The notes under the pieces are model-generated. The model saw nothing but the letters and a program-made list of their open reading frames with translations. It ran no database searches and was not told the DNA's origin. A stretch of 64,000 nucleotides of DNA from Gamarada debralockiae (Eukaryota; Ascomycota; Leotiomycetes; Helotiales; Hyphodiscaceae). Position numbers and translations under genes: made by a program. Where the stretch lies: positions 1 through 64,000 of the forward strand of contig NXFV01001840.1 of assembly GCA_002803225.1 (NCBI GenBank), written 5' to 3'. This document shows positions 1-64,000 of this stretch, in pieces. Within the stretch, counting starts at the first letter, position 1; every line of letters starts with the position of its first letter.

Positions 1-1457
1 CCTGACGAAGCAAGTGACTACCTTTGACAAAGGAGGAAGGTGTACCGTGAGCATTATCTGGTATCCAAAGAACTCAGGCAATTGAAAGCATTCGCATTCG
101 CAGATGTTTGGTCTTGAAAATCACACACAGGTTCTGATTGATTGAGGAACTGGGCTGCGTCATCACCTTCCCCTAAAGAAGGATAAGGGTGCAACGTGAG
201 TGCGGCCAGCTATTCATGGACCCAAGGCTGCTGGAACTGTGGGTAACAACCAAGTTTTGTGAAGTAGGAGCAGTCATGCGGTCACTTTTGAAATGACTTA
301 GTGATTGAAAATATTAGCAGCAGCTGATGCATTGTGTGTTACTTTTCATTAATAAATCTATTTGAGTGTATACAACGCGTTGAAGCTATTCACGGGTATA
401 GCTTTTAATTGAATAGTACCTTCAGCAGCTAGTGACTGAATCAATTCACCGACGTGGTCCATGAGTGTTCTATGTATAGATACCCCCCTTCCCACCCTCC
501 TCCCTCCTTCCCTTGCACAACATCAAACATCTTCAGCCTCCCCTTACCTTTTCAACCACATACATCTTTCAGATAATTTGAACGGTTCAGAATAGAATAG
601 GGATGTAGATGCGGATAAAACCTCCTTTTTGGAACATTCCGAAGACTTGGGCGAGTGGCGGCCAACCCCAGGAATTTCACTTGGGCTCTTATATTGAATC
701 GCTCAGGTTATTTGAAAGATTCAGAATGGATATATGACTGCTGATAGAGTCTTTTCTTGATGGACTCAGTGGATATGAGCGACTAGGATGATAAGAGTTC
801 AAAGTATAAAAAACATTGGTTTGAATTATCAAGACAATTGAACTATTTACAACGATCTGGTAGTAGTATCTGGCTGCTGTTTAGGGGCGGACTTCAAATC
901 CGCGATGAGATTTGAGTGATTCAGAACTCCAATTCCCACTTTTCCTTACATATTCTCAATTATCTAAAATAATTAGATAATCGAAATTTTATAAACACAA
1001 CCCCGCATATGCTTGGTTTTACTTCTTTCAAACCCTTTCAATGATTAGCGCATATTCCATGCGGAATGCGCAGCGGCCGCAGCCCCTGTTTCATTCGCTT
1101 GCGTCTGAATATCAAGGCGCTTCAAGTTAACTTTTCTGAACATCGGAATGATTTCGAAGGATTGAAAATGCTCAGTCCAGTCCAAGGATCTAGAAAGCAG
1201 AATGCTGATATGCACAACTTCTTTTTAATAGTTCAGACGCTTGGGCGAACGGGGTGGAGTCACCTGGTCCTGCCACCAACGTAGACTTCCTGTGATCAAT
1301 TGGCATCGGGGAAAGTGAGAATTGTGCATTTTTCTACTTGAGGGATCCAGATTAGAATCGCTCAGATGATATCAGCGAACCAGCCAACTCCTTCCAACGC
1401 CGGTTAGACTGCCACCTTGGGAGCAAAGCACCTTATCCTACACTCTAATAAACCCAC
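1..1457. other. AT-rich intergenic stretch, no gene
   Basis: No convincing gene lies here. The sequence is moderately AT-rich with a pyrimidine tract near 484-520. The 11-mer GAATCGCTCAG occurs at 696-706, 1355-1365 and again at 1464-1474 just inside the 3' end of the next gene, so part of this stretch may come from a short local duplication. The only open frame (1066-1284) has no family resemblance. Confidence 0.6.
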
Positions 1458-2747
1458 TCAAACGAATCGCTCAGGATTCAAACTGCAGGTATTCGGCTGC
1501 GGATCCTCCTCGGTTCCTTCATACCAGCCTTCTTTAATCAACGACTGCTCAACGCTGCGCCAGTACTCAAGCTTATTCTTGCTCTTCAAATCCAGATCAC
1601 CAATCTTCGCCTCCCACTCGCTAGGATCAGCCGGAGAAGTTCTGACAAAGACAGAACAATCCCTCAACGTCATAGCGCACAAGAACTTTTCGTCGTTGAC
1701 ATCGCCTTCCATAACGCCGACTTGGTCGAGCTCCATCTGACGGTTCTTGATGTTCTCGAGGATGTCAGTGTGAGCGAGCCATTCTGCGAAGCGAAGGACT
1801 TTACGCTCGGTGGCCCCCGGCTGCATGAGGTTGGCGACGTGGAGGATGTCTTGGCGGTTCTTGGAGATTAGGTCGAGAGGGCAGAAGAAAGGGAACGGTT
1901 CCTCGCCTTCGCGGGCACGTTCAGCGTTGACGCGGGCCATACGAGCACATTGGCGGCAGCGCTTGGAGTTCTTGGGAGCAGAGGGAGATTGAAGGAGCCA
2001 CTTGGGTTTGAACTCGACTACTTCTTCTTCGTCGCTATCTAATTTTGTTAGTGGTAACTTGAGCGTAAGAGAGAGCAACATGAACTTACGAGGAGTCATA
2101 TCTGTGACGAGAAGTCCATGATCGTCATCAGCAAGGTAGATTCCTTGACGCTTGGCGGGACGAGGATCGGTTGAGCGAAGAGAACCTTTCATCAGATAGC
2201 CGTAGATCTCCCAACCTTGAAGTTCCTCATTCAGCTTGGGAATGACTTTTCCGGGGCGAAGTTCAACAAGAGCTTGGTCGACGAGTTGTTGTGCTGGGAA
2301 GAGAGGCTTAATGAGACGCTCCCAGTTTGCTTGAGCAACAGCACATGGTGCCATGGTTGAAAGGTCCTTGCGAAGTCGAACGAGCCTGTCTGCAAGACAG
2401 TCAGCCGTGCGCCTTCGTACGACGTGCCTTTTCACGTTGCACAGGTCAAGCTCACAAGGCTGAGGCACGCGACACCACAAATTACATTATAGAGCGTCTC
2501 CCTACTTGTCAAGCACGAAGAAAGAGTGTGAACTTATGAACTTACCCTCATAAGCTCTCTCCCACAAAGGAACGGGGTTGTCATCGATGATGCTTGGTGG
2601 CGGCGTTCCCTCTCCATACTGCTCGACGACGCTTGGTTCAGGGGTGGGAGGGTGAATTGAGATCCGATAGACAATGTTTGCAGCTCCTTCAGCGAGATAA
2701 GAGAAGCTAGTCTCCTTGGGCAATGCAGGGAGTTCTCCTTGAGCCAT
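1458..2747 (-). CDS. IPK1: inositol-pentakisphosphate 2-kinase (Ipk1)
   Basis: Phosphorylates inositol pentakisphosphate at the 2 position to give InsP6 (phytate), which supports mRNA export and phosphate signalling. Three exons are read on the minus strand: 2747-2546, 2389-2090 and 2038-1458, giving 360 aa. Both introns (156 and 51 bp) have GTAAGTTC donors; the second is a multiple of three and would otherwise be read through. The N-terminal motif EGAANIVYRI and the central motif FKPKWLLQSPSAP followed by CRQCARMARVN are characteristic of the Ipk1 family. I chose the ATG at 2747 because it lies just before the conserved N-terminus; an upstream in-frame ATG at 2837 would add 30 residues of no evident homology. 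It is divergent with MDM34 across about 580 bp. Confidence 0.9.
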
Positions 2748-3323
2748 TGCTGGGGCTTCAACCCAGCGTTGGCGGAGTGAATTGTCGCGATGCAACGATG
2801 TCGAGGCTGAGGTAAGGCTGACATCGTTCTGTCGCATTGGGTTTTGAGACGGGGCGCTCGGACCCCTTTAGGCGGAGGTGCACGTGATACAACGTGAATG
2901 AATCGGAATGGCGTGAAAATTGTGCAAGCCCGGGTTGCACAAACTCGGGAGATGACGCTCGGGCGCAGCAAATAGTCCGTTGTGAAAATCACAGGGCAAG
3001 TCCGCATTTTCTTGTTTCTCCTCAAAAGGAGCTTTCCCGCTCGCCCAGAGTCCTGTAATAATAATCCCCAACTCCATCACTGTCGATTCACGCGATACGG
3101 CAATCACGACAGCTTCATCACACTGTGCATTGCATTCACTTGTGTCTTAATTGATTCAGGTGATCGATTCGGTGTCACGCTGCCCTTCGGTCTTTGTCCA
3201 AATATCCTTATCACCAGGTCAGATCCGCAGATTCCTCACGCGACGACCACCTCCAACATCAACCTTCAGGCCCAAAATCCCATTTGAAGACCAGCCCCAT
3301 CGAATATCTAATGCCATCTCAAC
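2748..3323. promoter_or_regulatory. divergent promoter region IPK1/MDM34
   Basis: This 576-bp region separates two genes transcribed away from each other and must hold both promoters and 5' UTRs. Open frames in it have no support. I see no strong TATA box. Confidence 0.5.
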
Positions 3324-5221
3324 ATGGCCTTCAATTTCAACTGGTCGCCGCTCACGGCAGATGCGGACTTCTACAAAAGAGCTCAGGAAATGCTCACAAC
3401 CGCCCTCAATAAATCGCCAAAGCCTCCGATAATCGTCGATGATATTTTGGTTAATGAACTCAACTTGGGGAGTGTTCCTCCCGAGCTGGAGATTCTGGAG
3501 ATAGGAGATTTGGCAGAGGATAGGTTTCGGGGGATATTTAAGATGTGCTATTCTGGGGATGCTTTCTTGACGCTCAAAACAAGAGTACAAGTACGTCGCA
3601 CAACCCTCTCTCAGCTTCCTCCATCTCCAGGAACCCCTTTTCCATGAGATGCGCTGGCACGGCGAAGATTTTTGCGCATGGATATGCGCGCAATGACTTC
3701 TCCACATCGTTCCTATATCAGAGGCTAATATATCAACAGGCGAACCCCTTGAATACGTACCTATTCTCGAAACCATCCTTTACATCGCCTCAGCCTCTCG
3801 CCGCGGCATCTGGCTTGACGATACCTCTCCAGATTACCTTATCAGAGATCAAGCTCTCCGCGTTTATAATACTGGTCTTCTCCCGACAAAAGGGCCTCAC
3901 CCTTGTCTTCCGAAATGATCCCCTCGAATCAATCAAAGTCTCGTCCACGTTCGACTCGATACCATTCGTTCGAGATTATTTACAGAAGGAAATCGAGATG
4001 CAGTTAAGGACGTTGATGATGGACGAGTTACCAGCTATTATACACAAACTTTCACTGCGATTATGGTGCCCGGAGTACAAAGCGCAAGAAGATCAAGAGA
4101 TTGCAGCTGAAGCAGGGAAACTAGAGGAAGTAGTAGTAGATCCTTTTGCCAGCCCTCCCCAAGATGCTGTCGATTCTAGAGGGAATGTTGTGGATGCTAG
4201 CGAAATTTCGTCGTTATCACTTGATGGGGGCTCGGAGATCCACTCATTGTTCTCCCAGAAGAACCTCCTTCGTTTGGCAGCACTCACGGATTCCCACCGG
4301 ACATTATCACTGTTTACGCCTTCGATTCGGGACGCAGTGTTTAGAGCATGGGCAGGACCATCAGAGCGAGGTGATTCAGCGGGTACATCTACACCAGCGA
4401 CACCAAGCTTGATCCGTTCCCATTCAGCCCTCGGGAGCACGAGTACGACGTACACATTCACGAATAAGAGCTCGGATGACGGTCACGGACCCATGTCTTC
4501 TCGATCCTCTCAGGTCTCACTTCCCACCGCAACAACCGGGCTTCATCTCGGCGCCGGTCGGCATTCCCGCTCGCATGCCAACCGAAAGAAGAAGACCCGC
4601 GTCGTCAACCTGCGAAAATCGAAAACTACAGGCGATGTGGTATCCGAGTCTGGAGACAGCGAGACATCATCTATTGCCCCAGAATCAGAGCCTCTCCCAA
4701 CCAGAGCAATCCCCGAGGAGCCAGAAGACAACATCATTACGCCTCCTCGTTCACCATCAGGCAGGGTAAGATTCAGGACTTCAAGTATCGATCTCGGCGA
4801 TAGCCCAAGGAAGCTCAGACTTTCGAGACCAGCTAATCCGAGTTCATTGCCCGTACCCGAACACGCCATTCTTGATCCTACACCCACCATCGAGAAGGAT
4901 GACCCAACTACCGTCCCTCTATATTCGCGCAACCATCGACCAAGCTTGACAACTTCGTCATATCCTGCTGAGAAAGCGGGCAATGCTACATCCGCATTGG
5001 ACAATGCTTTCGTACCATACCTGACACCTGCGCCCATCCTTTCCACAGACAACACCTCTGCAGTAGGTGGCATCTTGGAACAAGCTTGGGTGTTGAAGAT
5101 GGCTGGCGAGATCGCCCGACGTGCACACGACGAGAAAGCCGCGAGGGAAGGCTTCTGGTCAACTCAATCCCAGTCCGAGAGGGAAGAGACCCCTCCACCG
5201 GCTTATCAGCCAAAGGCTTAA
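3324..5221 (+). CDS. MDM34: Mdm34, ERMES complex subunit (SMP domain)
   Basis: Mitochondrial outer-membrane component of the ERMES complex, which tethers ER to mitochondria and takes part in lipid transfer. Two exons, 3324-3590 and 3740-5221, give 582 aa; the intron (149 bp, GTACGT...CAACAG) is in phase 0. The protein starts [10 protein letters not shown], the family's typical N-terminus. The SMP domain covers about residues 1-195 and includes [30 protein letters not shown] and [19 protein letters not shown]. The middle is a Ser/Thr-rich linker with a basic [14 protein letters not shown] stretch, and the C-terminal [16 protein letters not shown] block is also conserved. Length is normal for filamentous fungi. 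Nothing looks broken. Confidence 0.93.
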
Positions 5222-6149
5222 TGCCTATCATGTTACAACACTTTCGTTCTTTTTCTTTTTGTTTAAAAAGCGGGCGTTCGGATACTGGGTAGAGAACTGA
5301 ACTCCCCTCTTGTGCTTTTATTGTGCTCTTTGGTCTGGCGTTCGGCGATTGAGCGTTTGACTTGAGATACCTTTCACATTCGTTCATCCCCTTGGTTGGG
5401 TTGGATTGTGTTTGGACCTATTGGGATCGAGGGGGGGTGGTAATGGAAAGGAAGGGCGACTCTAATCGAGACCTTGTATAAAAAGGCTCACCGGGTTTAA
5501 GGCTGGCTCGGGATTTTATGCGCTCGCACAGCGCAATTCAGATGACAGTCATAGCGCGTCTCGACGAAGAGACGAATTTCCTTTGTTATATACGGGATAG
5601 ATCCCAGCGAGGAGGATGAAGAGACATTGGGGAAGAAGCCAAGAGCGAAGAAGAGAGCGAAGAAGAGAGCGAAGAAGAGAGCGAAGAAGAGAGCACTGTA
5701 TCATAATACTTGACTCCAGCGCGGCATAGATCCGAACAAGCAAGTTCTCCTCCACTGTATGTTCCTGCGAGCCATGGTAATAATTCTTCGGGTGAGAGCC
5801 ATAACGGCAACAGAAGGCCATGTTGTTTTTGTGAGTTTGCGCCCTACTTATCAAGCAAGTGCTTCATTCCCCAGATATCTCGAGTTTAAGTCAAGACTCG
5901 ATTGAGCGAACATCAAATTTGCGGCTGTCAGCCCGTGTCGGGGCTTCGGTACCCTTGATACTTGTATTGCGCAATCCCAAGGCTTCGCCGGTGTCAGCCA
6001 CACCCCCGCAATCGTGACTTCCCACATCCTATTTGGTCCCTGCGTTACACAATACCACCCCACCACAACACCCTGATCCTACAAAGTCGGTCAGTAATTT
6101 CCCCCTTCTTCCATCCTAGGCACTTCAATAACAACCGTGAGTCTCCAAC
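5222..6149. other. intergenic region with 12-bp tandem repeat
   Basis: This holds the MDM34 3' UTR and the promoter of the next gene. The only structured element is the purine-rich tandem repeat at 5643-5694. The minus-strand frames across it are simply the Leu/Ser-rich reading of the repeat. Confidence 0.6.
5643..5694. repeat. 12-bp tandem repeat GAGCGAAGAAGA
   Basis: Four exact head-to-tail copies of GAGCGAAGAAGA plus a partial fifth. It lies outside any supported coding region and is likely a variable minisatellite. Confidence 0.9.
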
Positions 6150-8038
6150 ATGTCTCAGCGACCCCTTCTTCCAGCCGCTCCGCCCCGTGCGTGCCCTGAA
6201 ATATGTCCTCCGAGTAAGCCATCCAGCCTTTTCACAACCCCAAACCTCTAATTTCTACTCGTTGCGTCATGCTGATTCATAAGGAGCCTGCGTGGACATG
6301 CCGACGTCAAACAATTCCACGTCCCTCGGCCCCAGCTTCGGGACCTTCAATATAGGAAACGGCTTCATCGAAATCGCAGCCTTAACATCACTTATCGGTT
6401 CCGTGACAGCGCAAACGCTTGCGCTCGGGACAAAAGGCCCCGCGGGCCTCGTATGGGCTACCATGACAGTCTTCGGCGGGATGTCCGTCGTGCGTGCTGG
6501 AGCAGCGACCGTGACGCCAGGATGGGTGAGAGATAGTTTGGGAGTGCGCAGTGCAGAAACAGATGCTGCGGTGGGGTTATCGCTGGATCTGAATCAGAAA
6601 GGGACTCGATACCGAACTCGTGCTCCCCCTGCGAAGGGAGTGGAATGTGTGGTAGAAAACGTACGTTCCTCTCAACCTCTCAAAGCCATATTCCGATATC
6701 AATAACGGGTAGTTAGATGAACCAAACGAGATCGAGCGTCGAGACATCCACATCTTCGACCAGCGTACAACCAATATCTTGAATGCAGTACCGGCTGCGA
6801 AGCAGGGAGACCCCTTGAAAGTACACATCTACCACCAAGATCCCTACTTCGAGGAATCGACATCGCGCCAAGCACGGCTCGACTGGATCTACCTCCTCCT
6901 CTCCTCCATCAAACTAATCGAAGTCAGCGTACTCTGGAAATATAACGCCGTAACACTCGCCTGGATAACCCTCCTCACATACCTCTTCTTCCTCCTCGCA
7001 GCCATAAGCCTACAACTCCATGCCTACTTCCTGCATCGCACCGAATCCAAACCGACTTCCGTGATCGACACCATCGCAGCGTCTCCCCTCCCAATCCCCT
7101 CCGCCGCAGGCGGAAGCCGCAAAATCGTCCTCGGCGTCCCGGTCGCGGAGCGCGGATACGCGATCTGGACTATCGTCTGGGCGCTCGGCAGTATTGTCTG
7201 CACTGCGTCTGTGATATCGATATACATGGCGCTAGGCCAAGATTCTGATGTGCAAGTTTTTTTTGTTTGGACGAGTTTTCAAATCCTGTGGATTGGACTG
7301 CGATCGACTTTCTTCCATATGGTAGAGGATCGCGAACGTCCTTATCTCGCTGACCTCAAGGGCAAACTATGGACTGAACTCTCCACCCCGTATAAAGTAC
7401 GTGTGAGGAATTTGGTTGCTGCGGCGGCGAAGTACCAAAACCATATCCATCCTCGTGGACCGTGGAGCTACAATGAAGACATCGACGTTCTTCAGAACCT
7501 ACCTCCGGTATACGCAGAGTACCCCTCTCCAATCTCCTCCACTTCGACAACTCATCAAATATCAGTCGAAGGCGTAATCGGCGACACTTTGTTATCCTCA
7601 GCGTCCTGGATATCAGGCTCCAAAAGAGGGGGGTTCGAATTCTACGATACGTGCACCGTCCTCCTGTCCCTCAAAGGGTCCTCCGTCGCCATTCCCGCAG
7701 CGCGCGTGATCTCCGACTCACGACCTAAACGCCCTACAGATCCAGATCCGGAGCAAGGAGAGGAGCCGGAGAGGCCGCCGAGAGGAAGCTCAAATATGGC
7801 GGTCGCCACTGAGTGGTATTTCTGGATTCCGTGTGCAGAGGGGCGATGGTTATATTTCAGTTCTAAGGACTTGAAATTTAAGGGAACGATGGTTGTGGAG
7901 GTTTTAACGGATAAACAAATCACGGAGCGTTTGGAAGCTGGAGAGCTTTTTGTGAGCTTGAAGGGTGTGGATGAGGTTAAGGAGATTGTGCAAGTGTCTA
8001 CGGAGGCGTGCGGTCACCTCTTGACTCTTTCCTCCTAG
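6150..8038 (+). CDS. fungal multi-pass membrane protein, unknown function
   Basis: Proposed exons are 6150-6213, 6284-6660 and 6713-8038 (588 aa, frame kept throughout). Exon 1 begins MSQRPLLPAAPPRACPEICP. The intron 6214-6283 has a GTAAGC donor and joins in frame to a region that otherwise starts at an internal ATG (6298). Intron 2 is 52 bp (GTACGT...GGGTAG). About residues 50-90 hold hydrophobic segments (FIEIAALTSLIGSVTAQTLA), and two or three further membrane spans follow (LAWITLLTYLFFLLAAISL, then YAIWTIVWALGSIVCTASVI). The C-terminal half is a soluble domain with no motif I recognise. The family seems conserved in ascomycetes, but I can assign no activity. If exon 1 is wrong, translation starts at 6298. 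Confidence 0.7.
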
Positions 8039-8599
8039 ATTTCAACAGCATTTCCCAAAATCCAGCATGAAAGCGGAGCCGTTATCTTTCTTCTGCTTGA
8101 ATGGCGTGGGAACAACGACCTTGGTTGAGGCTGGAGTCCAAAGATAAGAGACAGCGGTTAATATCGAGACAGATGATAAGGGCTCATCGATCTTCAGCCT
8201 CATACATGGATCTCAAGCAGATAGCCAACCACAACCAAGTATGGACCGTGAAGGGTTACATTGAGACCTTGTCTAGAAGAATCAGAGCACCCAAAGTTGG
8301 GGGCTATATCTTGTGCATGTTGAGCTTAAAGACTCCCAACCTTGGAACATCGGGCAGGATTGACGTTATCCAAGAAAGTAAACTTGGTGCTTTGTTGATT
8401 TTCTTGACCTGAAATTTCGTTTTGGGGATCATGACGGCGTGAATACCGGAGACATTGGGAAGATGTTCGTGGAAGTACAGTTCCTAGAGTTCGGGACGAA
8501 CAGTAGTCAATTTCTAGGGAGAGCTGCGTAATTGCTCGAAGGCCCTATCTCAGCCATCACTACCAAACATCGCTCCAGTTATATCGCGCAAATTCTGCG
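8039..8599. other. intergenic, no gene seen
   Basis: An open frame at 8101-8412 has no coding character or family resemblance. Nothing else stands out. Confidence 0.5.
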
Positions 8600-9490
8600 A
8601 TGCGCAACATCTTGGCCCTCATCTCCAGTCTGTTGCTCACCAGTTCCGTTTCCGCACAGATCCCGAGTCGTATTTTGGTTGGTACGACGGTGATTGCCGT
8701 GGTTGCTGGCTTTGTGCAGAGTGATCCCAAGAACCGACTTCTACGACTTCTGCTCAGATTGTGTTATGAGGTTAGCTGTTACCGTTGCTCTCTTGCTTCA
8801 GCTCCTGCTTCTACGGCTTCTCCTCAGATTATACTTGTGGGATCAGCTGTTGCTGTTGCTTCTTCGTCGACAGTTGCTCTAGCGCTGACGCCTACGAAAA
8901 CGCTAACACTGACACCATCATCTTCATCTTCGCTGAAATCTAGTAGTATTTCGTCATATGTGTCTTCGTCAAGTAGCTCTTCTTCTATCTCGTCCTCGTC
9001 ATCCAGCTCCGTACAAACACTCGAATTCTAGTTCCTCAAAACCCACTTCCACAAACCCGACAACCTCAATATTATCAAGCACTGCATCGTTTTACGGTGT
9101 ATCCACTGTATCCGCCTAACATCACTTTCTCCCTCAGCTCCTCCACAGCATAAAGGTCTCACACCGGCGCCAAAGCCGGAATAGGAATCGGCGCTGCCCT
9201 CGGCGCCCTCACCTTTTTTCTAACTGTAATATTCTTTTATAGTTTAGGCCAGCAAAAGTTAAAGATAGATGAAATAATCAAATCTGGAAATGGCGGAATT
9301 GGGAGCGGGTAGATCAAGAGGAGAGGAGTTAAGTGACTCGGAATTGCTGACGATGGAAGAGAAGCTTGAGTTGGTAAGGAAAGAAGGGCTATGAAGTTAG
9401 ATGGCACGCCGTTAAGTGAATTGATAGGTGGAGAGAGAGCGGGGTTAGAGGGTAGAAGGATGCACGGAAAGAATTTGTTTGAGATGGGCC
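8600..9490 (+). pseudogene. decayed Ser-rich single-pass membrane protein
   Basis: The ATG at 8600 opens a signal peptide (MRNILALISSLLLTSSVSAQ) followed by a Ser/Thr/Ala-rich stretch that stops at 9031. Continuing in other frames gives more Ser/Thr-rich sequence (KPTSTNPTTSILSSTASFYG), then a transmembrane helix GIGIGAALGALTFFLTVIFF near 9180-9240. A short cytoplasmic tail follows, including EEKLELVRKEG and, in a further frame, LDGTPLSELIG and LFEMGR. This order (signal peptide, Ser-rich ectodomain, Gly/Ala-rich helix, acidic tail) is common in fungal surface sensors. The pieces lie in at least three frames with stops between. One of the changes could be an unrecognised intron, so pseudogene status is likely but not certain. 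Confidence 0.4.
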
Positions 9491-9621
9491 GTATCCCACC
9501 ACCCTCTCCCAAACTCTATCCACAAAGCAAAAACCTGAAAATGGAGACGTGATTGTGACTGAACCCAGATAAAGTGCCTGAAAGTAAATGAAGCAGCAAG
9601 CTACCAAGCGACCTTAATATT

Positions 9622-10170
9622 TTACTCAAATCTATCCTCTATCAACTCTATATCCTCCTTACTAACAACCTCACCCCGTCTCAATTTCCCCAAACACATC
9701 CAATCAGCCAACGAAAACATCCACACAAAAGCCCCAACCACTCCCTCCATCAAAAACGCCACAATCACCAAAATCAGCGGTCCAAGCAAGGCTCCCGTAC
9801 TAGCATGCTGGCTCCCATCCTCTGCCTTCGAATCCGCATGTTTGTCCCAGTCCAGCGGTGTCGCAAAGCGAAACTGCTGCGCCAGATTCGGATGAAGAGC
9901 TGGATAAGGACGACGGTAATAGCACTCGCGCAGACGGTAGAGCTGATGAAACGAGCTGCTCCGGCGGGGGCGGTTTTGGGGTGGAGAAGAGGGAGAGGAA
10001 GATTGTGATAGCGGAGATGAGGAAGCCGATGACGCGGACGAGGGGGCCTGGAGTTGGGAGGATGAAGTGGGAGATGGCGAGAGCGAGCGCGACGATGGCT
10101 GGGAGGAGTGATTTTATGTATTGAGGTTCGAAAGCGCTGAAGATTGCGCTCTTTGCTGAGGTAGCCAGTT
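9622..10170 (-). pseudogene. multi-pass membrane protein, reading frame apparently broken
   Basis: The minus strand reads as a small membrane protein whose parts lie in different frames. Two hydrophobic segments (IKSLLPAIVALALAISHFIL; VRVIGFLISAITIFLSLFST) are in one frame. A third (FISSTVCASAITVVLIQLFI) lies in a second frame. The C-terminal part (FRFATPLDWDKHADSKAEDG, then GPLILVIVAFLMEGVVGAFV, ending KEDIELIEDRFE and stop at 9622) is in the third. I found no intron with good splice sites that reconciles them, and no upstream ATG. Two frameshifts near 9975 and 9880 would explain it. It may instead be a real gene with introns I failed to resolve. It converges on the Ser-rich remnant to its left. 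Confidence 0.4.
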
Positions 10171-10548
10171 TTGAAGTTTGGTGGTTTGATCTGATGGTTT
10201 GAGACGAGGTGGTTTGAAATTTGAGATTGAATTTTCCTTTTTTTTGTTTTCGAATGGAGGGGTATTATTTATGCGGTACGCAGCCTGTATGCTCAGTTTG
10301 GTTGGCAATAGGAGCACAAGAAGATTATTTGGGCTTTAAGTGAAAATAGGGAGTTATTTAGTCAAATATTGGACTCTGCGGGGGTTCAATTAACATCGAA
10401 CCGCCAAAAATGGTGAACATCACGTGATGTCACATGCCCAAATACATTGTCAGAACCCAAGTTACAAGTCCGCTCCCAAATCTCGTTCCATAGATGTGGG
10501 ACAGATCCAATAAAACGTTGCAAATTCAAAGAGAAGGCAGATTCCATC

Positions 10549-11506
10549 TCATTCTCGAGGAAGACTATGTGAAATTTGCCCGGCCTTTGCTGGTTCTCGT
10601 CGTATAAGCACATTCTGCTTTCCTTCATCCTCTATTGGTTGAAAGCCGAGATGTAAGTACACAGGTCTCGCATTTGGAAATGCTTCCACATAGATAGGCG
10701 TTGGTGGGGTTTGGGCATCAGCTTGATCGATGGCCCACTGAAGAAGCAAGCGGCCGACTCCTTGGCCTCGAAATTGGGGGAGCACGATGAAGGGTGCTAG
10801 ATACCTGTTCAAGATGATTGGTGCTCATACTCAAAGTTTCCGGTATGCAAGGAAAAAAATAAATATAAATATAAATCAGCAATGGGAAGTAGGAGGACAA
10901 ACCAATGCGCCTCACCACCCATAATATCCGCCCTCCACATCTCATACGTCCCAAACTTGTCCGCAAAGAATTGCGTCTCCACTGCATCCCACAACTCCTC
11001 CAGCTCTCCCTCCCCATATTCAATCCCACTATACCATCCCCATAGTGAACCCCAGTCGCTGCCTGGAATATCACAAAGCCACATATTCTTGCTAAAGCCC
11101 CCGGGGACCGGGTGGTGCCATCCTGCTGCGCCAGCAAACTCACCAGTTTCCTTGATCTTGGCGACGAGAAAAGTGAAGGTCGGGTGGTGGGTGAGAAGCG
11201 GCTTCCAGCGCTTTGCGAGGCGCTCAATGCGGATTGCTTGGGGGGGACGGCGAGATGGCGGCTCGTATTGAGACCACCAGACTTCAGGAAAGCAGGTGTA
11301 CATTGCTTCGGCCTGGAGTTTGGGTATTATCAAAATAAGGTCTTGGAGTAGACGGGTGGAGAACTTACGATGGGGAGTAGGTCTTCCTCTGTTGCTGGCG
11401 AGAGAATTATGTCTTCATTGTTCAAGCGTGCAGATGGCTCCGTGGGGAGGGACATGGAGGGGTAGCCTTCAGGGACTGGGCAATGAATTATTTCTGACTT
11501 ATCCAT
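10549..11506 (-). CDS. GNAT-family N-acetyltransferase
   Basis: Predicted acetyl-CoA-dependent N-acyltransferase, substrate unknown. Three exons, 11506-11369, 11312-10903 and 10804-10549, give 267 aa. Introns have GTAAGT and GTTTGT donors; the second join makes a Trp codon across the splice site (AHW-YLAPF). The GNAT core is at the C-terminus: beta4 (YLAPFIVLP), the acetyl-CoA loop QFRGQGVGRLLL (Q/R-x-x-G-x-G/A pattern, about residue 195), then YVEAFPNARPVYLHLGFQPI, the usual beta5-alpha4 ending. The N-terminal part (ILSPATEEDLLPI, then MYTCFPEVWW) is the acceptor side, typical of fungal small-molecule acetyltransferases of this type. The start ATG at 11506 is the first in frame before the conserved block. 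Nothing appears broken. Confidence 0.82.
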
Positions 11507-11973
11507 CGCTATTGAAATGAGGTTTCTAGCTCCGATAAAAGAGGGTTTGAAGAGTGGAAGAATGTAAGCGTGAAGTAAGCTCACAATGTAGATCCAATGT
11601 TTTGCAATGCCCTGAAAGTCAAGTGCGGGGTGCCATCAATGCATTGTACTAGGCCATAAATTTAGCGAGTTCTAGCGCAGCCCCTTAGACAAGCCAGAGT
11701 TCTACATAAACTCTATTGCGTATGGCTCCCGAAATCTAACGCTGGTATGATCGTAAGCACTATGTTCTAATTTCTAGAGATAGCAGAAAACCATCGCGCC
11801 TAAGAACTGTAGAAGACCCAGCACCCAGCAATCATTGGCTCGACGAGAAAATTCCGAGGGTCTAGAAGCTGCGGAGAACCCCCTATTAGCAATCGTCTAC
11901 TCCGCTGAGAAACTCTCCAAGGCGCAAGGAACGGTGCTGTGCAGCCCCATTAAATCTTCAACTTCTTTCACAC
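11507..11973. other. intergenic, no gene seen
   Basis: Short interval between the acetyltransferase promoter and the 3' end of the terpene synthase remnant. No supported frame. Confidence 0.5.
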
Positions 11974-14200
11974 TCAACGGAAAACATAATTCTTTACGTC
12001 AAGAAGGCCCTCCACCCGCTCAATCTCCTCATCAATGCAGACTCCAATCTCTCCCACCTTTCTCGTGTAAGCCAAACTACCGTACTTCTCCATGAGCCCT
12101 AAAGCAGCCTTCTTGCCCTCAAGAGACATAGTGCCGTTAGCTTTTCTCTCAACAAGGAATGCCTCCAACTTCATCTTATTAAGCCTTTCGGCATGCAAAC
12201 AAGCATGAATCAACGGGGGCGAGAACTTGCGTTTATCGAGGTTCTTGCAGAAACCTTTAGCCTTTTCATACTGCGCGTCACAGAAATTCTTGTAGCCGTC
12301 GCGGATCTGGAAATATCGCCCTACCAATGTCGCCAACTCTCCTATGCGAACCTGTGGGTCGGCAGCAGCGGGATAGAGCTTTCAGCTTGCAGAAGGCATG
12401 CAATAAGACGGAAGAAAGAACCGGCCTTGTTGTCGGTCATAGGGATGTGTTCCTGTTCGCTTGGGTATTGGTTGGCAGACGTTGAATAAAATCAAGATGC
12501 AGGTTTTGGAGTTTATCGGTGTAGATAGCCAGCGCGTTGGGTGCTGGAAGCTTGGACAGGGCGAGGATTGGGAGGTAGGAGGATGTGTGTGTTTCTGGGT
12601 GTCTACGACGGAGAGTAGAGTTGTTCTGGATGTCGTCGAACTTAGTTATGTTGTAAGCATGTTGACTGAGGGTGCACGGGATATAGGGTACGTCCATAAG
12701 CACAGAGATCTGAAGGGGGTTCATGATCGACTTGATTATCTGCAATGAGCCGTCTGGAGTTTGAACCATATGTTGAAGGCGTCAATGGCAGCGGGTAGAT
12801 TTCGCTTGGAAGGCAAGGATAGCATATATCGATATGGAGCAAGTGGAACCTGAAGGGCTATTAGCTCAGAACATCAAACGACAAAGATAAGACTTACCTT
12901 GTCGATCGGTCTTGTATGTTGCTTGTCTTGGAAAAGTGTCGGCTGGCGTCGATAATGGACCATCCCGTGAGAAAGCTCCGTCGCTTCCCAGAAGATTGAC
13001 CATCGTTCCCGTGCGAGGGCACGTACATGATAGGTTTAGCCTCTTGACCTTTAAGATGATATCTCTTGGCGAATGAGCTCTAATAACAAGTCTAACTACC
13101 AGCAAATTGTACTGCGTCAATATACCACTTGACATCCTCATCCAAATCAAGATTGGCAGCCTCATAAACAGTTCTATTTTGGCGGTATTTCTCTTCGAAC
13201 TCAACAACAATCTTTGCCAACATTACCTTCGCTGCGCTGCTGTCGATGTTGTGTTCTCGCACTAGCAACCAGACTCCATTGCGAGGTTCCTCCGCGCTTG
13301 TACTGGAATGGTATTCTGTAACTTCCTTCTCGAACGAGTAGTAGTCGTTGTATAAAGAAGATGCACTCATCGCGGGTCTGGTGATATGCTCTATGGCCTT
13401 CTTCGTTGCCTCTGGAAACTTGAGACCCATGCCAAATCGGATGAGTTCTATGGAGATACTATTGATACGTCAGAATGATTCAATGATTGAGATAATGTGT
13501 TACGAACCTACCGTTTACCAGCACCCTCACTCCGAAATGCAGCATACTCATCGAACGTCGCGAAGTCTGACATATGTGCTGCCACTGCATCCTGCTCTTC
13601 CATCCACTGCTTCCATGAGCGGAGCAAGTAGAAAGCATCCTCCCGACCAACAGCGATTAAGCCAAGCATCATTTTAGCCTCCAGCTGTTTCTTGATACAA
13701 GCTAGATTTGCCGCTTGGTAGTTCTTGCCAAACTTGAAGTAGCCGTTATCCTGGATCGTTCCCGCAGATTTGACGTTTTGACTGTCTATGGCATCTAGAA
13801 ATAGAGTGTGTCAACATTCGCCATTCGCCCAAGCAATCTCAATGAATGAAAAGCTCAGCTTGGCGGTGTTGTACATACCATCATGGAGAAGACCCAGATC
13901 ACCTGCAATAGCTAGGTGGTGCAACTCGTGCTGGTAAATACTCTGGAATTAAACAGGTAAGAGCATGTCCTTGACCATCGAAGCAGAGTTCACCAAATTT
14001 GAGGGTCTGGGAACTCCTTGAGAAGCTGAGCTGTTGAAAACATGCTCGCTCAAGCTCTTTCAAACCGGGATGGTAGTGAAGCAGCCTGATTTCTTGATGA
14101 TATTTGGGTCAATCTGAACACAGTGTTTGTACTCTATGATGGTGATGTTCCTGCTGTTGAATGGTTGATTTGATTTGAGTTGGGGAGAGTCAAGAGTTGA
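11974..14200 (-). pseudogene. bifunctional terpene synthase (cyclase + prenyltransferase), inactivated
   Basis: The order of motifs on the minus strand is that of fungal chimeric di/sesterterpene synthases (fusicoccadiene synthase type). The N-terminus has EYKHCVQIDPN and KKSGCFTTIPV, then an in-frame TGA at 14060-14062. The class I metal motif LLHDDAID is rebuilt across a GTATGT...TAG intron (13795-13878). The NSE motif NDYYSFEKE lies at about 13349-13323. After a linker (about 12900-13080) comes the prenyltransferase domain: YRMLSLPSKRN, the first Asp-rich motif FDDIQNNSTLRRRHPETH after a short intron, EQEHIPMTDNKAGSFFRL, and GRYFQIRDGYKNF. That last motif has Gly in place of the second Asp (about 12300). 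Frames shift near 12767 and 12490 and again before 12336. The intact gene would be about 700 aa. It probably made a terpene scaffold once; no cluster partner (P450, transporter) is seen beside it. Confidence 0.8.
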
Positions 14201-14764
14201 CGGGAACCATAAGACAATCGTGCGAGCTCGGCTAACATAAACAATTCACTGCCATATCGTGTTGAGTGAACTTGTAAAGAGGTGGTGACGATTCAGTATC
14301 GGAAATACCCGAAGTGAGGGAATTGTCGTCGTTCAAGGTGATTGATGAATTGTACTCAAGAATACCAGGGGCTGCTTATAGCCATCCGGAAGTTCTATCA
14401 TCAGTCGCTGAACGGCATGAGCAACTGGGAGGCTATAATCCAAATACAGTTCTACAAGTCCCAGTCGAACTTGAATCTGGAAGAGGGCAGCTTGAGACGA
14501 AAGGATAACGGTAAGTTATACAAAGCACTGGCAAGTCATGCAGAGCAACAAGTAAATCATTCAAAGCAATAAGCAAGCCATGCAAACAGAAGTGCTATGT
14601 CATGACCACGACTTCAAGCAACCGCACTGGACGAGTCGCCCTTTCTTTCAAACCTGGACTCCAAGACCAGGAATGGTTGCAAGCACTAGTATTCCGGGTA
14701 TCCCTTTATCCTCAACTCCAGTGTATGCCAAAAACCGATCTTCCATTTTTCCAAACACCATCCA
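14201..14764. other. intergenic, no gene seen
   Basis: Two short plus-strand frames (14314-14572, 14580-14811) have no recognisable product. The right part is the 3' flank of YAF9. Confidence 0.5.
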
Positions 14765-15573
14765 TTAAGCCTGCCCCCTCAACTTCGCCAACTCCTGCTC
14801 CTTCTCCTTAATCTCCCTCTCCATCTCCCTCCTCAACTCCTCCACCTTCCCCTGCGCATCCTTCATCCTCTTAATCTCCAGCACCTCCGTCTCCCTACTA
14901 AACGGTTGATCCGGCCTCGTACTATTCGGCAACGTCACGGTCCTCTCCCCCACACTGCCCACCATGCCTCCTTTCATAATCCTCGTTCCCTTCCCCTTCC
15001 CCCCCTTACTCCTATCCATCGGACTCGTCAACAAATCATAGAAATTCTCGTAGGGTTCATTGAACACCATTTCCTCGTATCCCCAAGCACGAATCTCGCC
15101 TTTGCGACGCATTTCTTCCTTTTGTTCGTCGGTGCCGTAGGGGTGGAGACGCAGTTGGTGGTACATTGTTTGCGGCTTCTCGAGGGATTCGGGCACGTAG
15201 AACATTTTTATCGAGATTTCGAATTCACCCCAGCCTGTTTCGTGGACTTCGAAGGTTTCGCCTGGTGCGATGTTCTCGATTGCTGTGAGGCATCTGTTAG
15301 CTGGAAAGCTAGGTGGGCGGAAGGGGAGCGCATACTTCGCACATGATTGGGAATACTCTCATGCAGTTTGAACTGTATCTTCTTGCACCAATACGTGATA
15401 TCCGTATCATCCACGCCCTTCACAAACACAGTCCACGAATGCGTGTGATCGGTTGGAACTCCTTCTGGTTTTGGATTGGAGACGGGATCGAATGGTCTTG
15501 CTGTGGTACCGTAAACAAAAGGCCGGAAGACTGAGACGCCTTTTACACGTTTTTGGTTGTTGGGTGGTGCCAT
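14765..15573 (-). CDS. YAF9: YEATS-domain protein Yaf9 (NuA4/SWR1 subunit)
   Basis: Nuclear reader of acylated histone H3 shared by the NuA4 acetyltransferase and the SWR1 H2A.Z-exchange complex. Two exons, 15573-15336 and 15282-14765, give 251 aa; the 53-bp intron has a GTATGC donor and a CTAAC branch site. The protein starts MAPPNNQKRVKGVSVFRPFV. The YEATS domain (about 10-130) includes HTHSWTVFVKGVDDTDITYW, FKLHESIPNHVRTIENIAPG and the ETGWGEFEISIKMFYV block. A central region contains YHQLRLHPYG and GYEEMVFNEPYENFYDLLTS. The C-terminus is a predicted coiled coil (EVLEIKRMKDAQGKVEELRR) as in Yaf9/GAS41. It is divergent with COQ11 across 189 bp, which must contain both promoters. Confidence 0.93.
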
Positions 15574-15762
15574 GTTGTACTACCGTGTGTGTGATGTTGC
15601 GGTTGATCCGCGAAGATGGAGCCGAAGTCGAAGATGGCAGAATTTAAGGTTTGTTCCAGTGGCGGGATCTAGCAGGGGTGGAGGTGGTCAATGCTCTCTG
15701 CAGCTTGAAATACAGTAATTGACGGCATGACATATTGGGATCAAGACATCGTCAACATCAAA
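15574..15762. promoter_or_regulatory. divergent promoter YAF9/COQ11
   Basis: Only 189 bp separate the two start codons, so the genes share a compact bidirectional promoter. No specific site is assigned. Confidence 0.5.
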
Positions 15763-16706
15763 ATGGCTGCTTCGAAACGAATCGTTGTTTGTGGTGGAGG
15801 TGGGTTTTTGGGATCGAGGATATGTAAATCTGCGGTTGCCCGAGGTTGGGATGTCACTTCAATCAAGTTTGTATCCCTCAACTGATATCTCGATTCCGAG
15901 CTTCATTATAAAAGGAATATTCTAACTGCTTCACAAAAAGTCGATCAGGAGAACCAGACTGGTCAACAGTAACATCCTCCTCCACCCCACCCCCTTGGGC
16001 GCACAAAGTAACCTGGGAACGCGCCGACATCCTAAAACCCTCCAACTACTCTCCCCTCCTCAAAAACGCAGACTACGTGGTCCACAGCATGGGCATCCTG
16101 CTCGAAGCAGACTACAAAGGCGTAATATCTGGGAAAGAATCGCCAATCTCTGGCCTCCAACGCGCTTTCTCTACCTCAAAACGGGGATCCCAGAACCCCT
16201 TGACCAAAAAGCGAGAGGATGATTTAAAACCGCAAGAGAAAGATGGTCAATTGACGTATGAGTTGATGAATAGAGATTCAGCAATTACGTTGGCGAGGGA
16301 AGCGTACGCGGAGAAAGTCCCAGCGTTTGCATATATTTCTGCTGCTGGAGGAGCACCGGTCTTGCCCCGGCGGTATATTGAGACGAAGCGTGAGGCGGAG
16401 AGTACGATTGCCAGCGAGTTTCCGAATATGCGGTCTGTGTTTGTAAGGCCGCCTTTTATGTACGATTCGTCGAGAGCGTTGACAATGCCCTTGGCTATGA
16501 TGGTGGGCGCGGGAGCGGTATTCAATAGTGTTACAGGTGGGATTTTTGGGGGTTTGATGGGTGCGGCGGGAGCGAGGCCTCTCAAGGCGGACTTGGTTGC
16601 AGAGGCTGTGGTGGAGGCGCTGAGTGATGAGAATACGAAGGGTCCAGTGGAGACTAAGGAAATTGAGGAACTGGCGCAGAAGGGGTGGAGGAAGGGCATG
16701 TTGTGA
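15763..16706 (+). CDS. COQ11: Coq11-like NAD(P)-binding mitochondrial protein
   Basis: Atypical short-chain dehydrogenase (NDUFA9-like) associated in yeast with the coenzyme Q synthome. Exons 15763-15866 and 15941-16706 give 289 aa; the intron (74 bp) has a GTTTGT donor and AAG acceptor, and the split codon restores TSINRSGEPDW. The Rossmann nucleotide-binding motif VVCGGGGFLGSRICKSAVA is right at the N-terminus. Further family blocks are ADYVVHSMGILLE, the extended-SDR segment FAYISAAGGAPVLPRRYIET followed by KREAESTIASEF, and SVFVRPPFMYD. The usual Tyr-x-x-x-Lys is represented by YIETK. A hydrophobic Gly-rich segment follows at about residues 210-240. The assignment to Coq11/YLR290C rests on overall pattern. 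Confidence 0.85.
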
Positions 16707-16827
16707 GGTGCGGAATCACGAAGACATGCGATAGACAGTATAGAAGAAGCATCTTGGCTTTGGCCATGCATTGTATATTTTAGTGTACAACCCAACTCCC
16801 ATCTATCCCAGCTAGAAGGGAATGAAA

Positions 16828-17785
16828 TCAAATCATCGTACCACGCTCAAAACTATCCCGAATCTCTGCAGTGTACTGAAGAAAGTTAGCATGACCTCAA
16901 AATATCTGGAAGGAGTGAACATACCTTATTGTAGAACCTATTCAACTTATTGTTGAAATTCTTGTTCTTCTCATTGATGTATGTAACATCGCCATCCTCC
17001 CCATTAGCACCCATCCTCTCCTTCCTCTTCTTCAACCTCGCATCCTCCGCCTGCTGCAGATCCTTAACTAACCGATCCACCGCCTCCTTCGGCGGCTTAT
17101 GCTCCACAAAGCCTGTCGAATCAGCCGTACTATAAAAGGTCCCATCCTTATCAACCGCAACCAATTCCCCATCATCAGTCTCTACAATCTCCAATCCCCC
17201 ACTCGCAGCTGCTTTCTCAACAGCCTTCATCTTCTCCCTTTCATACCCCTCCATATCCGGCTCCATATTCCTAAGCTGCCGCTTATAAACCTTCCTACTA
17301 TCCTGTCTATAATCCTGGAACGCCTGATCGTCTCTATGCGCTTCCTTCTTCTTCAACCTCTTATCCCATCGCTCGCTCTCCTCAATCGTCCAGTCCCATG
17401 CCCTTTTGCGTTCAAAGTCTTCACCATTTTCTTCGGCTTCGGCTTTCATGAGATTGTGTTGTGCGACGTCGCGTTTGCGGTTTAACGAGGTGAGGAGGTT
17501 GGGGTCTGTGGCTAGACGTTGGGATTCGAGGGTTGCTTCTTTTTCGTTCTTTTGGGTGCCGGTTCTGGCGCGGGCCTGGAGCGCTTTGAAGCGTTCCATG
17601 CGCTCTTTCGCTTTGGTGGCTGCATCTGAAGTTGAGGTTGAGGATTCTGCGGCTGGGGATTCTTTGGAGGTGGTCGAAGGTCCTGCTATATCTGCTTGAG
17701 GTTGCGTTTCGACGGCGGTAACTGGGGCTTCCTCTTTTGCCGTTTCGGCTGTCGCACGAGTCTTGCGTTTCTTTGCTGGAGGCAT
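16828..17785 (-). CDS. SYF2: pre-mRNA-splicing factor Syf2
   Basis: Component of the spliceosomal Prp19 complex (NTC). Exons 17785-16925 and 16875-16828 give 302 aa; the 49-bp intron (GTATGT...TTCAG) lies just before the last 15 codons, which encode YTAEIRDSFERGTM, the family's conserved C-terminus. Residues 1-70 are an acidic/Ser/Thr-rich tail with an early basic cluster (KKRKTR). The Syf2 core follows: RFKALQARARTG, the AWDWTIEESERWDKRLKKKE block, YKRQLRNMEPDMEGYEREK and INEKNKNFNNKLNRFYNKY. The ATG at 17785 was chosen over an upstream in-frame start at 17959 because the extra residues look non-coding. It is divergent with the next gene. Confidence 0.93.
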
Positions 17786-17997
17786 TTTGTTTCTCTGATC
17801 TGTTGCGGTTTTGTGGTGTATGAGTTGAGATGTTCCAAAATCGAAAAAAGAGAGCAAGGCTTGGTTTTTAGGGCGAATAATGACTAAGCGAGGCTCAAAC
17901 TTCTTGTGCCGTCCAATTTCAAATTGAAGCTCCACACGCGTCTTCACCACACGCAACAACTTCGGATCACCATGAAAGACCCACTGACGACGATATC
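17786..17997. promoter_or_regulatory. divergent promoter SYF2 / 582-aa gene
   Basis: A 212-bp region between two start codons pointing away from each other. Confidence 0.5.
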
Positions 17998-19746
17998 ATG
18001 ATGAGACGCCAAAGGGACATATGTCTTCTCCGCCGACATGTCTTCAAGTCCCGGGACCCAATTCCCTCCTTTATAAGATATGGCTCCTCAAAGAGTCGTG
18101 AACCCTACATCCTACCGCGTTTGGTGATTGACCTCGATGCGAACGACAGCCAGTTTGTGCGCGAGGCGACGGAGGAGGATTATGCGGTGCCTCCTAAGCC
18201 ACCTCGGCGGCGACGATTCAACGACCTTGCGAGAGAGGAGGGGAAGGAGCAGGCACAGGGACAGGCGCTCCATCTGAGTCGCCAAAGTCCATATGCATTC
18301 CATACTCGCAATATCACTGCTCCAGATCTACTGGCCTATGCTCTCCTGGGGAATCCAAATGCCTCTCCAAGAGCCGATAATCTGGCACTTCGAAAGCAGT
18401 TCAAATATCATAACATCCATCCACTGGACAATGCCCATACCAAAATCCAACAATTGACCTACAATTTTACAACGGAACCATCAGTAGTTCTGGAGGAGGC
18501 TGGCTTTCTACCAGAGCAAGAACCACAAATATTGGCACAAATTCGGGCATACAGGTCCTTCCCAGAACTTCAGCGCATAATTACGATGCTTTCTTCTACG
18601 GCCGAGGGCTGCACATTTCTGGCTTCGAATGGGGCTGCTATTGTGCAGGGGATCTTGAACTGTCGCAGATCCCAAAGATCTGAAGATGGTCAGGGTAGCA
18701 CAACGTCTACGATGGTTTTGAGGCTTTTGAACAGCTTGTTCCTTAGCATGCAGTCAAAAGGAGTGGAATATGGCGAGGATCTGTGCAACGTCGCCCTCTA
18801 CTACGCCTCTAAGATCAGCTGTTTGCGATCAATGCGAAGATATCTCGAGATCTCAGAATCAGGGTCTTATTCTGCCAGCCGACATACCCCATATACTATT
18901 GAATATTTGGCGAAAGGCGTCCGCAGCGGACTAGCATTTTATGTGCCCTTGCGTGTTTCGATGAATCCACAAGAGCGGGCTAAAGCTGCCCTCGAACTTT
19001 TGACGGGTTGGAAATCTGGAGGTGTTCAACAACCTGGAGAGGAACGAAAACCGTGCTTTGCATCTATTGTATTGGACCGCAACTCCACGGTTTCAAGGAG
19101 GCACGGTTATTGTAGTTATATCGGAAGCCTGGGCTATATCGGCGCCAGCGATGCACTTTGGCATGAGTGGAGAAACTGTCCCGAGGATTTCTTCGTGAGG
19201 ACAACTGATCTAAGACAGAAGGGAGAAATTTTCGCCCTAGCCTTCTTGATGGCGAAGGATACCGATAGCGCCATGCGTATTCTCAAAACCTTGTTCGAAT
19301 ATGACAGTAAGGATGGAGAGTGCAGGGGCATGAGACGGTCTGCTGGCGACAACTCGGCGTCGTGGAACGGGCTTGGTGATTTTTGTCGCCATAGGATAAA
19401 GTGGTATTATCGTTCGAACGATCTGGGACCCACCGAGCGTTTTAAGGAGCGACTGAACGAACAGTTTTTCCCTGACGCTCCAGCAACAATATGTCAAGCA
19501 ATGAATGACTTACTTGTGCCGGATTGGATTGAGTCTATGGAGTTGACTGACGCCCCTACCACCAATACTTTTGCTTTTGTTCATTTCCAAATCGACTGGA
19601 TCGAACAGGATGGCGTGGAAGGAATTGCGATTAGGGAGGACGTTGATGGGGAAATTTTGTATTTCAAGCCGTCATGTCGACGACCTTCGAGTCCGGACAC
19701 GGAAACGCCTTCAGACTCAAGCCGCTCTTCTGCGGATGAACAATGA
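17998..19746 (+). CDS. conserved fungal protein, putatively mitochondrial
   Basis: Intronless 582-aa frame starting MMRRQRDICLLRRHVFKSRD, a basic, Arg-rich N-terminus lacking acidic residues until residue 20, which suggests a mitochondrial presequence (inference). The body is helical with blocks such as ITAPDLLAYALLGNP, YRSFPELQRIITML, LLNSLFLSMQSKG and ALYYASKISCLRSMRRYLE. That spacing recalls helical-repeat (PPR-like) proteins of fungal mitochondria, but no repeat is clear enough to count. The C-terminus is Ser/Pro/Asp-rich. The start is the double ATG at 17998-18003. No function is assigned. Confidence 0.75.
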   Translation: MMRRQRDICLLRRHVFKSRDPIPSFIRYGSSKSREPYILPRLVIDLDANDSQFVREATEEDYAVPPKPPRRRRFNDLAREEGKEQAQGQALHLSRQSPYAFHTRNITAPDLLAYALLGNPNASPRADNLALRKQFKYHNIHPLDNAHTKIQQLTYNFTTEPSVVLEEAGFLPEQEPQILAQIRAYRSFPELQRIITMLSSTAEGCTFLASNGAAIVQGILNCRRSQRSEDGQGSTTSTMVLRLLNSLFLSMQSKGVEYGEDLCNVALYYASKISCLRSMRRYLEISESGSYSASRHTPYTIEYLAKGVRSGLAFYVPLRVSMNPQERAKAALELLTGWKSGGVQQPGEERKPCFASIVLDRNSTVSRRHGYCSYIGSLGYIGASDALWHEWRNCPEDFFVRTTDLRQKGEIFALAFLMAKDTDSAMRILKTLFEYDSKDGECRGMRRSAGDNSASWNGLGDFCRHRIKWYYRSNDLGPTERFKERLNEQFFPDAPATICQAMNDLLVPDWIESMELTDAPTTNTFAFVHFQIDWIEQDGVEGIAIREDVDGEILYFKPSCRRPSSPDTETPSDSSRSSADEQ

Positions 19747-19921
19747 ATCATTACAAGCCGCACACTTCTATCTTCATTACATCGCCGTCAAAATTCTTGC
19801 CGCACCTGGTCGCGAGACTCGTTCTTTCTCTCGTCCTCCTCGATATGAAGACTTTATGATGCTAGTTCTATGTACCGCGATTGTCGTCATCTCAATCTGT
19901 TCCCACCAGGCTGCGTCGCTG

Positions 19922-20230
19922 TCAAGCGTTGCTTTTATGAAAGATGAAAGTCAGCAACTTTGAACACGAAGTGAAATGGTCCAAGCCAACGCCGGAATAC
20001 CTTTTCCAAATCCCAAATCCTTCTGACATCACGCTCACAATAGCCTCAAACATCATATTCATTCCAAGCAGGGACGTCTCCACGGTGAGCCAAGCAATAA
20101 CCAAGATGTATGCTTTGTTGGCATTGGAGGCATGACTTGTTCCAGGGGATCTTCTTCGAACTTGGAGCATCGAGGCTAGTGTAACGGACGCAAGCAACGC
20201 CAGCGATCCAGAGAGCAGCGTGTAGCTAAG
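19922..20230 (-). pseudogene. possible fragment of a membrane protein
   Basis: The minus strand holds an open frame with two hydrophobic stretches (LASVTLASML near its start; AYILVIAWLTVETSLLGMNM) and a basic loop RRRSPGTSHAS. It ends with a stop right after HKSNA, and no clear N-terminus or partner exon is seen. It could be a gene remnant or a chance frame. Confidence 0.25.
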
Positions 20231-20617
20231 GCCCTATCAGTTTTCGAATTTCAAAGACGAGGCTGAAGCCTGACTCAATTCGCAGGCATCGTCAACAGTT
20301 CAAAGCTGCGGATGTTTCTGCCGCCCGCGTTACCCAATACCGTCTTTGCAGGCCTTCTACCTCCGTAATTCTGCCTTACAGCCATAACTCAAGCATTGCG
20401 TCTGCACGTTGAGATCCGAGTCCTCCGCACTGTGTGCTGCTGCTTTAAAAATCACTCCAGGTGACGCTGCTATTATCATGCTGCGCCCGTTGGCGGGTGG
20501 TGCTGGCCTTGTGTCGTCCGGCTAGCCTTGCGTCGTCCGGCAGACCATAAGCTCTTTCACGTACTCCGGCCCCTTCATCAAGGTCAATATTTCAAGATTA
20601 TGCAAATGCTATAGAAA

Positions 20618-21094
20618 ATGCGTAAGTCCGGCGATTACATCTATTTTAAGTGTATTTCTTCACAATCTTCCATTTACTGACATCAAAATCCCTTCAAGTG
20701 CCCGGCGATATAGAAACCCTCGTATTCGGCCTCGTAGCCACTATTCTCGCTGTCATTGCCATATACGTGACGCGTCGTCGAACAGTTTCCAATCCAGCAG
20801 GTCCGTTACATTCTTCATCTCTCTGGATATTTCAATATCTTCTTCCTCTTACACCCGTGCAATATAGTCGAAGATCTCGAACTCGGCCTCCTCAACAACA
20901 CCACTCCATCCTCACAAGCATGGACAACACCCGCCATCGTCGAAGATCCTTCTGAAGAGAGTCTGATGCACCAATTCGACGACGTAGAGTCCACGCCACG
21001 AGAAGTGGTCCACAGCGAACAGCCTAATCAGATTCATCAAGTGATTGGCGAGGCTCTCGAGGTATTTTCGCGGCATCTTCGTGCTCGGGGATAG
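20618..21094 (+). CDS. small single-pass membrane protein with 4-base first coding exon
   Basis: Proposed exons are 20618-20621 (ATGC), 20699-20800 and 20868-21094, giving 110 aa with frame kept at both joins. Intron 1 (77 bp) has a GTAAGT donor, a CTGAC branch site and acceptor AAG; intron 2 is 67 bp ending ATATAG. The product begins MLPGDIETLVFGLVATILAV: an N-terminal membrane helix, then a basic stop-transfer RRR. An acidic soluble tail follows (EDLELGLLNNTTPSSQAWTT, then DPSEESLMHQFDDVESTPRE), ending VIGEALEVFSRHLRARG. Type and length recall small tail- or signal-anchored organelle proteins, but I recognise no family. The coding pattern of exon 3 is convincing; the tiny first exon is the only ATG that fits. 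Confidence 0.6.
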
Positions 21095-21506
21095 TCGATT
21101 GTCCAGTTTAAGGCTCAGGAAAGCGTTGAGATCAACTCCGCGTAGAGTTCGAAGGGTTGTCCATCTGTCATCGATAGAACCTTCTTGATGTTGCCTTCTC
21201 CGCACCTTTTCTTTTGCGGTCTTTCTTTGGGGATATGTTGAATACGATGCCGAAGCGCAATGGTAGAATGATGTCCAGTTTATCTCTTCCACTTCGAAGA
21301 ACCGTTGACGTTATGGTGCACTATGAAGCTTTTTGGTAGAATGCAAATTCCATCATTGAGCCAATTTCGGAGCCTACCATGACCGATCATATGCCCTCCA
21401 CATCCCCATTTCCCTTAAAAGCTTCCGAAATGGATATCGTGATCGACATTCTAAGTGTAAAAAGAGTTCCGTTCCGGCTCATTTCTCTCAAGTATACAAT
21501 TCCCCA
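21095..21506. other. intergenic, no gene seen
   Basis: No supported frame; probable 3' flank of the small membrane-protein gene. Confidence 0.4.
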
Positions 21507-21846
21507 ACCTTCGGCTTCTCCACTTCCCAACTCGTAAGACCGTGATATCCCGGCTCACCCGTCACCTTGTCTTCATGCTTCACAGCACCCCACATCGCTG
21601 TCCTGAGTTCGCGCCGTCATCCCCTTCCGGCCTATAGCACGCTGCCCGCAATCGCCAGATGTTATTGCCCACCGAAACGTGCGGTTTCAGCTTCCTGAAC
21701 CCGTTCGGAATCATCGCAATTACCATTCCGCTCTCAGACGGCAACGCGATGAGGATGGCCAGCGGTGGAGACTGCCGAACCCAAGCCACCCGAGCACCCG
21801 GTTTCCCGTGAGCGCAACTTAGCTCGCCTTCGCCGTTACAAAGCAA
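21507..21846 (-). pseudogene. unidentified coding remnant
   Basis: Two adjoining minus-strand frames look coding: SGMVIAMIPNGFRKLKPHVS with VGNNIWRLRAACYRPEGDD, then, after a frame change near 21605, ELRTAMWGAVKHEDKVTGEP with YHGLTSWEVEKPKVGELYT and a stop. I cannot name the family. The frame break without splice signals suggests a decayed gene. Confidence 0.3.
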
Positions 21847-21982
21847 AACATCTTTGCGCTACTGTACTACTCAGTACTTCTCCACGAGTCAGCAGTACAT
21901 AGATGATAGGTAGCCGTATCGAAAGATTCTCCAGTTCACGATCAGTCATCTCAGACGAAAGCTACGTATTCGCAAACCCTTC

Positions 21983-22303
21983 TCACGGAAAATGGTAGTC
22001 CTCATGGCATTGGTGAGAACTAATTGGGATCACGAGAGACCTTGACGTGAGGCCGACCGTGGGCTTTATCTCAACAAGGTTATTGACACTTGGTGGTGAG
22101 AGAATGCTGCCATCTGTCTCGGTAAGCAAGGAGGCCACCGCTAACCCAATAGAGCTTCCAACCCCACTGCCCGAGGAGCTACCACTGGGATCCATATTTG
22201 GAAAATAAGCTCCTGTGACTTGACCCTCATATGCACTCCATCCACTAGAACTGTTTGAACTGCGGAAGTTGGCCCACTGTGACAAGTTTGACTGGAAAAT
22301 CAC
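21983..22303 (-). pseudogene. amidase-signature enzyme fragment
   Basis: Part of the amidase signature domain (amide hydrolases using a Ser-cisSer-Lys triad). Visible in order are NLSQWANFRSSNSSSGWSAY, GAYFPNMDPSGSSSGSGVGS (the Gly/Ser-rich signature), ASLLTETDGSILSPPSVNNL (carrying the Ser nucleophile region) and VEIKPTVGLTSRSLVIPIS. The frame then runs into unrelated sequence and stops. The N-terminal half with the catalytic Lys and the whole C-terminal half are missing, so about one fifth of a roughly 550-aa enzyme remains. Confidence 0.75.
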
Positions 22304-22355
22304 ACATCAACGAACAGATTTTAAAAGCCACAGCCGAATCTTTTCGCGTTCAGAT

Positions 22356-22931
22356 ATGGATCCAGCCTCAGGCTCTCCCTTGCAACGCATTCAATATAAG
22401 CCTCTTGACGCTTCTCGCAACGAGATTCGAGTTTTGTCCTTCGAGCCTTCGTCGAGACACCAGATGACTTGAGCGGCCTCCTAGATCGCATTCTAGGTCT
22501 TGGTCCCTTGCGCCTCACACTCGAGCACGTATCTTTGGACGACTGGAAGCCAGAATATACAAAATTTCGTACCGATTGTCCTACACAATGGAGCAGGAGC
22601 CAGGTTAACGACGCCTGGTGCGAGCAGTTGAGTTTGAACCACGGTCAGCAGCCGCAGACGTGTTCCGCACTATTGCTAGGTTCACATGGGGCGACTACAC
22701 AGCGATCAGCTACATACCGGGTAGCCCAGGAGAGACGGAAACAATCACTATTGATGGGATGCTCGTTACCGTTGGGAAGAACTAGGCCGCTGCTTTGGAC
22801 TGCCCTCGGTCTAACCCTATGTGCAAGATCTGGGTCGACGCCGTTTGCTTATATCTTGATCGATACAGAATGAAATGCCGCAGAGACTTGAGGTACATAC
22901 CTCTATTTTCTGAGGGGTTTTGTTTTTGTGC
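22356..22931 (+). pseudogene. HET-domain (heterokaryon incompatibility) gene remnant
   Basis: The ATG at 22356 opens a typical HET N-terminus (QYKPLDASRNEIRVLSFEPS) that stops after 39 codons. A second frame continues with LRLTLEHVSLDDWKPEYTKF. A third carries FTWGDYTAISYIPGSPGETE, then TITIDGMLVTVGKN, an in-frame TAG (where the family has NL) and CKIWVDAVCLYLDRYRM. This is the HET order (Y-x-A-x-S-Y-x-W-G, I-x-V-G-K-N, W-V-D-A-x-C), with at least two frameshifts and one stop. The family acts in allorecognition cell death; this copy cannot. Confidence 0.75.
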
Positions 22932-23475
22932 TAGCCGGATTACTACTTGTCTCGATTACATGTCCTTGCCTTGAAGTGTACAAATTTCACTTTTGCCGGC
23001 CTTACTCATCGGAGTTATTACAAGGTAAAATCAATTGAATCTAGAATGATTTGAAACTATTCTTAAGGTCCGGTATTACAGTATAGGAAGTGTAACGATA
23101 ATATACAAGAACGGGCAGTAGATCTCTAGTTAGGTGGCAAAAGGATTATTTTCCTAGAGCCAAAGTTTAATCTCATTTGTTATTTCGACATTAGAAAGGG
23201 GGATAGAGCTAGAGGATTCATGGGCATTGAACTGCATATTGAATTCTCTGCATAGCGCTGACACAAGTAGCTAATGCCACTCTGCAGATTCTCCACTTCA
23301 CACTAAATGAATTTTACTCTCAAGTTTGTCGGTATGCCAAATATTTTTCGTGCAACGACTGCTGCGCGATCCACATTTTCTTCCGCTTTTTGATGGCGCT
23401 TTTCGACATTGACGTCCCGTCGGCCAAACGCGTTGGGATTCCATCATCATCCCACGCTGAAAAACTGGAGTCATT
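22932..23475. other. AT-rich interval, no gene
   Basis: No supported frame. AT-rich, possibly mutated repeat sequence between two pseudogenes. Confidence 0.4.
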
Positions 23476-24339
23476 TCAGAACATTTCTTGAGGAGGCGTT
23501 GCCCCAGCGGAGAGTTTCGCAATACGGGCCGCTTCTGCAGCTTGATTTACGTCTGCCTTTTCACGTTGTAATATTTGTTGATGTTGCAGAGCTTGTTCAT
23601 TGAATGATCCATTGCTTGTGATTTTGAAGACGTATCCTTGCTGGTATAACCATCGAGCAATGCTGGCAATGTTGCGGGCATCGTCAATCCCGCTGTGATG
23701 CGTCCCGACCAGTTCTTGCCCAATCACGTTCAGCATGCGCACCATGGAATCGGCTTTCTTCCCCGTAAACGATTTGAATGCGTGTTTGATATTGCACCAG
23801 TTTTTGAATAATGCCAGGCGATCAATGCAGTAAAAGGATTGTTCTGCGGGAAGCATGGCCCTGAAGTCCCAATCCCCAGATGTGATTGCGAGCGTATTCG
23901 ATTCGGTCGCGCCATAACGATCCAGAAACGTCAGCAAGTTTTGTCATGCTTCTGGGAACGCAGGGCTTTCATCAAAAACTCGCTGCGGAATGCCTTTGTG
24001 ATTCCTCCAGTTTGCATTGCGCTGCGGTCGAACAAAAGTGTGGAACTCGTCAACGACGTCCAACGACGGCGTCGCTGTAGATAGCAAGACGAGCGGGAAT
24101 TCAGTCACCTCGTGCGTGCCGTCGGACTCATTAATAGACGCCTCGAAATCGACAATACATAGGAACGCGTAGCGCTGCTCACGTACATCCGGCGTGAGCT
24201 TCGTCAAGTCATGCCGGTTGCTAGTGATGTGCTCGTTCGTAGGTGGGGTGGCGGAATGGGCACGCCGTACTGAAAAGTGTGAAAACTGTTCATCTTTGGA
24301 TCGACCCCTCGCAGTATCTCTCTTCTCTCTTACGATCAC
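23476..24339 (-). pseudogene. ERI-1-like DEDDh 3'-5' exonuclease with in-frame stop
   Basis: The frame reads as one RNase T-like exonuclease of the ERI-1/Snipper type except for a TGA at 23944-23946. Active-site blocks are present: Exo I FLCIVDFEAS (D and E), EFPLVLLS and FHTFVRPQRNANW on one side, and Exo II SGDWDFRAMLP plus Exo III HHSGIDDARNIASIARWLYQ (H and D) on the other. The stop lies between FDESPAFPEA and LLTFLDRYGATESN, where the family continues without a gap. The C-terminal tail is Gln/Ala-rich. No in-frame ATG is present at the N-terminus, so the start lies in an unseen exon or has been lost. Such nucleases trim small RNAs or rRNA. A sequencing error at one base would make this intact. 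Confidence 0.7.
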
Positions 24340-24801
24340 ACAAAGTGAAAGATATATGATATGTGCTAGTAAATGGAAGTCTCTGGCACCGACGATATCC
24401 GAGATGAGTCACGAAGCCTTGTACGTGGCCATCTAACAGGTACGATTATTATAGCGAGTATTATTTATTAAAAGTAAATATTCTTTAAGAGTTTACTTTA
24501 AAAGTAATTAATTTATATTTATATTTTTATAAATTAATATATTAGTAGCTAGAGGGTAGTAGCCCTATTTTGGGGTTAAAATTCCGCCCTTCTTTATAGA
24601 TAGCGTCTCTTTGAAGGGTTTGTATTTAGCTCCTTAATTTCTTAAGGGGACTTATTTCAGGTCCCCTTAACGCTTATTTCATCCTCTTTTAGTCACATTA
24701 CAGCGGAGCAAGGGTCCATGGCGGGCCCGAGGATCTGCGTAGGTGGGGTACTTCCTGGTTTCGCTCCGCTGGTACGATGCCGCTCTCTGCATCTATTTGC
24801 A

Positions 24802-24872
24802 TCGATCTCGAATGGAATACCTCAGAAACTTGAGGTTTGAACCTCTGTTTTTTGAGGGGTTCCTTTTTGCAC
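24802..24872 (+). repeat. diverged copy of HET-remnant 3' segment with palindrome
   Basis: About 71 bp align with 22860-22931. Both contain a short perfect palindrome at the same place: GAGGTACATACCTC (22890-22903) and GAGGTTTGAACCTC (24832-24845). Both continue into GAGGGGTT and a T-run. Confidence 0.6.
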
Positions 24873-25073
24873 AAGAATTTACCCACACATCCCTCACCCA
24901 CCCACCCTCCAAGAACAATTAAAAACAAGAAAATTCACACTATACCAGTAACAATGAAATCCATAAGACCTTATACATTGATACTTATTTAGAAGCCTTG
25001 ATATAAATAATTCGATATTAAAATGTCGACATAAGACCTGAGCAATCACTGCTCTAACTTGAGCTCCCTGAGT

Positions 25074-25133
25074 TGAGCCCTGAACCAAGCCCTAAACTGA
25101 GCCCTAAACTGAGCCCTAAACTGAGCCCTAAAC
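25074..25133. repeat. 12-bp tandem repeat TGAGCCCTAAAC
   Basis: Five head-to-tail 12-bp units, the last three identical and the first two each differing slightly. Each contains CCCTAA(A), a telomere-like hexamer. Confidence 0.9.
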
Positions 25134-26242
25134 AGCACTACAAATCCTTGAGTCCGTTAACGTCTAGGCGTTCTATCAATCATACAAGACGAGATACAGC
25201 CTTCCTAACAACAAAGTTTCACTAAGCAAAGGGAATACAGTATCCGGTGCTACTTTAGACAAGGTATCGTGCAAGATCAGGCAATATCGGCATGAATTCG
25301 CAGCTATATCAAGGGATGTGACGGGCAGAACAACTAGTGTGCTTCCTGGCATCGTGGGATCCATGCAAATATGAAATTGCATGATATTAGCACCTTGGGG
25401 AACCTTGAGAACAATCTTTCTAATGAAAGCAAGGCCGGACAAAGCGGCAGCAGTGCATTAACCGAGGGGTTGCTAGGTGTCTTCTGTGCCTGCTAGCCAT
25501 CGTGAGATTCATGCAGTAGCGGTCACTGCCATGCTAAAGATCCCTCTCTCGGTGCTACCTCGAGTCTGCCTCACACGCACTGATTGACAGAATGCTCAGA
25601 GGGGATCAGCCTAGCCTCGTCGTATAAATCTCAAGGTATTCAGAAAATACACGAGTCATTGCATATCGAAACCCCTCTAATCAATGCAATTTTGCCGCCG
25701 AGATAATTCCGCCATTTGCATAAATTTCCCAGCTAGTCACGCACTGAGGATCTGCGACACATTTTTGAGCGGGTGGGGCTAGAGAAGGAGGTGAGGTGGC
25801 GTAAGCAGCTGTTTGCCTGGGTCGTTACAAAAGAATATCGAGATCCTGATATGGATGGTTAGGAAGACTTAATGTCTGGAAGAGAAGAATTAAAGGAGTA
25901 GAGGGATTGGTATATCAATTGGTTTTGCCGTGGTATGGGAGTGATTTATTTGATTTTGGAGTTTTGATGCCTTGGGAGAGTGAGTGGGGAAATCAGGGAG
26001 GATAGCCCTGCTTGCAAAGAGGGTACTATTTATAGAGCTTCGAGTAACTTTTAGATATAATAATTCTCAGCGTAACAGCGCCTTGACCGAGAAACATACA
26101 TGCGCAATAAATCCGGTAAATTTAACGGTGAAAGCTTTGAAATACAAATGAAAAGGTGAACACAATACATGTAAAGAAAAGGTCCAAATAATCGCCCATA
26201 TCTAAGACTGCCACTGTGCAGCTTCCAGCTGACCAAATGGTG

Positions 26243-28566
26243 TTATGGAAGTGAGCACTTGCGCGACGTCATCCTGGCTCTCTGGGTTCCAAGCAAGACT
26301 TCCCTCATCAGTAGGCTCACGATTGGAGGTGCTGCCAGTTGCGATGTTTCTAGCATTTGCTTCCGCAACGTCACTGCTTTCAGCAGTTTGAACATGCGTT
26401 TCGGCAGAAACATCATGGGAAGTTGGCGGCATTGGTGAAATGAGGGAGATAAGGGGATTAGCATGATGGTCCGGATATGTATTTCTTCATGGGCCCTGCG
26501 TCTTTGGATCTCCGCATTCCACTCCTCGACGGATGCTTTTTTGCCTCCATCATACGTTTTATCCCAAGCAAGCTGTCGCTTCAATTCAGTTGTATCTGAA
26601 TACGGATGTACGCGCGGGAGGGATTCCTCGTTAGAGCCATTGTTGTCCTCTTGGCTAGTAGAGTCTGTTGGTGATGTGAGAGCTAAACGTGTCAGGAAGA
26701 GCTTGTCAACTCTGATTCGTCGGATTTAGACTCACACGTAGTTCTCTTGCTCCTTTTATTTACGGCATTCTTAATACTGTCCCCGAATTTTGCGTACCAT
26801 GGTATACGGCCCATGCCCATGCAACACGACTCTTCCTCGCTCCCGTCTGCCTGTAGGTCAAAAAAGGAGCCCGCATAATTCTGATAGATATTGTTATCCA
26901 GTATAAAGTCAATTCCTAGAACAATTGGTAAACGGCATGTCGGTAAGATGTCGAAGACTGTTGGCACGAGCTTGCCATCAGGCAGAGAAATATGAGTGTA
27001 CACTTGTCCAATTGTAGCCTCTTCCGGCCCCGTTGGAAAAGTAATCCAGCCAAGATTCTCAGGTTTTGATCTGATCTCAAACCTTTGCTGAAAAGCCCAA
27101 TCAGCACTCATAACATTCCGGCGAGAGCCAGTATCTGCAAGTGCCGCAAATGGTACCTCATTTTCCATCGTTGCCTTGAATCGTCGGTGGGTCTCTCCAA
27201 CTCGATAGAAAGACCACAAGTTTCTCGCCACGAAAAGACAGCGGACAAATCGGTGGATATATTTCTCCATTGTCTGTGTCGCTTCCAAGAACTGATTACC
27301 CAGGAGAAGGTCGAAGGAGAAATGCTTGACCACGCGTGCAAGCACCATCACTGTCTGACCAGGAGTGTCTGAGCAGGCAATAGGTATATTGACCTTTCCT
27401 AATGAGAACATTCGCCTCTGATTACCTAGAGTGAACCACATTGGGTCTGGAATCACCTGCTCCCCCATCTCACGACATCGTTTTTCTGAAATTATCGTCT
27501 CTTCTGAACCAGTGTCGCCAATTCCAGAGGTTAGTTGACCTTTGACAAAGACTCGAAGGCCACGCGCAGGTGTGTATAATTCTTCGTCCACAAATACGCC
27601 TCTCTGACTGTCGAAAATACGTTTCATTAGAGTATGGTCTTGGCAACGACAGGAAAGGCCTTTGTTTGTACAACGAAAGCAGATACGGTAGCCATCCATA
27701 GGACAGGTACTACAATAGTAGTAACCAGCTACAATCTCACCACCACAACTGTCACAGGATATCAAAGAAGCAGTTGGCTCATTATTTTCATCGATGAGTC
27801 CTCTCCCAAAACAATCTTCCTTCAAGGTTTCGACGTCGTTCTCGGCTAGTTGGATTTCCTCAACCAATTTAGCCTCTTTAATTTGGCAGTTGTCTAGCCA
27901 TATCTGGTCTTCTGAATTCAAAGACAATCCGAATTGCCGACGTGAGTCCCTTTCTTGTTCTAGTAACTCCTTGTCGTTGATGAGGTCGAGTAGTCTTTCT
28001 CTCAAGAGATCCAGATCCCCTAATCTCGAAAGAAATGAATTCATCAGCGGATGAGGATACGCCATCTCTTTCAGATTGTTCAGAGAACTTGGTGGCTCTT
28101 GGGAAATGTTCTCATTTAGCTGGTTGTAATACACTTCATCCTCCATGCGCAGAAGCCTAAATTCCTGCTCATTTAGTTGCTCTTCAAGTTGGTTGTGATC
28201 GTCACACAAAAGGTTGTATTCATCGCTAACATTTTGGCAATCCTGCCACAATTCTGGGATAGTCGTGCCGTCCGGGACCACAGAACCGGGCTCAAGAAGT
28301 TGTAATCTGATCCTTTTCAAGAGCAGATCATCAGCCATAGACTTTGCTGTTCCCTTCTTCCTTAGCCTAGCCCTTACTTCTTGTATTTGGTGGCGCAGGC
28401 TCCATATGTCGGCCCTTAACTTTTTGCATTGTTGCCATGTTCTGTGTCCTTGCGGCCCTTCTTCTTCTACTTGAGCGGATACATAGGGTGTCGTTGGATG
28501 TGTCGTGGGCTCTGGCGCGGCAGATGTCAAGGCCCGGTTACCCAAAGTCGAGGACATGTCAGGCAT
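26243..28566 (-). CDS. coiled-coil, ZZ-like zinc finger, double retropepsin-like protein
   Basis: Exons 28566-26736 and 26682-26243 (GTGAGT...TTTAG, 53 bp) give about 756 aa; the start is the first ATG, at 28566. Residues about 40-265 are two coiled-coil blocks with CQNVSDEYNLLCDDHNQLEE and FLSRLGDLDLLRERLLDLIN, shared with the four coiled-coil genes further right. A Cys/His cluster (CDSCGGEIVAGYYYCSTCPM, then CFRCTNKGLSCRCQDH) follows, resembling a ZZ finger. Next come two retropepsin-like halves: GIGDTGSEETIIS with later FDLLLGNQFL, and ALADTGSRRNVMS with later LPIVLGIDFIL. Each has the catalytic DTGS and the hydrophobic-Gly strand, so one chain could form a complete two-Asp active site. 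The 3' end is uncertain: another frame (26432-26202) looks more natural than the one annotated, so a frameshift near 26430 is possible. Confidence 0.7.
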
Positions 28567-29290
28567 CACGTTGCGTGTCAAAACCCCATCGTAAAGTGGG
28601 TGTGGTAAAATGGGCTCATTTATTTGAACCTCTGAGTCGCTGCCGCTTCGATGGTGCTCACGTCCCGCTCATTCGTACTAGGATACTCTCGAGATTGAAT
28701 GTCCGAACATTTCAAGCTCGCACTCTTGTGCCCCGTCTCCAAACTGTTACTTTCTTGTTGAATGCTGTTTATTCGTGCAATTATTGAAGGCGTTTGCGAG
28801 GCTCCGCCCCCAAAGCTGCCCGCTATGGAACGAGAGTCCTTGGAGGGTAGTATCGAGAGTGCCGAGAAAAAAGTAAAGGTCCCCGCTACCCGCGGTACTT
28901 GGCTCTGCTATTGCTGTACTTGTTTAGGATCAGGTAAGTTCTGAGAGGTGGATGGTACGTGGGGCGGATACCGGAATTGGCGGGGTATATGCTGGCGGAG
29001 GCTCTATGCGATGCACTGCAGACGATGGACTGGCAAGTAGACTTGGATTGCTCCAACTGTGCTGCCTGGTTGTAATGTATCTATTGACGAGAGCTTGGGC
29101 AAAATTTGGCCAGAGAACTAAAGAGCGATGGAGGAGTTCTTTTCGGTGCACGGTGCCTGTCGGCTTCCGCTGGTGGCTTTTCTTGTGATTGGTTGCGCTC
29201 CGCCCTCTCTGTCACGCGTTTGACGACCACGTGCATACTATATTAAAATCGCAACACAGCGAAGATCCTCAGCCGTAAAAAGAGAACAAG
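28567..29290. other. divergent interval with possible small zinc-binding exon
   Basis: This separates two divergent genes. At 28825-28935 (+) there is a short open reading MERESLEGSIESAEKK followed by GTWLCYCCTCLGSG, ending at a GTAAGTTC donor. That recalls the start of fungal proteins with a GxWxCCxC zinc ribbon, but I found no second exon. The rest shows nothing supported. Confidence 0.3.
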
Positions 29291-30370
29291 ATGAATGATC
29301 CCGCAAGAAATGGTGGATCTCGCAGGGAACGTCGTCGACTGGAAGGCTTTCCGAGCCTCGCGCACTTCATCAGCGAAGACGACGATGCTGCGATATTCCC
29401 GTGTTTTTGGCGAACTTGGCGCCCGCAATTTGCTTTATCTTCAAAGTAACTTGAATGAATTAGATATCCAACTCAAAAGTCTCGACGACGAAGATGCGAA
29501 GAACAGTCCCGGAAATCCAGGACTTCGGATTTCGGCCCGTGAATATCGGAGCTTGAAAGCTGCTGCACATCGTGAGAAAGACTTTGAAATAATCGACCCT
29601 CAAGCAGCACCGTACCGTGAATCCTCTGGCCTGGGAAGGAGAGATCATGATAGCAATTATTTCAGCGATCGAGTGGAGCTGCACAACAAGATAAAGTATG
29701 CAATGAGAGAGTACCGTACGTGGACAAATATCAGGCCTTCCCGACCGCCACACTAATGGACATTCAGGAGAAGCCTTGATTCAGGAGCAGCAAGTCAGAA
29801 GCTTTAAACCTCCTCCCGAACGCTCGCTATCGAATTTCAAGCGGTATTTTGCTCGCAAAGATGGAAACGTATTGTTGGGTGACGACGAAGACCTTCTAGA
29901 CAAGCCAAGAGATTTAGTCGCACTAAGTCCCTCGGAAGACGACCGCCTCAACAACTTCCTCCGATATACATGCGGATATTGTTTCCGGGTAAGCGCCACC
30001 AGACCTCAGATTTCAGCCCAGTACATCACTAACACGCTTCTAGGATCGAAAACGCAAGCCGCTATCAGACATCGACATTTTCTATTACTCGGAGCGAGCT
30101 GTGCAACTAACTGGATATACCATAGCAACTATTCTGAGTGGAATTCTACTCGTAGGTGCCATGGCCTGTCTGTCACTTGTGTATAATCGCTCGTGGCGAT
30201 TGAGATTGGGGATGGTGGCCCTATTCACATCTTTATTTGCTATTGTGGTTGGTCTTCTTACGAGTGCCAAGAGATCTGAAGTTTTTAGCTCGACGGCTGC
30301 GTATGCAGCGGTATTGGTGGTGTATGTCAGTGGAAGTCTAGGACCTCCGAATGGATCTGCCGGAATGTAG
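29291..30370 (+). CDS. DUF6594 membrane protein, N-terminal frameshift
   Basis: Exons 29291-29715, 29768-29988 and 30044-30370 with GTACGT and GTAAGC donors. The protein begins MNDPARNGGSRRERRRLEGF, then FPSLAHFISEDDDAAIF. At the C-run 29398-29400 one extra base shifts the frame, and the family sequence resumes as VFGELGARNLLYLQSNLNEL. Dropping one base restores a continuous DUF6594 protein. Later blocks are ALIQEQQVRSFKPPPERS, DRLNNFLRYTCGYCFR and a C-terminal membrane region with three helices (YTIATILSGILLVGAMACLS; LGMVALFTSLFAIVVGLLTS; STAAYAAVLVVYVSGSL). That ending is diagnostic of this fungal family. Function unknown. It could be a young pseudogene or a single-base sequence error. Confidence 0.7.
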
Positions 30371-31171
30371 ATCAAAATTAAGAATCTACTTTGGTTTACT
30401 TTGGGCTCAACTCTGTTTTACAAGAAGCTTTAGGAAATCAACATTTGGGTTCTAACTTGAGAGCTTTGGAAGATAATTGAACAAATTGAGTGAAGAGAAA
30501 CCATGTTCTTCATCCCTGCTGAAACTTCGACAGCATGCCCCAACCTGTCTATAATATACATCAGATTGTAGAGATATTGATTAATAGAATAGGACATACC
30601 CGGTCAATAGTAATAATGTAACGATTCGGCTGGCTCATTCTAGCTCCTAGACCAAGCTTGTCGTCGGGGGTTATGTCTGAGGCTTTGTCGGTGGATATCA
30701 CTGGATCTTATATAGGAATATAAGTCGTTACTAGTAAAGGAATACTGATGTATTGAAATACTATTTGATTGGAGCACAAAGCTCCTATCTGATGGGTGGA
30801 GACCCAGACTTATATAGAACTTTCGTAGCCCTGGAGTCTTCTAGATCCAAGAGGTCCCTCATGGATCCCAGAGACCCTTTTCGGTCCTAACTACGTCACC
30901 CGGAATCTCGTGATATTCACTGATGTACCTTCAACCCGTGGTAGCCCCTTGTGTGACCAATGAGATATACAAGAAATGCCTCTCCAGGGGCTCTTCTACG
31001 ACCAGATCGGTCATTGACCTAGAGTTTCCCGGTCACGTGTTATATTCGTAACACACCGCTCGACAGAGACAGGATAAACGGCGTTGAATTGAGAGAAGCT
31101 AAATGTGTAGAAATAGTAGGATCGGGCCTTCGGCCCAATGCATTGCTTTGAACGATTTATAGCCAGAGGGC
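30371..31171. other. no gene seen
   Basis: AT-rich sequence after the DUF6594 gene. Its right edge may hold the mutated N-terminus of the following HET remnant. Confidence 0.4.
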
Positions 31172-32129
31172 GTGAGAGATAGCGTAACTGTCGAACTCGC
31201 CCGGGCGCCCCTGGGGAGGAACTTAAAGGGTTCGCTCTTCTCGATCGTTACAATCTGCATCAACCAGGACGATATCGACGAGCGAAATGCGCAGGTCATG
31301 AGGATAAGAGAAATCTATAGCCAGTCATTCTGTGACGATATGGCTCGGAGAAGATGGGATGAGTAACATGGATCTGAATTCTTAGGTCGAGAGTTCGTTT
31401 GATAACCTTCGCCGTTGCGGCACAATTCTTGAGGCCCACGGCAGACGAACACTGGAAGCAGCCTTGGGAATCGACGTGAGAGCATGGGAATCCGATTATA
31501 ACTATGACGAATGGCTAATTTCCTGAATTATCCACAGGCGAGTCTAGTACGGATTCTGACCGAGTTGACGGAGTGCCAGAGCAACAAGATTGCGAAAATG
31601 TGGGGGTCCAAATTCCTCCTTATCATCTAAGTCAGCCTACTACTCGTTGTCAAAATATAAGACTTCGTTTGAGAAGGGGAAGTCCTCCAGCTAGCCCGAC
31701 CGCTTCGACGCTCCACTAGGGCGTTTCAAGCGTGTCCCTTTAGACAGTCCTAATACTCGCCGATATCTTTTGCACCAAGGTCTTACACAGTGGCACCTTG
31801 AGTTCCCACATGGCGAACGAAATTTCGCCGTGTCTACATCCTTCTGAACTCTATTGGGCAGTGGCAGAGGTTGGGGGTCTTGTCTAATAGGGAAGACGGG
31901 CTAAAGGGCACAATATTGGACGACTTGTGCCACTTGGCAGGATCTGCACAGTCTACTCTCCCCAACGACAAGGTATTCGGATTGCTCGGCCTGTTGCCTC
32001 AAGCTATATCTAGCAAGATCACGATTGATTACAAGCGGGACAAGACAGAACTTTCGTCTGAATTCACTGCGGCAGTTTCCATTGCAAATGAGAATAGTGG
32101 AAACTTGGAGAGAGCAGGGGACGTAAAAA
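31172..32129 (+). pseudogene. HET-domain gene remnant, 5' part
   Basis: 31172-31366 encodes SIVTICINQDDIDERNAQVM and RIREIYSQS, the HET block that normally reads W-x-D-A-I-C-I-N-Q. The frame then breaks. 31871-32129 carries LPNDKVFGLLGLLPQAISSK and ITIDYKRDKTELSSEFTAAV, the later HET-family block. Between them are stops and frame changes. The matching C-terminal part of a HET protein appears only after the SET-domain segment, at about 32860-33250. Confidence 0.7.
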
Positions 32130-32821
32130 TGCCGAGTACGACAGGCAATTCCATCTATGCCTTGCAGGATGTGCCAGGGAAAGGCCTCGTTGCAATGGAA
32201 AAGATCTCTAAGGGCATGCGAATTCTTTCTGAAGAGGCTGTCATTACAGTTAATGAACCGATCAGCGGCGAGCGGCTACGAACATCTATCTGCCAGCAAG
32301 TCAAAGCCCTCAGCGAACACCAACGGCGAGCCTTCTTATCTATGCAGAATACCCACCTATTTAAGAATGCCGCTGAGCAGTATCTCGGGATCGTTCGAAT
32401 AAACTTCTTACCTGCTGAAGCCGTCGGAGATAAAGGGGCAATCTTCCTAGAAGCATGCCGCATCAACCACGCCTGCGATAACAACGCACAGAAGAACTGG
32501 AACGAGAAGATCAAACGATACATAGTGTATGCTTTGAGAAACATTAACAAAGGCGAAGAGATCACAATAACCTACCTAGGCCCTCTCAAGAACCGCAAAG
32601 TCCGGCAGAAGACTCTTCAAGAAAAGTTCAGCTTTACATATTTGTGCCGTCTCTGCTCCTTGCCGCCAGAGCAGAGCCAGGAAAGGGACAGGAGATTGGA
32701 GGAGATTCACCGCTTAGACGGTGTCATCGACCAACTCGGCACGGAAGGGATTTTGGTATCCCCACTCCGGACCCTCCTCTACTTCGATCAACAGGTATGC
32801 CTCTATAACGAGCAAGGATGA
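32130..32821 (+). CDS. SET-domain protein, probably truncated
   Basis: An ATG at 32130 starts MPSTTGNSIYALQDVPGKGL. This is a SMYD-like SET protein: GKGLVAMEKISKGMRILSEE is the N-terminal SET motif, EACRINHACDNNAQKNWNEK contains the NHxC pattern, KGEEITITYLG the GEE-x(n)-Y pattern, and TYLCRLCSLP the post-SET cysteines. Such proteins methylate lysines in other family members; activity here is not shown. It is open in the same frame as the HET piece in front, giving an apparent 316-aa fusion that I think is accidental. It ends abruptly at QVCLYNEQG, while relatives continue for another 100 residues or so, so this is likely a truncated copy. Confidence 0.55.
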
Positions 32822-32859
32822 GAGGACGTTGGGGCGATATGCGAATGTGGGAACCATTC

Positions 32860-33250
32860 TAGAACGGCGAAGGCAAGTTCCACTGGGAATAATTCAATGG
32901 CATTTTACTGGGGCGCCAACCCTGATGATCCTCGACTAGGAGATCCATACCTATGTTGGCAAAAATGTGTAGCAATGTTCACGGGGCGATCACTTACGTA
33001 TACCTCTGATACTCTGCCCGCGGTAGCCGGCATAGCTGATGTGGTTCAACGCTCAAGGTATCTCCCCGGCGTCTGGGAAGGTAACCTTCTAGAGGATTGC
33101 AGTGGAAAGCTTCTTAGCTTGATGAAAATGATTCGGAGTATCTCGCGAAAAATCTTACCGTCTCGCAGTATCAAGCTCCTACATTTTCATGGGCGTCGAT
33201 AAACCTCAGTGTCTACTACAATTACAGATTCCCCCCCCCTTCCCTCTCCT
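32860..33250 (+). pseudogene. HET-domain gene remnant, 3' part
   Basis: The frame carries ANPDDPRLGDPYLCWQKCVA, MFTGRSLTYTSDTLPAVAGI and ADVVQRSRYLPGVWEGN, the typical region after the HET domain (W...Y..R.LT..SD.LPA..G.A). After a frame change it gives QYQAPTFSWASINLSVYY, the usual PSWSWAS block. It presumably belonged to the same gene as 31172-32129. Confidence 0.65.
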
Positions 33251-33747
33251 TCCAAGAGTGAAGGTATGATTTTTGAGACATCAGTGCTAAAGGCTCACTG
33301 CGATATTAAGGGCCTTAACCCTCTTGGACAAGTTTCTGCCGGCTTCATTTTGCTGGAAGGCCCCCTTTTCCGGCAGAAGATGCATTATGAGGAAGGCATG
33401 ACTTGTTGAATTTCCGTGCTGCGTTGCGGTTGATGAATGGACTTCCAAACTGTGACGGTATCCGGACTGTCGAGGAATGAGGCGAATCCATCTCCCATCG
33501 TCGTCAAAGCGGGTCCGAGCTGTGTTCGAAGAGCGAAGGCGATGCAGGTCAACTTCGTAAGGCTTGCGATGAGCACAGAGATCATGATGACTAGGCTCTA
33601 TTGCAATTCGCAATAACGGCCAAGATCAGTCTCCTGACTCAGACAATAATCGATCGGCCACTCTTCGGATGTAATGATCTGCATATGAAGCATTGATGGA
33701 TCCCAGAGTCCAGGAACTTGCATTAGCGGCAATCTCTTGTAAGCGCA
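33251..33747. other. no gene seen
   Basis: A C-rich tract near 33231-33245 marks the left edge. Frames on both strands lack recognisable content. Confidence 0.4.
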
Positions 33748-34720
33748 TTAGTAGTCATTGCTCCTCAGATATTCAGGGCTGCATACCCAGTTGTTTCCTG
33801 TATAATTGGACACAAACATCTCATATTTGAACTCCATAAAAATATTGGAGTTCGACCCAACAGGCTGGTTATTGGTCACAACAAGTAAATATGCGTGGTT
33901 CGCAATGAGTTTGTTCCCAACTCCGTGGGTATTGATACAATCCTCGTTGTTGAGACGGTGGAGCTTCTCTGCTGTGACACTGACAAGAAGTGCAATAGAG
34001 TTGTTGCATACATCCTCTTGATACCAAGAATAGTCGCTTGAGGAATAGATATCATCGGGACGTGTGTCGTAAGCCAGTGGAGTGAACTCACAGTCGATGG
34101 CCGAACTCGGATTTCCTGATGGCCAGACGACGCTGGAGTAATCCACTGTCGAGTGATTGAGGAGATCCGGTGCTACAACGAAGACGTTGTAATCGAGTTG
34201 CTGGGCTGTCATGAAGACTGCCGAGTTCCACCGGCAATTTCATCAGCATCACTTCAATGAAGCCCAGGTTTTGGCTGGGGGGAGATAGGGTATCATTCCA
34301 ACGACGCAGAGTGCTCACAAGAAATGCAATAGCAGCGTTGAAGCTACCAGTAAGCCGAACAAGGGCGTCTTCTTCGCTCCATGCAAATTCCGCACACTGG
34401 GCAAGCCAATGTCGAGATACCTCCCTTTTAAGTGCGCAACATCGACCTCCTTCCTCATCGGCGAACTCAAGCATTGTATCGTGTAATTACTCGCCTCCAA
34501 AAGTAAAGTCTCCATCAGATTGATAACAATATGAAGCCACAGGTTGGCATTCCGTACCGTCGCACAATCACCTTTATATTGATCCAATCTTGGTTCCTTT
34601 CTTCGATTTCGCCGCCGCCCAACTTGTGAATATGATGTTGACCAGAAGGACGGCTGCAGCGGCCATAACTGCTGCCAAAACATCCTCCTCACTGACCACT
34701 GTATGTCCGAGGTGCATCGG
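33748..34720 (-). pseudogene. DUF6536-family membrane protein remnant
   Basis: Minus-strand pieces match the N-terminal third of this fungal membrane family. A hydrophobic helix VLAAVMAAAAVLLVNIIFTS is in one frame. NANLWLHIVINLMETLLLEA, SNYTIQCLSSPMRKEVDVAH and YLDIGLPSVRNL follow in a second. NSAVFMTAQQLDYNVFVVAP and the extracytoplasmic part to QPVGSNSNIFMEFKYEMF lie in a third. Frame changes near 34590 and 34310 and the missing C-terminal membrane half (family proteins are about 700 aa) show it is broken. Confidence 0.65.
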
Positions 34721-37039
34721 GGTTATTTGGGTTGGCATTTCCGTAGGATATATGATTTCTGGTTCGAGTCACCAATCGTCGAGGATGGGTTTTGTGAGAC
34801 TTTTGGGTATACCCTTCCAGGTCCTGATATGCCTGTGTTCTGTTAGCGCCATCCGAGAGGGGACACTGACTTGGTTTTATACTTCACCAATGGTTCGGAG
34901 ATATTCCCTTTCCAGATCGCCCTCCCAAAGTGATTGATACGGCGGAGGAGAACGAGAAGGCGCCGCCCATACTTTTTGGCTTCCAGTATCTGCCAATTCT
35001 ACTTCACCTAGCTCGGCGCCGTTCTCTGAGAAGCGCTATGTTCGCGGCTGACCCTTTGCGATAACCGCAAGGTGTTCAAGAACGAGAGCACCATTGGAGT
35101 CTTCATCTCTAGACATTGCAGCGACAAGGCCCCGAAGGAATAGATGCACGACTGTTGCTCACAGTGGAGAAATACATGTGAGACAGAGCAACAATCCAGG
35201 ATAGTGTAGGCATTCTCTTGATGCTGTATACCGACGTCAATGAAGCCCAGACTTAAATCACGAAATGACGATAGATTGCAGCATCCATAAATAAAGGCTC
35301 CGTGTAATCTGGGCAAATGTAGAAGCCATCGCGGTATCTAACACTCTTGGGGTCACAAATGCTTCAATTACGTTAATAATCAAGGCCATGGACGGGACTG
35401 GAGGCGCGAGGCTGAGCAGATTGAAAATCTCTGAAAATAGGGCATCCAAAGGTTCCCTAAATTCCCTAAATTAGCTTGGCCTATGTAGATCACACTCGCG
35501 ACTCCTCGGCCATTATGCCCGGAAAACATGGCGGGAAAATCTTTTTGTAGACTCACGACAATCCTAACAATAAAAAAGAAATCATGAAGAGATGCTGAAG
35601 TCAGCCTTGTGGTTGAAAGACGCACAATTGCAGGCGCGAGGCTGTCATTTTTGAAGATGCGCAAGGCCTCCTCGGCAATCGCATGGGTGTCTGCATGCTG
35701 CGATCTGAATCGTGTCTCTCATGAGGAATCATATCCGTCATTGAGTATATGCAGCTGAGATGCGAGGGAACGACAAGGATGAAGGAGAATATTTCGATTT
35801 CCAGGATCCAAGTGTTTTGCTTGTTGCATGGAATAGGTTCGATTTCGACGAGAGCTTTGCCAACTTTCTAGAATTTCGGAAATGATGTGCTTGCTCTCCA
35901 AAGATGTCGTGCATTTGATTTGAAACTTGGCTTTACACCCTTGCAGTATCGTACTACCTCTCCGCCCGAAATATTGTAGCGAGACCAGGGGGCGCTAGGC
36001 CAAAAATAACCCAAACTGGTTTAGATGTCCCACTTTTACCCTGGTCTCACTACAATATTTTGGGCGGAGAGTACAGTAGTAGTTGCGGTTGCCTCGGGAT
36101 GATGACCCTTGCTGTCGCTCAAGAGTACTCGTACGATTTGCAGCATGTGCTGCTCTCGAAGCAATCATGTTCATGCTGACCTCTGTTCCTCCGTGGAATC
36201 AGCTGCTCTAACCACTAGTCATGGACGGGGGTGGTCGGCTGAGTATTTCCGCTAAAAACAAACGTTCGGAATTTGAGCTGTCACATACGGTACAAATACA
36301 TCGGCTCGGACCGTGTCTTCCCAAAATCATATGTGGTGCGACGATACTGGAGCTTGTCAGTTCAGGAATTCTCTTGTTTTTTTGATGCCCGACCGCTCGC
36401 AACCCATGAATGGCCTTGATCTTGAAGCGTTTCGAGTTTGGTACAACCGCTACGTGATAAATACGGTGCGTTGGTGCCTTAATGAAACAGTTTCGTTGTA
36501 ACCTTTCCCTCGGAACCGATGTTGGGATGTTGGAAAAGCCCGAGACAGTTGAGCAGATGACCTTTTCTTGGCTGCATATATAAGGCGCGGGTGTGGGGGT
36601 TAGTGTATGAACTGCATGCATGATGCAGTAGGGATGGACGGACACTTTTCCAATCACGCTCTTTCAGGTCCATGTGACTGTTTGCTGCTTTAATCGGAGA
36701 AGTATCACTGGATTGTTACATGGAGTTCACAAGGCTCATCCCTCGAATTAATTGACAAGGCTGCCAAACGAGACGAATCAGTTCTGAACTCTCTGGCTTC
36801 ACCAGCGGATCCAACCATTCTATGTATGAAATCCAGCGCACTTTACATATGTGTACAAGTACATATTACTCACTTTGTCTCATGTTCATCATTCAGTATC
36901 TGACGCTCCCCATACTCTTACATATATCTTGCAACACAAAGCATCGTTTCTGGCACAGAAAATATTCGTGAAATCATTGGCTATTCGTTATCGACCTTCT
37001 CTCCCGCCAGCGAGTGAGGTGGTGGTACTTGGAAAGGTT
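34721..37039. other. gene-poor interval with scattered minus-strand coding scraps
   Basis: Minus-strand readings such as LDALFSEIFNLLSLAPPVPS with MALIINVIEAFVTPRV (35449-35258) and KHIISEILESWQSSRRNRTY (35890-35830) look like an old gene broken by stops, but I cannot name it. A short inverted-repeat element lies at 35952-36081. 36100-37039 shows nothing convincing. Confidence 0.4.
35952..36081. mobile_element. MITE-like element with about 40-bp terminal inverted repeats
   Basis: The left arm 35952-35990 (starting TACTACCTCTCCGCCC, ending GAGACCAGGG) is the near-perfect reverse complement of 36039-36081 (starting CCCTGGTCTCAC, ending AGTAGTA). The right arm has about six extra bases near its end and a few substitutions. 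Only 48 bp lie between the arms. Non-coding, size and structure fit a miniature inverted-repeat element or its solo palindromic core. No clear target duplication is seen. Confidence 0.7.
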
Positions 37040-38386
37040 TCATGGCGTTTGTTGTCTATTGGGTCCGTTGTGTGCGATTTTATGGCCAACATCTGAGTGA
37101 CGGTGGAATCCAAGAGGTAATCGCCGTGGTTGGAAGGACATCTTCAGACTGTGGAAACTGTCCCTGCTCTTGGACATAGAATCGGAAAAATAGCCGAGAT
37201 CCGCATTGGACGACCCTTTGGGTGCGAAGGGCTTTGGTGCAACTGTGTTTGTATCTGTTGGGCTACTCGAGTGCCTCCTGTTTGCATGGTTTGTTACTTC
37301 TGGTTGGTAGGTTGGATCGCGAGGGGAGTATGCGCCTTGCGGGGGCGATGGTTGTTGTTTGGGTGGAATAGCAGCAGCATCCAATTCCCAGTAGGCAATA
37401 ACTAGCTGTGACCAATTGGATGGGCGTTTTTCAATTTCGGAGTCGAATTGTGCGACAAGTAGATCGGCTTCAAAGTGTGAAAGAAGCATCATCTGGAGAA
37501 GCCACTTATTGATCCGAGTTCTCCTTGTGCCAAAATTCGTCGATAGTTCAGGATAGCGTTCAGTAATAGCATCGGGTCGAAGCGGAAGATCATGAGGACG
37601 CCCGACCATGTCATAGCTATCCCAGCTGCCAGGAGCATGATCAATCTCTCCAATCCCAGAATCTGAATCCCATTGAGAGAGGTAGTCTTCGCTAGGAGGT
37701 ATGTAAGCCAATCCAAGCAGAACTTGTGATGTGTCGATATCTAATGTTGCATGCATTTCTTTTCCTGAAGGCCCAAACTGGAGGCTAGATGACGATACCA
37801 CAGAGTCGGAAGGCCGAAAAGGGAGACTATCCTCCGCATCATGGCTATCCTGATCGTAATTGCTCTCAGCATCGGAGTATGAGCCGTATTGACTGGACGG
37901 GACACTCATGGGAGGCGGTGGGTACGTGTTTGCCAATTCGAACTCGTCTTTGAATTCATCGTAAAGATCTTCTTCTGTTTGTCGCAATTTCCAAATGTGG
38001 CCCTCCCATCGTTGTTCGGCTTCAATGCCCTCTTGCTCCAGAGGCCCGAGGCCATCCCGCGCAGCCTGACACTCAGCTCCGAGCCTTCGCAATTCTGCGA
38101 ATTTCTCGAGGGGTTCTTCCGCCATAAATCGTTGGACTTCTCTCATGAATGCTGCATCGCATAACCAGACCGTCTGTCTCTTGTTTCCCACTTCGCGCAT
38201 CTTCTGTCGCGCATCGATTTGTGCACTCGCCGCTTCCTTCTGCAGCCTTGCGATTCGTTGTATAGCCTGCATTAATTCCACCAAGCGAGATTTGTCCACT
38301 GCCTGCAAATTGCCGTCCATCTCCGGCCTTTCTTCAACCCCAATATCCACTGATTCCCTCTTCCCAACACTTGTATTTTCCACCAT
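37040..38386 (-). CDS. coiled-coil protein of divergent pair A
   Basis: Intronless, 448 aa, ATG at 38386. Residues about 30-145 form a coiled coil with CQAARDGLGPLEQEGIEAEQ and LRQTEEDLYDEFKDEFEL, matching the signature C-x-x-A-R-x-x-x-G-P-L-E of copies B and C. The middle is acidic and Ser/Pro-rich. At about 290 lies the shared C-terminal block: RINKWLLQMMLLSHFEADLL, VAQFDSEIE, then WSQLVIAYWELD. The tail is low complexity and basic. It lacks the second coiled-coil block found in B, C and the retropepsin protein, so it is the shortest member. It is transcribed away from the DUF6590 gene at 39328 across 941 bp. Function unknown; no signal peptide or membrane helix. Confidence 0.75.
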   Translation of the reverse strand: MVENTSVGKRESVDIGVEERPEMDGNLQAVDKSRLVELMQAIQRIARLQKEAASAQIDARQKMREVGNKRQTVWLCDAAFMREVQRFMAEEPLEKFAELRRLGAECQAARDGLGPLEQEGIEAEQRWEGHIWKLRQTEEDLYDEFKDEFELANTYPPPPMSVPSSQYGSYSDAESNYDQDSHDAEDSLPFRPSDSVVSSSSLQFGPSGKEMHATLDIDTSQVLLGLAYIPPSEDYLSQWDSDSGIGEIDHAPGSWDSYDMVGRPHDLPLRPDAITERYPELSTNFGTRRTRINKWLLQMMLLSHFEADLLVAQFDSEIEKRPSNWSQLVIAYWELDAAAIPPKQQPSPPQGAYSPRDPTYQPEVTNHANRRHSSSPTDTNTVAPKPFAPKGSSNADLGYFSDSMSKSRDSFHSLKMSFQPRRLPLGFHRHSDVGHKIAHNGPNRQQTP

Positions 38387-39327
38387 GCCACCGGCGGTAG
38401 AGTATAGGATACCCTTTCGGGATATCGGCAGGCAATGCAGGAGAAAGTGTGTGTATAGTTGACTAGACGACTTTGACAGTCAGTGCCGCGCCGCGTCGAA
38501 AAGCCTGTGCAAGCGTCAGCCAAAACACTCTAATTTCCCGCTTGCAAACACGTAGCAGTCTCTGCTAACTTGAGAACCAAATACAACTGATCTGAGTGGA
38601 AATTTCAGCTGTTGTCCAATATGCAAATTGACACACTGGATGGGTACCTGTCGGGCAGCAATGTTGCATGTTTCCGTAGCATTTCTCTGTTTGGCGCCAC
38701 CTGTCCTTCATACGTCAGATTTTAGGCCTCAGAGTAGAAAAGGTTCAGCGATACGAATTTTATTTAGTTCGAGCCGAAATATTCATCCGTGTTCAACATA
38801 CGCGACCGCGTGGGGAGCACGGGAGGACGCGTGGGCTGTGTTATACCTAGCGAGTTCAGTTTGGTGGAAGCAAGGCTCGAAAGGGAAGGAGGCCTTTTAA
38901 AGCAGCATCTATCGTAAAAAATGCGCCTCTAGATCATTAGCGTTCGTGTTTGCAACAATCACAACCCGCTGTCCTGGAGGCCAATGGTTGTTCATGGATA
39001 ATCCATATTTATTTCCATGTTGCAACCATTACAGTCGTTTCATTCCAGGGTACAAATCGGGATTCCAGACCAATTAGCCCCTCCATCATGCTAATCTAGC
39101 GGGCTATGCGCCATTCCGCTGCATAAGTCTCACTCTTTGGCATAGCGCTTGATGCTCAAAGATACTTCATCATTCTGGCTAATGGGATTCAGTCTGAGGC
39201 TCTTCGTTGAATGCGGAGTTGACGGTATGAGTACTACGCATAAATCCACAACGGATCCCGGCCTTGGGCTGCAAGCATCCGCGGCCGGTATCAAAAATGG
39301 CCTAAAAGTGCTTCAAAGCAGCCAAAC
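38387..39327. promoter_or_regulatory. divergent promoter region, pair A
   Basis: A 941-bp intergenic region between the start codons of pair A. The sequence CTTTTAAAGCAGCA near 38894-38907 resembles CTTTTAAGCCGCAAA in the pair C promoter. No other element is assigned. Confidence 0.4.
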
Positions 39328-40900
39328 ATGGCTCCTTCAACTGGTAGAGCCACGAAATGGTCAGAGAACAAGTGGGACGCCGATCGACAGCAGTGGTACA
39401 GCACTCGAAAAAACGCCAAAGGGGAGTGGGAGTACCACTACCACCCATCTGAGACAACAGCCACAACTCAAGACGACCCAACCATTCCTCGCTCTTTTGG
39501 CGAAAAGGATTCGACTGGGGCCGAAACCTCTCAACACCAAGCCTATGACTCGCAATCTGTAGCTGTTGAGAGTCTCTATGGACCAGCTGCCACAAGCCAA
39601 TATGACACTGCTGTTGCTCCTGCCGTTGGGTATGCCAGTACCTCCGGATATACCACAGCAAACGCAGCTGCAAATACAACCACAGATCCATATGATGCGC
39701 CAACATCTCCCAGTTACGCCTCTAACGCAGTCGATCCATACGACGATCAGTTCACGACAATAGAATCTACAGGTTCCACTGCGAGTTCATCCACTGCTGC
39801 TGGTTACACTGTGGCTGGGTACACTTCAACTGGGTCCGCAAGCTATGATACACCTGCAACATCTAGCTACATATCTTCCACTACGAACTATGTTTCGACG
39901 TCCCCAGACTCAATCACACATGGAATGCGAACTCTTAGCTTCACTCCGCAACCTAGGATCCCGGAGCAAGGTATGCGAGCACCTTTCTTCCGATGAAAGT
40001 TATTTTTAACTCTCTGAAGGCCAAGCAGAATCCTCAACTGCCTACCAACTACTGCAAAATGTAAAGAATATATACAAGGCCCCCAACAGTAACAATTGGG
40101 AAGAGTTGGACGAACGTAAGTCTCCTCCTGGGCAGTGGGTAAAGTTTCGCGTTTTGATTTTGGCATAGGGTACCGTGTGATTGAAGAAAAAAAGCAAAAA
40201 AAGTTTTGGAGAGTCGGCAGAGTTTTCATGATGCTCTGGACAGAGCCTGCGAGGGACACTCCACGCGTTCCCGGAGGTGGTGGCACTCGCAATGGGTCCC
40301 ACTTTAGCACTGTTTATTTGAACGCCACAGTATACAGTGAGATTCGTCGATTTGTGGTGATTGGTGTTGGGTGGGGGAATACTATCTGTTCGTAAGTTTC
40401 AATTCTCTTCGTCAACAGCCTCTTCTAACGTGCTAAGACCCATTCACACCTATTCCAACCAGGCGACGCTCAAGCCCAATCTACCCGAGCCTCAGCAGCA
40501 CGCTATAATCTATACGAGCGATACTGCGCCCGAACAGCTTTGGTACGAAGCGGAGGATGGGTCGATTGTGAGCGAAAATCTGACTAAGGATCCGATCCGA
40601 GTCAAACGGGAGCAGACTGACCCGGAAGGGGACCTTGGCACGTTGTCCCGGCTTAACTATAGTAAGATATATACTGTCGAGAACTATGTCCGAGTTCTGA
40701 ATATCGGCATGGTCCACCAAGATTCACTTGAGACACTCAATCACAACTCTTTTTTGCGGCCACGAACCGAGCTCCCCGAGAGACCGAGGAATCACCCGTC
40801 CAGGAAGGATTCCAAGGACGACCATCACAAAGGTGACAGAAAAGGAAAGGGCAAGGCAAAAGAGACGAAAGGAAGCCACTCTGGGCGGAGGCACACCTGA
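39328..40900 (+). CDS. DUF6590 protein of pair A
   Basis: Exons 39328-39970, 40020-40115, 40169-40391 and 40438-40900 give 474 aa with frame kept at all joins (donors GTATGC, GTAAGT, GTAAGT). The N-terminus carries the tryptophan motif KWSENKWDADRQQWYSTRKN followed by GEWEYHYHP. Residues 45-210 are Tyr/Thr/Ser/Ala-rich low complexity with repeated GY and SYxxxATSxY units. The DUF6590 domain (about 255-415) includes KFWRVGRVFMMLWTEPARD, SEIRRFVVIGVGWGNTICSP, IHTYSNQATL, QQHAIIYTSD and LSRLNYSKIYTVENYVRVLN. The C-terminus is a basic Lys/Arg tail (DRKGKGKAKETKG) that could serve nuclear targeting (inference). Function unknown. Confidence 0.8.
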
Positions 40901-41714
40901 GCTGCAGCAATAAGAACCACAAGTCGTGGTCAGCTGCTGGTCGGGATTGAATAATTATACGTTATGCTTCTTAAGAGGCACTGAGGGTAGAAGAGTACTC
41001 TACTCCACCTAAATTTATGTTCCATGTCTGGGGAAATAGTTCTTTTTTGGAGTTCGTTGGGAGCCACGCTCGTTGGATTGCTAATCTTGACGCTTCGGCC
41101 AAGTTGAGGCAACAAATCTCTATGGCAAATCTCACTTCTTCATAAGTAGTGTTATCTTTTGAATTATTTTCCAAACGTTGGGGCGAGCCAGTGAGAGGAC
41201 AAATAGCCGGTTGTGTTGGTACTGATTTGCAGTCGTGTGTTGATGACTTTCGAAAGCTTACATTATTGCTAATTCTGTTAATATAATGACTAAAATATAG
41301 TCCCAAAGCTATCCTACAGAAAAACCCTAAGATGACTGTGATGATGTCCTATTTGTTGGCTTGGTACAGCCAAAGAATGAGTTGAATTGTTGAGGATCTT
41401 GCGTGGCGCCCCTATTCCCATCTGCCGGCATGTAAAATGACTTTTTTGCAATTCAGGGTGCGAATATTGTTTATGGAGTGCTTAAGACCATTTTGTTTGC
41501 CTCGGGACCATAATCTTGTCGAGGCTCAGAACATAAGTTTTCAGGTACCTGACTTACCTAGATTTTGGTTCGGACCGGACGAGCCAAAAGATGAGACAGT
41601 GGAAAAACAACCCACCTGCAGTGACCTGTTTCCCTCGACATCTCTGGAGGACTCCATTATATCAATCCAATCGTTGAGTAATCTAAAGTCTATCCTAACT
41701 TATCAACAAGCCAA
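40901..41714. other. downstream flank of pair A, decayed
   Basis: No intact gene. From about 41440 on the sequence aligns, with many changes, to 51440-51650 (shared reading around VPDLPRFWF versus MSDFPQF), so this is part of the duplicated segment. Function unknown. Confidence 0.4.
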
Positions 41715-42300
41715 ATGGCAAAGTTTCCGGATATGCCACGAATCCCTCTCCCTCTACTCGCCGCCGGGAAGCCCTTAATCTTAACAACGTCACGAGTGCC
41801 GTATCGCAGTTGTATTCTCAACATCAGGAACCAAAATTCGATAAGTATAGTAGGAGCAGAATTTCTACATTTTCCCAAAATCTCTAATGACGGGAATCCG
41901 CGAATTCTCCTCAAACGAGGTCCGAGCGAGACGTATTATCCCAATCTTTCAGGAACCCAACGGCAAAGTCGATAGTACGGGTACTATAATCAAAGATGCG
42001 CTTGCGAGAGTATTGAAGGAAGAGACAAGCTTGGAAATCACTCACGTTCTTGCTCAGCTACCAGACCTCACATACAGCAGCGAAAATTAGTTTGGAAGGT
42101 TGGCAGGTAGAATGAGGTCATAGGAAAGAATTCTATTCAACCCAGCTTCGTGGTGTTTGTGGATTGCACAGAGTTTTGTGTTAGTGCGGATGAGCATTCT
42201 TGGGGCTTGTGGGCGACTAAGAAGATGTTGGCAGATCTGAACATGATGGAGGAGAGGGCAATTGTCTCTATTGAGTTACCTTTAGGGGTGCATCCACAAG
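41715..42300 (+). pseudogene. Nudix hydrolase remnant 1
   Basis: Starts MAKFPDMPRIPLPLLAAGKP. In successive frames it gives ILLKRGPSETYYPNL, then EPNGKVDSTGTIIKDALARV with LKEETSLEITHVLAQLPDLT, then QPSFVVFVDCTEFCVSADEH and SWGLWATKKMLADLNM. This is the Nudix fold order with a recognisable Nudix box (G-x(5)-E-x(7)-R-E-x-x-E-E) degraded to GKVD...ARVLKEETS, where an expected Glu is replaced by Lys and frames are shifted. Two further copies, 50605-50835 and 51787-52330, share the same sequence. Confidence 0.65.
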
Positions 42301-43875
42301 TGTCTTGATGATATCTTGACGCCCCTGGAGTGGGTAGATTCTCTCTTCACTGGTAACTGGAGCTGTGTATTTGGATTGTCAACTTACTGTAACAAGTCAA
42401 GATATCTAGATGATCTAAGCAGGGAATTATTTATACCGGTAAAACTACCTGCTGCTTTTATTCCTTGGATTCCAAATGACGCCTTTGAAATAGTTACCTT
42501 TTGAGCGCCTAAGTCTTCTTCACCGCTACTAGTTCTTCCCGTCTGACTCAGTGCCTTCCCTTCCTACAAGTCATCACTACATCAGGGGTGAGCGCCACCA
42601 AGCCATTCATCGAGGCGGTGACTCCTTGTCGCGGGAGAGCTTCAGCTTGTTTAGGCCTCCGCTTTTGCCACAGGACTGTTGGCTCTTGGCTGTAGATGGG
42701 CCATTTCATTTACTGATTCTGAGCCTGCAGAGAGCCACAGAAAGTGGCCCGAGTTCTGTCTGAATTTAGTCTGGGAGAAGTCGGCACTGGCCAGCTGGAG
42801 TATTGATCAATAGCTCTCCTGACTGTTAGGGAAAATTGGAAAGTGCGTCACCTCCGACACGAGTTATTCTTGAAGCTGCCACAAACCGAGAATCGAAGGC
42901 ATTTAGACATGACACAAGAGACATTTTCCCTTCCCCTCTTCTGTGTTCATCGTGCATGGGTAGCCCTAACCCTGACAGTTGGAGAATACCCCCTGGCACA
43001 AAAGCCAGCGGGCGGTCAGCCTGTAAAAGGCAGCAGCAAAAGACATTCATTCGACGCCACAACGCCCTTAAGACCGGCGGATTAAATTTCCAAAGCACTT
43101 TTTTCTAACGTATTGATTTTGACTCACCATAAAAGTTGCCAGGGCTCGGGCCAGCTTTTGGGGATATGTGCGACCGTAGGTCTACCAATGCCCAAACCTT
43201 CTGCCCTGCGCCATACTAATTATTAGCCATTTTAGTGTTGAAAGTTCTGGGCGGTCGGTCTGGCCGCAATCCTACAGTTTCTGACCATGAGTCTTACGCT
43301 CAGAAGAGCAACCTTTGGAAGCACTGGACAGAAAACGAATGGGTTAATGTTACGTGTACCCTGTACATTGAACTGTTGCGCATGTCATAGGCCGAATGCA
43401 TGGAGATGTGACGTTGATATGCAATGTGGGAGCTACCGCAAGATGCGTGTTTTATTTGCCAGCCTAATTTGTGGTCTTATCACACTGTGGCCCCGCTGTG
43501 TCCTCCAAGGGAGTTTGCCTTATGAGGCGAACCAAAGTTTGGGAGTTCGACGCCCGAAAGAGTGTCGAAATACATGTATTGAGAGGGAACTTGCCAAAAG
43601 TGAGACTAGAGTTGATAAGGCTGTGAAGCATAAGACAAAAAAATTAAAAAAAAAAATTTTAAATTTAAAAAATGGAGAGACTGTATTCTGAGAAATTTCA
43701 GGGTATCTAACAGCTTGGCGCAAAATTTCCTCAAATGAACTCTTTATCATTATTGCCTACGGGCCCATCCTTCTCAGCTAACTGTTCCTGAGCTCTAATT
43801 GCTCACTTAATACAGACTAAATTCCTCAAACCTCTTAACCTGTTCAGTAATAGATGCCTATGTATGGAATCAATA
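42301..43875. other. degenerate interval, no gene
   Basis: 42316-42504 (+) reads PLEWVDSLFTGNWSCVFGLS and could be part of an old gene, family unknown. 43000-43065 shares ATTCGACGCCAC and neighbouring bases with 52805-52860, extending the duplication. A 37-bp A/T-only palindromic tract lies at 43636-43672. Confidence 0.4.
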
Positions 43876-45774
43876 CTATTCACTTTTCCAATGAACTCTT
43901 GCCCTTGGGAAAGAGGGTGATTTGCTCGACGTTATCTCCTTTTCTGTGTCCTCTGAGCGATCAGAAGAGGGAGGAAATCGTGATCGATGAGCTAGAATGA
44001 AGCCATATGATTCACTGCTGTGAACTTTTGGATTAAATTTGAAAGATGTGGAGGAGTGATCTGATGGTAGAGGTGCTTGAGTCGTCATACTTGAAGTATA
44101 AATGTGATAACTCTTTGTGTTGGCCGTTCCGTCATCCCACCATACAGCAAGTACAGCTCCTTCCCATCGGTCGTCAATTTCTCCATAATCTTTCTCGAAC
44201 GTTCTTTCCAGCAAGTTGACCTCCAAGGCAGACTCTCGTAGTTGGCCTAGTATCCAGTGGTTTATCCGGCGACCGAGGCTATCTGATTTCTCATCAGATT
44301 CTGTGACCGGATATTTGGACGGGGCTAGTTTGATCCCTGGTTTTGGTAGCAATATGGGATATTTGACATACTCTGATATTTGATCATTCGTGTTCATGTC
44401 TTCTTCATCCTGGAAAGTTTTTCGCTCCTGACTTCGAAAATCTGTGGGCTCGTCGTGTTCGTCGATGAGTCCTAGTAAAAGACATTTTTCCCTCAATTGA
44501 CTCACGTCCTCTTTAGCAAGCCGTATTTTTTCAAGCAGCTCATTAAGGAGCGCCTGAGAGCCGTTTAACCAAGTTTGATCTTCGGGCGCTAAGGACCTCC
44601 CAAAGCGTTGACGGGAATCTCTTTCATCCTCCAACGATTCTTTCTCTTCTTCCAGATCAAAGAGCCGCTCCTGCAAGATATCTAGATCGCCTATTCTTGA
44701 CTGAAACTCCGTGACAAAAGGGTGTTCTTCAAGGACCTCTTCTACATCAAGGATAGTAGATGCTGCTGGCGAAGGTTGGTGGAAGGCCGCGATGACGGGG
44801 GTCGCTTGCCCAACGCTTCGGGGGCTTCTCCACCGGTTATAAAACTGCTCCTCCATTCTGGTGAGCTCAAACTCCTGCTCGCTAAGTTGGTCTTCAAGTC
44901 GATTGCAATCGTCCTCAAGCGGACCGTACTCTCCTCTAGCATTCCTGCAATCTTCCATCAACTTTTCGATAGACTTGTCCTCTCCAGCGGAAAGGTTCTT
45001 TGAAGACAATCCAAACCCTTCTATTGAGATTCGCTGGAGTAGCTTGTCATCCGCTGTCGATTTGATCCTTTGTTTCCCTCTTAGCAGGTGACGCATCTCG
45101 TGGACTCTTGACCGCAGGCTCCAACTATCAAGTCGTAACTTCTGAATTCTTTCATAGTCAACCTCGAATACAGAATCAATGTGAGTATTTTGGTGTTCCG
45201 ATCTTAATTCTAAACGCTGAGGGGGTCCGTGAGTTTCAGAGAGAATTTGCGATTCCCCCACCAAGACCTCACTCGGCGAGTTTTCCATTTCGCAAGACTC
45301 TTGACCTGTCTGTGAGTTTGTAGATGTCTGCTTGACCGATGCTGGAGGTGGTGGGATCGAAATTGGTGGGGGAATTGGAATTGGTGGTTCGATAGGTGAA
45401 GGCATACGTGGCGAGCCCTCAGCATTGGGGAGTTGTTCAGAAGGATGTTCATAGGTTTGAATGGCCGTGTCACCGTGAATACTGCAAATGCTGCAATTGC
45501 TGGCAGCAGATTCTAAACGGCTCTCCGTATCGCTGTCATGTGAAGGCCCTTCGTTATTCAAAAGGACTGATTGAGCTGCCATATTCTGAGGCATTCTGGG
45601 CATTTTATTTCTCTGTGCAGCAAAACCTCTGACATTTGAGGGATTTGAATTGATCCTTAGGTGAGTCCCTCGTGCGTTGGGGTTCCCTGAGCTTAATGTG
45701 TCCGGGAAACAGGCCATCTCCCTTCGCAAAAACCCGCCTTGATGTTGGCGACATCGTGGACGCACATAAGCCAT
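43876..45774 (-). CDS. coiled-coil protein of divergent pair B
   Basis: Intronless, 632 aa, ATG at 45774. Residues 125-160 are a Pro/Ile stretch (PIEPPIPIPPPISIPPPP). Coiled coil 1 (about 205-320) has LDSWSLRSRVHEMRHLLRGK and CRNARGEYGPLEDDCNRLED. Coiled coil 2 (about 350-455) has FQSRIGDLDILQERLFDLEE, QRFGRSLAPEDQTWL and LLGLIDEHDEPTDF. The C-terminal block (about 502-555) is RRINHWILGQLRESALEVNL, LERTFEKDYGEI, then GAVLAVWWDDG. Coiled coils 1 and 2 are close to those of the retropepsin protein at 26243-28566. Divergent with the DUF6590 gene at 46339. No enzyme motif is visible; a structural or adaptor role is a guess. Confidence 0.8.
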   Translation of the reverse strand: MAYVRPRCRQHQGGFLRREMACFPDTLSSGNPNARGTHLRINSNPSNVRGFAAQRNKMPRMPQNMAAQSVLLNNEGPSHDSDTESRLESAASNCSICSIHGDTAIQTYEHPSEQLPNAEGSPRMPSPIEPPIPIPPPISIPPPPASVKQTSTNSQTGQESCEMENSPSEVLVGESQILSETHGPPQRLELRSEHQNTHIDSVFEVDYERIQKLRLDSWSLRSRVHEMRHLLRGKQRIKSTADDKLLQRISIEGFGLSSKNLSAGEDKSIEKLMEDCRNARGEYGPLEDDCNRLEDQLSEQEFELTRMEEQFYNRWRSPRSVGQATPVIAAFHQPSPAASTILDVEEVLEEHPFVTEFQSRIGDLDILQERLFDLEEEKESLEDERDSRQRFGRSLAPEDQTWLNGSQALLNELLEKIRLAKEDVSQLREKCLLLGLIDEHDEPTDFRSQERKTFQDEEDMNTNDQISEYVKYPILLPKPGIKLAPSKYPVTESDEKSDSLGRRINHWILGQLRESALEVNLLERTFEKDYGEIDDRWEGAVLAVWWDDGTANTKSYHIYTSSMTTQAPLPSDHSSTSFKFNPKVHSSESYGFILAHRSRFPPSSDRSEDTEKEITSSKSPSFPRARVHWKSE

Positions 45775-46338
45775 GCGCTGCGATCATCGGTATTGTTTAC
45801 AGTAACGCTCGATGATGAGATGGTGATATCGAATGAATATTGCGAGGCTACGACGGCCGCGAAGGTTGAAGATCTGGAAATCCCCCAGCGAACTGTTACG
45901 AGTGTGAGAAGGTGCGACGCGTCGAAAGTGTATGCCCGCCATGGGACAGGGCTGAAGGTGCGCAGTGTCCTTGCTGACTTGGAGCCCACGGTTGGCTACT
46001 TCCTCCGGGCACCACACATTTCACTTTCCAGTGGCTTAGAGCGGCACCGATCTATAGCAGCCCTGCTAAAAATACCACCGTGCACGGCGCCTGCAACCAC
46101 TTCTAGTCCCGTACTTCAGCCAGTCACCACCTTCATATTTTATGCATCATGCAGCTTCAATCGTTCTTGAACTCGAGTCCAGGGTGTGAATATGTGGAGC
46201 ACGACTGAATTGTATTTTTGAGCCGCAAGTGCGAAATCATGCCCATTCTGCCGCTGATAAAAGCGGGTGGCCAGACTCACGGTCCCGGGAAGATGCCACC
46301 CTATCCTTTCCATTTCAAATTCGCAATACGCATCAACA
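45775..46338. promoter_or_regulatory. divergent promoter region, pair B
   Basis: A 564-bp region shared by the two genes of pair B. Close to the DUF6590 start it has GTGTGAATATGTGGA and then TTTTTGAGCCGCAAG. Pair C has GTGTGAACGTTGTGGA and CTTTTAAGCCGCAAA at the same relative place. GGCGCCTGCAA also occurs in both. Confidence 0.5.
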
Positions 46339-47836
46339 ATGTCTCATCGAGGCACCAAAGAAAAGCCATCAAGAAGGTCTGGAGGTAGCGGCGGGTCTCA
46401 ATACCCCACGAGGTGGAGTGAATGGGCATGGAACGCTGAGCACCAGTGCGAGGTTCGATACCGCTTAATTGCACCTGGTAAGTGCTTGAACTATTGGTGT
46501 CTGATAGCACGAGAACCGCATAAGAGTATCTCTAAAATTTGATAGATGAGTACGATTACGAATATGGCCCTGTCCAAAGACCAGAAGTGCCCAGAACCGC
46601 TTCTGATGTCCTGAGCCCAATTCCGGAACAACAATATTCTTCACAAATCAACTATACCACAGCTTCAGTGGAAACAATTACGAGAAATTTAGCCGGAACT
46701 TCAATAGTTTCAAGTACAAGTCAGCAACCGCAAGTTTCCCAGGCGTATACGGCGCCGACATCATCGGAATTTCAAGCCCACATAGCTACACGAAACCCTA
46801 ATACGTTCTCCGAGAAGTTTGATCCCCGTACGCATTTGCCTTGCGTAGATGATTAATAGCTAACTTGTAGCAGATTATAAAGTGCATCATGGCAATGAAT
46901 TTCAATGGGGCAAAGTACTGTTTCTAGTTCCTTATTTTTGTAAAATCTTAGAAAATGTTGCTGACAAGAAGTATTAGGTTTTTAAAATCCTCTGGGCTGA
47001 GCCTAAAGGCAACCCTGGAAGCAACACTAGTGATAGCACGTGGTCTGAAAGAAGTGGTAAACACGGAGAGAAGTTCTACGAGAAGGTTCGTCGATTTGTG
47101 ATAATCGATCGAAGGCAAGGCCACTGTATTTGTCTGTAGGTTTATGAACCCTCCGTTTGCGAGATAGGAAGTTACTAAACAAGACACGAGGCCAATCATG
47201 ACTTACACCGGGCAAGGGACAAATAAAAATGGGGTACAAGCTCAGGACCACACCATCATATACACCGAAAGACCTGTTTTATTTAAAGGTGAATATGAGA
47301 AGGGATTAACGAAGAAGCCAATCAGAGTCCTTCCAAGTAGTAAACGGCACAAACTTGACGAGACAAGTCGCCTTAACTACGCAAAGCTATACACCATTGA
47401 ATACAATGTCAAAGTGTGGTTTATCGGCAAAATCCACCCTGACTCGGAGTACCAGTTGACAACGGACTACAACGTGGTTCATCCCCTTATACCGATTCGG
47501 GGTGTCCCTCCATCTTCGGAAGACACGTATGCGTACGCCGGGGGCGCTACAGATACATACCAGGCTCCATACTCTACTTATGCAGCACCAGCTACCTCCT
47601 ACTCAACTACAACTACAAGCTATCCTGCAATTGCAGGTAGTTCGGCGTATCGAGACAATACGACGGCCAGTCCATATTCAACCTCCGAGTACACGGCCTC
47701 GACAGCGGCATACTCGAGCGCTCGAACGGATCCCGTTTATGAGACCGGAGGATATGAGGCCTCGTATAATCCTTCCTATCAGGCTAGGGACCAACCACCA
47801 AATCCATATGACCAGGAAGAATACTATGACGAGTGA
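46339..47836 (+). CDS. DUF6590 protein of pair B
   Basis: Exons 46339-46477, 46546-46827, 46871-46914, 46978-47135 and 47191-47836 give 422 aa. Exon 3 may instead start at 46874, since TAGCAG offers two acceptors three bases apart. The N-terminal motif is TRWSEWAWNAEHQCEVRYRL followed by DEYDYEYG. The DUF6590 domain (about 155-325) includes FQWGKVFKILWAEPKGN, EKVRRFVIIDRRQGHCICLP, IMTYTGQGTNKNG, QDHTIIYTERP, KKPIRVLPSS and LDETSRLNYAKLYTIEYNVK. The C-terminal 110 residues are Tyr/Ser/Thr/Ala-rich low complexity (TYAAPATSYSTTTTSYPAIA). In pair A the Tyr-rich part lies before the domain instead. Splice sites fit fungal consensus, with a CTAAAC branch before exon 5. Confidence 0.8.
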
Positions 47837-50604
47837 TGGAGATGATTGAGAATGTGCGTTAATCTATTCTTCTCTAGTCTTTCAACACTGACCATCCAAG
47901 CCAGGTTTTTATTACGAAATACGTTAGGCTCTGCTCTTTGCGGGTCTTCTTCACCATTCCATATGGTGCACATGATTTATGATTGCCAAGTTGGCACCGG
48001 CTAATGAATAATGGCTTTGATTTCCTTCTGGTCTTTTGGCTGGTTTCTCTCATTCTACATTCTGCTTCTCATGGATTTGTTAGTGACGTGGGAGGCTTTC
48101 TGCTCATAACGCCTTTGAAAACGAAATTAACAGAACTTGGTTTTATTACGCAGTCTCCTTCCTCTCTTTTGACGGCCGCTTGACGTACTGGTATCCTATT
48201 GCTGCTTTTATATGCTCCTCCAGATTGGATGCGGAGAGCCGGTGCTTGCTTTGTTATCTATTGGTTCTTTCTGTTATTGCACTTTTCATGTTGTAGCCAA
48301 TCAAGTCAAATAACCTATGAGCATTTGATGTCGAAGACACGTCCACTTGGCAGCCTCTCAGAGCCCATGAACCGTTGTTTTGCTCAGCCTCACGAACTGA
48401 CCTTCCACAGAGTACCTATTCCCACACACCATCCCTCACAGCATAGCCCCTTTCCAAAGGTGGTCTGTGACCAGTACATCGCAAGTAGACGTGTCACACA
48501 AACTAGAAATACAACTTCCGAGTCATCCAATATTGCCACAAGCAAACATCGACAGAGCACGTAAGACACTTCCAAATGACACCAGCTGACCCGGTGCTCC
48601 CACGATTCCTAATAAACTCTCCGAGTGGCGGAACTATTATATGCAAGGCTACCAATCCCCAGCCTCGACGATCCAGCTCGCTTAGCTGGGCACTCCGCCC
48701 CATCCTTTCAAATGTCCAGAAATTCCGAAGAGGAAGATTCCATCCCCCGGACGGTCTGTGTCATCAGACGGCTTGCAATTACGGATTCCAAATTTAGATC
48801 CCGTCCCGATAGTGTGAGTGGTGTGCGTGCACAGATTTGGCTTCCGTAATGCCGATCAGGGGGAGAAATAGGGGAATGGTGACTGGCGAGGCTTTCGAAA
48901 TTACTTGACTTAAAAATTTGACATAAGCTTCTGCAGGGGAGTGAGAAGTGCGATTTACAAAGCAAGGGAAAGGAACAGCGGATGAAGCGCTTCGCGCCCA
49001 GAGAGGAATATCAAATGCAGGTGTTGAACACAGCTGAAGAAAATACTTCAGAAAGGCGAAGACGGGGACTTTGTATATGGATAGCATTGCAATTTCACGA
49101 AAGTCGTTTCTTTCTCGATCGGTGAGAGAATGCGACAGAAAAATGGTTGTTCAGCCTCAGGGGCGATTTGTCCCTGAGATGTGACTCAGAAGCCTTTGCC
49201 AGATTCGTGGGTCACGCACGAATGAAGGCCCAAAATACGTTTTCCAGCTTTACCTGGTTGAAGCCGCACACGTTTGGCACTGCGCTGATTGTGGCAAAGG
49301 CCCATAAGGATATAGATCACGTGCTAGACTGCCCAGTGCGCGTCCATTTGCGCTGCTGGAAATGCACGACTGATTAGAACATTCAACAAGAGAAAAAATT
49401 AAAATTAAAATTAAAATAAAAAAATAAAAAATATTGGTACAAACTAATTTGAGGTAAGGGTGCACATATCATCGTCTCGAAGAGAAACATCAACCTGGAC
49501 TTCATGCGAACCTTGACGGGTCTGACTTTAGAAGTAGCCCATTCAAGACAAAGGACAATGTGGTTGAATAGCAAAACTCGACACGTAAATCACCATACCA
49601 AGTGTTTGGCATTCAAGAACAGGATCTAGATAAGGTATATAACGTGTTTAAGAAGCAACCAAAGAAAGCGTTGCGATGTCTTGTGGAACTTCTTGTAAGG
49701 ATGTTAGTTAGGCTCGTACACACCCATAACCCGGATCAAAAAATCACAGTAACCAGCAACGGCTGGTTATGCCTAACACCGTACTTATCCCTGGACAGCC
49801 GCAGAGATCACGCTCTGCGCACATGACTAGCCCGTACGTCCGTAATCACTTCGTGCATTACACTTCTCCAACAACGCCAGGAAACGCCATTCATCCTAGG
49901 TCCCATCTATCCTTTCGAAAATGCCAGCTTCGATCTCGAAACGAAGGAGCTACTTGCTCGGTAGCGCTCATATTCAGAAAGTCGTAATTGTAATAGAAAG
50001 CAGCCTAGGCCAGAAGAAGATTGTACCCATAAACACCGCGCTATGATCCATTTCTTAAACCCAACACTGTAAATGGGCATACCAGCGGGAAAAAGACGGT
50101 GGCACATCGTGTTAGTAAGTATATAGTCCTTGCTCTTGAATTGCTCGCCCTTCTCCTCCGAATAGGTCCTTCTCAGTTTGCACCCGTTCAACGTACGGAA
50201 GCTGAACCCCCATCAAGGCGGAAGGGGGGAAAATTTATTTTATTTTTTTTTATTTTTTTATTTTTTTTTTCCAAATCAGCAGTTTCTTAGGTGCCGACCT
50301 TCCATACAGGACCGCTGTTGTTTAACCATAAATCCTACCGCTACTATCTTGTATGTTATATAATATCATCAGCCGTTCTACAATAATCCAAGACCTATGG
50401 TATTTTTCATCCCGCGAGAGTTTTAACCGAGATCAAAAATATCAGCTTCGAGGTGGTTAACTTCCCTTGACTGGGTTGAGTGAAAATGAAGCTATTGAAG
50501 ACATACTTTGCTTCACTCATCACCTTATTTCCATCTGGCACTCTCCAAGAATTTTTCTTCGTCAATTATCCACAACCTAAACACTACCATAGCTTTCTTA
50601 TCTA
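47837..50604. other. long interval without a supported gene
   Basis: Many short frames, none recognised. The segment 48781-48845 resembles 58985-59050 (both downstream of a DUF6590 copy), for example AGTGGTGTGCGTGCACAGA against GGTGGTGTAGTTACACAGA. An A-rich tract (49391-49434) and a T-rich tract (50229-50270) face each other as imperfect inverted repeats about 0.8 kb apart. Confidence 0.4.
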
Positions 50605-51169
50605 TCTAATTGGCGAAGTTGCTTGATGCACCACGAATCCCTCTTATCCCAGACTTAGGAGTGAAAATCTTTATTCTTGCAATGTCACGAGAACGATACC
50701 ACAAACACAATCCAACATTAAGAGCCAGTTGCTTCAAAACAACCCCGAAACCAATAATCTACGAATTCTCCTCCTCAAATAAAGTCCGAGAGACAAATTG
50801 CACTAGTTTGTTTGAGATCCCCAGCGGCAAGGGTGCCAGACCCAAGATGGCGCCATCTTCAAAGAAAATCTCTCCAAAGATCCAATCAAGGTTATCTGCG
50901 AGCAGCGAGGGCCAGAGGGAGATTTTGGCACTCGCTCACGAATTAATTATAGTGAGGTTTACACAGTTGAGAACTATGTTCGGGTTCTCGACATTGGAAT
51001 GGTCTCAGACGAACCAATGGAGGTCCTTGCTCGAAATTCCTTCCTCAAACCGCGCGAAACGCTGACTGAGCGGCCTAGACACATCCCGAGGCGAACGAGT
51101 TCTCACCAAGATGACAATAGAGACAAGGGAAAGGGAAGAGAGAAGGATAGTGGGAGGAAGCGCCGTTGA
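50605..51169 (+). pseudogene. chimeric remnant: Nudix 5' part joined to DUF6590 3' part
   Basis: 50605-50835 aligns with Nudix remnant 1 (MAKLLDAPRIPLIPDLGVKI; IYEFSSSNKV; FEIPSGK). Directly after, another frame runs through the DUF6590 C-terminus: DGAIFKENLSKDPIKVICEQ, GTRSRINYSEVYTVENYVRV, LDIGMVSDEPMEVLARNSFL, ending in a basic DDNRDKGKGREKDSGRKRR tail and TGA at 51167-51169. That tail is closest to pair A. The missing halves of both genes and the abrupt join show a recombination junction near 50835. Confidence 0.7.
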
Positions 51170-51780
51170 TGCTTTGACATCCGGAATGCTTAAAGAATAC
51201 CACCAAACGGCACTTAAGGTAGCTTACTGTTGGGTTTTAAACCATACACGCTACACTTCTGAGAAGCGTCAAGGGCAGAGGTTTTTTTACATCAGGCTTC
51301 TAGAGTTCTTTCCATTCGTCTTTGTTCCTCGTAGTTGACTTTCCGGATTTTCATGCTTGGAAGCTGTTGCTCAACTATGGTCATCATCTTGTTTGGTATG
51401 TAGAACATGACTAATGTTTCTGTCCATCAATGCCTCAAGACCTTGTTGGTTACTATCCAAACATATTTCTGTTGAGATACAATCGAGATACGGTACATAG
51501 TTTGAGATTCAGATGTCTGACTTTCCTCAATTTTGATCTGGACGATGAAGCTGAAAATAAAGCTCGTGGAGACATAATTCACTTTAGCGACTTACTGCCT
51601 CGATCAGAACATTCTGCCACGTTAACCAAGTATGAATATTAAGTCAATCACAGGTCTATTAATGCGTTAAATAACGAAATGGCTAAGTCACTTAATACAG
51701 CACACATTACTCCCACTCTGCACCTAGAATCACATTACTCAACTTTGGCAATGCTATGAAAGCAGTGTCACAACTACATT
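51170..51780. other. duplicated flank, no intact gene
   Basis: Aligns in part with the downstream flank of pair A (41440-41700). A frame at 51430-51642 is the counterpart of that at 41437-41778. No family known. Confidence 0.4.
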
Positions 51781-51786
51781 TCCAAC

Positions 51787-52330
51787 GTGAAGAACCAAGA
51801 TTTCGACAAAACTGTAGTAGGAGCAGCAGTTATACGGCCTTCAAACCTCAAAGTCAAGTATCCACGAGTCCGCCTACTCATACCAAGTCCAAGTGAGACA
51901 TATTACCCCAAGGTTTTCGAGATTTCTGGTGGCAAATTTGACAGTACGGAACCTACAATCAAAGCTGCACTTGCAAGATTATTAGGGGAAGAGATAGATT
52001 ATAATGACTCAGATCTTGGCTCAGCTGCTAGATTTCACATACCGCACTAAAAAGGCTGACTCGAAACGTTGATAGAGAGGACGAGATAATCAGAAAGAAC
52101 GTTATCTAACTCAGCGTTATTGTGCTTGTGATAACACTGACTTTCGTGTGAATCTAGATAAGCATTGTACAGGGTTATGGGCAATCAAGGAGATGTTGCT
52201 AGATCTGAGCATGACGGAGGATGTGCGGGCCATTGTCTTTGCTGATTGGATATGGCTGAATCTCCGGAGTATGAGAGTTATCTCGCCGGAAATGAATGCG
52301 ACGCGTCCTTTCAACCATATCTAGTTCATC
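51787..52330 (+). pseudogene. Nudix hydrolase remnant 3
   Basis: Reads LLIPSPSETYYPKVFEISGG, KFDSTEPTIKAALARLLGEE, then in another frame DNTDFRVNLDKHCTGLWAIK and EMLLDLSMTEDVRAIV. This is the same Nudix order as remnant 1, with the Nudix box degraded (GGKFD...ARLLGEEID) and stops in between. Together with the piece at 50605 it makes three decayed Nudix copies within 11 kb. Confidence 0.65.
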
Positions 52331-53815
52331 CATAGGAGTTTTTAGATATTATTGACCCATGCAATGCCTATGAGTCTTGGTTTCAGGGTGTAGCTGCGGG
52401 GCGGCTTCCAATCCGCGAACCATCTTGGGATCAGACCCATCAGACCTCACCGGGCAAAGTTGGCTCTGTTTCGCCTTGACTTCACAGGTCAATAAAATGT
52501 CTGCGTCCACAAGACGACAGTATCCAGGTTGCCAGTTGGATGCTAACTCAGTGGTTGGGTCAATATGTCTTATTTCTTTGTTTGAAAACTCGGGAGTGCT
52601 ATTAGAGAGTAGGGGGCCTTACATGGAGAGCTTGGGAATTTTCCAATCTTGACATTTTAAAACCCTGGAAACGGATACGGAACTCAGACTCCGTTCAATA
52701 GACATTCCGTCATCTATTTTAGTGATTGCATTAGCCTTGACCCCTGAGACACAACCAGATATGAAAATAGCACCCCTGTTCAGAACGCCTTGAAGGCGGC
52801 AGCCTCGCCTGCAAGGCGGAAGTTAAGCAGCGATAAAGCCGACTGACTATTCGACGCCACTAAGGTATCAAAGCAGCAGAGCCAACAAAGTCCGCGTCAA
52901 CCTTTCAACGCACACTGTTCACAGCCTATCAATCCTCAACTTTGCATGTCTTCACCATGGTTCTGCGTAGGTGACTCACATCTTCTGCTGGCTTTGGTGC
53001 ATCTTCACAGCGGTGCATGTATGATTACCTTTCACAAGGATTTCCATGTCATGTCGCATGCTGGCCCAGTGACGTAGCATATGACTGGAACCCTGCTACG
53101 AGAACAGACGCTTGTCCAGCGTAGCCCATCTTACCGAACAAGTGCAACGGGCTTGCAGGTTCGAGTATTACGTCCCGACTCCAGACATACCCATCATTAG
53201 GGCTCAAAGTGGCTGTTCCGGAGATACTGCCAGCAAATATTGCCGCCTTTAGGTATGAACTGTGCGATAACCCACGGTTTTCGTGTTTCGAGTCACACGC
53301 TCGTAATCTAGTCTGTAGCCTTGTGAGGCGGAGAGATGAAGTGAAATTTTCGTAAATGCCTCGTGCCTGAGAGAAGTGAGAGAAAATGCCACAGACAAGG
53401 CTTGATCCTATGAAAAGATGGCGAGATTTGAAAAATTAACTTCCTTCTTAGCACGAGAAAGTAAGATTGATAATACATGTTGCATAGTTTCCACTCCCAA
53501 TCACATGCCTGCACCTCATGCACAAGATTCAGTTAACAAAATACCATAATGTCTTGCCCTGAACACCAGCGCTTAAATCATGGGTATAGAACAGAAAGAA
53601 TATGAGGTTCCAGCCCATCTGTAGCCCAGATAATGCAAAGCTGTTTGATATAAATCCAAATCCCAATGCATTTCCAACCCTTGCTTGAAAATAGAAATTT
53701 TCGGGCGCTATTTCTCCCTAAATCATGAACTGGCTCTGAAATTGTGTAAAGGCTCTAAAGTCTCGTGAATAAACCCAAATGTTGCACTCTAACCAAGTAA
53801 GGTGATTAAGGGACA
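52331..53815. other. no gene seen
   Basis: 52740-52870 carries the second copy of the segment near 42960-43065 (shared ATTCGACGCCAC). The remainder has only short random frames and is the 3' flank of the next coiled-coil gene. Confidence 0.4.
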
Positions 53816-55738
53816 TTAAATGCTCTGGGAAAACTTTGACCCGGGGATTGGTGGTGGGAGCTGCCGCTCAAACTGCTCCTTCGATTCGGTAGATTCAATG
53901 GATTCAAGAGACTCAGATCCAGAGCTGGGATGCAACAGGGAACTCCTAATTGCAATACTAAAAGAGTAGCTTTCTCTTGCGTCCAAAGGTGACCTTGTTG
54001 AGTGCTGAGACCGTCCTGGTGCTTGCGTTGCGACCCCAGAGGAATAGACGCGGTATTCAGATGCTCCTTTTCGTGCTCCGTCTTTGTACCAGAACGCCAG
54101 TACGTCAGATTGCCACTTTTTATCTTCGATATGCCCGTAATCTCCCTCAAAAGTTCTTGCGAGCAAATTGACATCTAGTGGGGAAGATCGTAGCTGGTGA
54201 AGTAGCCACTGGTTTATATGGTCACCCGCACTATGAGTCGTCTCCCCAACGTTGGGACCTGAGTTGGAGAATCGTACTTCCGTCCGCCCAGGGAGTGGGA
54301 GAAGCACCGGGAACTTCACAAACTCAGATCGCTCTGCTCCGGCATCCACTTCTGGGGCTTCTTCGATGAAAGTTTGTCGCTCTTGTTTCTCGAAGTCCGT
54401 AGGATTGCCGTCTTCATCCACCAGCCCTCGGTCGAGGCAAAGATGCTTCAATCTCTCCGCCTCTGCTTTCGCTTCATTGATTTCATTCAGCAAGCTGGCT
54501 TCAAGATTGTCATAGTCGTCCAGCCACTCCTGATCATCTGGGGCCAGATCCAGACCCACCCGCAATCGGGCCTCTTTCTCAAAGTCCAAACGAAATTTCT
54601 CCTCTATATGGTAGTCCAGACGCTCCTTCAAGATATCCACATCTCCTAACTGAGAAAGGTATTTAGATACTAGAGGATGAGACTCCTGACCGACCTCGGA
54701 TTCGCTATACGTAGAGGCCTCGTGCGAATCCGTCACAGGACTTGTTTGCTCTTGCTGAAATGTCTCGGGAGCACTCTGTCGTTTGTAGAAATTTTCCTCT
54801 AGTTTGGTGAGCTCAAACTCGTCTCTCCCAAGTGCGTCTTCCAGGAGATTGCAATCATCTTCCAGCGGCCCGTATTCATCTCTAGCCTTTTGACAATCAT
54901 CCAACAGTTCTGCCATGGACTTTTGCTGCTTTGATATGTCCTGATTCTCTAGCGTTATACCAAGGCCCCACATCCTGACATATTGAAAATATCTGTCATC
55001 AGCCGTTGACCTCTCTTGTTGCTTTTCCCTTAAAACTTTCCGCAACTCGTGGATCTTTGTTCTTAGACTCCAAGTTCCAGCCCGACGCTTTTTGATCTTC
55101 TGCCACTCTCTATCCAGTGATAGTCGAACTTGTCTCGGCCTATCATCTAGTCCCGCCTCCCACGTCCTTGAGGCTGGAACTGTGTTTGATGGGCCTGGCC
55201 CAGGTCCCGGTCCCGGTCCCCGTTCCGAAGGGTGTAATTCGAAAGCAAATTTTTGACTGCCCATTTGAGAATTTTCGTGGTATGAGCCCTCTCTGACAGT
55301 GACAGAATTTTGGTCGAAAGTTGCTGGAGGTTGAAGGATAGAGATTTTCGATTGCAGTTGCACCGCAGGAGGGGGTCCACGTGGCGCAAGTCGAGGAGCG
55401 TCGGAGTTCTCCAAAAAAGCTCTATAGTCGCTTTTGGTTTCATTTCCCGAGTCCAACGTTGTCACAGGTTCCAAAAGACTCTTGAGATGGTCCTTGTCTT
55501 TATCTGATCGAAAAGAAGGATCGAGGGACGGATTAAAAGAGCGCCCCGTAGGCCCTCCGCCACCATCATATAGCCCGAGCACTGGATGTGGGGAAGGCAG
55601 AGATTCAGGTTGGAATCGATGATGCTTCAGTGGAAAGTCTGTGTGGTTCAGATTCAAGGTCCCAGGATGCGTGCTTGCTTCGTGTTGGTACCCGCCATCG
55701 TGGCGCTCTGAAATCCAGGCCATAGGAGCGGTGAGCAT
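53816..55738 (-). CDS. coiled-coil protein of divergent pair C
   Basis: Intronless, 640 aa, ATG at 55738. A Gly-Pro repeat GPGPGPGPGP sits at about residue 180. Coiled coil 1 (about 215-330) has AGTWSLRTKIHELRKVLREK, CQKARDEYGPLEDDCNLLED and FELTKLEENFYKR. Coiled coil 2 (about 355-470) has YLSQLGDVDILKERLDYHIE, VGLDLAPDDQEWLDDYDNLE and DRGLVDEDGNPTDFEKQERQ. The C-terminal block (about 505-560) is DHINQWLLHQLRSSPLDVNL, LARTFEGDYGHI, then SDVLAFWYKDG. It is closest to pair B and shares its whole layout. Divergent with the DUF6590 gene at 56350. Function unknown. Confidence 0.8.
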   Translation of the reverse strand: MLTAPMAWISERHDGGYQHEASTHPGTLNLNHTDFPLKHHRFQPESLPSPHPVLGLYDGGGGPTGRSFNPSLDPSFRSDKDKDHLKSLLEPVTTLDSGNETKSDYRAFLENSDAPRLAPRGPPPAVQLQSKISILQPPATFDQNSVTVREGSYHENSQMGSQKFAFELHPSERGPGPGPGPGPSNTVPASRTWEAGLDDRPRQVRLSLDREWQKIKKRRAGTWSLRTKIHELRKVLREKQQERSTADDRYFQYVRMWGLGITLENQDISKQQKSMAELLDDCQKARDEYGPLEDDCNLLEDALGRDEFELTKLEENFYKRQSAPETFQQEQTSPVTDSHEASTYSESEVGQESHPLVSKYLSQLGDVDILKERLDYHIEEKFRLDFEKEARLRVGLDLAPDDQEWLDDYDNLEASLLNEINEAKAEAERLKHLCLDRGLVDEDGNPTDFEKQERQTFIEEAPEVDAGAERSEFVKFPVLLPLPGRTEVRFSNSGPNVGETTHSAGDHINQWLLHQLRSSPLDVNLLARTFEGDYGHIEDKKWQSDVLAFWYKDGARKGASEYRVYSSGVATQAPGRSQHSTRSPLDARESYSFSIAIRSSLLHPSSGSESLESIESTESKEQFERQLPPPIPGSKFSQSI

Positions 55739-56349
55739 CGATATTCCTGCTTATGTAGCTCCGGGATGAAGGTTTGGACATTAGGATGATATGGATCGAC
55801 ATGAGCACAGGAAAGCTGGCAGTTGGTGTCGAATGAACGGAATGAGGTCTCGTGAGGCAGACGAGCGATCACACGAAAATCCACCGTGTCAGGTCTCGGG
55901 CTGAGCCTCACTTTTGACGCGCCCGTTACGGACACCGTATTCGGTCCTTTCCTCAGAGTTTGCGCTCTCAAAACAGCCCAGAGTTTTTGCCTCCCAAGGC
56001 GTTAAAAGCAGCGAGACGGGTGGGTCCGATAAAATAGCCATACCAAGAACCCCCTGCTAATACTACGGTGAACTGGAGGACATCCCTATCTTTGGCGCCT
56101 GCAAGCACACTGATGCGTAAGTAATTCCGCTATCATACCCAATCATTGGCTGAGCTTTTCATCTCACATGTGGAGCTTTATCGACAATCACTTTAAAGCT
56201 GCATTTGAGCGTGTGAACGTTGTGGAAGTCTGCAACCACCTTTTAAGCCGCAAAGAAACCCTTCTGTGGATAAAATAGGCGGGTGTTGCGCATCCTCACC
56301 CCCTTCAGAGAATGCCAAACTCTCTGAAGTCAATCCGCGAAAAGCGGAT
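55739..56349. promoter_or_regulatory. divergent promoter region, pair C
   Basis: A 611-bp region shared by pair C. It contains GGCGCCTGCAA, GTGTGAACGTTGTGGA and CTTTTAAGCCGCAAA in the same order as the pair B promoter. Confidence 0.5.
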
Positions 56350-58261
56350 ATGGCTTCCTCCCGTCGACATCGGTCAAGAGGGAATCATCCTCCTCCCATT
56401 GAATTCCCCACTGCGTGGAGCGAATGGCAATGGAATGACACATACCAACGATATTATCGATTCCGTAAAGTAGGAGAGACAGGTGTAGCAAGTAAGTGCC
56501 TGATATTTCTATACATAACTATTCCTGACTCTGTAGATGATGATTGGGAGTACCAATATCGCGACGTTGAAGCTCCTCGGGACCAGGATGGCGACCCCGC
56601 AGCCACTGTGGCTTTAGCCGCTATCTCCGGATCTGCGGAGACACATGATGAAGTCGCAGAAGAATATACAGAAGAGCCGAGCTACACAATAGATCCTCCT
56701 GATTCTGCTGTTGCAGGCCTGGTTGGATCATTTAGTCGGGCGACTTTGTCTGGTGGAGGAGAGACACAGGCACCGCAATACTCTGTTGCGTTCGGGCTAA
56801 GAGAAGAGAGAATCGGCAGCTTTAGCAGAGGTATTTGAATTATGTTTTTGCTTATTGCTTTTCTGTACGGATTTTTCCGAGGTCTAATTAATGGCTCTTT
56901 TAGGAGGACTTAATGACTTAAATGTCCGAGGGGACGAATCTCATGTCGACCGTCGTATTACGCCCCAACATCCTTCTACAACTCTTGATCCTTGTAAGAA
57001 TACTCTCAGTAACTCCTCCTATCAACTCAAATTCTAATGTGCAATAGCTTTCAAGATTCGGCCAAGTTCTGACTTTGTATTTGGGAGGGCAAGTCATACC
57101 ATTCCTATCCTGGCGATTCAACGGTCACGACTAACTCATTGGAGGTTTTCAAAGTTCTTTGGTCAGAACCAACTGGCAGTGGTGGGACTGAGATAACCCG
57201 TTCTATTAGGGGTTATCGGAAAGCAAAGTTTGGGGAGCAAGCATATGACTCGATTCGTCGATTTGTCGTTGTTGATGATAGGAAACCTGGCCATTGTATT
57301 TGCTTGTAAATCCCCTGTTGTCATCCTTTAGCCTCATCACACTTTTGCTAATCTGAAAAAAAGGCCTATCTTGACTTATGGAGGACAAGGAACTATGAAA
57401 AGGGGAGTTCATTCCGAGAGTCACGCCGCTATTTTTACAGGCAGAGGCGCTGTTATGAAGCCGGGCGAAAAATTGACCAAGAAGTCTGTCAGAATGATCC
57501 CTGATTCAGAGCGCCACAAACTTGACCCTGCCTCACGTATCAACTATGCTAAGGTTTATACTGTTGAGCATAATGTCAAGGTGAGTTTTATAGGAAGAAT
57601 TGCTCAAAAGTATGAGCAGCAAGTCACGACGGACTACAACGACACCCACGGCCTATTGCCTGATCGACCAACTTATGCCGGAGACGTCGCTGAGAATGTT
57701 TTTGACTATGCTGAGGGTGCAAATCCGCAATATCCAACTCAGGATGTCGCAGCGACATCCTGGCAAACAGCACAAACGCAAGATTACAACGCTTATTATG
57801 CATCCACTACAACAGAATCCTCATACGGTATCTACGCGACGTCAAACTGGTCAACAAACCAGAATTTGCAGCCCTCATCCACGTATACTCCCTCGGCATA
57901 CCATATCCCAGCTAGCACAACGTCAGTTACGTACTCGGTTCCATACACTCAAAGTTCGATATATCAGACTCCGTCAACTGTGGCGGAGCCTGGGGCCTAT
58001 GACACAACTCCAACATATGGCCATCACTCAGGAGAGGTGGGAGAAGCAGAATATGGCGCAAGTAATGAAGGGGAGGCAAAGTCATACACTGAAAGTTCGT
58101 TATATCAGACTCCGTCAACTGTGGCGGAGCCCGGGGCCTATGACACAACTCCAACATATGACCATCACTCAGGAGAGGTGGGAGGAGCAGAATATGCTGC
58201 AAGTGATGAAGGGAAGGCAAAGCCTGAAGATTTTGATCCCAATTATGATGTTTCTGACTGA
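56350..58261 (+). CDS. DUF6590 protein of pair C
   Basis: Exons 56350-56491, 56537-56830, 56904-56993, 57048-57088, 57145-57305 and 57364-58261 give 541 aa in frame. The intron 57089-57144 is of GC-AG type: AGG|GCAAGT donor, CTAAC branch, GGAG acceptor. It is the only split that joins FVFGR to VFKVLWSEP as in the family. The N-terminal motif is TAWSEWQWNDTYQRYYRFRK with DDWEYQYRD. The DUF6590 domain (about 175-330) includes SIRRFVVVDDRKPGHCICLP, ILTYGGQGTMKRG, ESHAAIFTGRG and PASRINYAKVYTVEHNVKVS. The C-terminus is Tyr/Ser/Thr-rich and ends with a 47-residue tandem duplication (SSIYQTPSTVAEPGAYDTTP and its copy). Confidence 0.8.
57942..58223 (+). repeat. 141-bp in-frame tandem duplication
   Basis: Two adjacent copies of 141 bp (47 codons) at 57942-58082 and 58083-58223, differing at only a few bases, inside the last exon of the pair C DUF6590 gene. 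The high identity shows the duplication is recent. Confidence 0.85.
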
Positions 58262-59944
58262 GTAAGTCAAGTAAGAGCTCTATCTTCCTACCTCTAAAGA
58301 CCTAAAGCTCACAGACCTTATAGAATGCTTGGTCGATACGTTAAGTCACGCTGCAACGCTGACTATCTCGCCATCTGTGATGGCACAAATGCAAGGCGTG
58401 CGGCTGATTTCAGCCCGCCTATGATGATGAATCATGATTCTCCTTTCTTTGGGCGGAGTTTGCCTTTGAATTGGGTGTTGATGTGGTGCGTTGTTGCTTT
58501 GGAAGATGCCACGAATCGACAGTGAAATGGCAGAATGCCCAGTCTCCTTCAATCATTCATTTTTGTATCGATTTTGTTGGGGAAACCATACTATGAGTCC
58601 TTGCTCTTGACATTAATGGACAACAATTGATCATTGGCCAACAATACGAGCGCATATAAGTGAGAATGAGTCTCGCATTGAAACCCGCTTTCAGCGTCAA
58701 TTATGCTCCCAGCCCCGGACCAACGCAGAGAGCCACTCACCATGAGCCACATCGCCCCTTCCAAAAATGGTCACAATAAGAGCAGCAAGGGCTCGGTACT
58801 ACCCAAGAGGGCTAATCAGAATCAGGCAATATTTGTGTCCCGAAATAAACTCAGAACCGTAATCTCGAAACACAGTTGGCAAGGCTGTAAATCTACGCCC
58901 CCTGCACTTGCATATCGATTCCTCCGATCTCAGGGGTATCGAATGATTTTCACAGCTCATATCACTCCGAAACCTGCAGATACGACTTCATAAATTCCGA
59001 CCCTATCCTAGCGGTGTGGGTGGTGTAGTTACACAGACTCGTCTCAGCAAGGGGCACGCATGCTAGAATTTAGCCCCGACGAGGCTGTAGCTTTTGCCGA
59101 GAAAGTTTGCCCAAGGAACGCCCTGCTTACTTTTCATATAAGGTCATTGATACGATTGATGGCCGAAGGGAATGCCGCTGGGCCCAGTTATTAGGATTCC
59201 ATGGCTTCGTCGAGCGACGCGGATTGAAGAATCCCTTACAGGTTCTATGACGACTTCGTCGCTCTATCATTTGTAGCAAGGTATTTTCCAGAGAAAACCC
59301 TACTGATTTATCCTAGCCAAATTAAAGTGTTACTTTTACCTCACGAAACGCATTGAGAATCTCTACATAGATCTCATCTTGGCAGTCATAACAGCTTCCA
59401 CTTGGAATAGCTAGAAATAGAATATACTAGCAATACAACGTACAATTACCATCGAGGGAAAACACAAAGGGTTAAAAGGAACCCAAGAAGAAAGACAAGT
59501 AAATAGATAACCAATACGTGGCTTCAAAGATGGCTAGAGTCCGATGACCGAGAACACAGCCTGACTGTCACTGCCGGTGCAAAACATCCCGTATGGACGA
59601 TGAGACAAAACTTTTACCAGATATTTGGGTTTAACCACTATCTATGAGTGATATTCCTCAGCCAACAAAAGAGCAGTCCATCGTATGTGCACTGCAAAGT
59701 CTAGATACCTGTCCAGAAACACCGTCCTTGCCTCTGTCTACGCGATCCTGAGCCCAATCCAGAATCGACGTGAAAAGCTGCTGGCTTGCCAGCGCTTAAG
59801 CTCATTACTCATGAAGTTAGCCTGCACCAGAAAGGTGATCAAGAAGAGAACAACCAGCCCTTAACACCTTGCTACACGCAAGCCCATTCCCCAAAACACA
59901 TCAAAAAAATATTTGTACAAGCCAGAGAGACGAGCAGCGCGTAA
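58262..59944. other. no supported gene
   Basis: Short frames only. 58985-59050 resembles 48781-48845. A reading MLEFSPDEAVAFAEKVCPRN (about 59060-59120) could be an old coding scrap, family unknown. Confidence 0.4.
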
Positions 59945-61717
59945 TCATATACTGACTGCTCTCGACACACTTGCTGTCCTGTTGCGCACAGCAAGTCCTT
60001 GCTCAGTACGAGTCTCTTTAGGCCCCTCGTCATTTGTGGTTGGCGTCCCGCTGTCCCCCTTTTGTGTCCTGTATGACCCGACCTCGCTTTCCGTGATTTC
60101 TATCTCGACTCTTTCGCTATTCCCAGGACTAACATCCGAACTCCCTTCTGATTCTCCACTGTTGCTAGTGACTCCCAGTAACGCGTCCATTGTACTTAAA
60201 ACATGTTTCTCTTGCGTCTCTTCGCCAGCATGATCTCTATCCCACCATCCAAGCACCAGTGTTGGCCACTCCTCGCCTTCAAGTTCCTTCCCATCTTTCT
60301 CATATTCGAGGACGATGAAAGTTCTTAACCTTAGCGTTTCGACAGGCGAGTCTTGTAACAGCTCCAGCATCCATTTATTCACATAATCCCGCTTGTCCGT
60401 GAAGTTGGTTTCGTGCGGCCAATAGGAAGGCGTATGATCTGCTGCGTTGCGCAAAGGTGAGCGATCCAAGGCGTCATTGACGGATTCGTATATTTCTTCT
60501 ACTAGCGCATCACGAGGCTCGTAGGCGTATTCTGATGCGGTGAAAAGGCCTTGGTCAATGCAGCGGTCGCGTAGGTCGTAGAGGTCATCCTCGACGCGTT
60601 GGAGAGTTTCGACGAGTTTTTTGTACACCTCTGGAAATTCGAACATGAAGGCAGTCTTTTCCTCCGACAGTTTCAGTTTGTACCGCGAGCGGAAGGTAAG
60701 TTCCTCTGTAAGGCTGTATTGTTCATTCTCTAGCTCATAGATTTCTTCTTTGAGGTGCTCTGCTTCTGTGACCTTTCCTAGATATTGTTTCACGAGCTCA
60801 TTCTCAAGGTCGAGGTTTTGGAACCCAACGTCTTCAGGTTGGTACGGCTGAACAAGGGGAGTCAATGGGGCGTCCAACTTGGCATCCGGCAGCTGGGTTA
60901 AGGTGATGTTGTTATGGGTGTAAAAGTGCATCTCCTCCTGCTCGAGTTCCTCTTCCTCATGATTAAGTCGGATTTCCAGGCCGTCGTATGCATCTTCAGC
61001 GGGGCCCAACTCGTCTTGAGCCTTTCGAGTTGCTTGATAATACGGGGCGAGGCTCTGAAGATTCTGAACATTGTCGCGTACCATTATCTCGTCAATTGCC
61101 CTCATAAGATTCGCAGTCGCATCCCGTAACTTCTCCCGAAGAAACTGTACGTCTTGTCTGCTCTCGTTCAATATACGTCGCGTCCGCAGAGCCCTTCCAC
61201 GCAATATTTCAACTCGCTCCCGAGCTCGTATGTTCCTTGCCTGAATGTCGATATCCACTTTTGATTCTTCATCTTGATACCCTCTTATTGACTCGTATGC
61301 CGAGTCTTGTCGATTTGGGCTTGTAGTGTTGTTTAGGCTGTGGAGGGGCGGCGAGGAGCGGAAGGCATCTACTGGTCGAATTCGAGGCGTTCTATCGTGA
61401 TTTGTGCTTCCGTGGTAGCTATCAGCTGGAGAGCTACGCATAGTAGCAGATTCATCCTCCAAGATAGAATTTTTATGCCCATGTCGGTGGGATCTTGGTG
61501 TGATATGGCCAGCCTCGTTAGAGCTTGCCGTTGATAGCAGTGTGAGCGCCTCCGTGGACGCTTGTCTTATCTCGTTCTCGAATTCGTTCCCTTCCGCAAA
61601 TCGAGCGCTCTCTGGTTCTCTGGATTTCGAATATTCAGACCACAATAACGGGGAAATTTTGTTGTGTTTTGGCGGCAAGGTTTGAGTGGCCGTCGAGCGT
61701 GGACTTCCATTTGCCAT
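59945..61717 (-). CDS. coiled-coil protein of divergent pair D
   Basis: Intronless, 590 aa, ATG at 61717. Residues about 155-290 are a long coiled coil: RARERVEILRGRALRTRRIL, FLREKLRDATANLMRAIDEI, then YQATRKAQDELGPAEDAYDG and EEEELEQEEMHFYTHN, which matches the C-x-x-A-R...G-P-L-E...F-Y signature with changes. Coiled coil 2 (about 310-395) has YLGKVTEAEHLKEEIYELEN and DLYDLRDRCIDQGLFTAS. The C-terminal block (about 440-500) is DYVNKWMLELLQDSPVETLR, LRTFIVLEYEKD, then WPTLVLGWWDRDHA. It is the most diverged of the four. Divergent with the DUF6590 gene at 62734. Confidence 0.8.
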   Translation of the reverse strand: MANGSPRSTATQTLPPKHNKISPLLWSEYSKSREPESARFAEGNEFENEIRQASTEALTLLSTASSNEAGHITPRSHRHGHKNSILEDESATMRSSPADSYHGSTNHDRTPRIRPVDAFRSSPPLHSLNNTTSPNRQDSAYESIRGYQDEESKVDIDIQARNIRARERVEILRGRALRTRRILNESRQDVQFLREKLRDATANLMRAIDEIMVRDNVQNLQSLAPYYQATRKAQDELGPAEDAYDGLEIRLNHEEEELEQEEMHFYTHNNITLTQLPDAKLDAPLTPLVQPYQPEDVGFQNLDLENELVKQYLGKVTEAEHLKEEIYELENEQYSLTEELTFRSRYKLKLSEEKTAFMFEFPEVYKKLVETLQRVEDDLYDLRDRCIDQGLFTASEYAYEPRDALVEEIYESVNDALDRSPLRNAADHTPSYWPHETNFTDKRDYVNKWMLELLQDSPVETLRLRTFIVLEYEKDGKELEGEEWPTLVLGWWDRDHAGEETQEKHVLSTMDALLGVTSNSGESEGSSDVSPGNSERVEIEITESEVGSYRTQKGDSGTPTTNDEGPKETRTEQGLAVRNRTASVSRAVSI

Positions 61718-62733
61718 GAACAGAGGGTAGCGTTCCTCATCGGACCTGACGGAATCTCAGGCAAAATGGAAGAGTGTCTCGTAGCACCGACTATAAGTGG
61801 AAGATATTCGTTGGATTGAAACCTTTCTGTAGGGACTTTGCGAGTGGTGCTTCTGAATGTAAGGCTTACGAACAACGCGAGGAGCCCGATACGGGGAGAT
61901 GAGGCCACGCGCAATCATGCACATATGAGGCTCTGCTGATTTCCTTTTTCGGCTGTCATTACGCTAGCAGCAGTAGAGAGAAGCACATATTGGTGTTATT
62001 AGTGGTGGGATTGTGTGGCTTTTAACCTCGTCTGCACAGGCCAAGCTGTATGGTTGCTCAAGGCTGGCCCGTAAAACATCCTTGCATGGTACTGTACTGT
62101 ATCCCCAGCTATATGCAACGCAACTAAACGAGGTCGCGGGAAGACGCGACATCCACTTCCATTGGGCGCAAAGTAGACATTACAAGTGCCGGATTCCAGG
62201 AATTTCGATATAGGCGCACCTTCTGTTTCCTTCAGGTCAGCATAGGGGCGTTTGAATGCTTCGAACCGTATTTGCGTTGAAACTTAGTTTACCTATCATT
62301 TCAAACGCATGTAGTTGCCAGGCGTCAACTTTATCCGCAATCCAGCAAGTGGCGCCGCTTCTGCCTCCATCCCAACAGGGAACAGAGCATGTGACTCGGA
62401 GGGCCTATCAGCTATCTGCTTGTCGCAACACTCTGCTGCACCTCAGCCGTCTGGGACGTTTCATGCATCACACAAACATGAAGCACCACATTGGCGGCAC
62501 AACGAAGACACTCTCCCCGCCATTGTTCCCCCCAAAGGCGTCTGACACGTGTTGACCCCCTCACCCAGATCCGCGACCCCACTTCAAAAGCATTGCACAT
62601 TGCTCATGTGGCAGAGCCTCAATGCCCTGCACCCACACTTTCTCGGCCGGAAGATGGATAAAGAGTCAAGGCTGGGAGGCGTGTTCGCCTGTCACTCGCT
62701 CGTCAGTGGAGACATCGCGTCCCCTCAGTGCAG
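61718..62733. promoter_or_regulatory. divergent promoter region, pair D
   Basis: A 1016-bp region between the start codons of pair D. Several frames cross it without recognisable content. I do not see the motif order shared by pairs B and C. Confidence 0.4.
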
Positions 62734-64000
62734 ATGTCTGATGAGGTTTGGTACAAAGACCCCAAGACTGGGGAGCTCTACCAGGACAGGAAAGAAAGTA
62801 CGTTGTGCTACATAATGTATAGCATTACCATGTATCTTGGGTTACTGATTGGCTCCCACAGGAGGGAAGACTGTACGGTACTACATCAAAGACCCGCGTG
62901 AATCATCGACGAATAGGGGAGAGCTGTGAGTTTATATTCATCGCCGCCCTCCAATTGTATTTAACATAGCATTGTAGGTCCTCTAGTCGACGGGATCAAC
63001 CACCTCGTCGGTCCCAAAGAGATTCTGCCACCATCGATAACAAATCAGCCAGCAGATCCCATACTCAACGCGGCACATCCTCAAAAAGAGAAGCCTCAAT
63101 TCGCCCCGAAGATGGAGGAAGGAGGGTCGAACGTGGCGGGGCTACATACATAAGCGACAATCGTGGTTATGGCCGACAGGACGAGTCATCGGGCGCTTAT
63201 GGAGACCGGCAGACCCATAGCTCCTACCGCGACGTGGAAAGGGCTTATCATCCGTCGGGAGGGTACAACCCGCAGCAAGGGTATGCGGCTCCAATTACCA
63301 AGGACCCGGAGGATGATTTAGTGGGGGAGATGCAAAATCTATCCACGCATGACCATTACACACTGGAGCCCATTGCTTCATCACTTCCGGCCGCGACGGG
63401 GTACAATGAAGCGGCTTATGAAACAAACCAGCTAGATTCCACTCCTGCCGACTATGGACAACCCCCTATCGCCTCACCAACGTTTCCTCCTCCACAAACC
63501 GTTCCGCTCTCGCGACAAATCAAGGGCACTCCAGGAGAAAGCGAGAAGCTTGACAAGAGCTACCAGGTACGAAACCATGATTACAAAAGATTTTTCAGGA
63601 TTGGGAGAGTATTCAGTACCCTGTGGACTGAGGGCGTTGGAAACAATATCGAGAATATGGACCAGACCTTTGTGAGTGAGATAGTCTACAAAGAAAGGGT
63701 CCATTCCAAGGTCCGTCGTTTTGTCGTTGTTCGGGAGGGTGACAGGTCGGTCACATGCCTCCCTGTTACCTCTTATGATGGTGCTGGGCATAGAAAGCGT
63801 GGAATTCGATTGGAGGATCATGGCTTCATCCACAGCAAACACGCACCGAGAAGAGTTGAACATATGCTCTCGAAGTCGCTGAAGGTCATACTGTCCAAAG
63901 GTGCTGCACATATCAAGGACCCTTCTTTAGTCAATTATGGGAAGGTTTATACAGTCGAGACGAACGTCAAAGTCAAAGATATCGGCGATTTAGACGCCGA
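62734..64000 (+). CDS. DUF6590 protein of pair D (runs off the window)
   Basis: Exons 62734-62797, 62862-62925 and 62978 to the window end; the 3' end is missing. The protein begins MSDEVWYKDPKTGELYQDRK with KTVRYYIKDPRE, an altered version of the N-terminal Trp/Tyr motif. A charged, Ser/Arg/Tyr-rich linker follows. The DUF6590 domain starts near residue 240: DYKRFFRIGRVFSTLWTEGV, SKVRRFVVVREGDRSVTCLP, VTSYDGAGHRK and DPSLVNYGKVYTVETNVKVK. No intron interrupts the domain, whereas copies A, B and C all have a phase-2 intron right before the P of the C-x-x-P junction. Like its partner, it is the most diverged of the four. Confidence 0.75.

Follow-up and report, generated by a model that had tools for sequence, protein, structure and literature searches.

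Repeated head-to-head pairing of DUF6590 genes with a partner gene family in Gamarada debralockiae

Introduction

Four times in a 64,000-nt stretch of DNA from the fungus Gamarada debralockiae (the whole stretch analysed, hereafter the window), a DUF6590 (PF20233) gene is found head-to-head with a gene of a second family, here termed the first family. Is this a gene pair that is inherited together and whose products act together, or a neighbourhood devoid of functional meaning? An earlier note on this DNA had held that no system of such type is known to have been described. This stands for the pair itself, which is undescribed; its general kind is already known, and divergent adjacent two-gene systems of fungi are on record (PMC3321046). 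The nwd2/het-S STAND-effector pairs are adjacent genes, divergent in Podospora and neighbours across the species analysed, with varying orientation (PMC3321046). At het-B, the genes for a HET-domain and a PII-like protein are adjacent, and about 5% of PII-like homologues are given as paired (PMC10890737). Conserved order of divergent gene pairs has been presented as a general eukaryotic theme (PMC2871058). In the literature search, no reported function was found for DUF6590 or the partner family, and 'DUF6590' or 'PF20233' appeared in no paper searched. A conserved genomic partner lets the two orphan families be addressed through a single testable question, that of binding, and the tandem array supplies natural cognate and non-cognate combinations for specificity tests.

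Results

Gene pairs in the window

The features of the pairs (A to D) and of the related genes in the window are as follows.

26692..28581, minus strand: first-family member E; B/C-type head, Cys-rich stretch and two retropepsin-like aspartyl protease domains
29295..30319, plus strand: DUF6594 gene, limits based solely on ORF and exon matches
37040..38386, minus strand: pair A first-family gene, single exon, 448 aa
38387..39327: pair A divergent intergenic region, 941 bp
39328..40900, plus strand: pair A DUF6590 gene, 4 predicted exons (39328-39970, 40020-40115, 40169-40391, 40438-40900); PF20233 at 4.3e-25 in the last-exon ORF
43876..45774, minus strand: pair B first-family gene, single exon, 632 aa
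45775..46338: pair B divergent intergenic region, 564 bp
46339..47836, plus strand: pair B DUF6590 gene, 5 predicted exons; PF20233 at 8.5e-27 in the last-exon ORF
50819..51043, plus strand: partial, apparently decayed A-like DUF6590 copy, limited to the C-terminal part of the domain; 59% identical over 75 aa
53816..55738, minus strand: pair C first-family gene, single exon, 640 aa; 42% identity to B (1.6e-95)
55739..56349: pair C divergent intergenic region, 611 bp
56350..58261, plus strand: pair C DUF6590 gene, 6 predicted exons, one GC-AG intron (57089-57144); PF20233 at 7.8e-24 in the last-exon ORF
59945..61717, minus strand: pair D first-family gene, single exon, 590 aa
61718..62733: pair D divergent intergenic region, 1016 bp
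62734..64000, plus strand, continuing to contig position 64889: pair D DUF6590 gene, 3 predicted exons; PF20233 at 4e-40 for the part within the window

In each pair a single-exon gene on the minus strand and a spliced DUF6590 gene on the plus strand are arranged head-to-head, at a spacing of 0.56-1.02 kb. ORFs, PF20233 matches and spliced models agree on the four pairs of the same order and orientation that had been noted earlier, and all four minus-strand genes are open from ATG to stop. The plus-strand genes score 84.8 to 137.7 bits with PF20233 (curated cut-off 27 bits) and are thus DUF6590 members; within DUF6590 at large, the partnered genes are a subset.

No Pfam family was matched by the first family. 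A profile was built from B, C, E and 18 public proteins, 21 sequences in all, with A, D and the gene from the C1051 contig left out. Since this profile, run over 2,041 ORFs, still recovers A (1e-10) and D (1.8e-27), A-D are members of one family; the C1051 gene was also detected by the profile lacking it. Identity of A and D to their relatives is only about 21-28%. The large divergence ascribed earlier to D is not confined to D; A is likewise very divergent.

Occurrence of the pair in the genome

A fifth pair was found on a contig separate from the array (C1051), and orientation is identical in all five. Each of the five full-length first-family genes detected genome-wide has a DUF6590 partner. 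Genome-wide, the 25 PF20233 matches were grouped into 17 loci, 5 of them paired and 12 without a first-family partner; in the surroundings examined of 10 of the 17, all outside the array, no first-family gene was found. With 17 loci in 54.3 Mb, the chance that any given gene has a divergent DUF6590 start no more than about 1 kb away is near 2e-4. This value and the fifth pair on a separate contig make chance an unrealistic cause of the pairing, and the two genes very probably form a co-inherited pair rather than a chance neighbourhood.

The existence of DUF6590 copies without partner indicates that the pair can break. The C1048 locus is a DUF6590-only copy of the C1051 gene, and the DUF6590 gene of pair D is closest to an unpaired gene on C884 (68% identity). 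Member E, the sixth of the first family, has no DUF6590 neighbour. Its head is related to B (9.2e-46), its protease part matches Asp_protease_2 (2.2e-8) and gag-asp_proteas (2.7e-6), and the DUF6594 gene is head-to-head with it, in the spot expected for a DUF6590 gene.

Linkage outside this genome

At least 29 distinct first-family matches were listed, 8 of them with species names, and the cross-species DUF6590 list comprised 36 matches out of at least 7,998 candidates. A shared contig outside this genome was inferred from equal length, and for Lachnellula willkommii also from consecutive tags. In L. willkommii the two families are at LAWI1_G001880 and LAWI1_G001881, on contigs of equal length (31,578); by equal length, both also appear to lie on an ENA contig of 309,393 bases. 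A consecutive DUF6590 tag was thus present for 1/8 of the species-named first-family matches, and equal length in 1 further pair. In Cudoniella and Halenospora, the DUF6590 proteins among the matches listed are on contigs differing in length from those of the first-family genes. Neighbouring beyond this genome, on which the earlier reading depended, is seen as linkage, in whichever orientation, in L. willkommii and apparently on the ENA contig.

Tandem copies and partial remnants could also be attributed to an element of two genes, selfish or of toxin-antidote type, that spreads by tandem duplication and then decays, and among the matches listed, the named first-family ones come from Helotiales only. 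Such an element is very unlikely here. The named matches have long intact frames in species of seven Helotiales families, which would be unusual for a selfish element of recent origin. In both partial copies of the array DUF6590 alone was detected, with no first-family remnant, and no first-family partner was found for the copy at 50819..51043.

Congruence of the two families

The distances within the two families correlate over seven pairs (r = 0.93), and 11 of 5,040 relabellings gave a value as high or higher. In the AU test, neither best tree was rejected on the data of the other family (p 0.156 and 0.152; low resolution). The grouping ((B, ENA309), LAWI) is present in both seven-taxon trees, with bootstrap values of 63/30 and 80/29. 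Member E was left out of the first-family tree, for which a sequence had to span more than half of the columns; for DUF6590 the minimum was 70 columns. The DUF6590 tree omits this genome's C465 and C1093 loci, the C884 fragment located near 30 kb and both partial copies from the array. Incongruence, proposed earlier as a sign against the pairing, was not seen at this low resolution.

Co-inheritance or linkage alone suffices to yield congruent trees. An ancestral head-to-head neighbourhood may have been duplicated with products unrelated in function, the genes having remained adjacent either through the cost of disrupting a shared promoter or for want of any event that separated them. This is a possible reading, if not the probable one. 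The unpaired and DUF6590-only copies agree with it, as do the lack of a motif common to both families (see below) and the general conservation of divergent gene order in eukaryotes (PMC2871058). It accounts less well for a pairing that outlasts divergence to about 21-28% identity (A, D) and recurs on two contigs and in two or more further sequences, and for the finding that 0/5 full-length first-family genes are without partner (the fusion gene E does lack one). The earlier interpretation can be upheld in part: a pairing that persists despite deep divergence, the C1051 pair, L. willkommii, the ENA contig and the congruent distances favour it, the complex and the matched recognition/effector set are putative, and the many unpaired DUF6590 loci count against a strict set. 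On balance, a functional partnership of the two products is rather probable.

Features of the two proteins

The first family had been described as coiled-coil proteins, a label that is weakly supported by the sequences. For heptad periodicity, 3 (A), 28 (B), 103 (C) and 54 (D) of 200 shuffles reached the observed value; A is thus marginal, and B, C and D are not above shuffles. Searches against the PDB gave five non-significant matches (E 0.52-0.98), GCN4 and TRIM56 among them at E 0.75-0.98. The best mark of the family is a 55-residue C-terminal module, and that of A was recovered at 2.7e-9 by a profile built without A.

DUF6590 proteins have tails with up to 16% Tyr and 29% Ser/Thr. No match to solved structures was obtained up to E 10, and an SRA fold was discarded, as the single weak match (0.039) is present in 1/35 members. 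DUF6590 relatives were absent from the prokaryote contigs searched, and first-family relatives from the viral contigs searched. One DUF6590 protein, P0044, also carries a weak zf-C2H2 match (4e-4; 21.1 bits, cut-off 25.2). Further weak C2H2 matches were seen in the DUF6590 proteins C1048 (0.0098; the segment reaches 15.7 bits, cut-off 27), P0024 (0.13) and P0027 (0.11). P0027 and P0035 are named C2H2-type in their source records; P0035 and P0045 gave no C2H2 match at E up to 5.

No motif common to both families was found: the best BLASTP E was 0.38, between non-cognate B and C, and the profile-profile probability was 0.1%. In this the pairs differ from NWD2/HET-S, whose two products are joined by a homologous motif. 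They also differ in that no STAND/NACHT or HeLo domain was found (Pfam, E up to 1), and in orientation, which is constant in the five pairs of this genome and variable between species for nwd2/het-S; two adjacent divergent genes kept as neighbours are the common element (PMC3321046). With het-B they share two unlike adjacent families, one of them partly paired (5/17 DUF6590 loci here) (PMC10890737), but no HET domain was found here.

These comparisons bear on a recognition/effector role (allorecognition or xenorecognition), in which sensing and execution fall to one product each and specificity differs between copies. Tandem, strongly diverged copies with partial remnants would suit it, as would the fusion of member E to protease domains and the precedent of adjacent two-gene recognition systems in fungi, some divergently transcribed (PMC3321046, PMC10890737). 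Nevertheless, such a role is unlikely, as none of HET, NACHT or HeLo was found in any of three Pfam searches, which covered 10, 9 and 10 ORFs or proteins at E up to 1, 0.1 and 0.01, the two families have no common motif, housekeeping genes (inositol-pentakisphosphate 2-kinase, SYF2) are on the same contig, and the parts scanned contain no telomere repeats.

Contig setting and intergenic regions

A subtelomeric position of the array was rejected, as neither the window nor the final 8.9 kb of the contig contains a TTAGGG double repeat. RIP as cause of decay was likewise set aside, as no 1-kb stretch of the contig meets both index limits set. Like conserved divergent pairs and bidirectional promoters, the genes are head-to-head with gaps of 0.56-1.02 kb; unlike them, the arrangement occurs four times in one tandem array, with both families uncharacterised (PMC2871058). 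A common promoter motif was not retained, since 7- to 9-mers common to the five gaps are at background level (one 7-mer occurs in all five gaps; 200 random draws gave 0.21 on average and at most 3).

Proposed mechanism

The explanation favoured here, tentative as a whole, is an ancient co-inherited divergent pair of Helotiales, duplicated as a unit, with a shared promoter and with products joined in a nuclear regulatory complex. The pair would have multiplied as a unit through tandem duplication, and the 0.6-1.0 kb between the genes would be a putative shared promoter that provides matched expression. The first protein may serve as a scaffold whose C-terminal module acts in docking, and the DUF6590 protein would combine a folded binding domain with long flexible Ser/Thr/Tyr-rich tails. 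Both may act together, most likely in the nucleus, in a DNA- or chromatin-linked regulatory complex, and the copies could then have diverged into parallel complexes. The nuclear complex is favoured because of the weak zinc-finger hints; as these matches are all below the Pfam curated cut-offs, the nuclear mechanism by itself is doubtful. An undescribed two-component recognition/regulation system, in which each copy is its own matched, insulated scaffold-DUF6590 couple and the array holds parallel specificities, is improbable. The unpaired DUF6590 loci, the kinship of D's DUF6590 gene with that on C884, the C1048 copy and the lack of a common motif are counter-evidence to a strictly matched set.

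The C-terminal module outside the pairs

The C-terminal module is common to the first family and an ORF on C805 (3.5e-8 among 3,663 ORFs). The back-search from the C805 module retrieved, apart from its own ORF, genes C, A and B and no others (1.8e-4 to 0.03). C805 was dismissed as a sixth pair, as the module is alone there and C805 has no DUF6590 match. The ORF upstream of it is finger-like by eye, which adds a further hint of a nuclear role, but gave no C2H2 match at E up to 1. A still weaker first-family match was seen on C564 (E 0.365).

Organization of the divergent gene pairs

The array lies on contig C948 (82,923 bases), of which the window covers the first 64,000, in an assembly of 54.3 Mb and 1,112 contigs. 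Four first-family genes are located here, each head-to-head with a spliced DUF6590 gene on the plus strand.

37040-38386, minus strand: first-family gene of pair A, single exon
43876-45774, minus strand: first-family gene of pair B, single exon
53816-55738, minus strand: first-family gene of pair C, single exon
59945-61717, minus strand: first-family gene of pair D, single exon

The divergent genes are separated by 941 (A), 564 (B), 611 (C) and 1,016 bp (D), and the DUF6590 gene of D ends past the window, at contig position 64,889. DUF6590 genes were modelled from splice consensus and protein alignment, without RNA. The family profile, the DUF6590 matches and the spliced models bear out the divergent pair that the earlier note had described four times in the same order and orientation.

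A W..W.W / YY motif, faintly resembling a WW domain, is kept at the N-terminus of the DUF6590 genes of A, B, C and the C1051 pair elsewhere in the genome, ahead of the low-complexity region; D has it at most in distant form. The motif has no Pfam match. At one place a non-canonical GC-AG intron was modelled in C (57089-57144), C1051 (locus positions 7955-8009) and an unpaired copy on contig C1048 (6337-6387 of its locus), where B has GT-AG. The low-complexity tail of the C gene contains a 140-bp tandem repeat, 94% identical (57942-58222), which points to recent growth of the tail. There are also two partial copies of DUF6590 that appear to have decayed: an A-like one inside the array (50819-51043), with the C-terminal part only, and a D-like one behind it (positions 3155-3677 of the stretch past the window), in pieces in two frames. 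Neither has first-family remnants beside it, nor a RIP signature by the limits applied.

Definition of the first family

A profile was built from 21 sequences (B, C, the fusion gene E and 18 public proteins), excluding A, D and C1051. Among 2,041 ORFs it recovered D at 1.8e-27, A at 1e-10 and the C1051 copy at 6.3e-75. The first-family genes of A-D are thus one family, over which no Pfam family was found. The feature that firmly marks them is a module some 55 residues long close to the C-terminus, which A-D and C1051 all carry. The 'coiled-coil' label given earlier is not secured: heptad power exceeded shuffles marginally in A and not in B, C and D. The module also occurs in an ORF on contig C805 (3.5e-8 among 3,663 ORFs), and a reverse search from this ORF returned itself, then C, A and B, and no others.

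Pairing across the genome

At least 25 DUF6590 matches were grouped into 17 loci.

DUF6590 loci by contig
C948: 6 (those of pairs A-D, plus two partial copies at about 50.8-51.0 and 67.2-67.7 kb)
C884: 4
C446, C769, C1051, C1048, C111, C465, C1093: 1 each

Three single-protein queries, which more distant members could escape, gave six clear first-family places: A-D, C1051 and member E (26692-28581). Weak matches were on C805 (0.09, the module gene) and C564 (0.365). At C1051 a minus-strand first-family gene faces a plus-strand DUF6590 gene, starting at locus position 6817, across 604 bp. Each of the five first-family genes found at full length has its partner, but only 5 of the 17 DUF6590 loci do. 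The 12 unpaired loci comprise the two partial array copies and 10 elsewhere, in whose fetched surroundings no first-family gene was found.

The DUF6590 domain of D has its nearest match in a C884 gene that is itself unpaired (68% identity over 178 residues), and that of A groups with unpaired C769. On C1048 there is a C1051-type copy, 73% identical in DNA along 1,378 bp that take in the 3' flank; no first-family gene was found beside it. DUF6590 genes can thus exist without the partner; the only first-family gene seen here to lack a DUF6590 partner is fusion gene E. The C1048 gene (locus positions 4841-6930) resembles a fusion between two types of gene: its N-terminal tryptophan motif is doubled, and the segment between is weakly C2H2-like (top Pfam match zf-C2H2_fungi, 0.0098, at 15.7 bits below the cut-off of 27).

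Linkage outside this genome

First-family queries matched at least 29 distinct public proteins. Among those listed, eight carry species names, all from Helotiales and seven families (Leptodontidium at genus level): Lachnellula, Hymenoscyphus, Tricladium, Hyaloscypha, Cudoniella, Halenospora, Hyphodiscus and Leptodontidium. These names make the window itself very probably helotialean. One public member, P0006, is misleadingly entered as YmcA regulator, a bacterial name. With the five spliced DUF6590 proteins as queries, at least 36 matches came from the 7,998 candidates covered. Among the matches listed the two sets meet twice. In Lachnellula willkommii, LAWI1_G001880 (DUF6590) and LAWI1_G001881 (first family) are each on a contig of 31,578 bases; P0008 and P0031, from the two families, are each on an ENA contig of 309,393 bases and are taken to share it. 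Both cases give linkage only, without orientation. Against linkage, as far as they go, the Cudoniella and Halenospora DUF6590 proteins among the matches listed are on contigs that differ in size from those of each species' first-family gene. For the search of other fungal genomes that the earlier note had called for, the consecutive tags in L. willkommii and the presumed shared ENA contig speak for linkage.

Probable co-inheritance of the two families

Patristic distances of both families were compared over seven pairs (A-D, C1051, L. willkommii and the ENA pair). The correlation was r = 0.93; counting the true labelling, 11 out of 5,040 relabellings reached this value. With A and D left out, r was 0.91 and only the true labelling, 1 of 120, reached it; the five own pairs alone gave r = 0.89 (7 of 120, weak). 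Across the 945 seven-taxon topologies, the DUF6590 optimum ranked 27th on first-family data (AU 0.156); on DUF6590 data, the optimum of the first family came 55th (AU 0.152). Some further measures tabulated with AU marked the foreign tree down. As 137 (first-family data) and 328 (DUF6590 data) topologies survive AU, resolution is low. Both optima group B with the ENA pair, then L. willkommii (bootstrap 63/30 and 80/29). In the congruence test asked for earlier, the distances agree and AU rejects neither optimum at this resolution. Congruent distances and trees are a prediction of joint inheritance and by themselves no proof of interaction.

Known systems and a possible function

Fungi are known to have two-gene systems of adjacent genes: nwd2/het-S, divergent in Podospora and adjacent in every species analysed there (PMC3321046), and the pairs of PII-like and HET genes, in which about 5% of PII-like homologues take part (PMC10890737). 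No HET, NACHT or HeLo domain was found in the proteins scanned with Pfam, nor any motif common to the two products. The literature searched yielded no mention of DUF6590 or PF20233, no divergent coiled-coil/DUF pair in fungi and no head-to-head tandem clusters in Helotiales. The pair therefore counts as undescribed, of a known general kind. Its products might form the matched recognition/effector set of the earlier note's stronger claim.

DUF6590 has a thin tie to zinc fingers. In P0044 a zf-C2H2 match reaches 4e-4 (21.1 bits, below the cut-off of 25.2), P0024 and P0027 give C2H2 matches of 0.13 and 0.11, and P0035 and P0045 gave none in the Pfam scan; P0027 and P0035 are labelled C2H2-type by source. 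Ser, Thr, Tyr, Gln, Asn, Gly, Pro and Ala are together abundant in the DUF6590 flanks, with Tyr up to 16% in B. Together with the C805 module, the zinc-finger hints and this composition tentatively suggest that a scaffold and a DUF6590 subunit would form a nuclear regulatory complex, a low-confidence reading, both perhaps expressed from the shared gap between the genes. We infer every step of this mechanism beyond co-inheritance.

At C805 (3348-4261 of its locus) the module ORF follows a finger-like ORF with two C2H2-like patterns by eye and no Pfam match; the two are assumed to be one gene. About 2.2 kb away, on the other strand, ORFs inspected by eye resemble a caspase-like protein. Member E is a fusion of a first-family head with a Cys-rich stretch that looks ZZ-like by eye and with two retropepsin-like domains. 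No paper in the literature searched names DUF6594, which has 111 matches genome-wide, many with stops, possibly introns, within the matched stretch. E stands head-to-head with a DUF6594 gene (26692-30319), as though the partner had been swapped.
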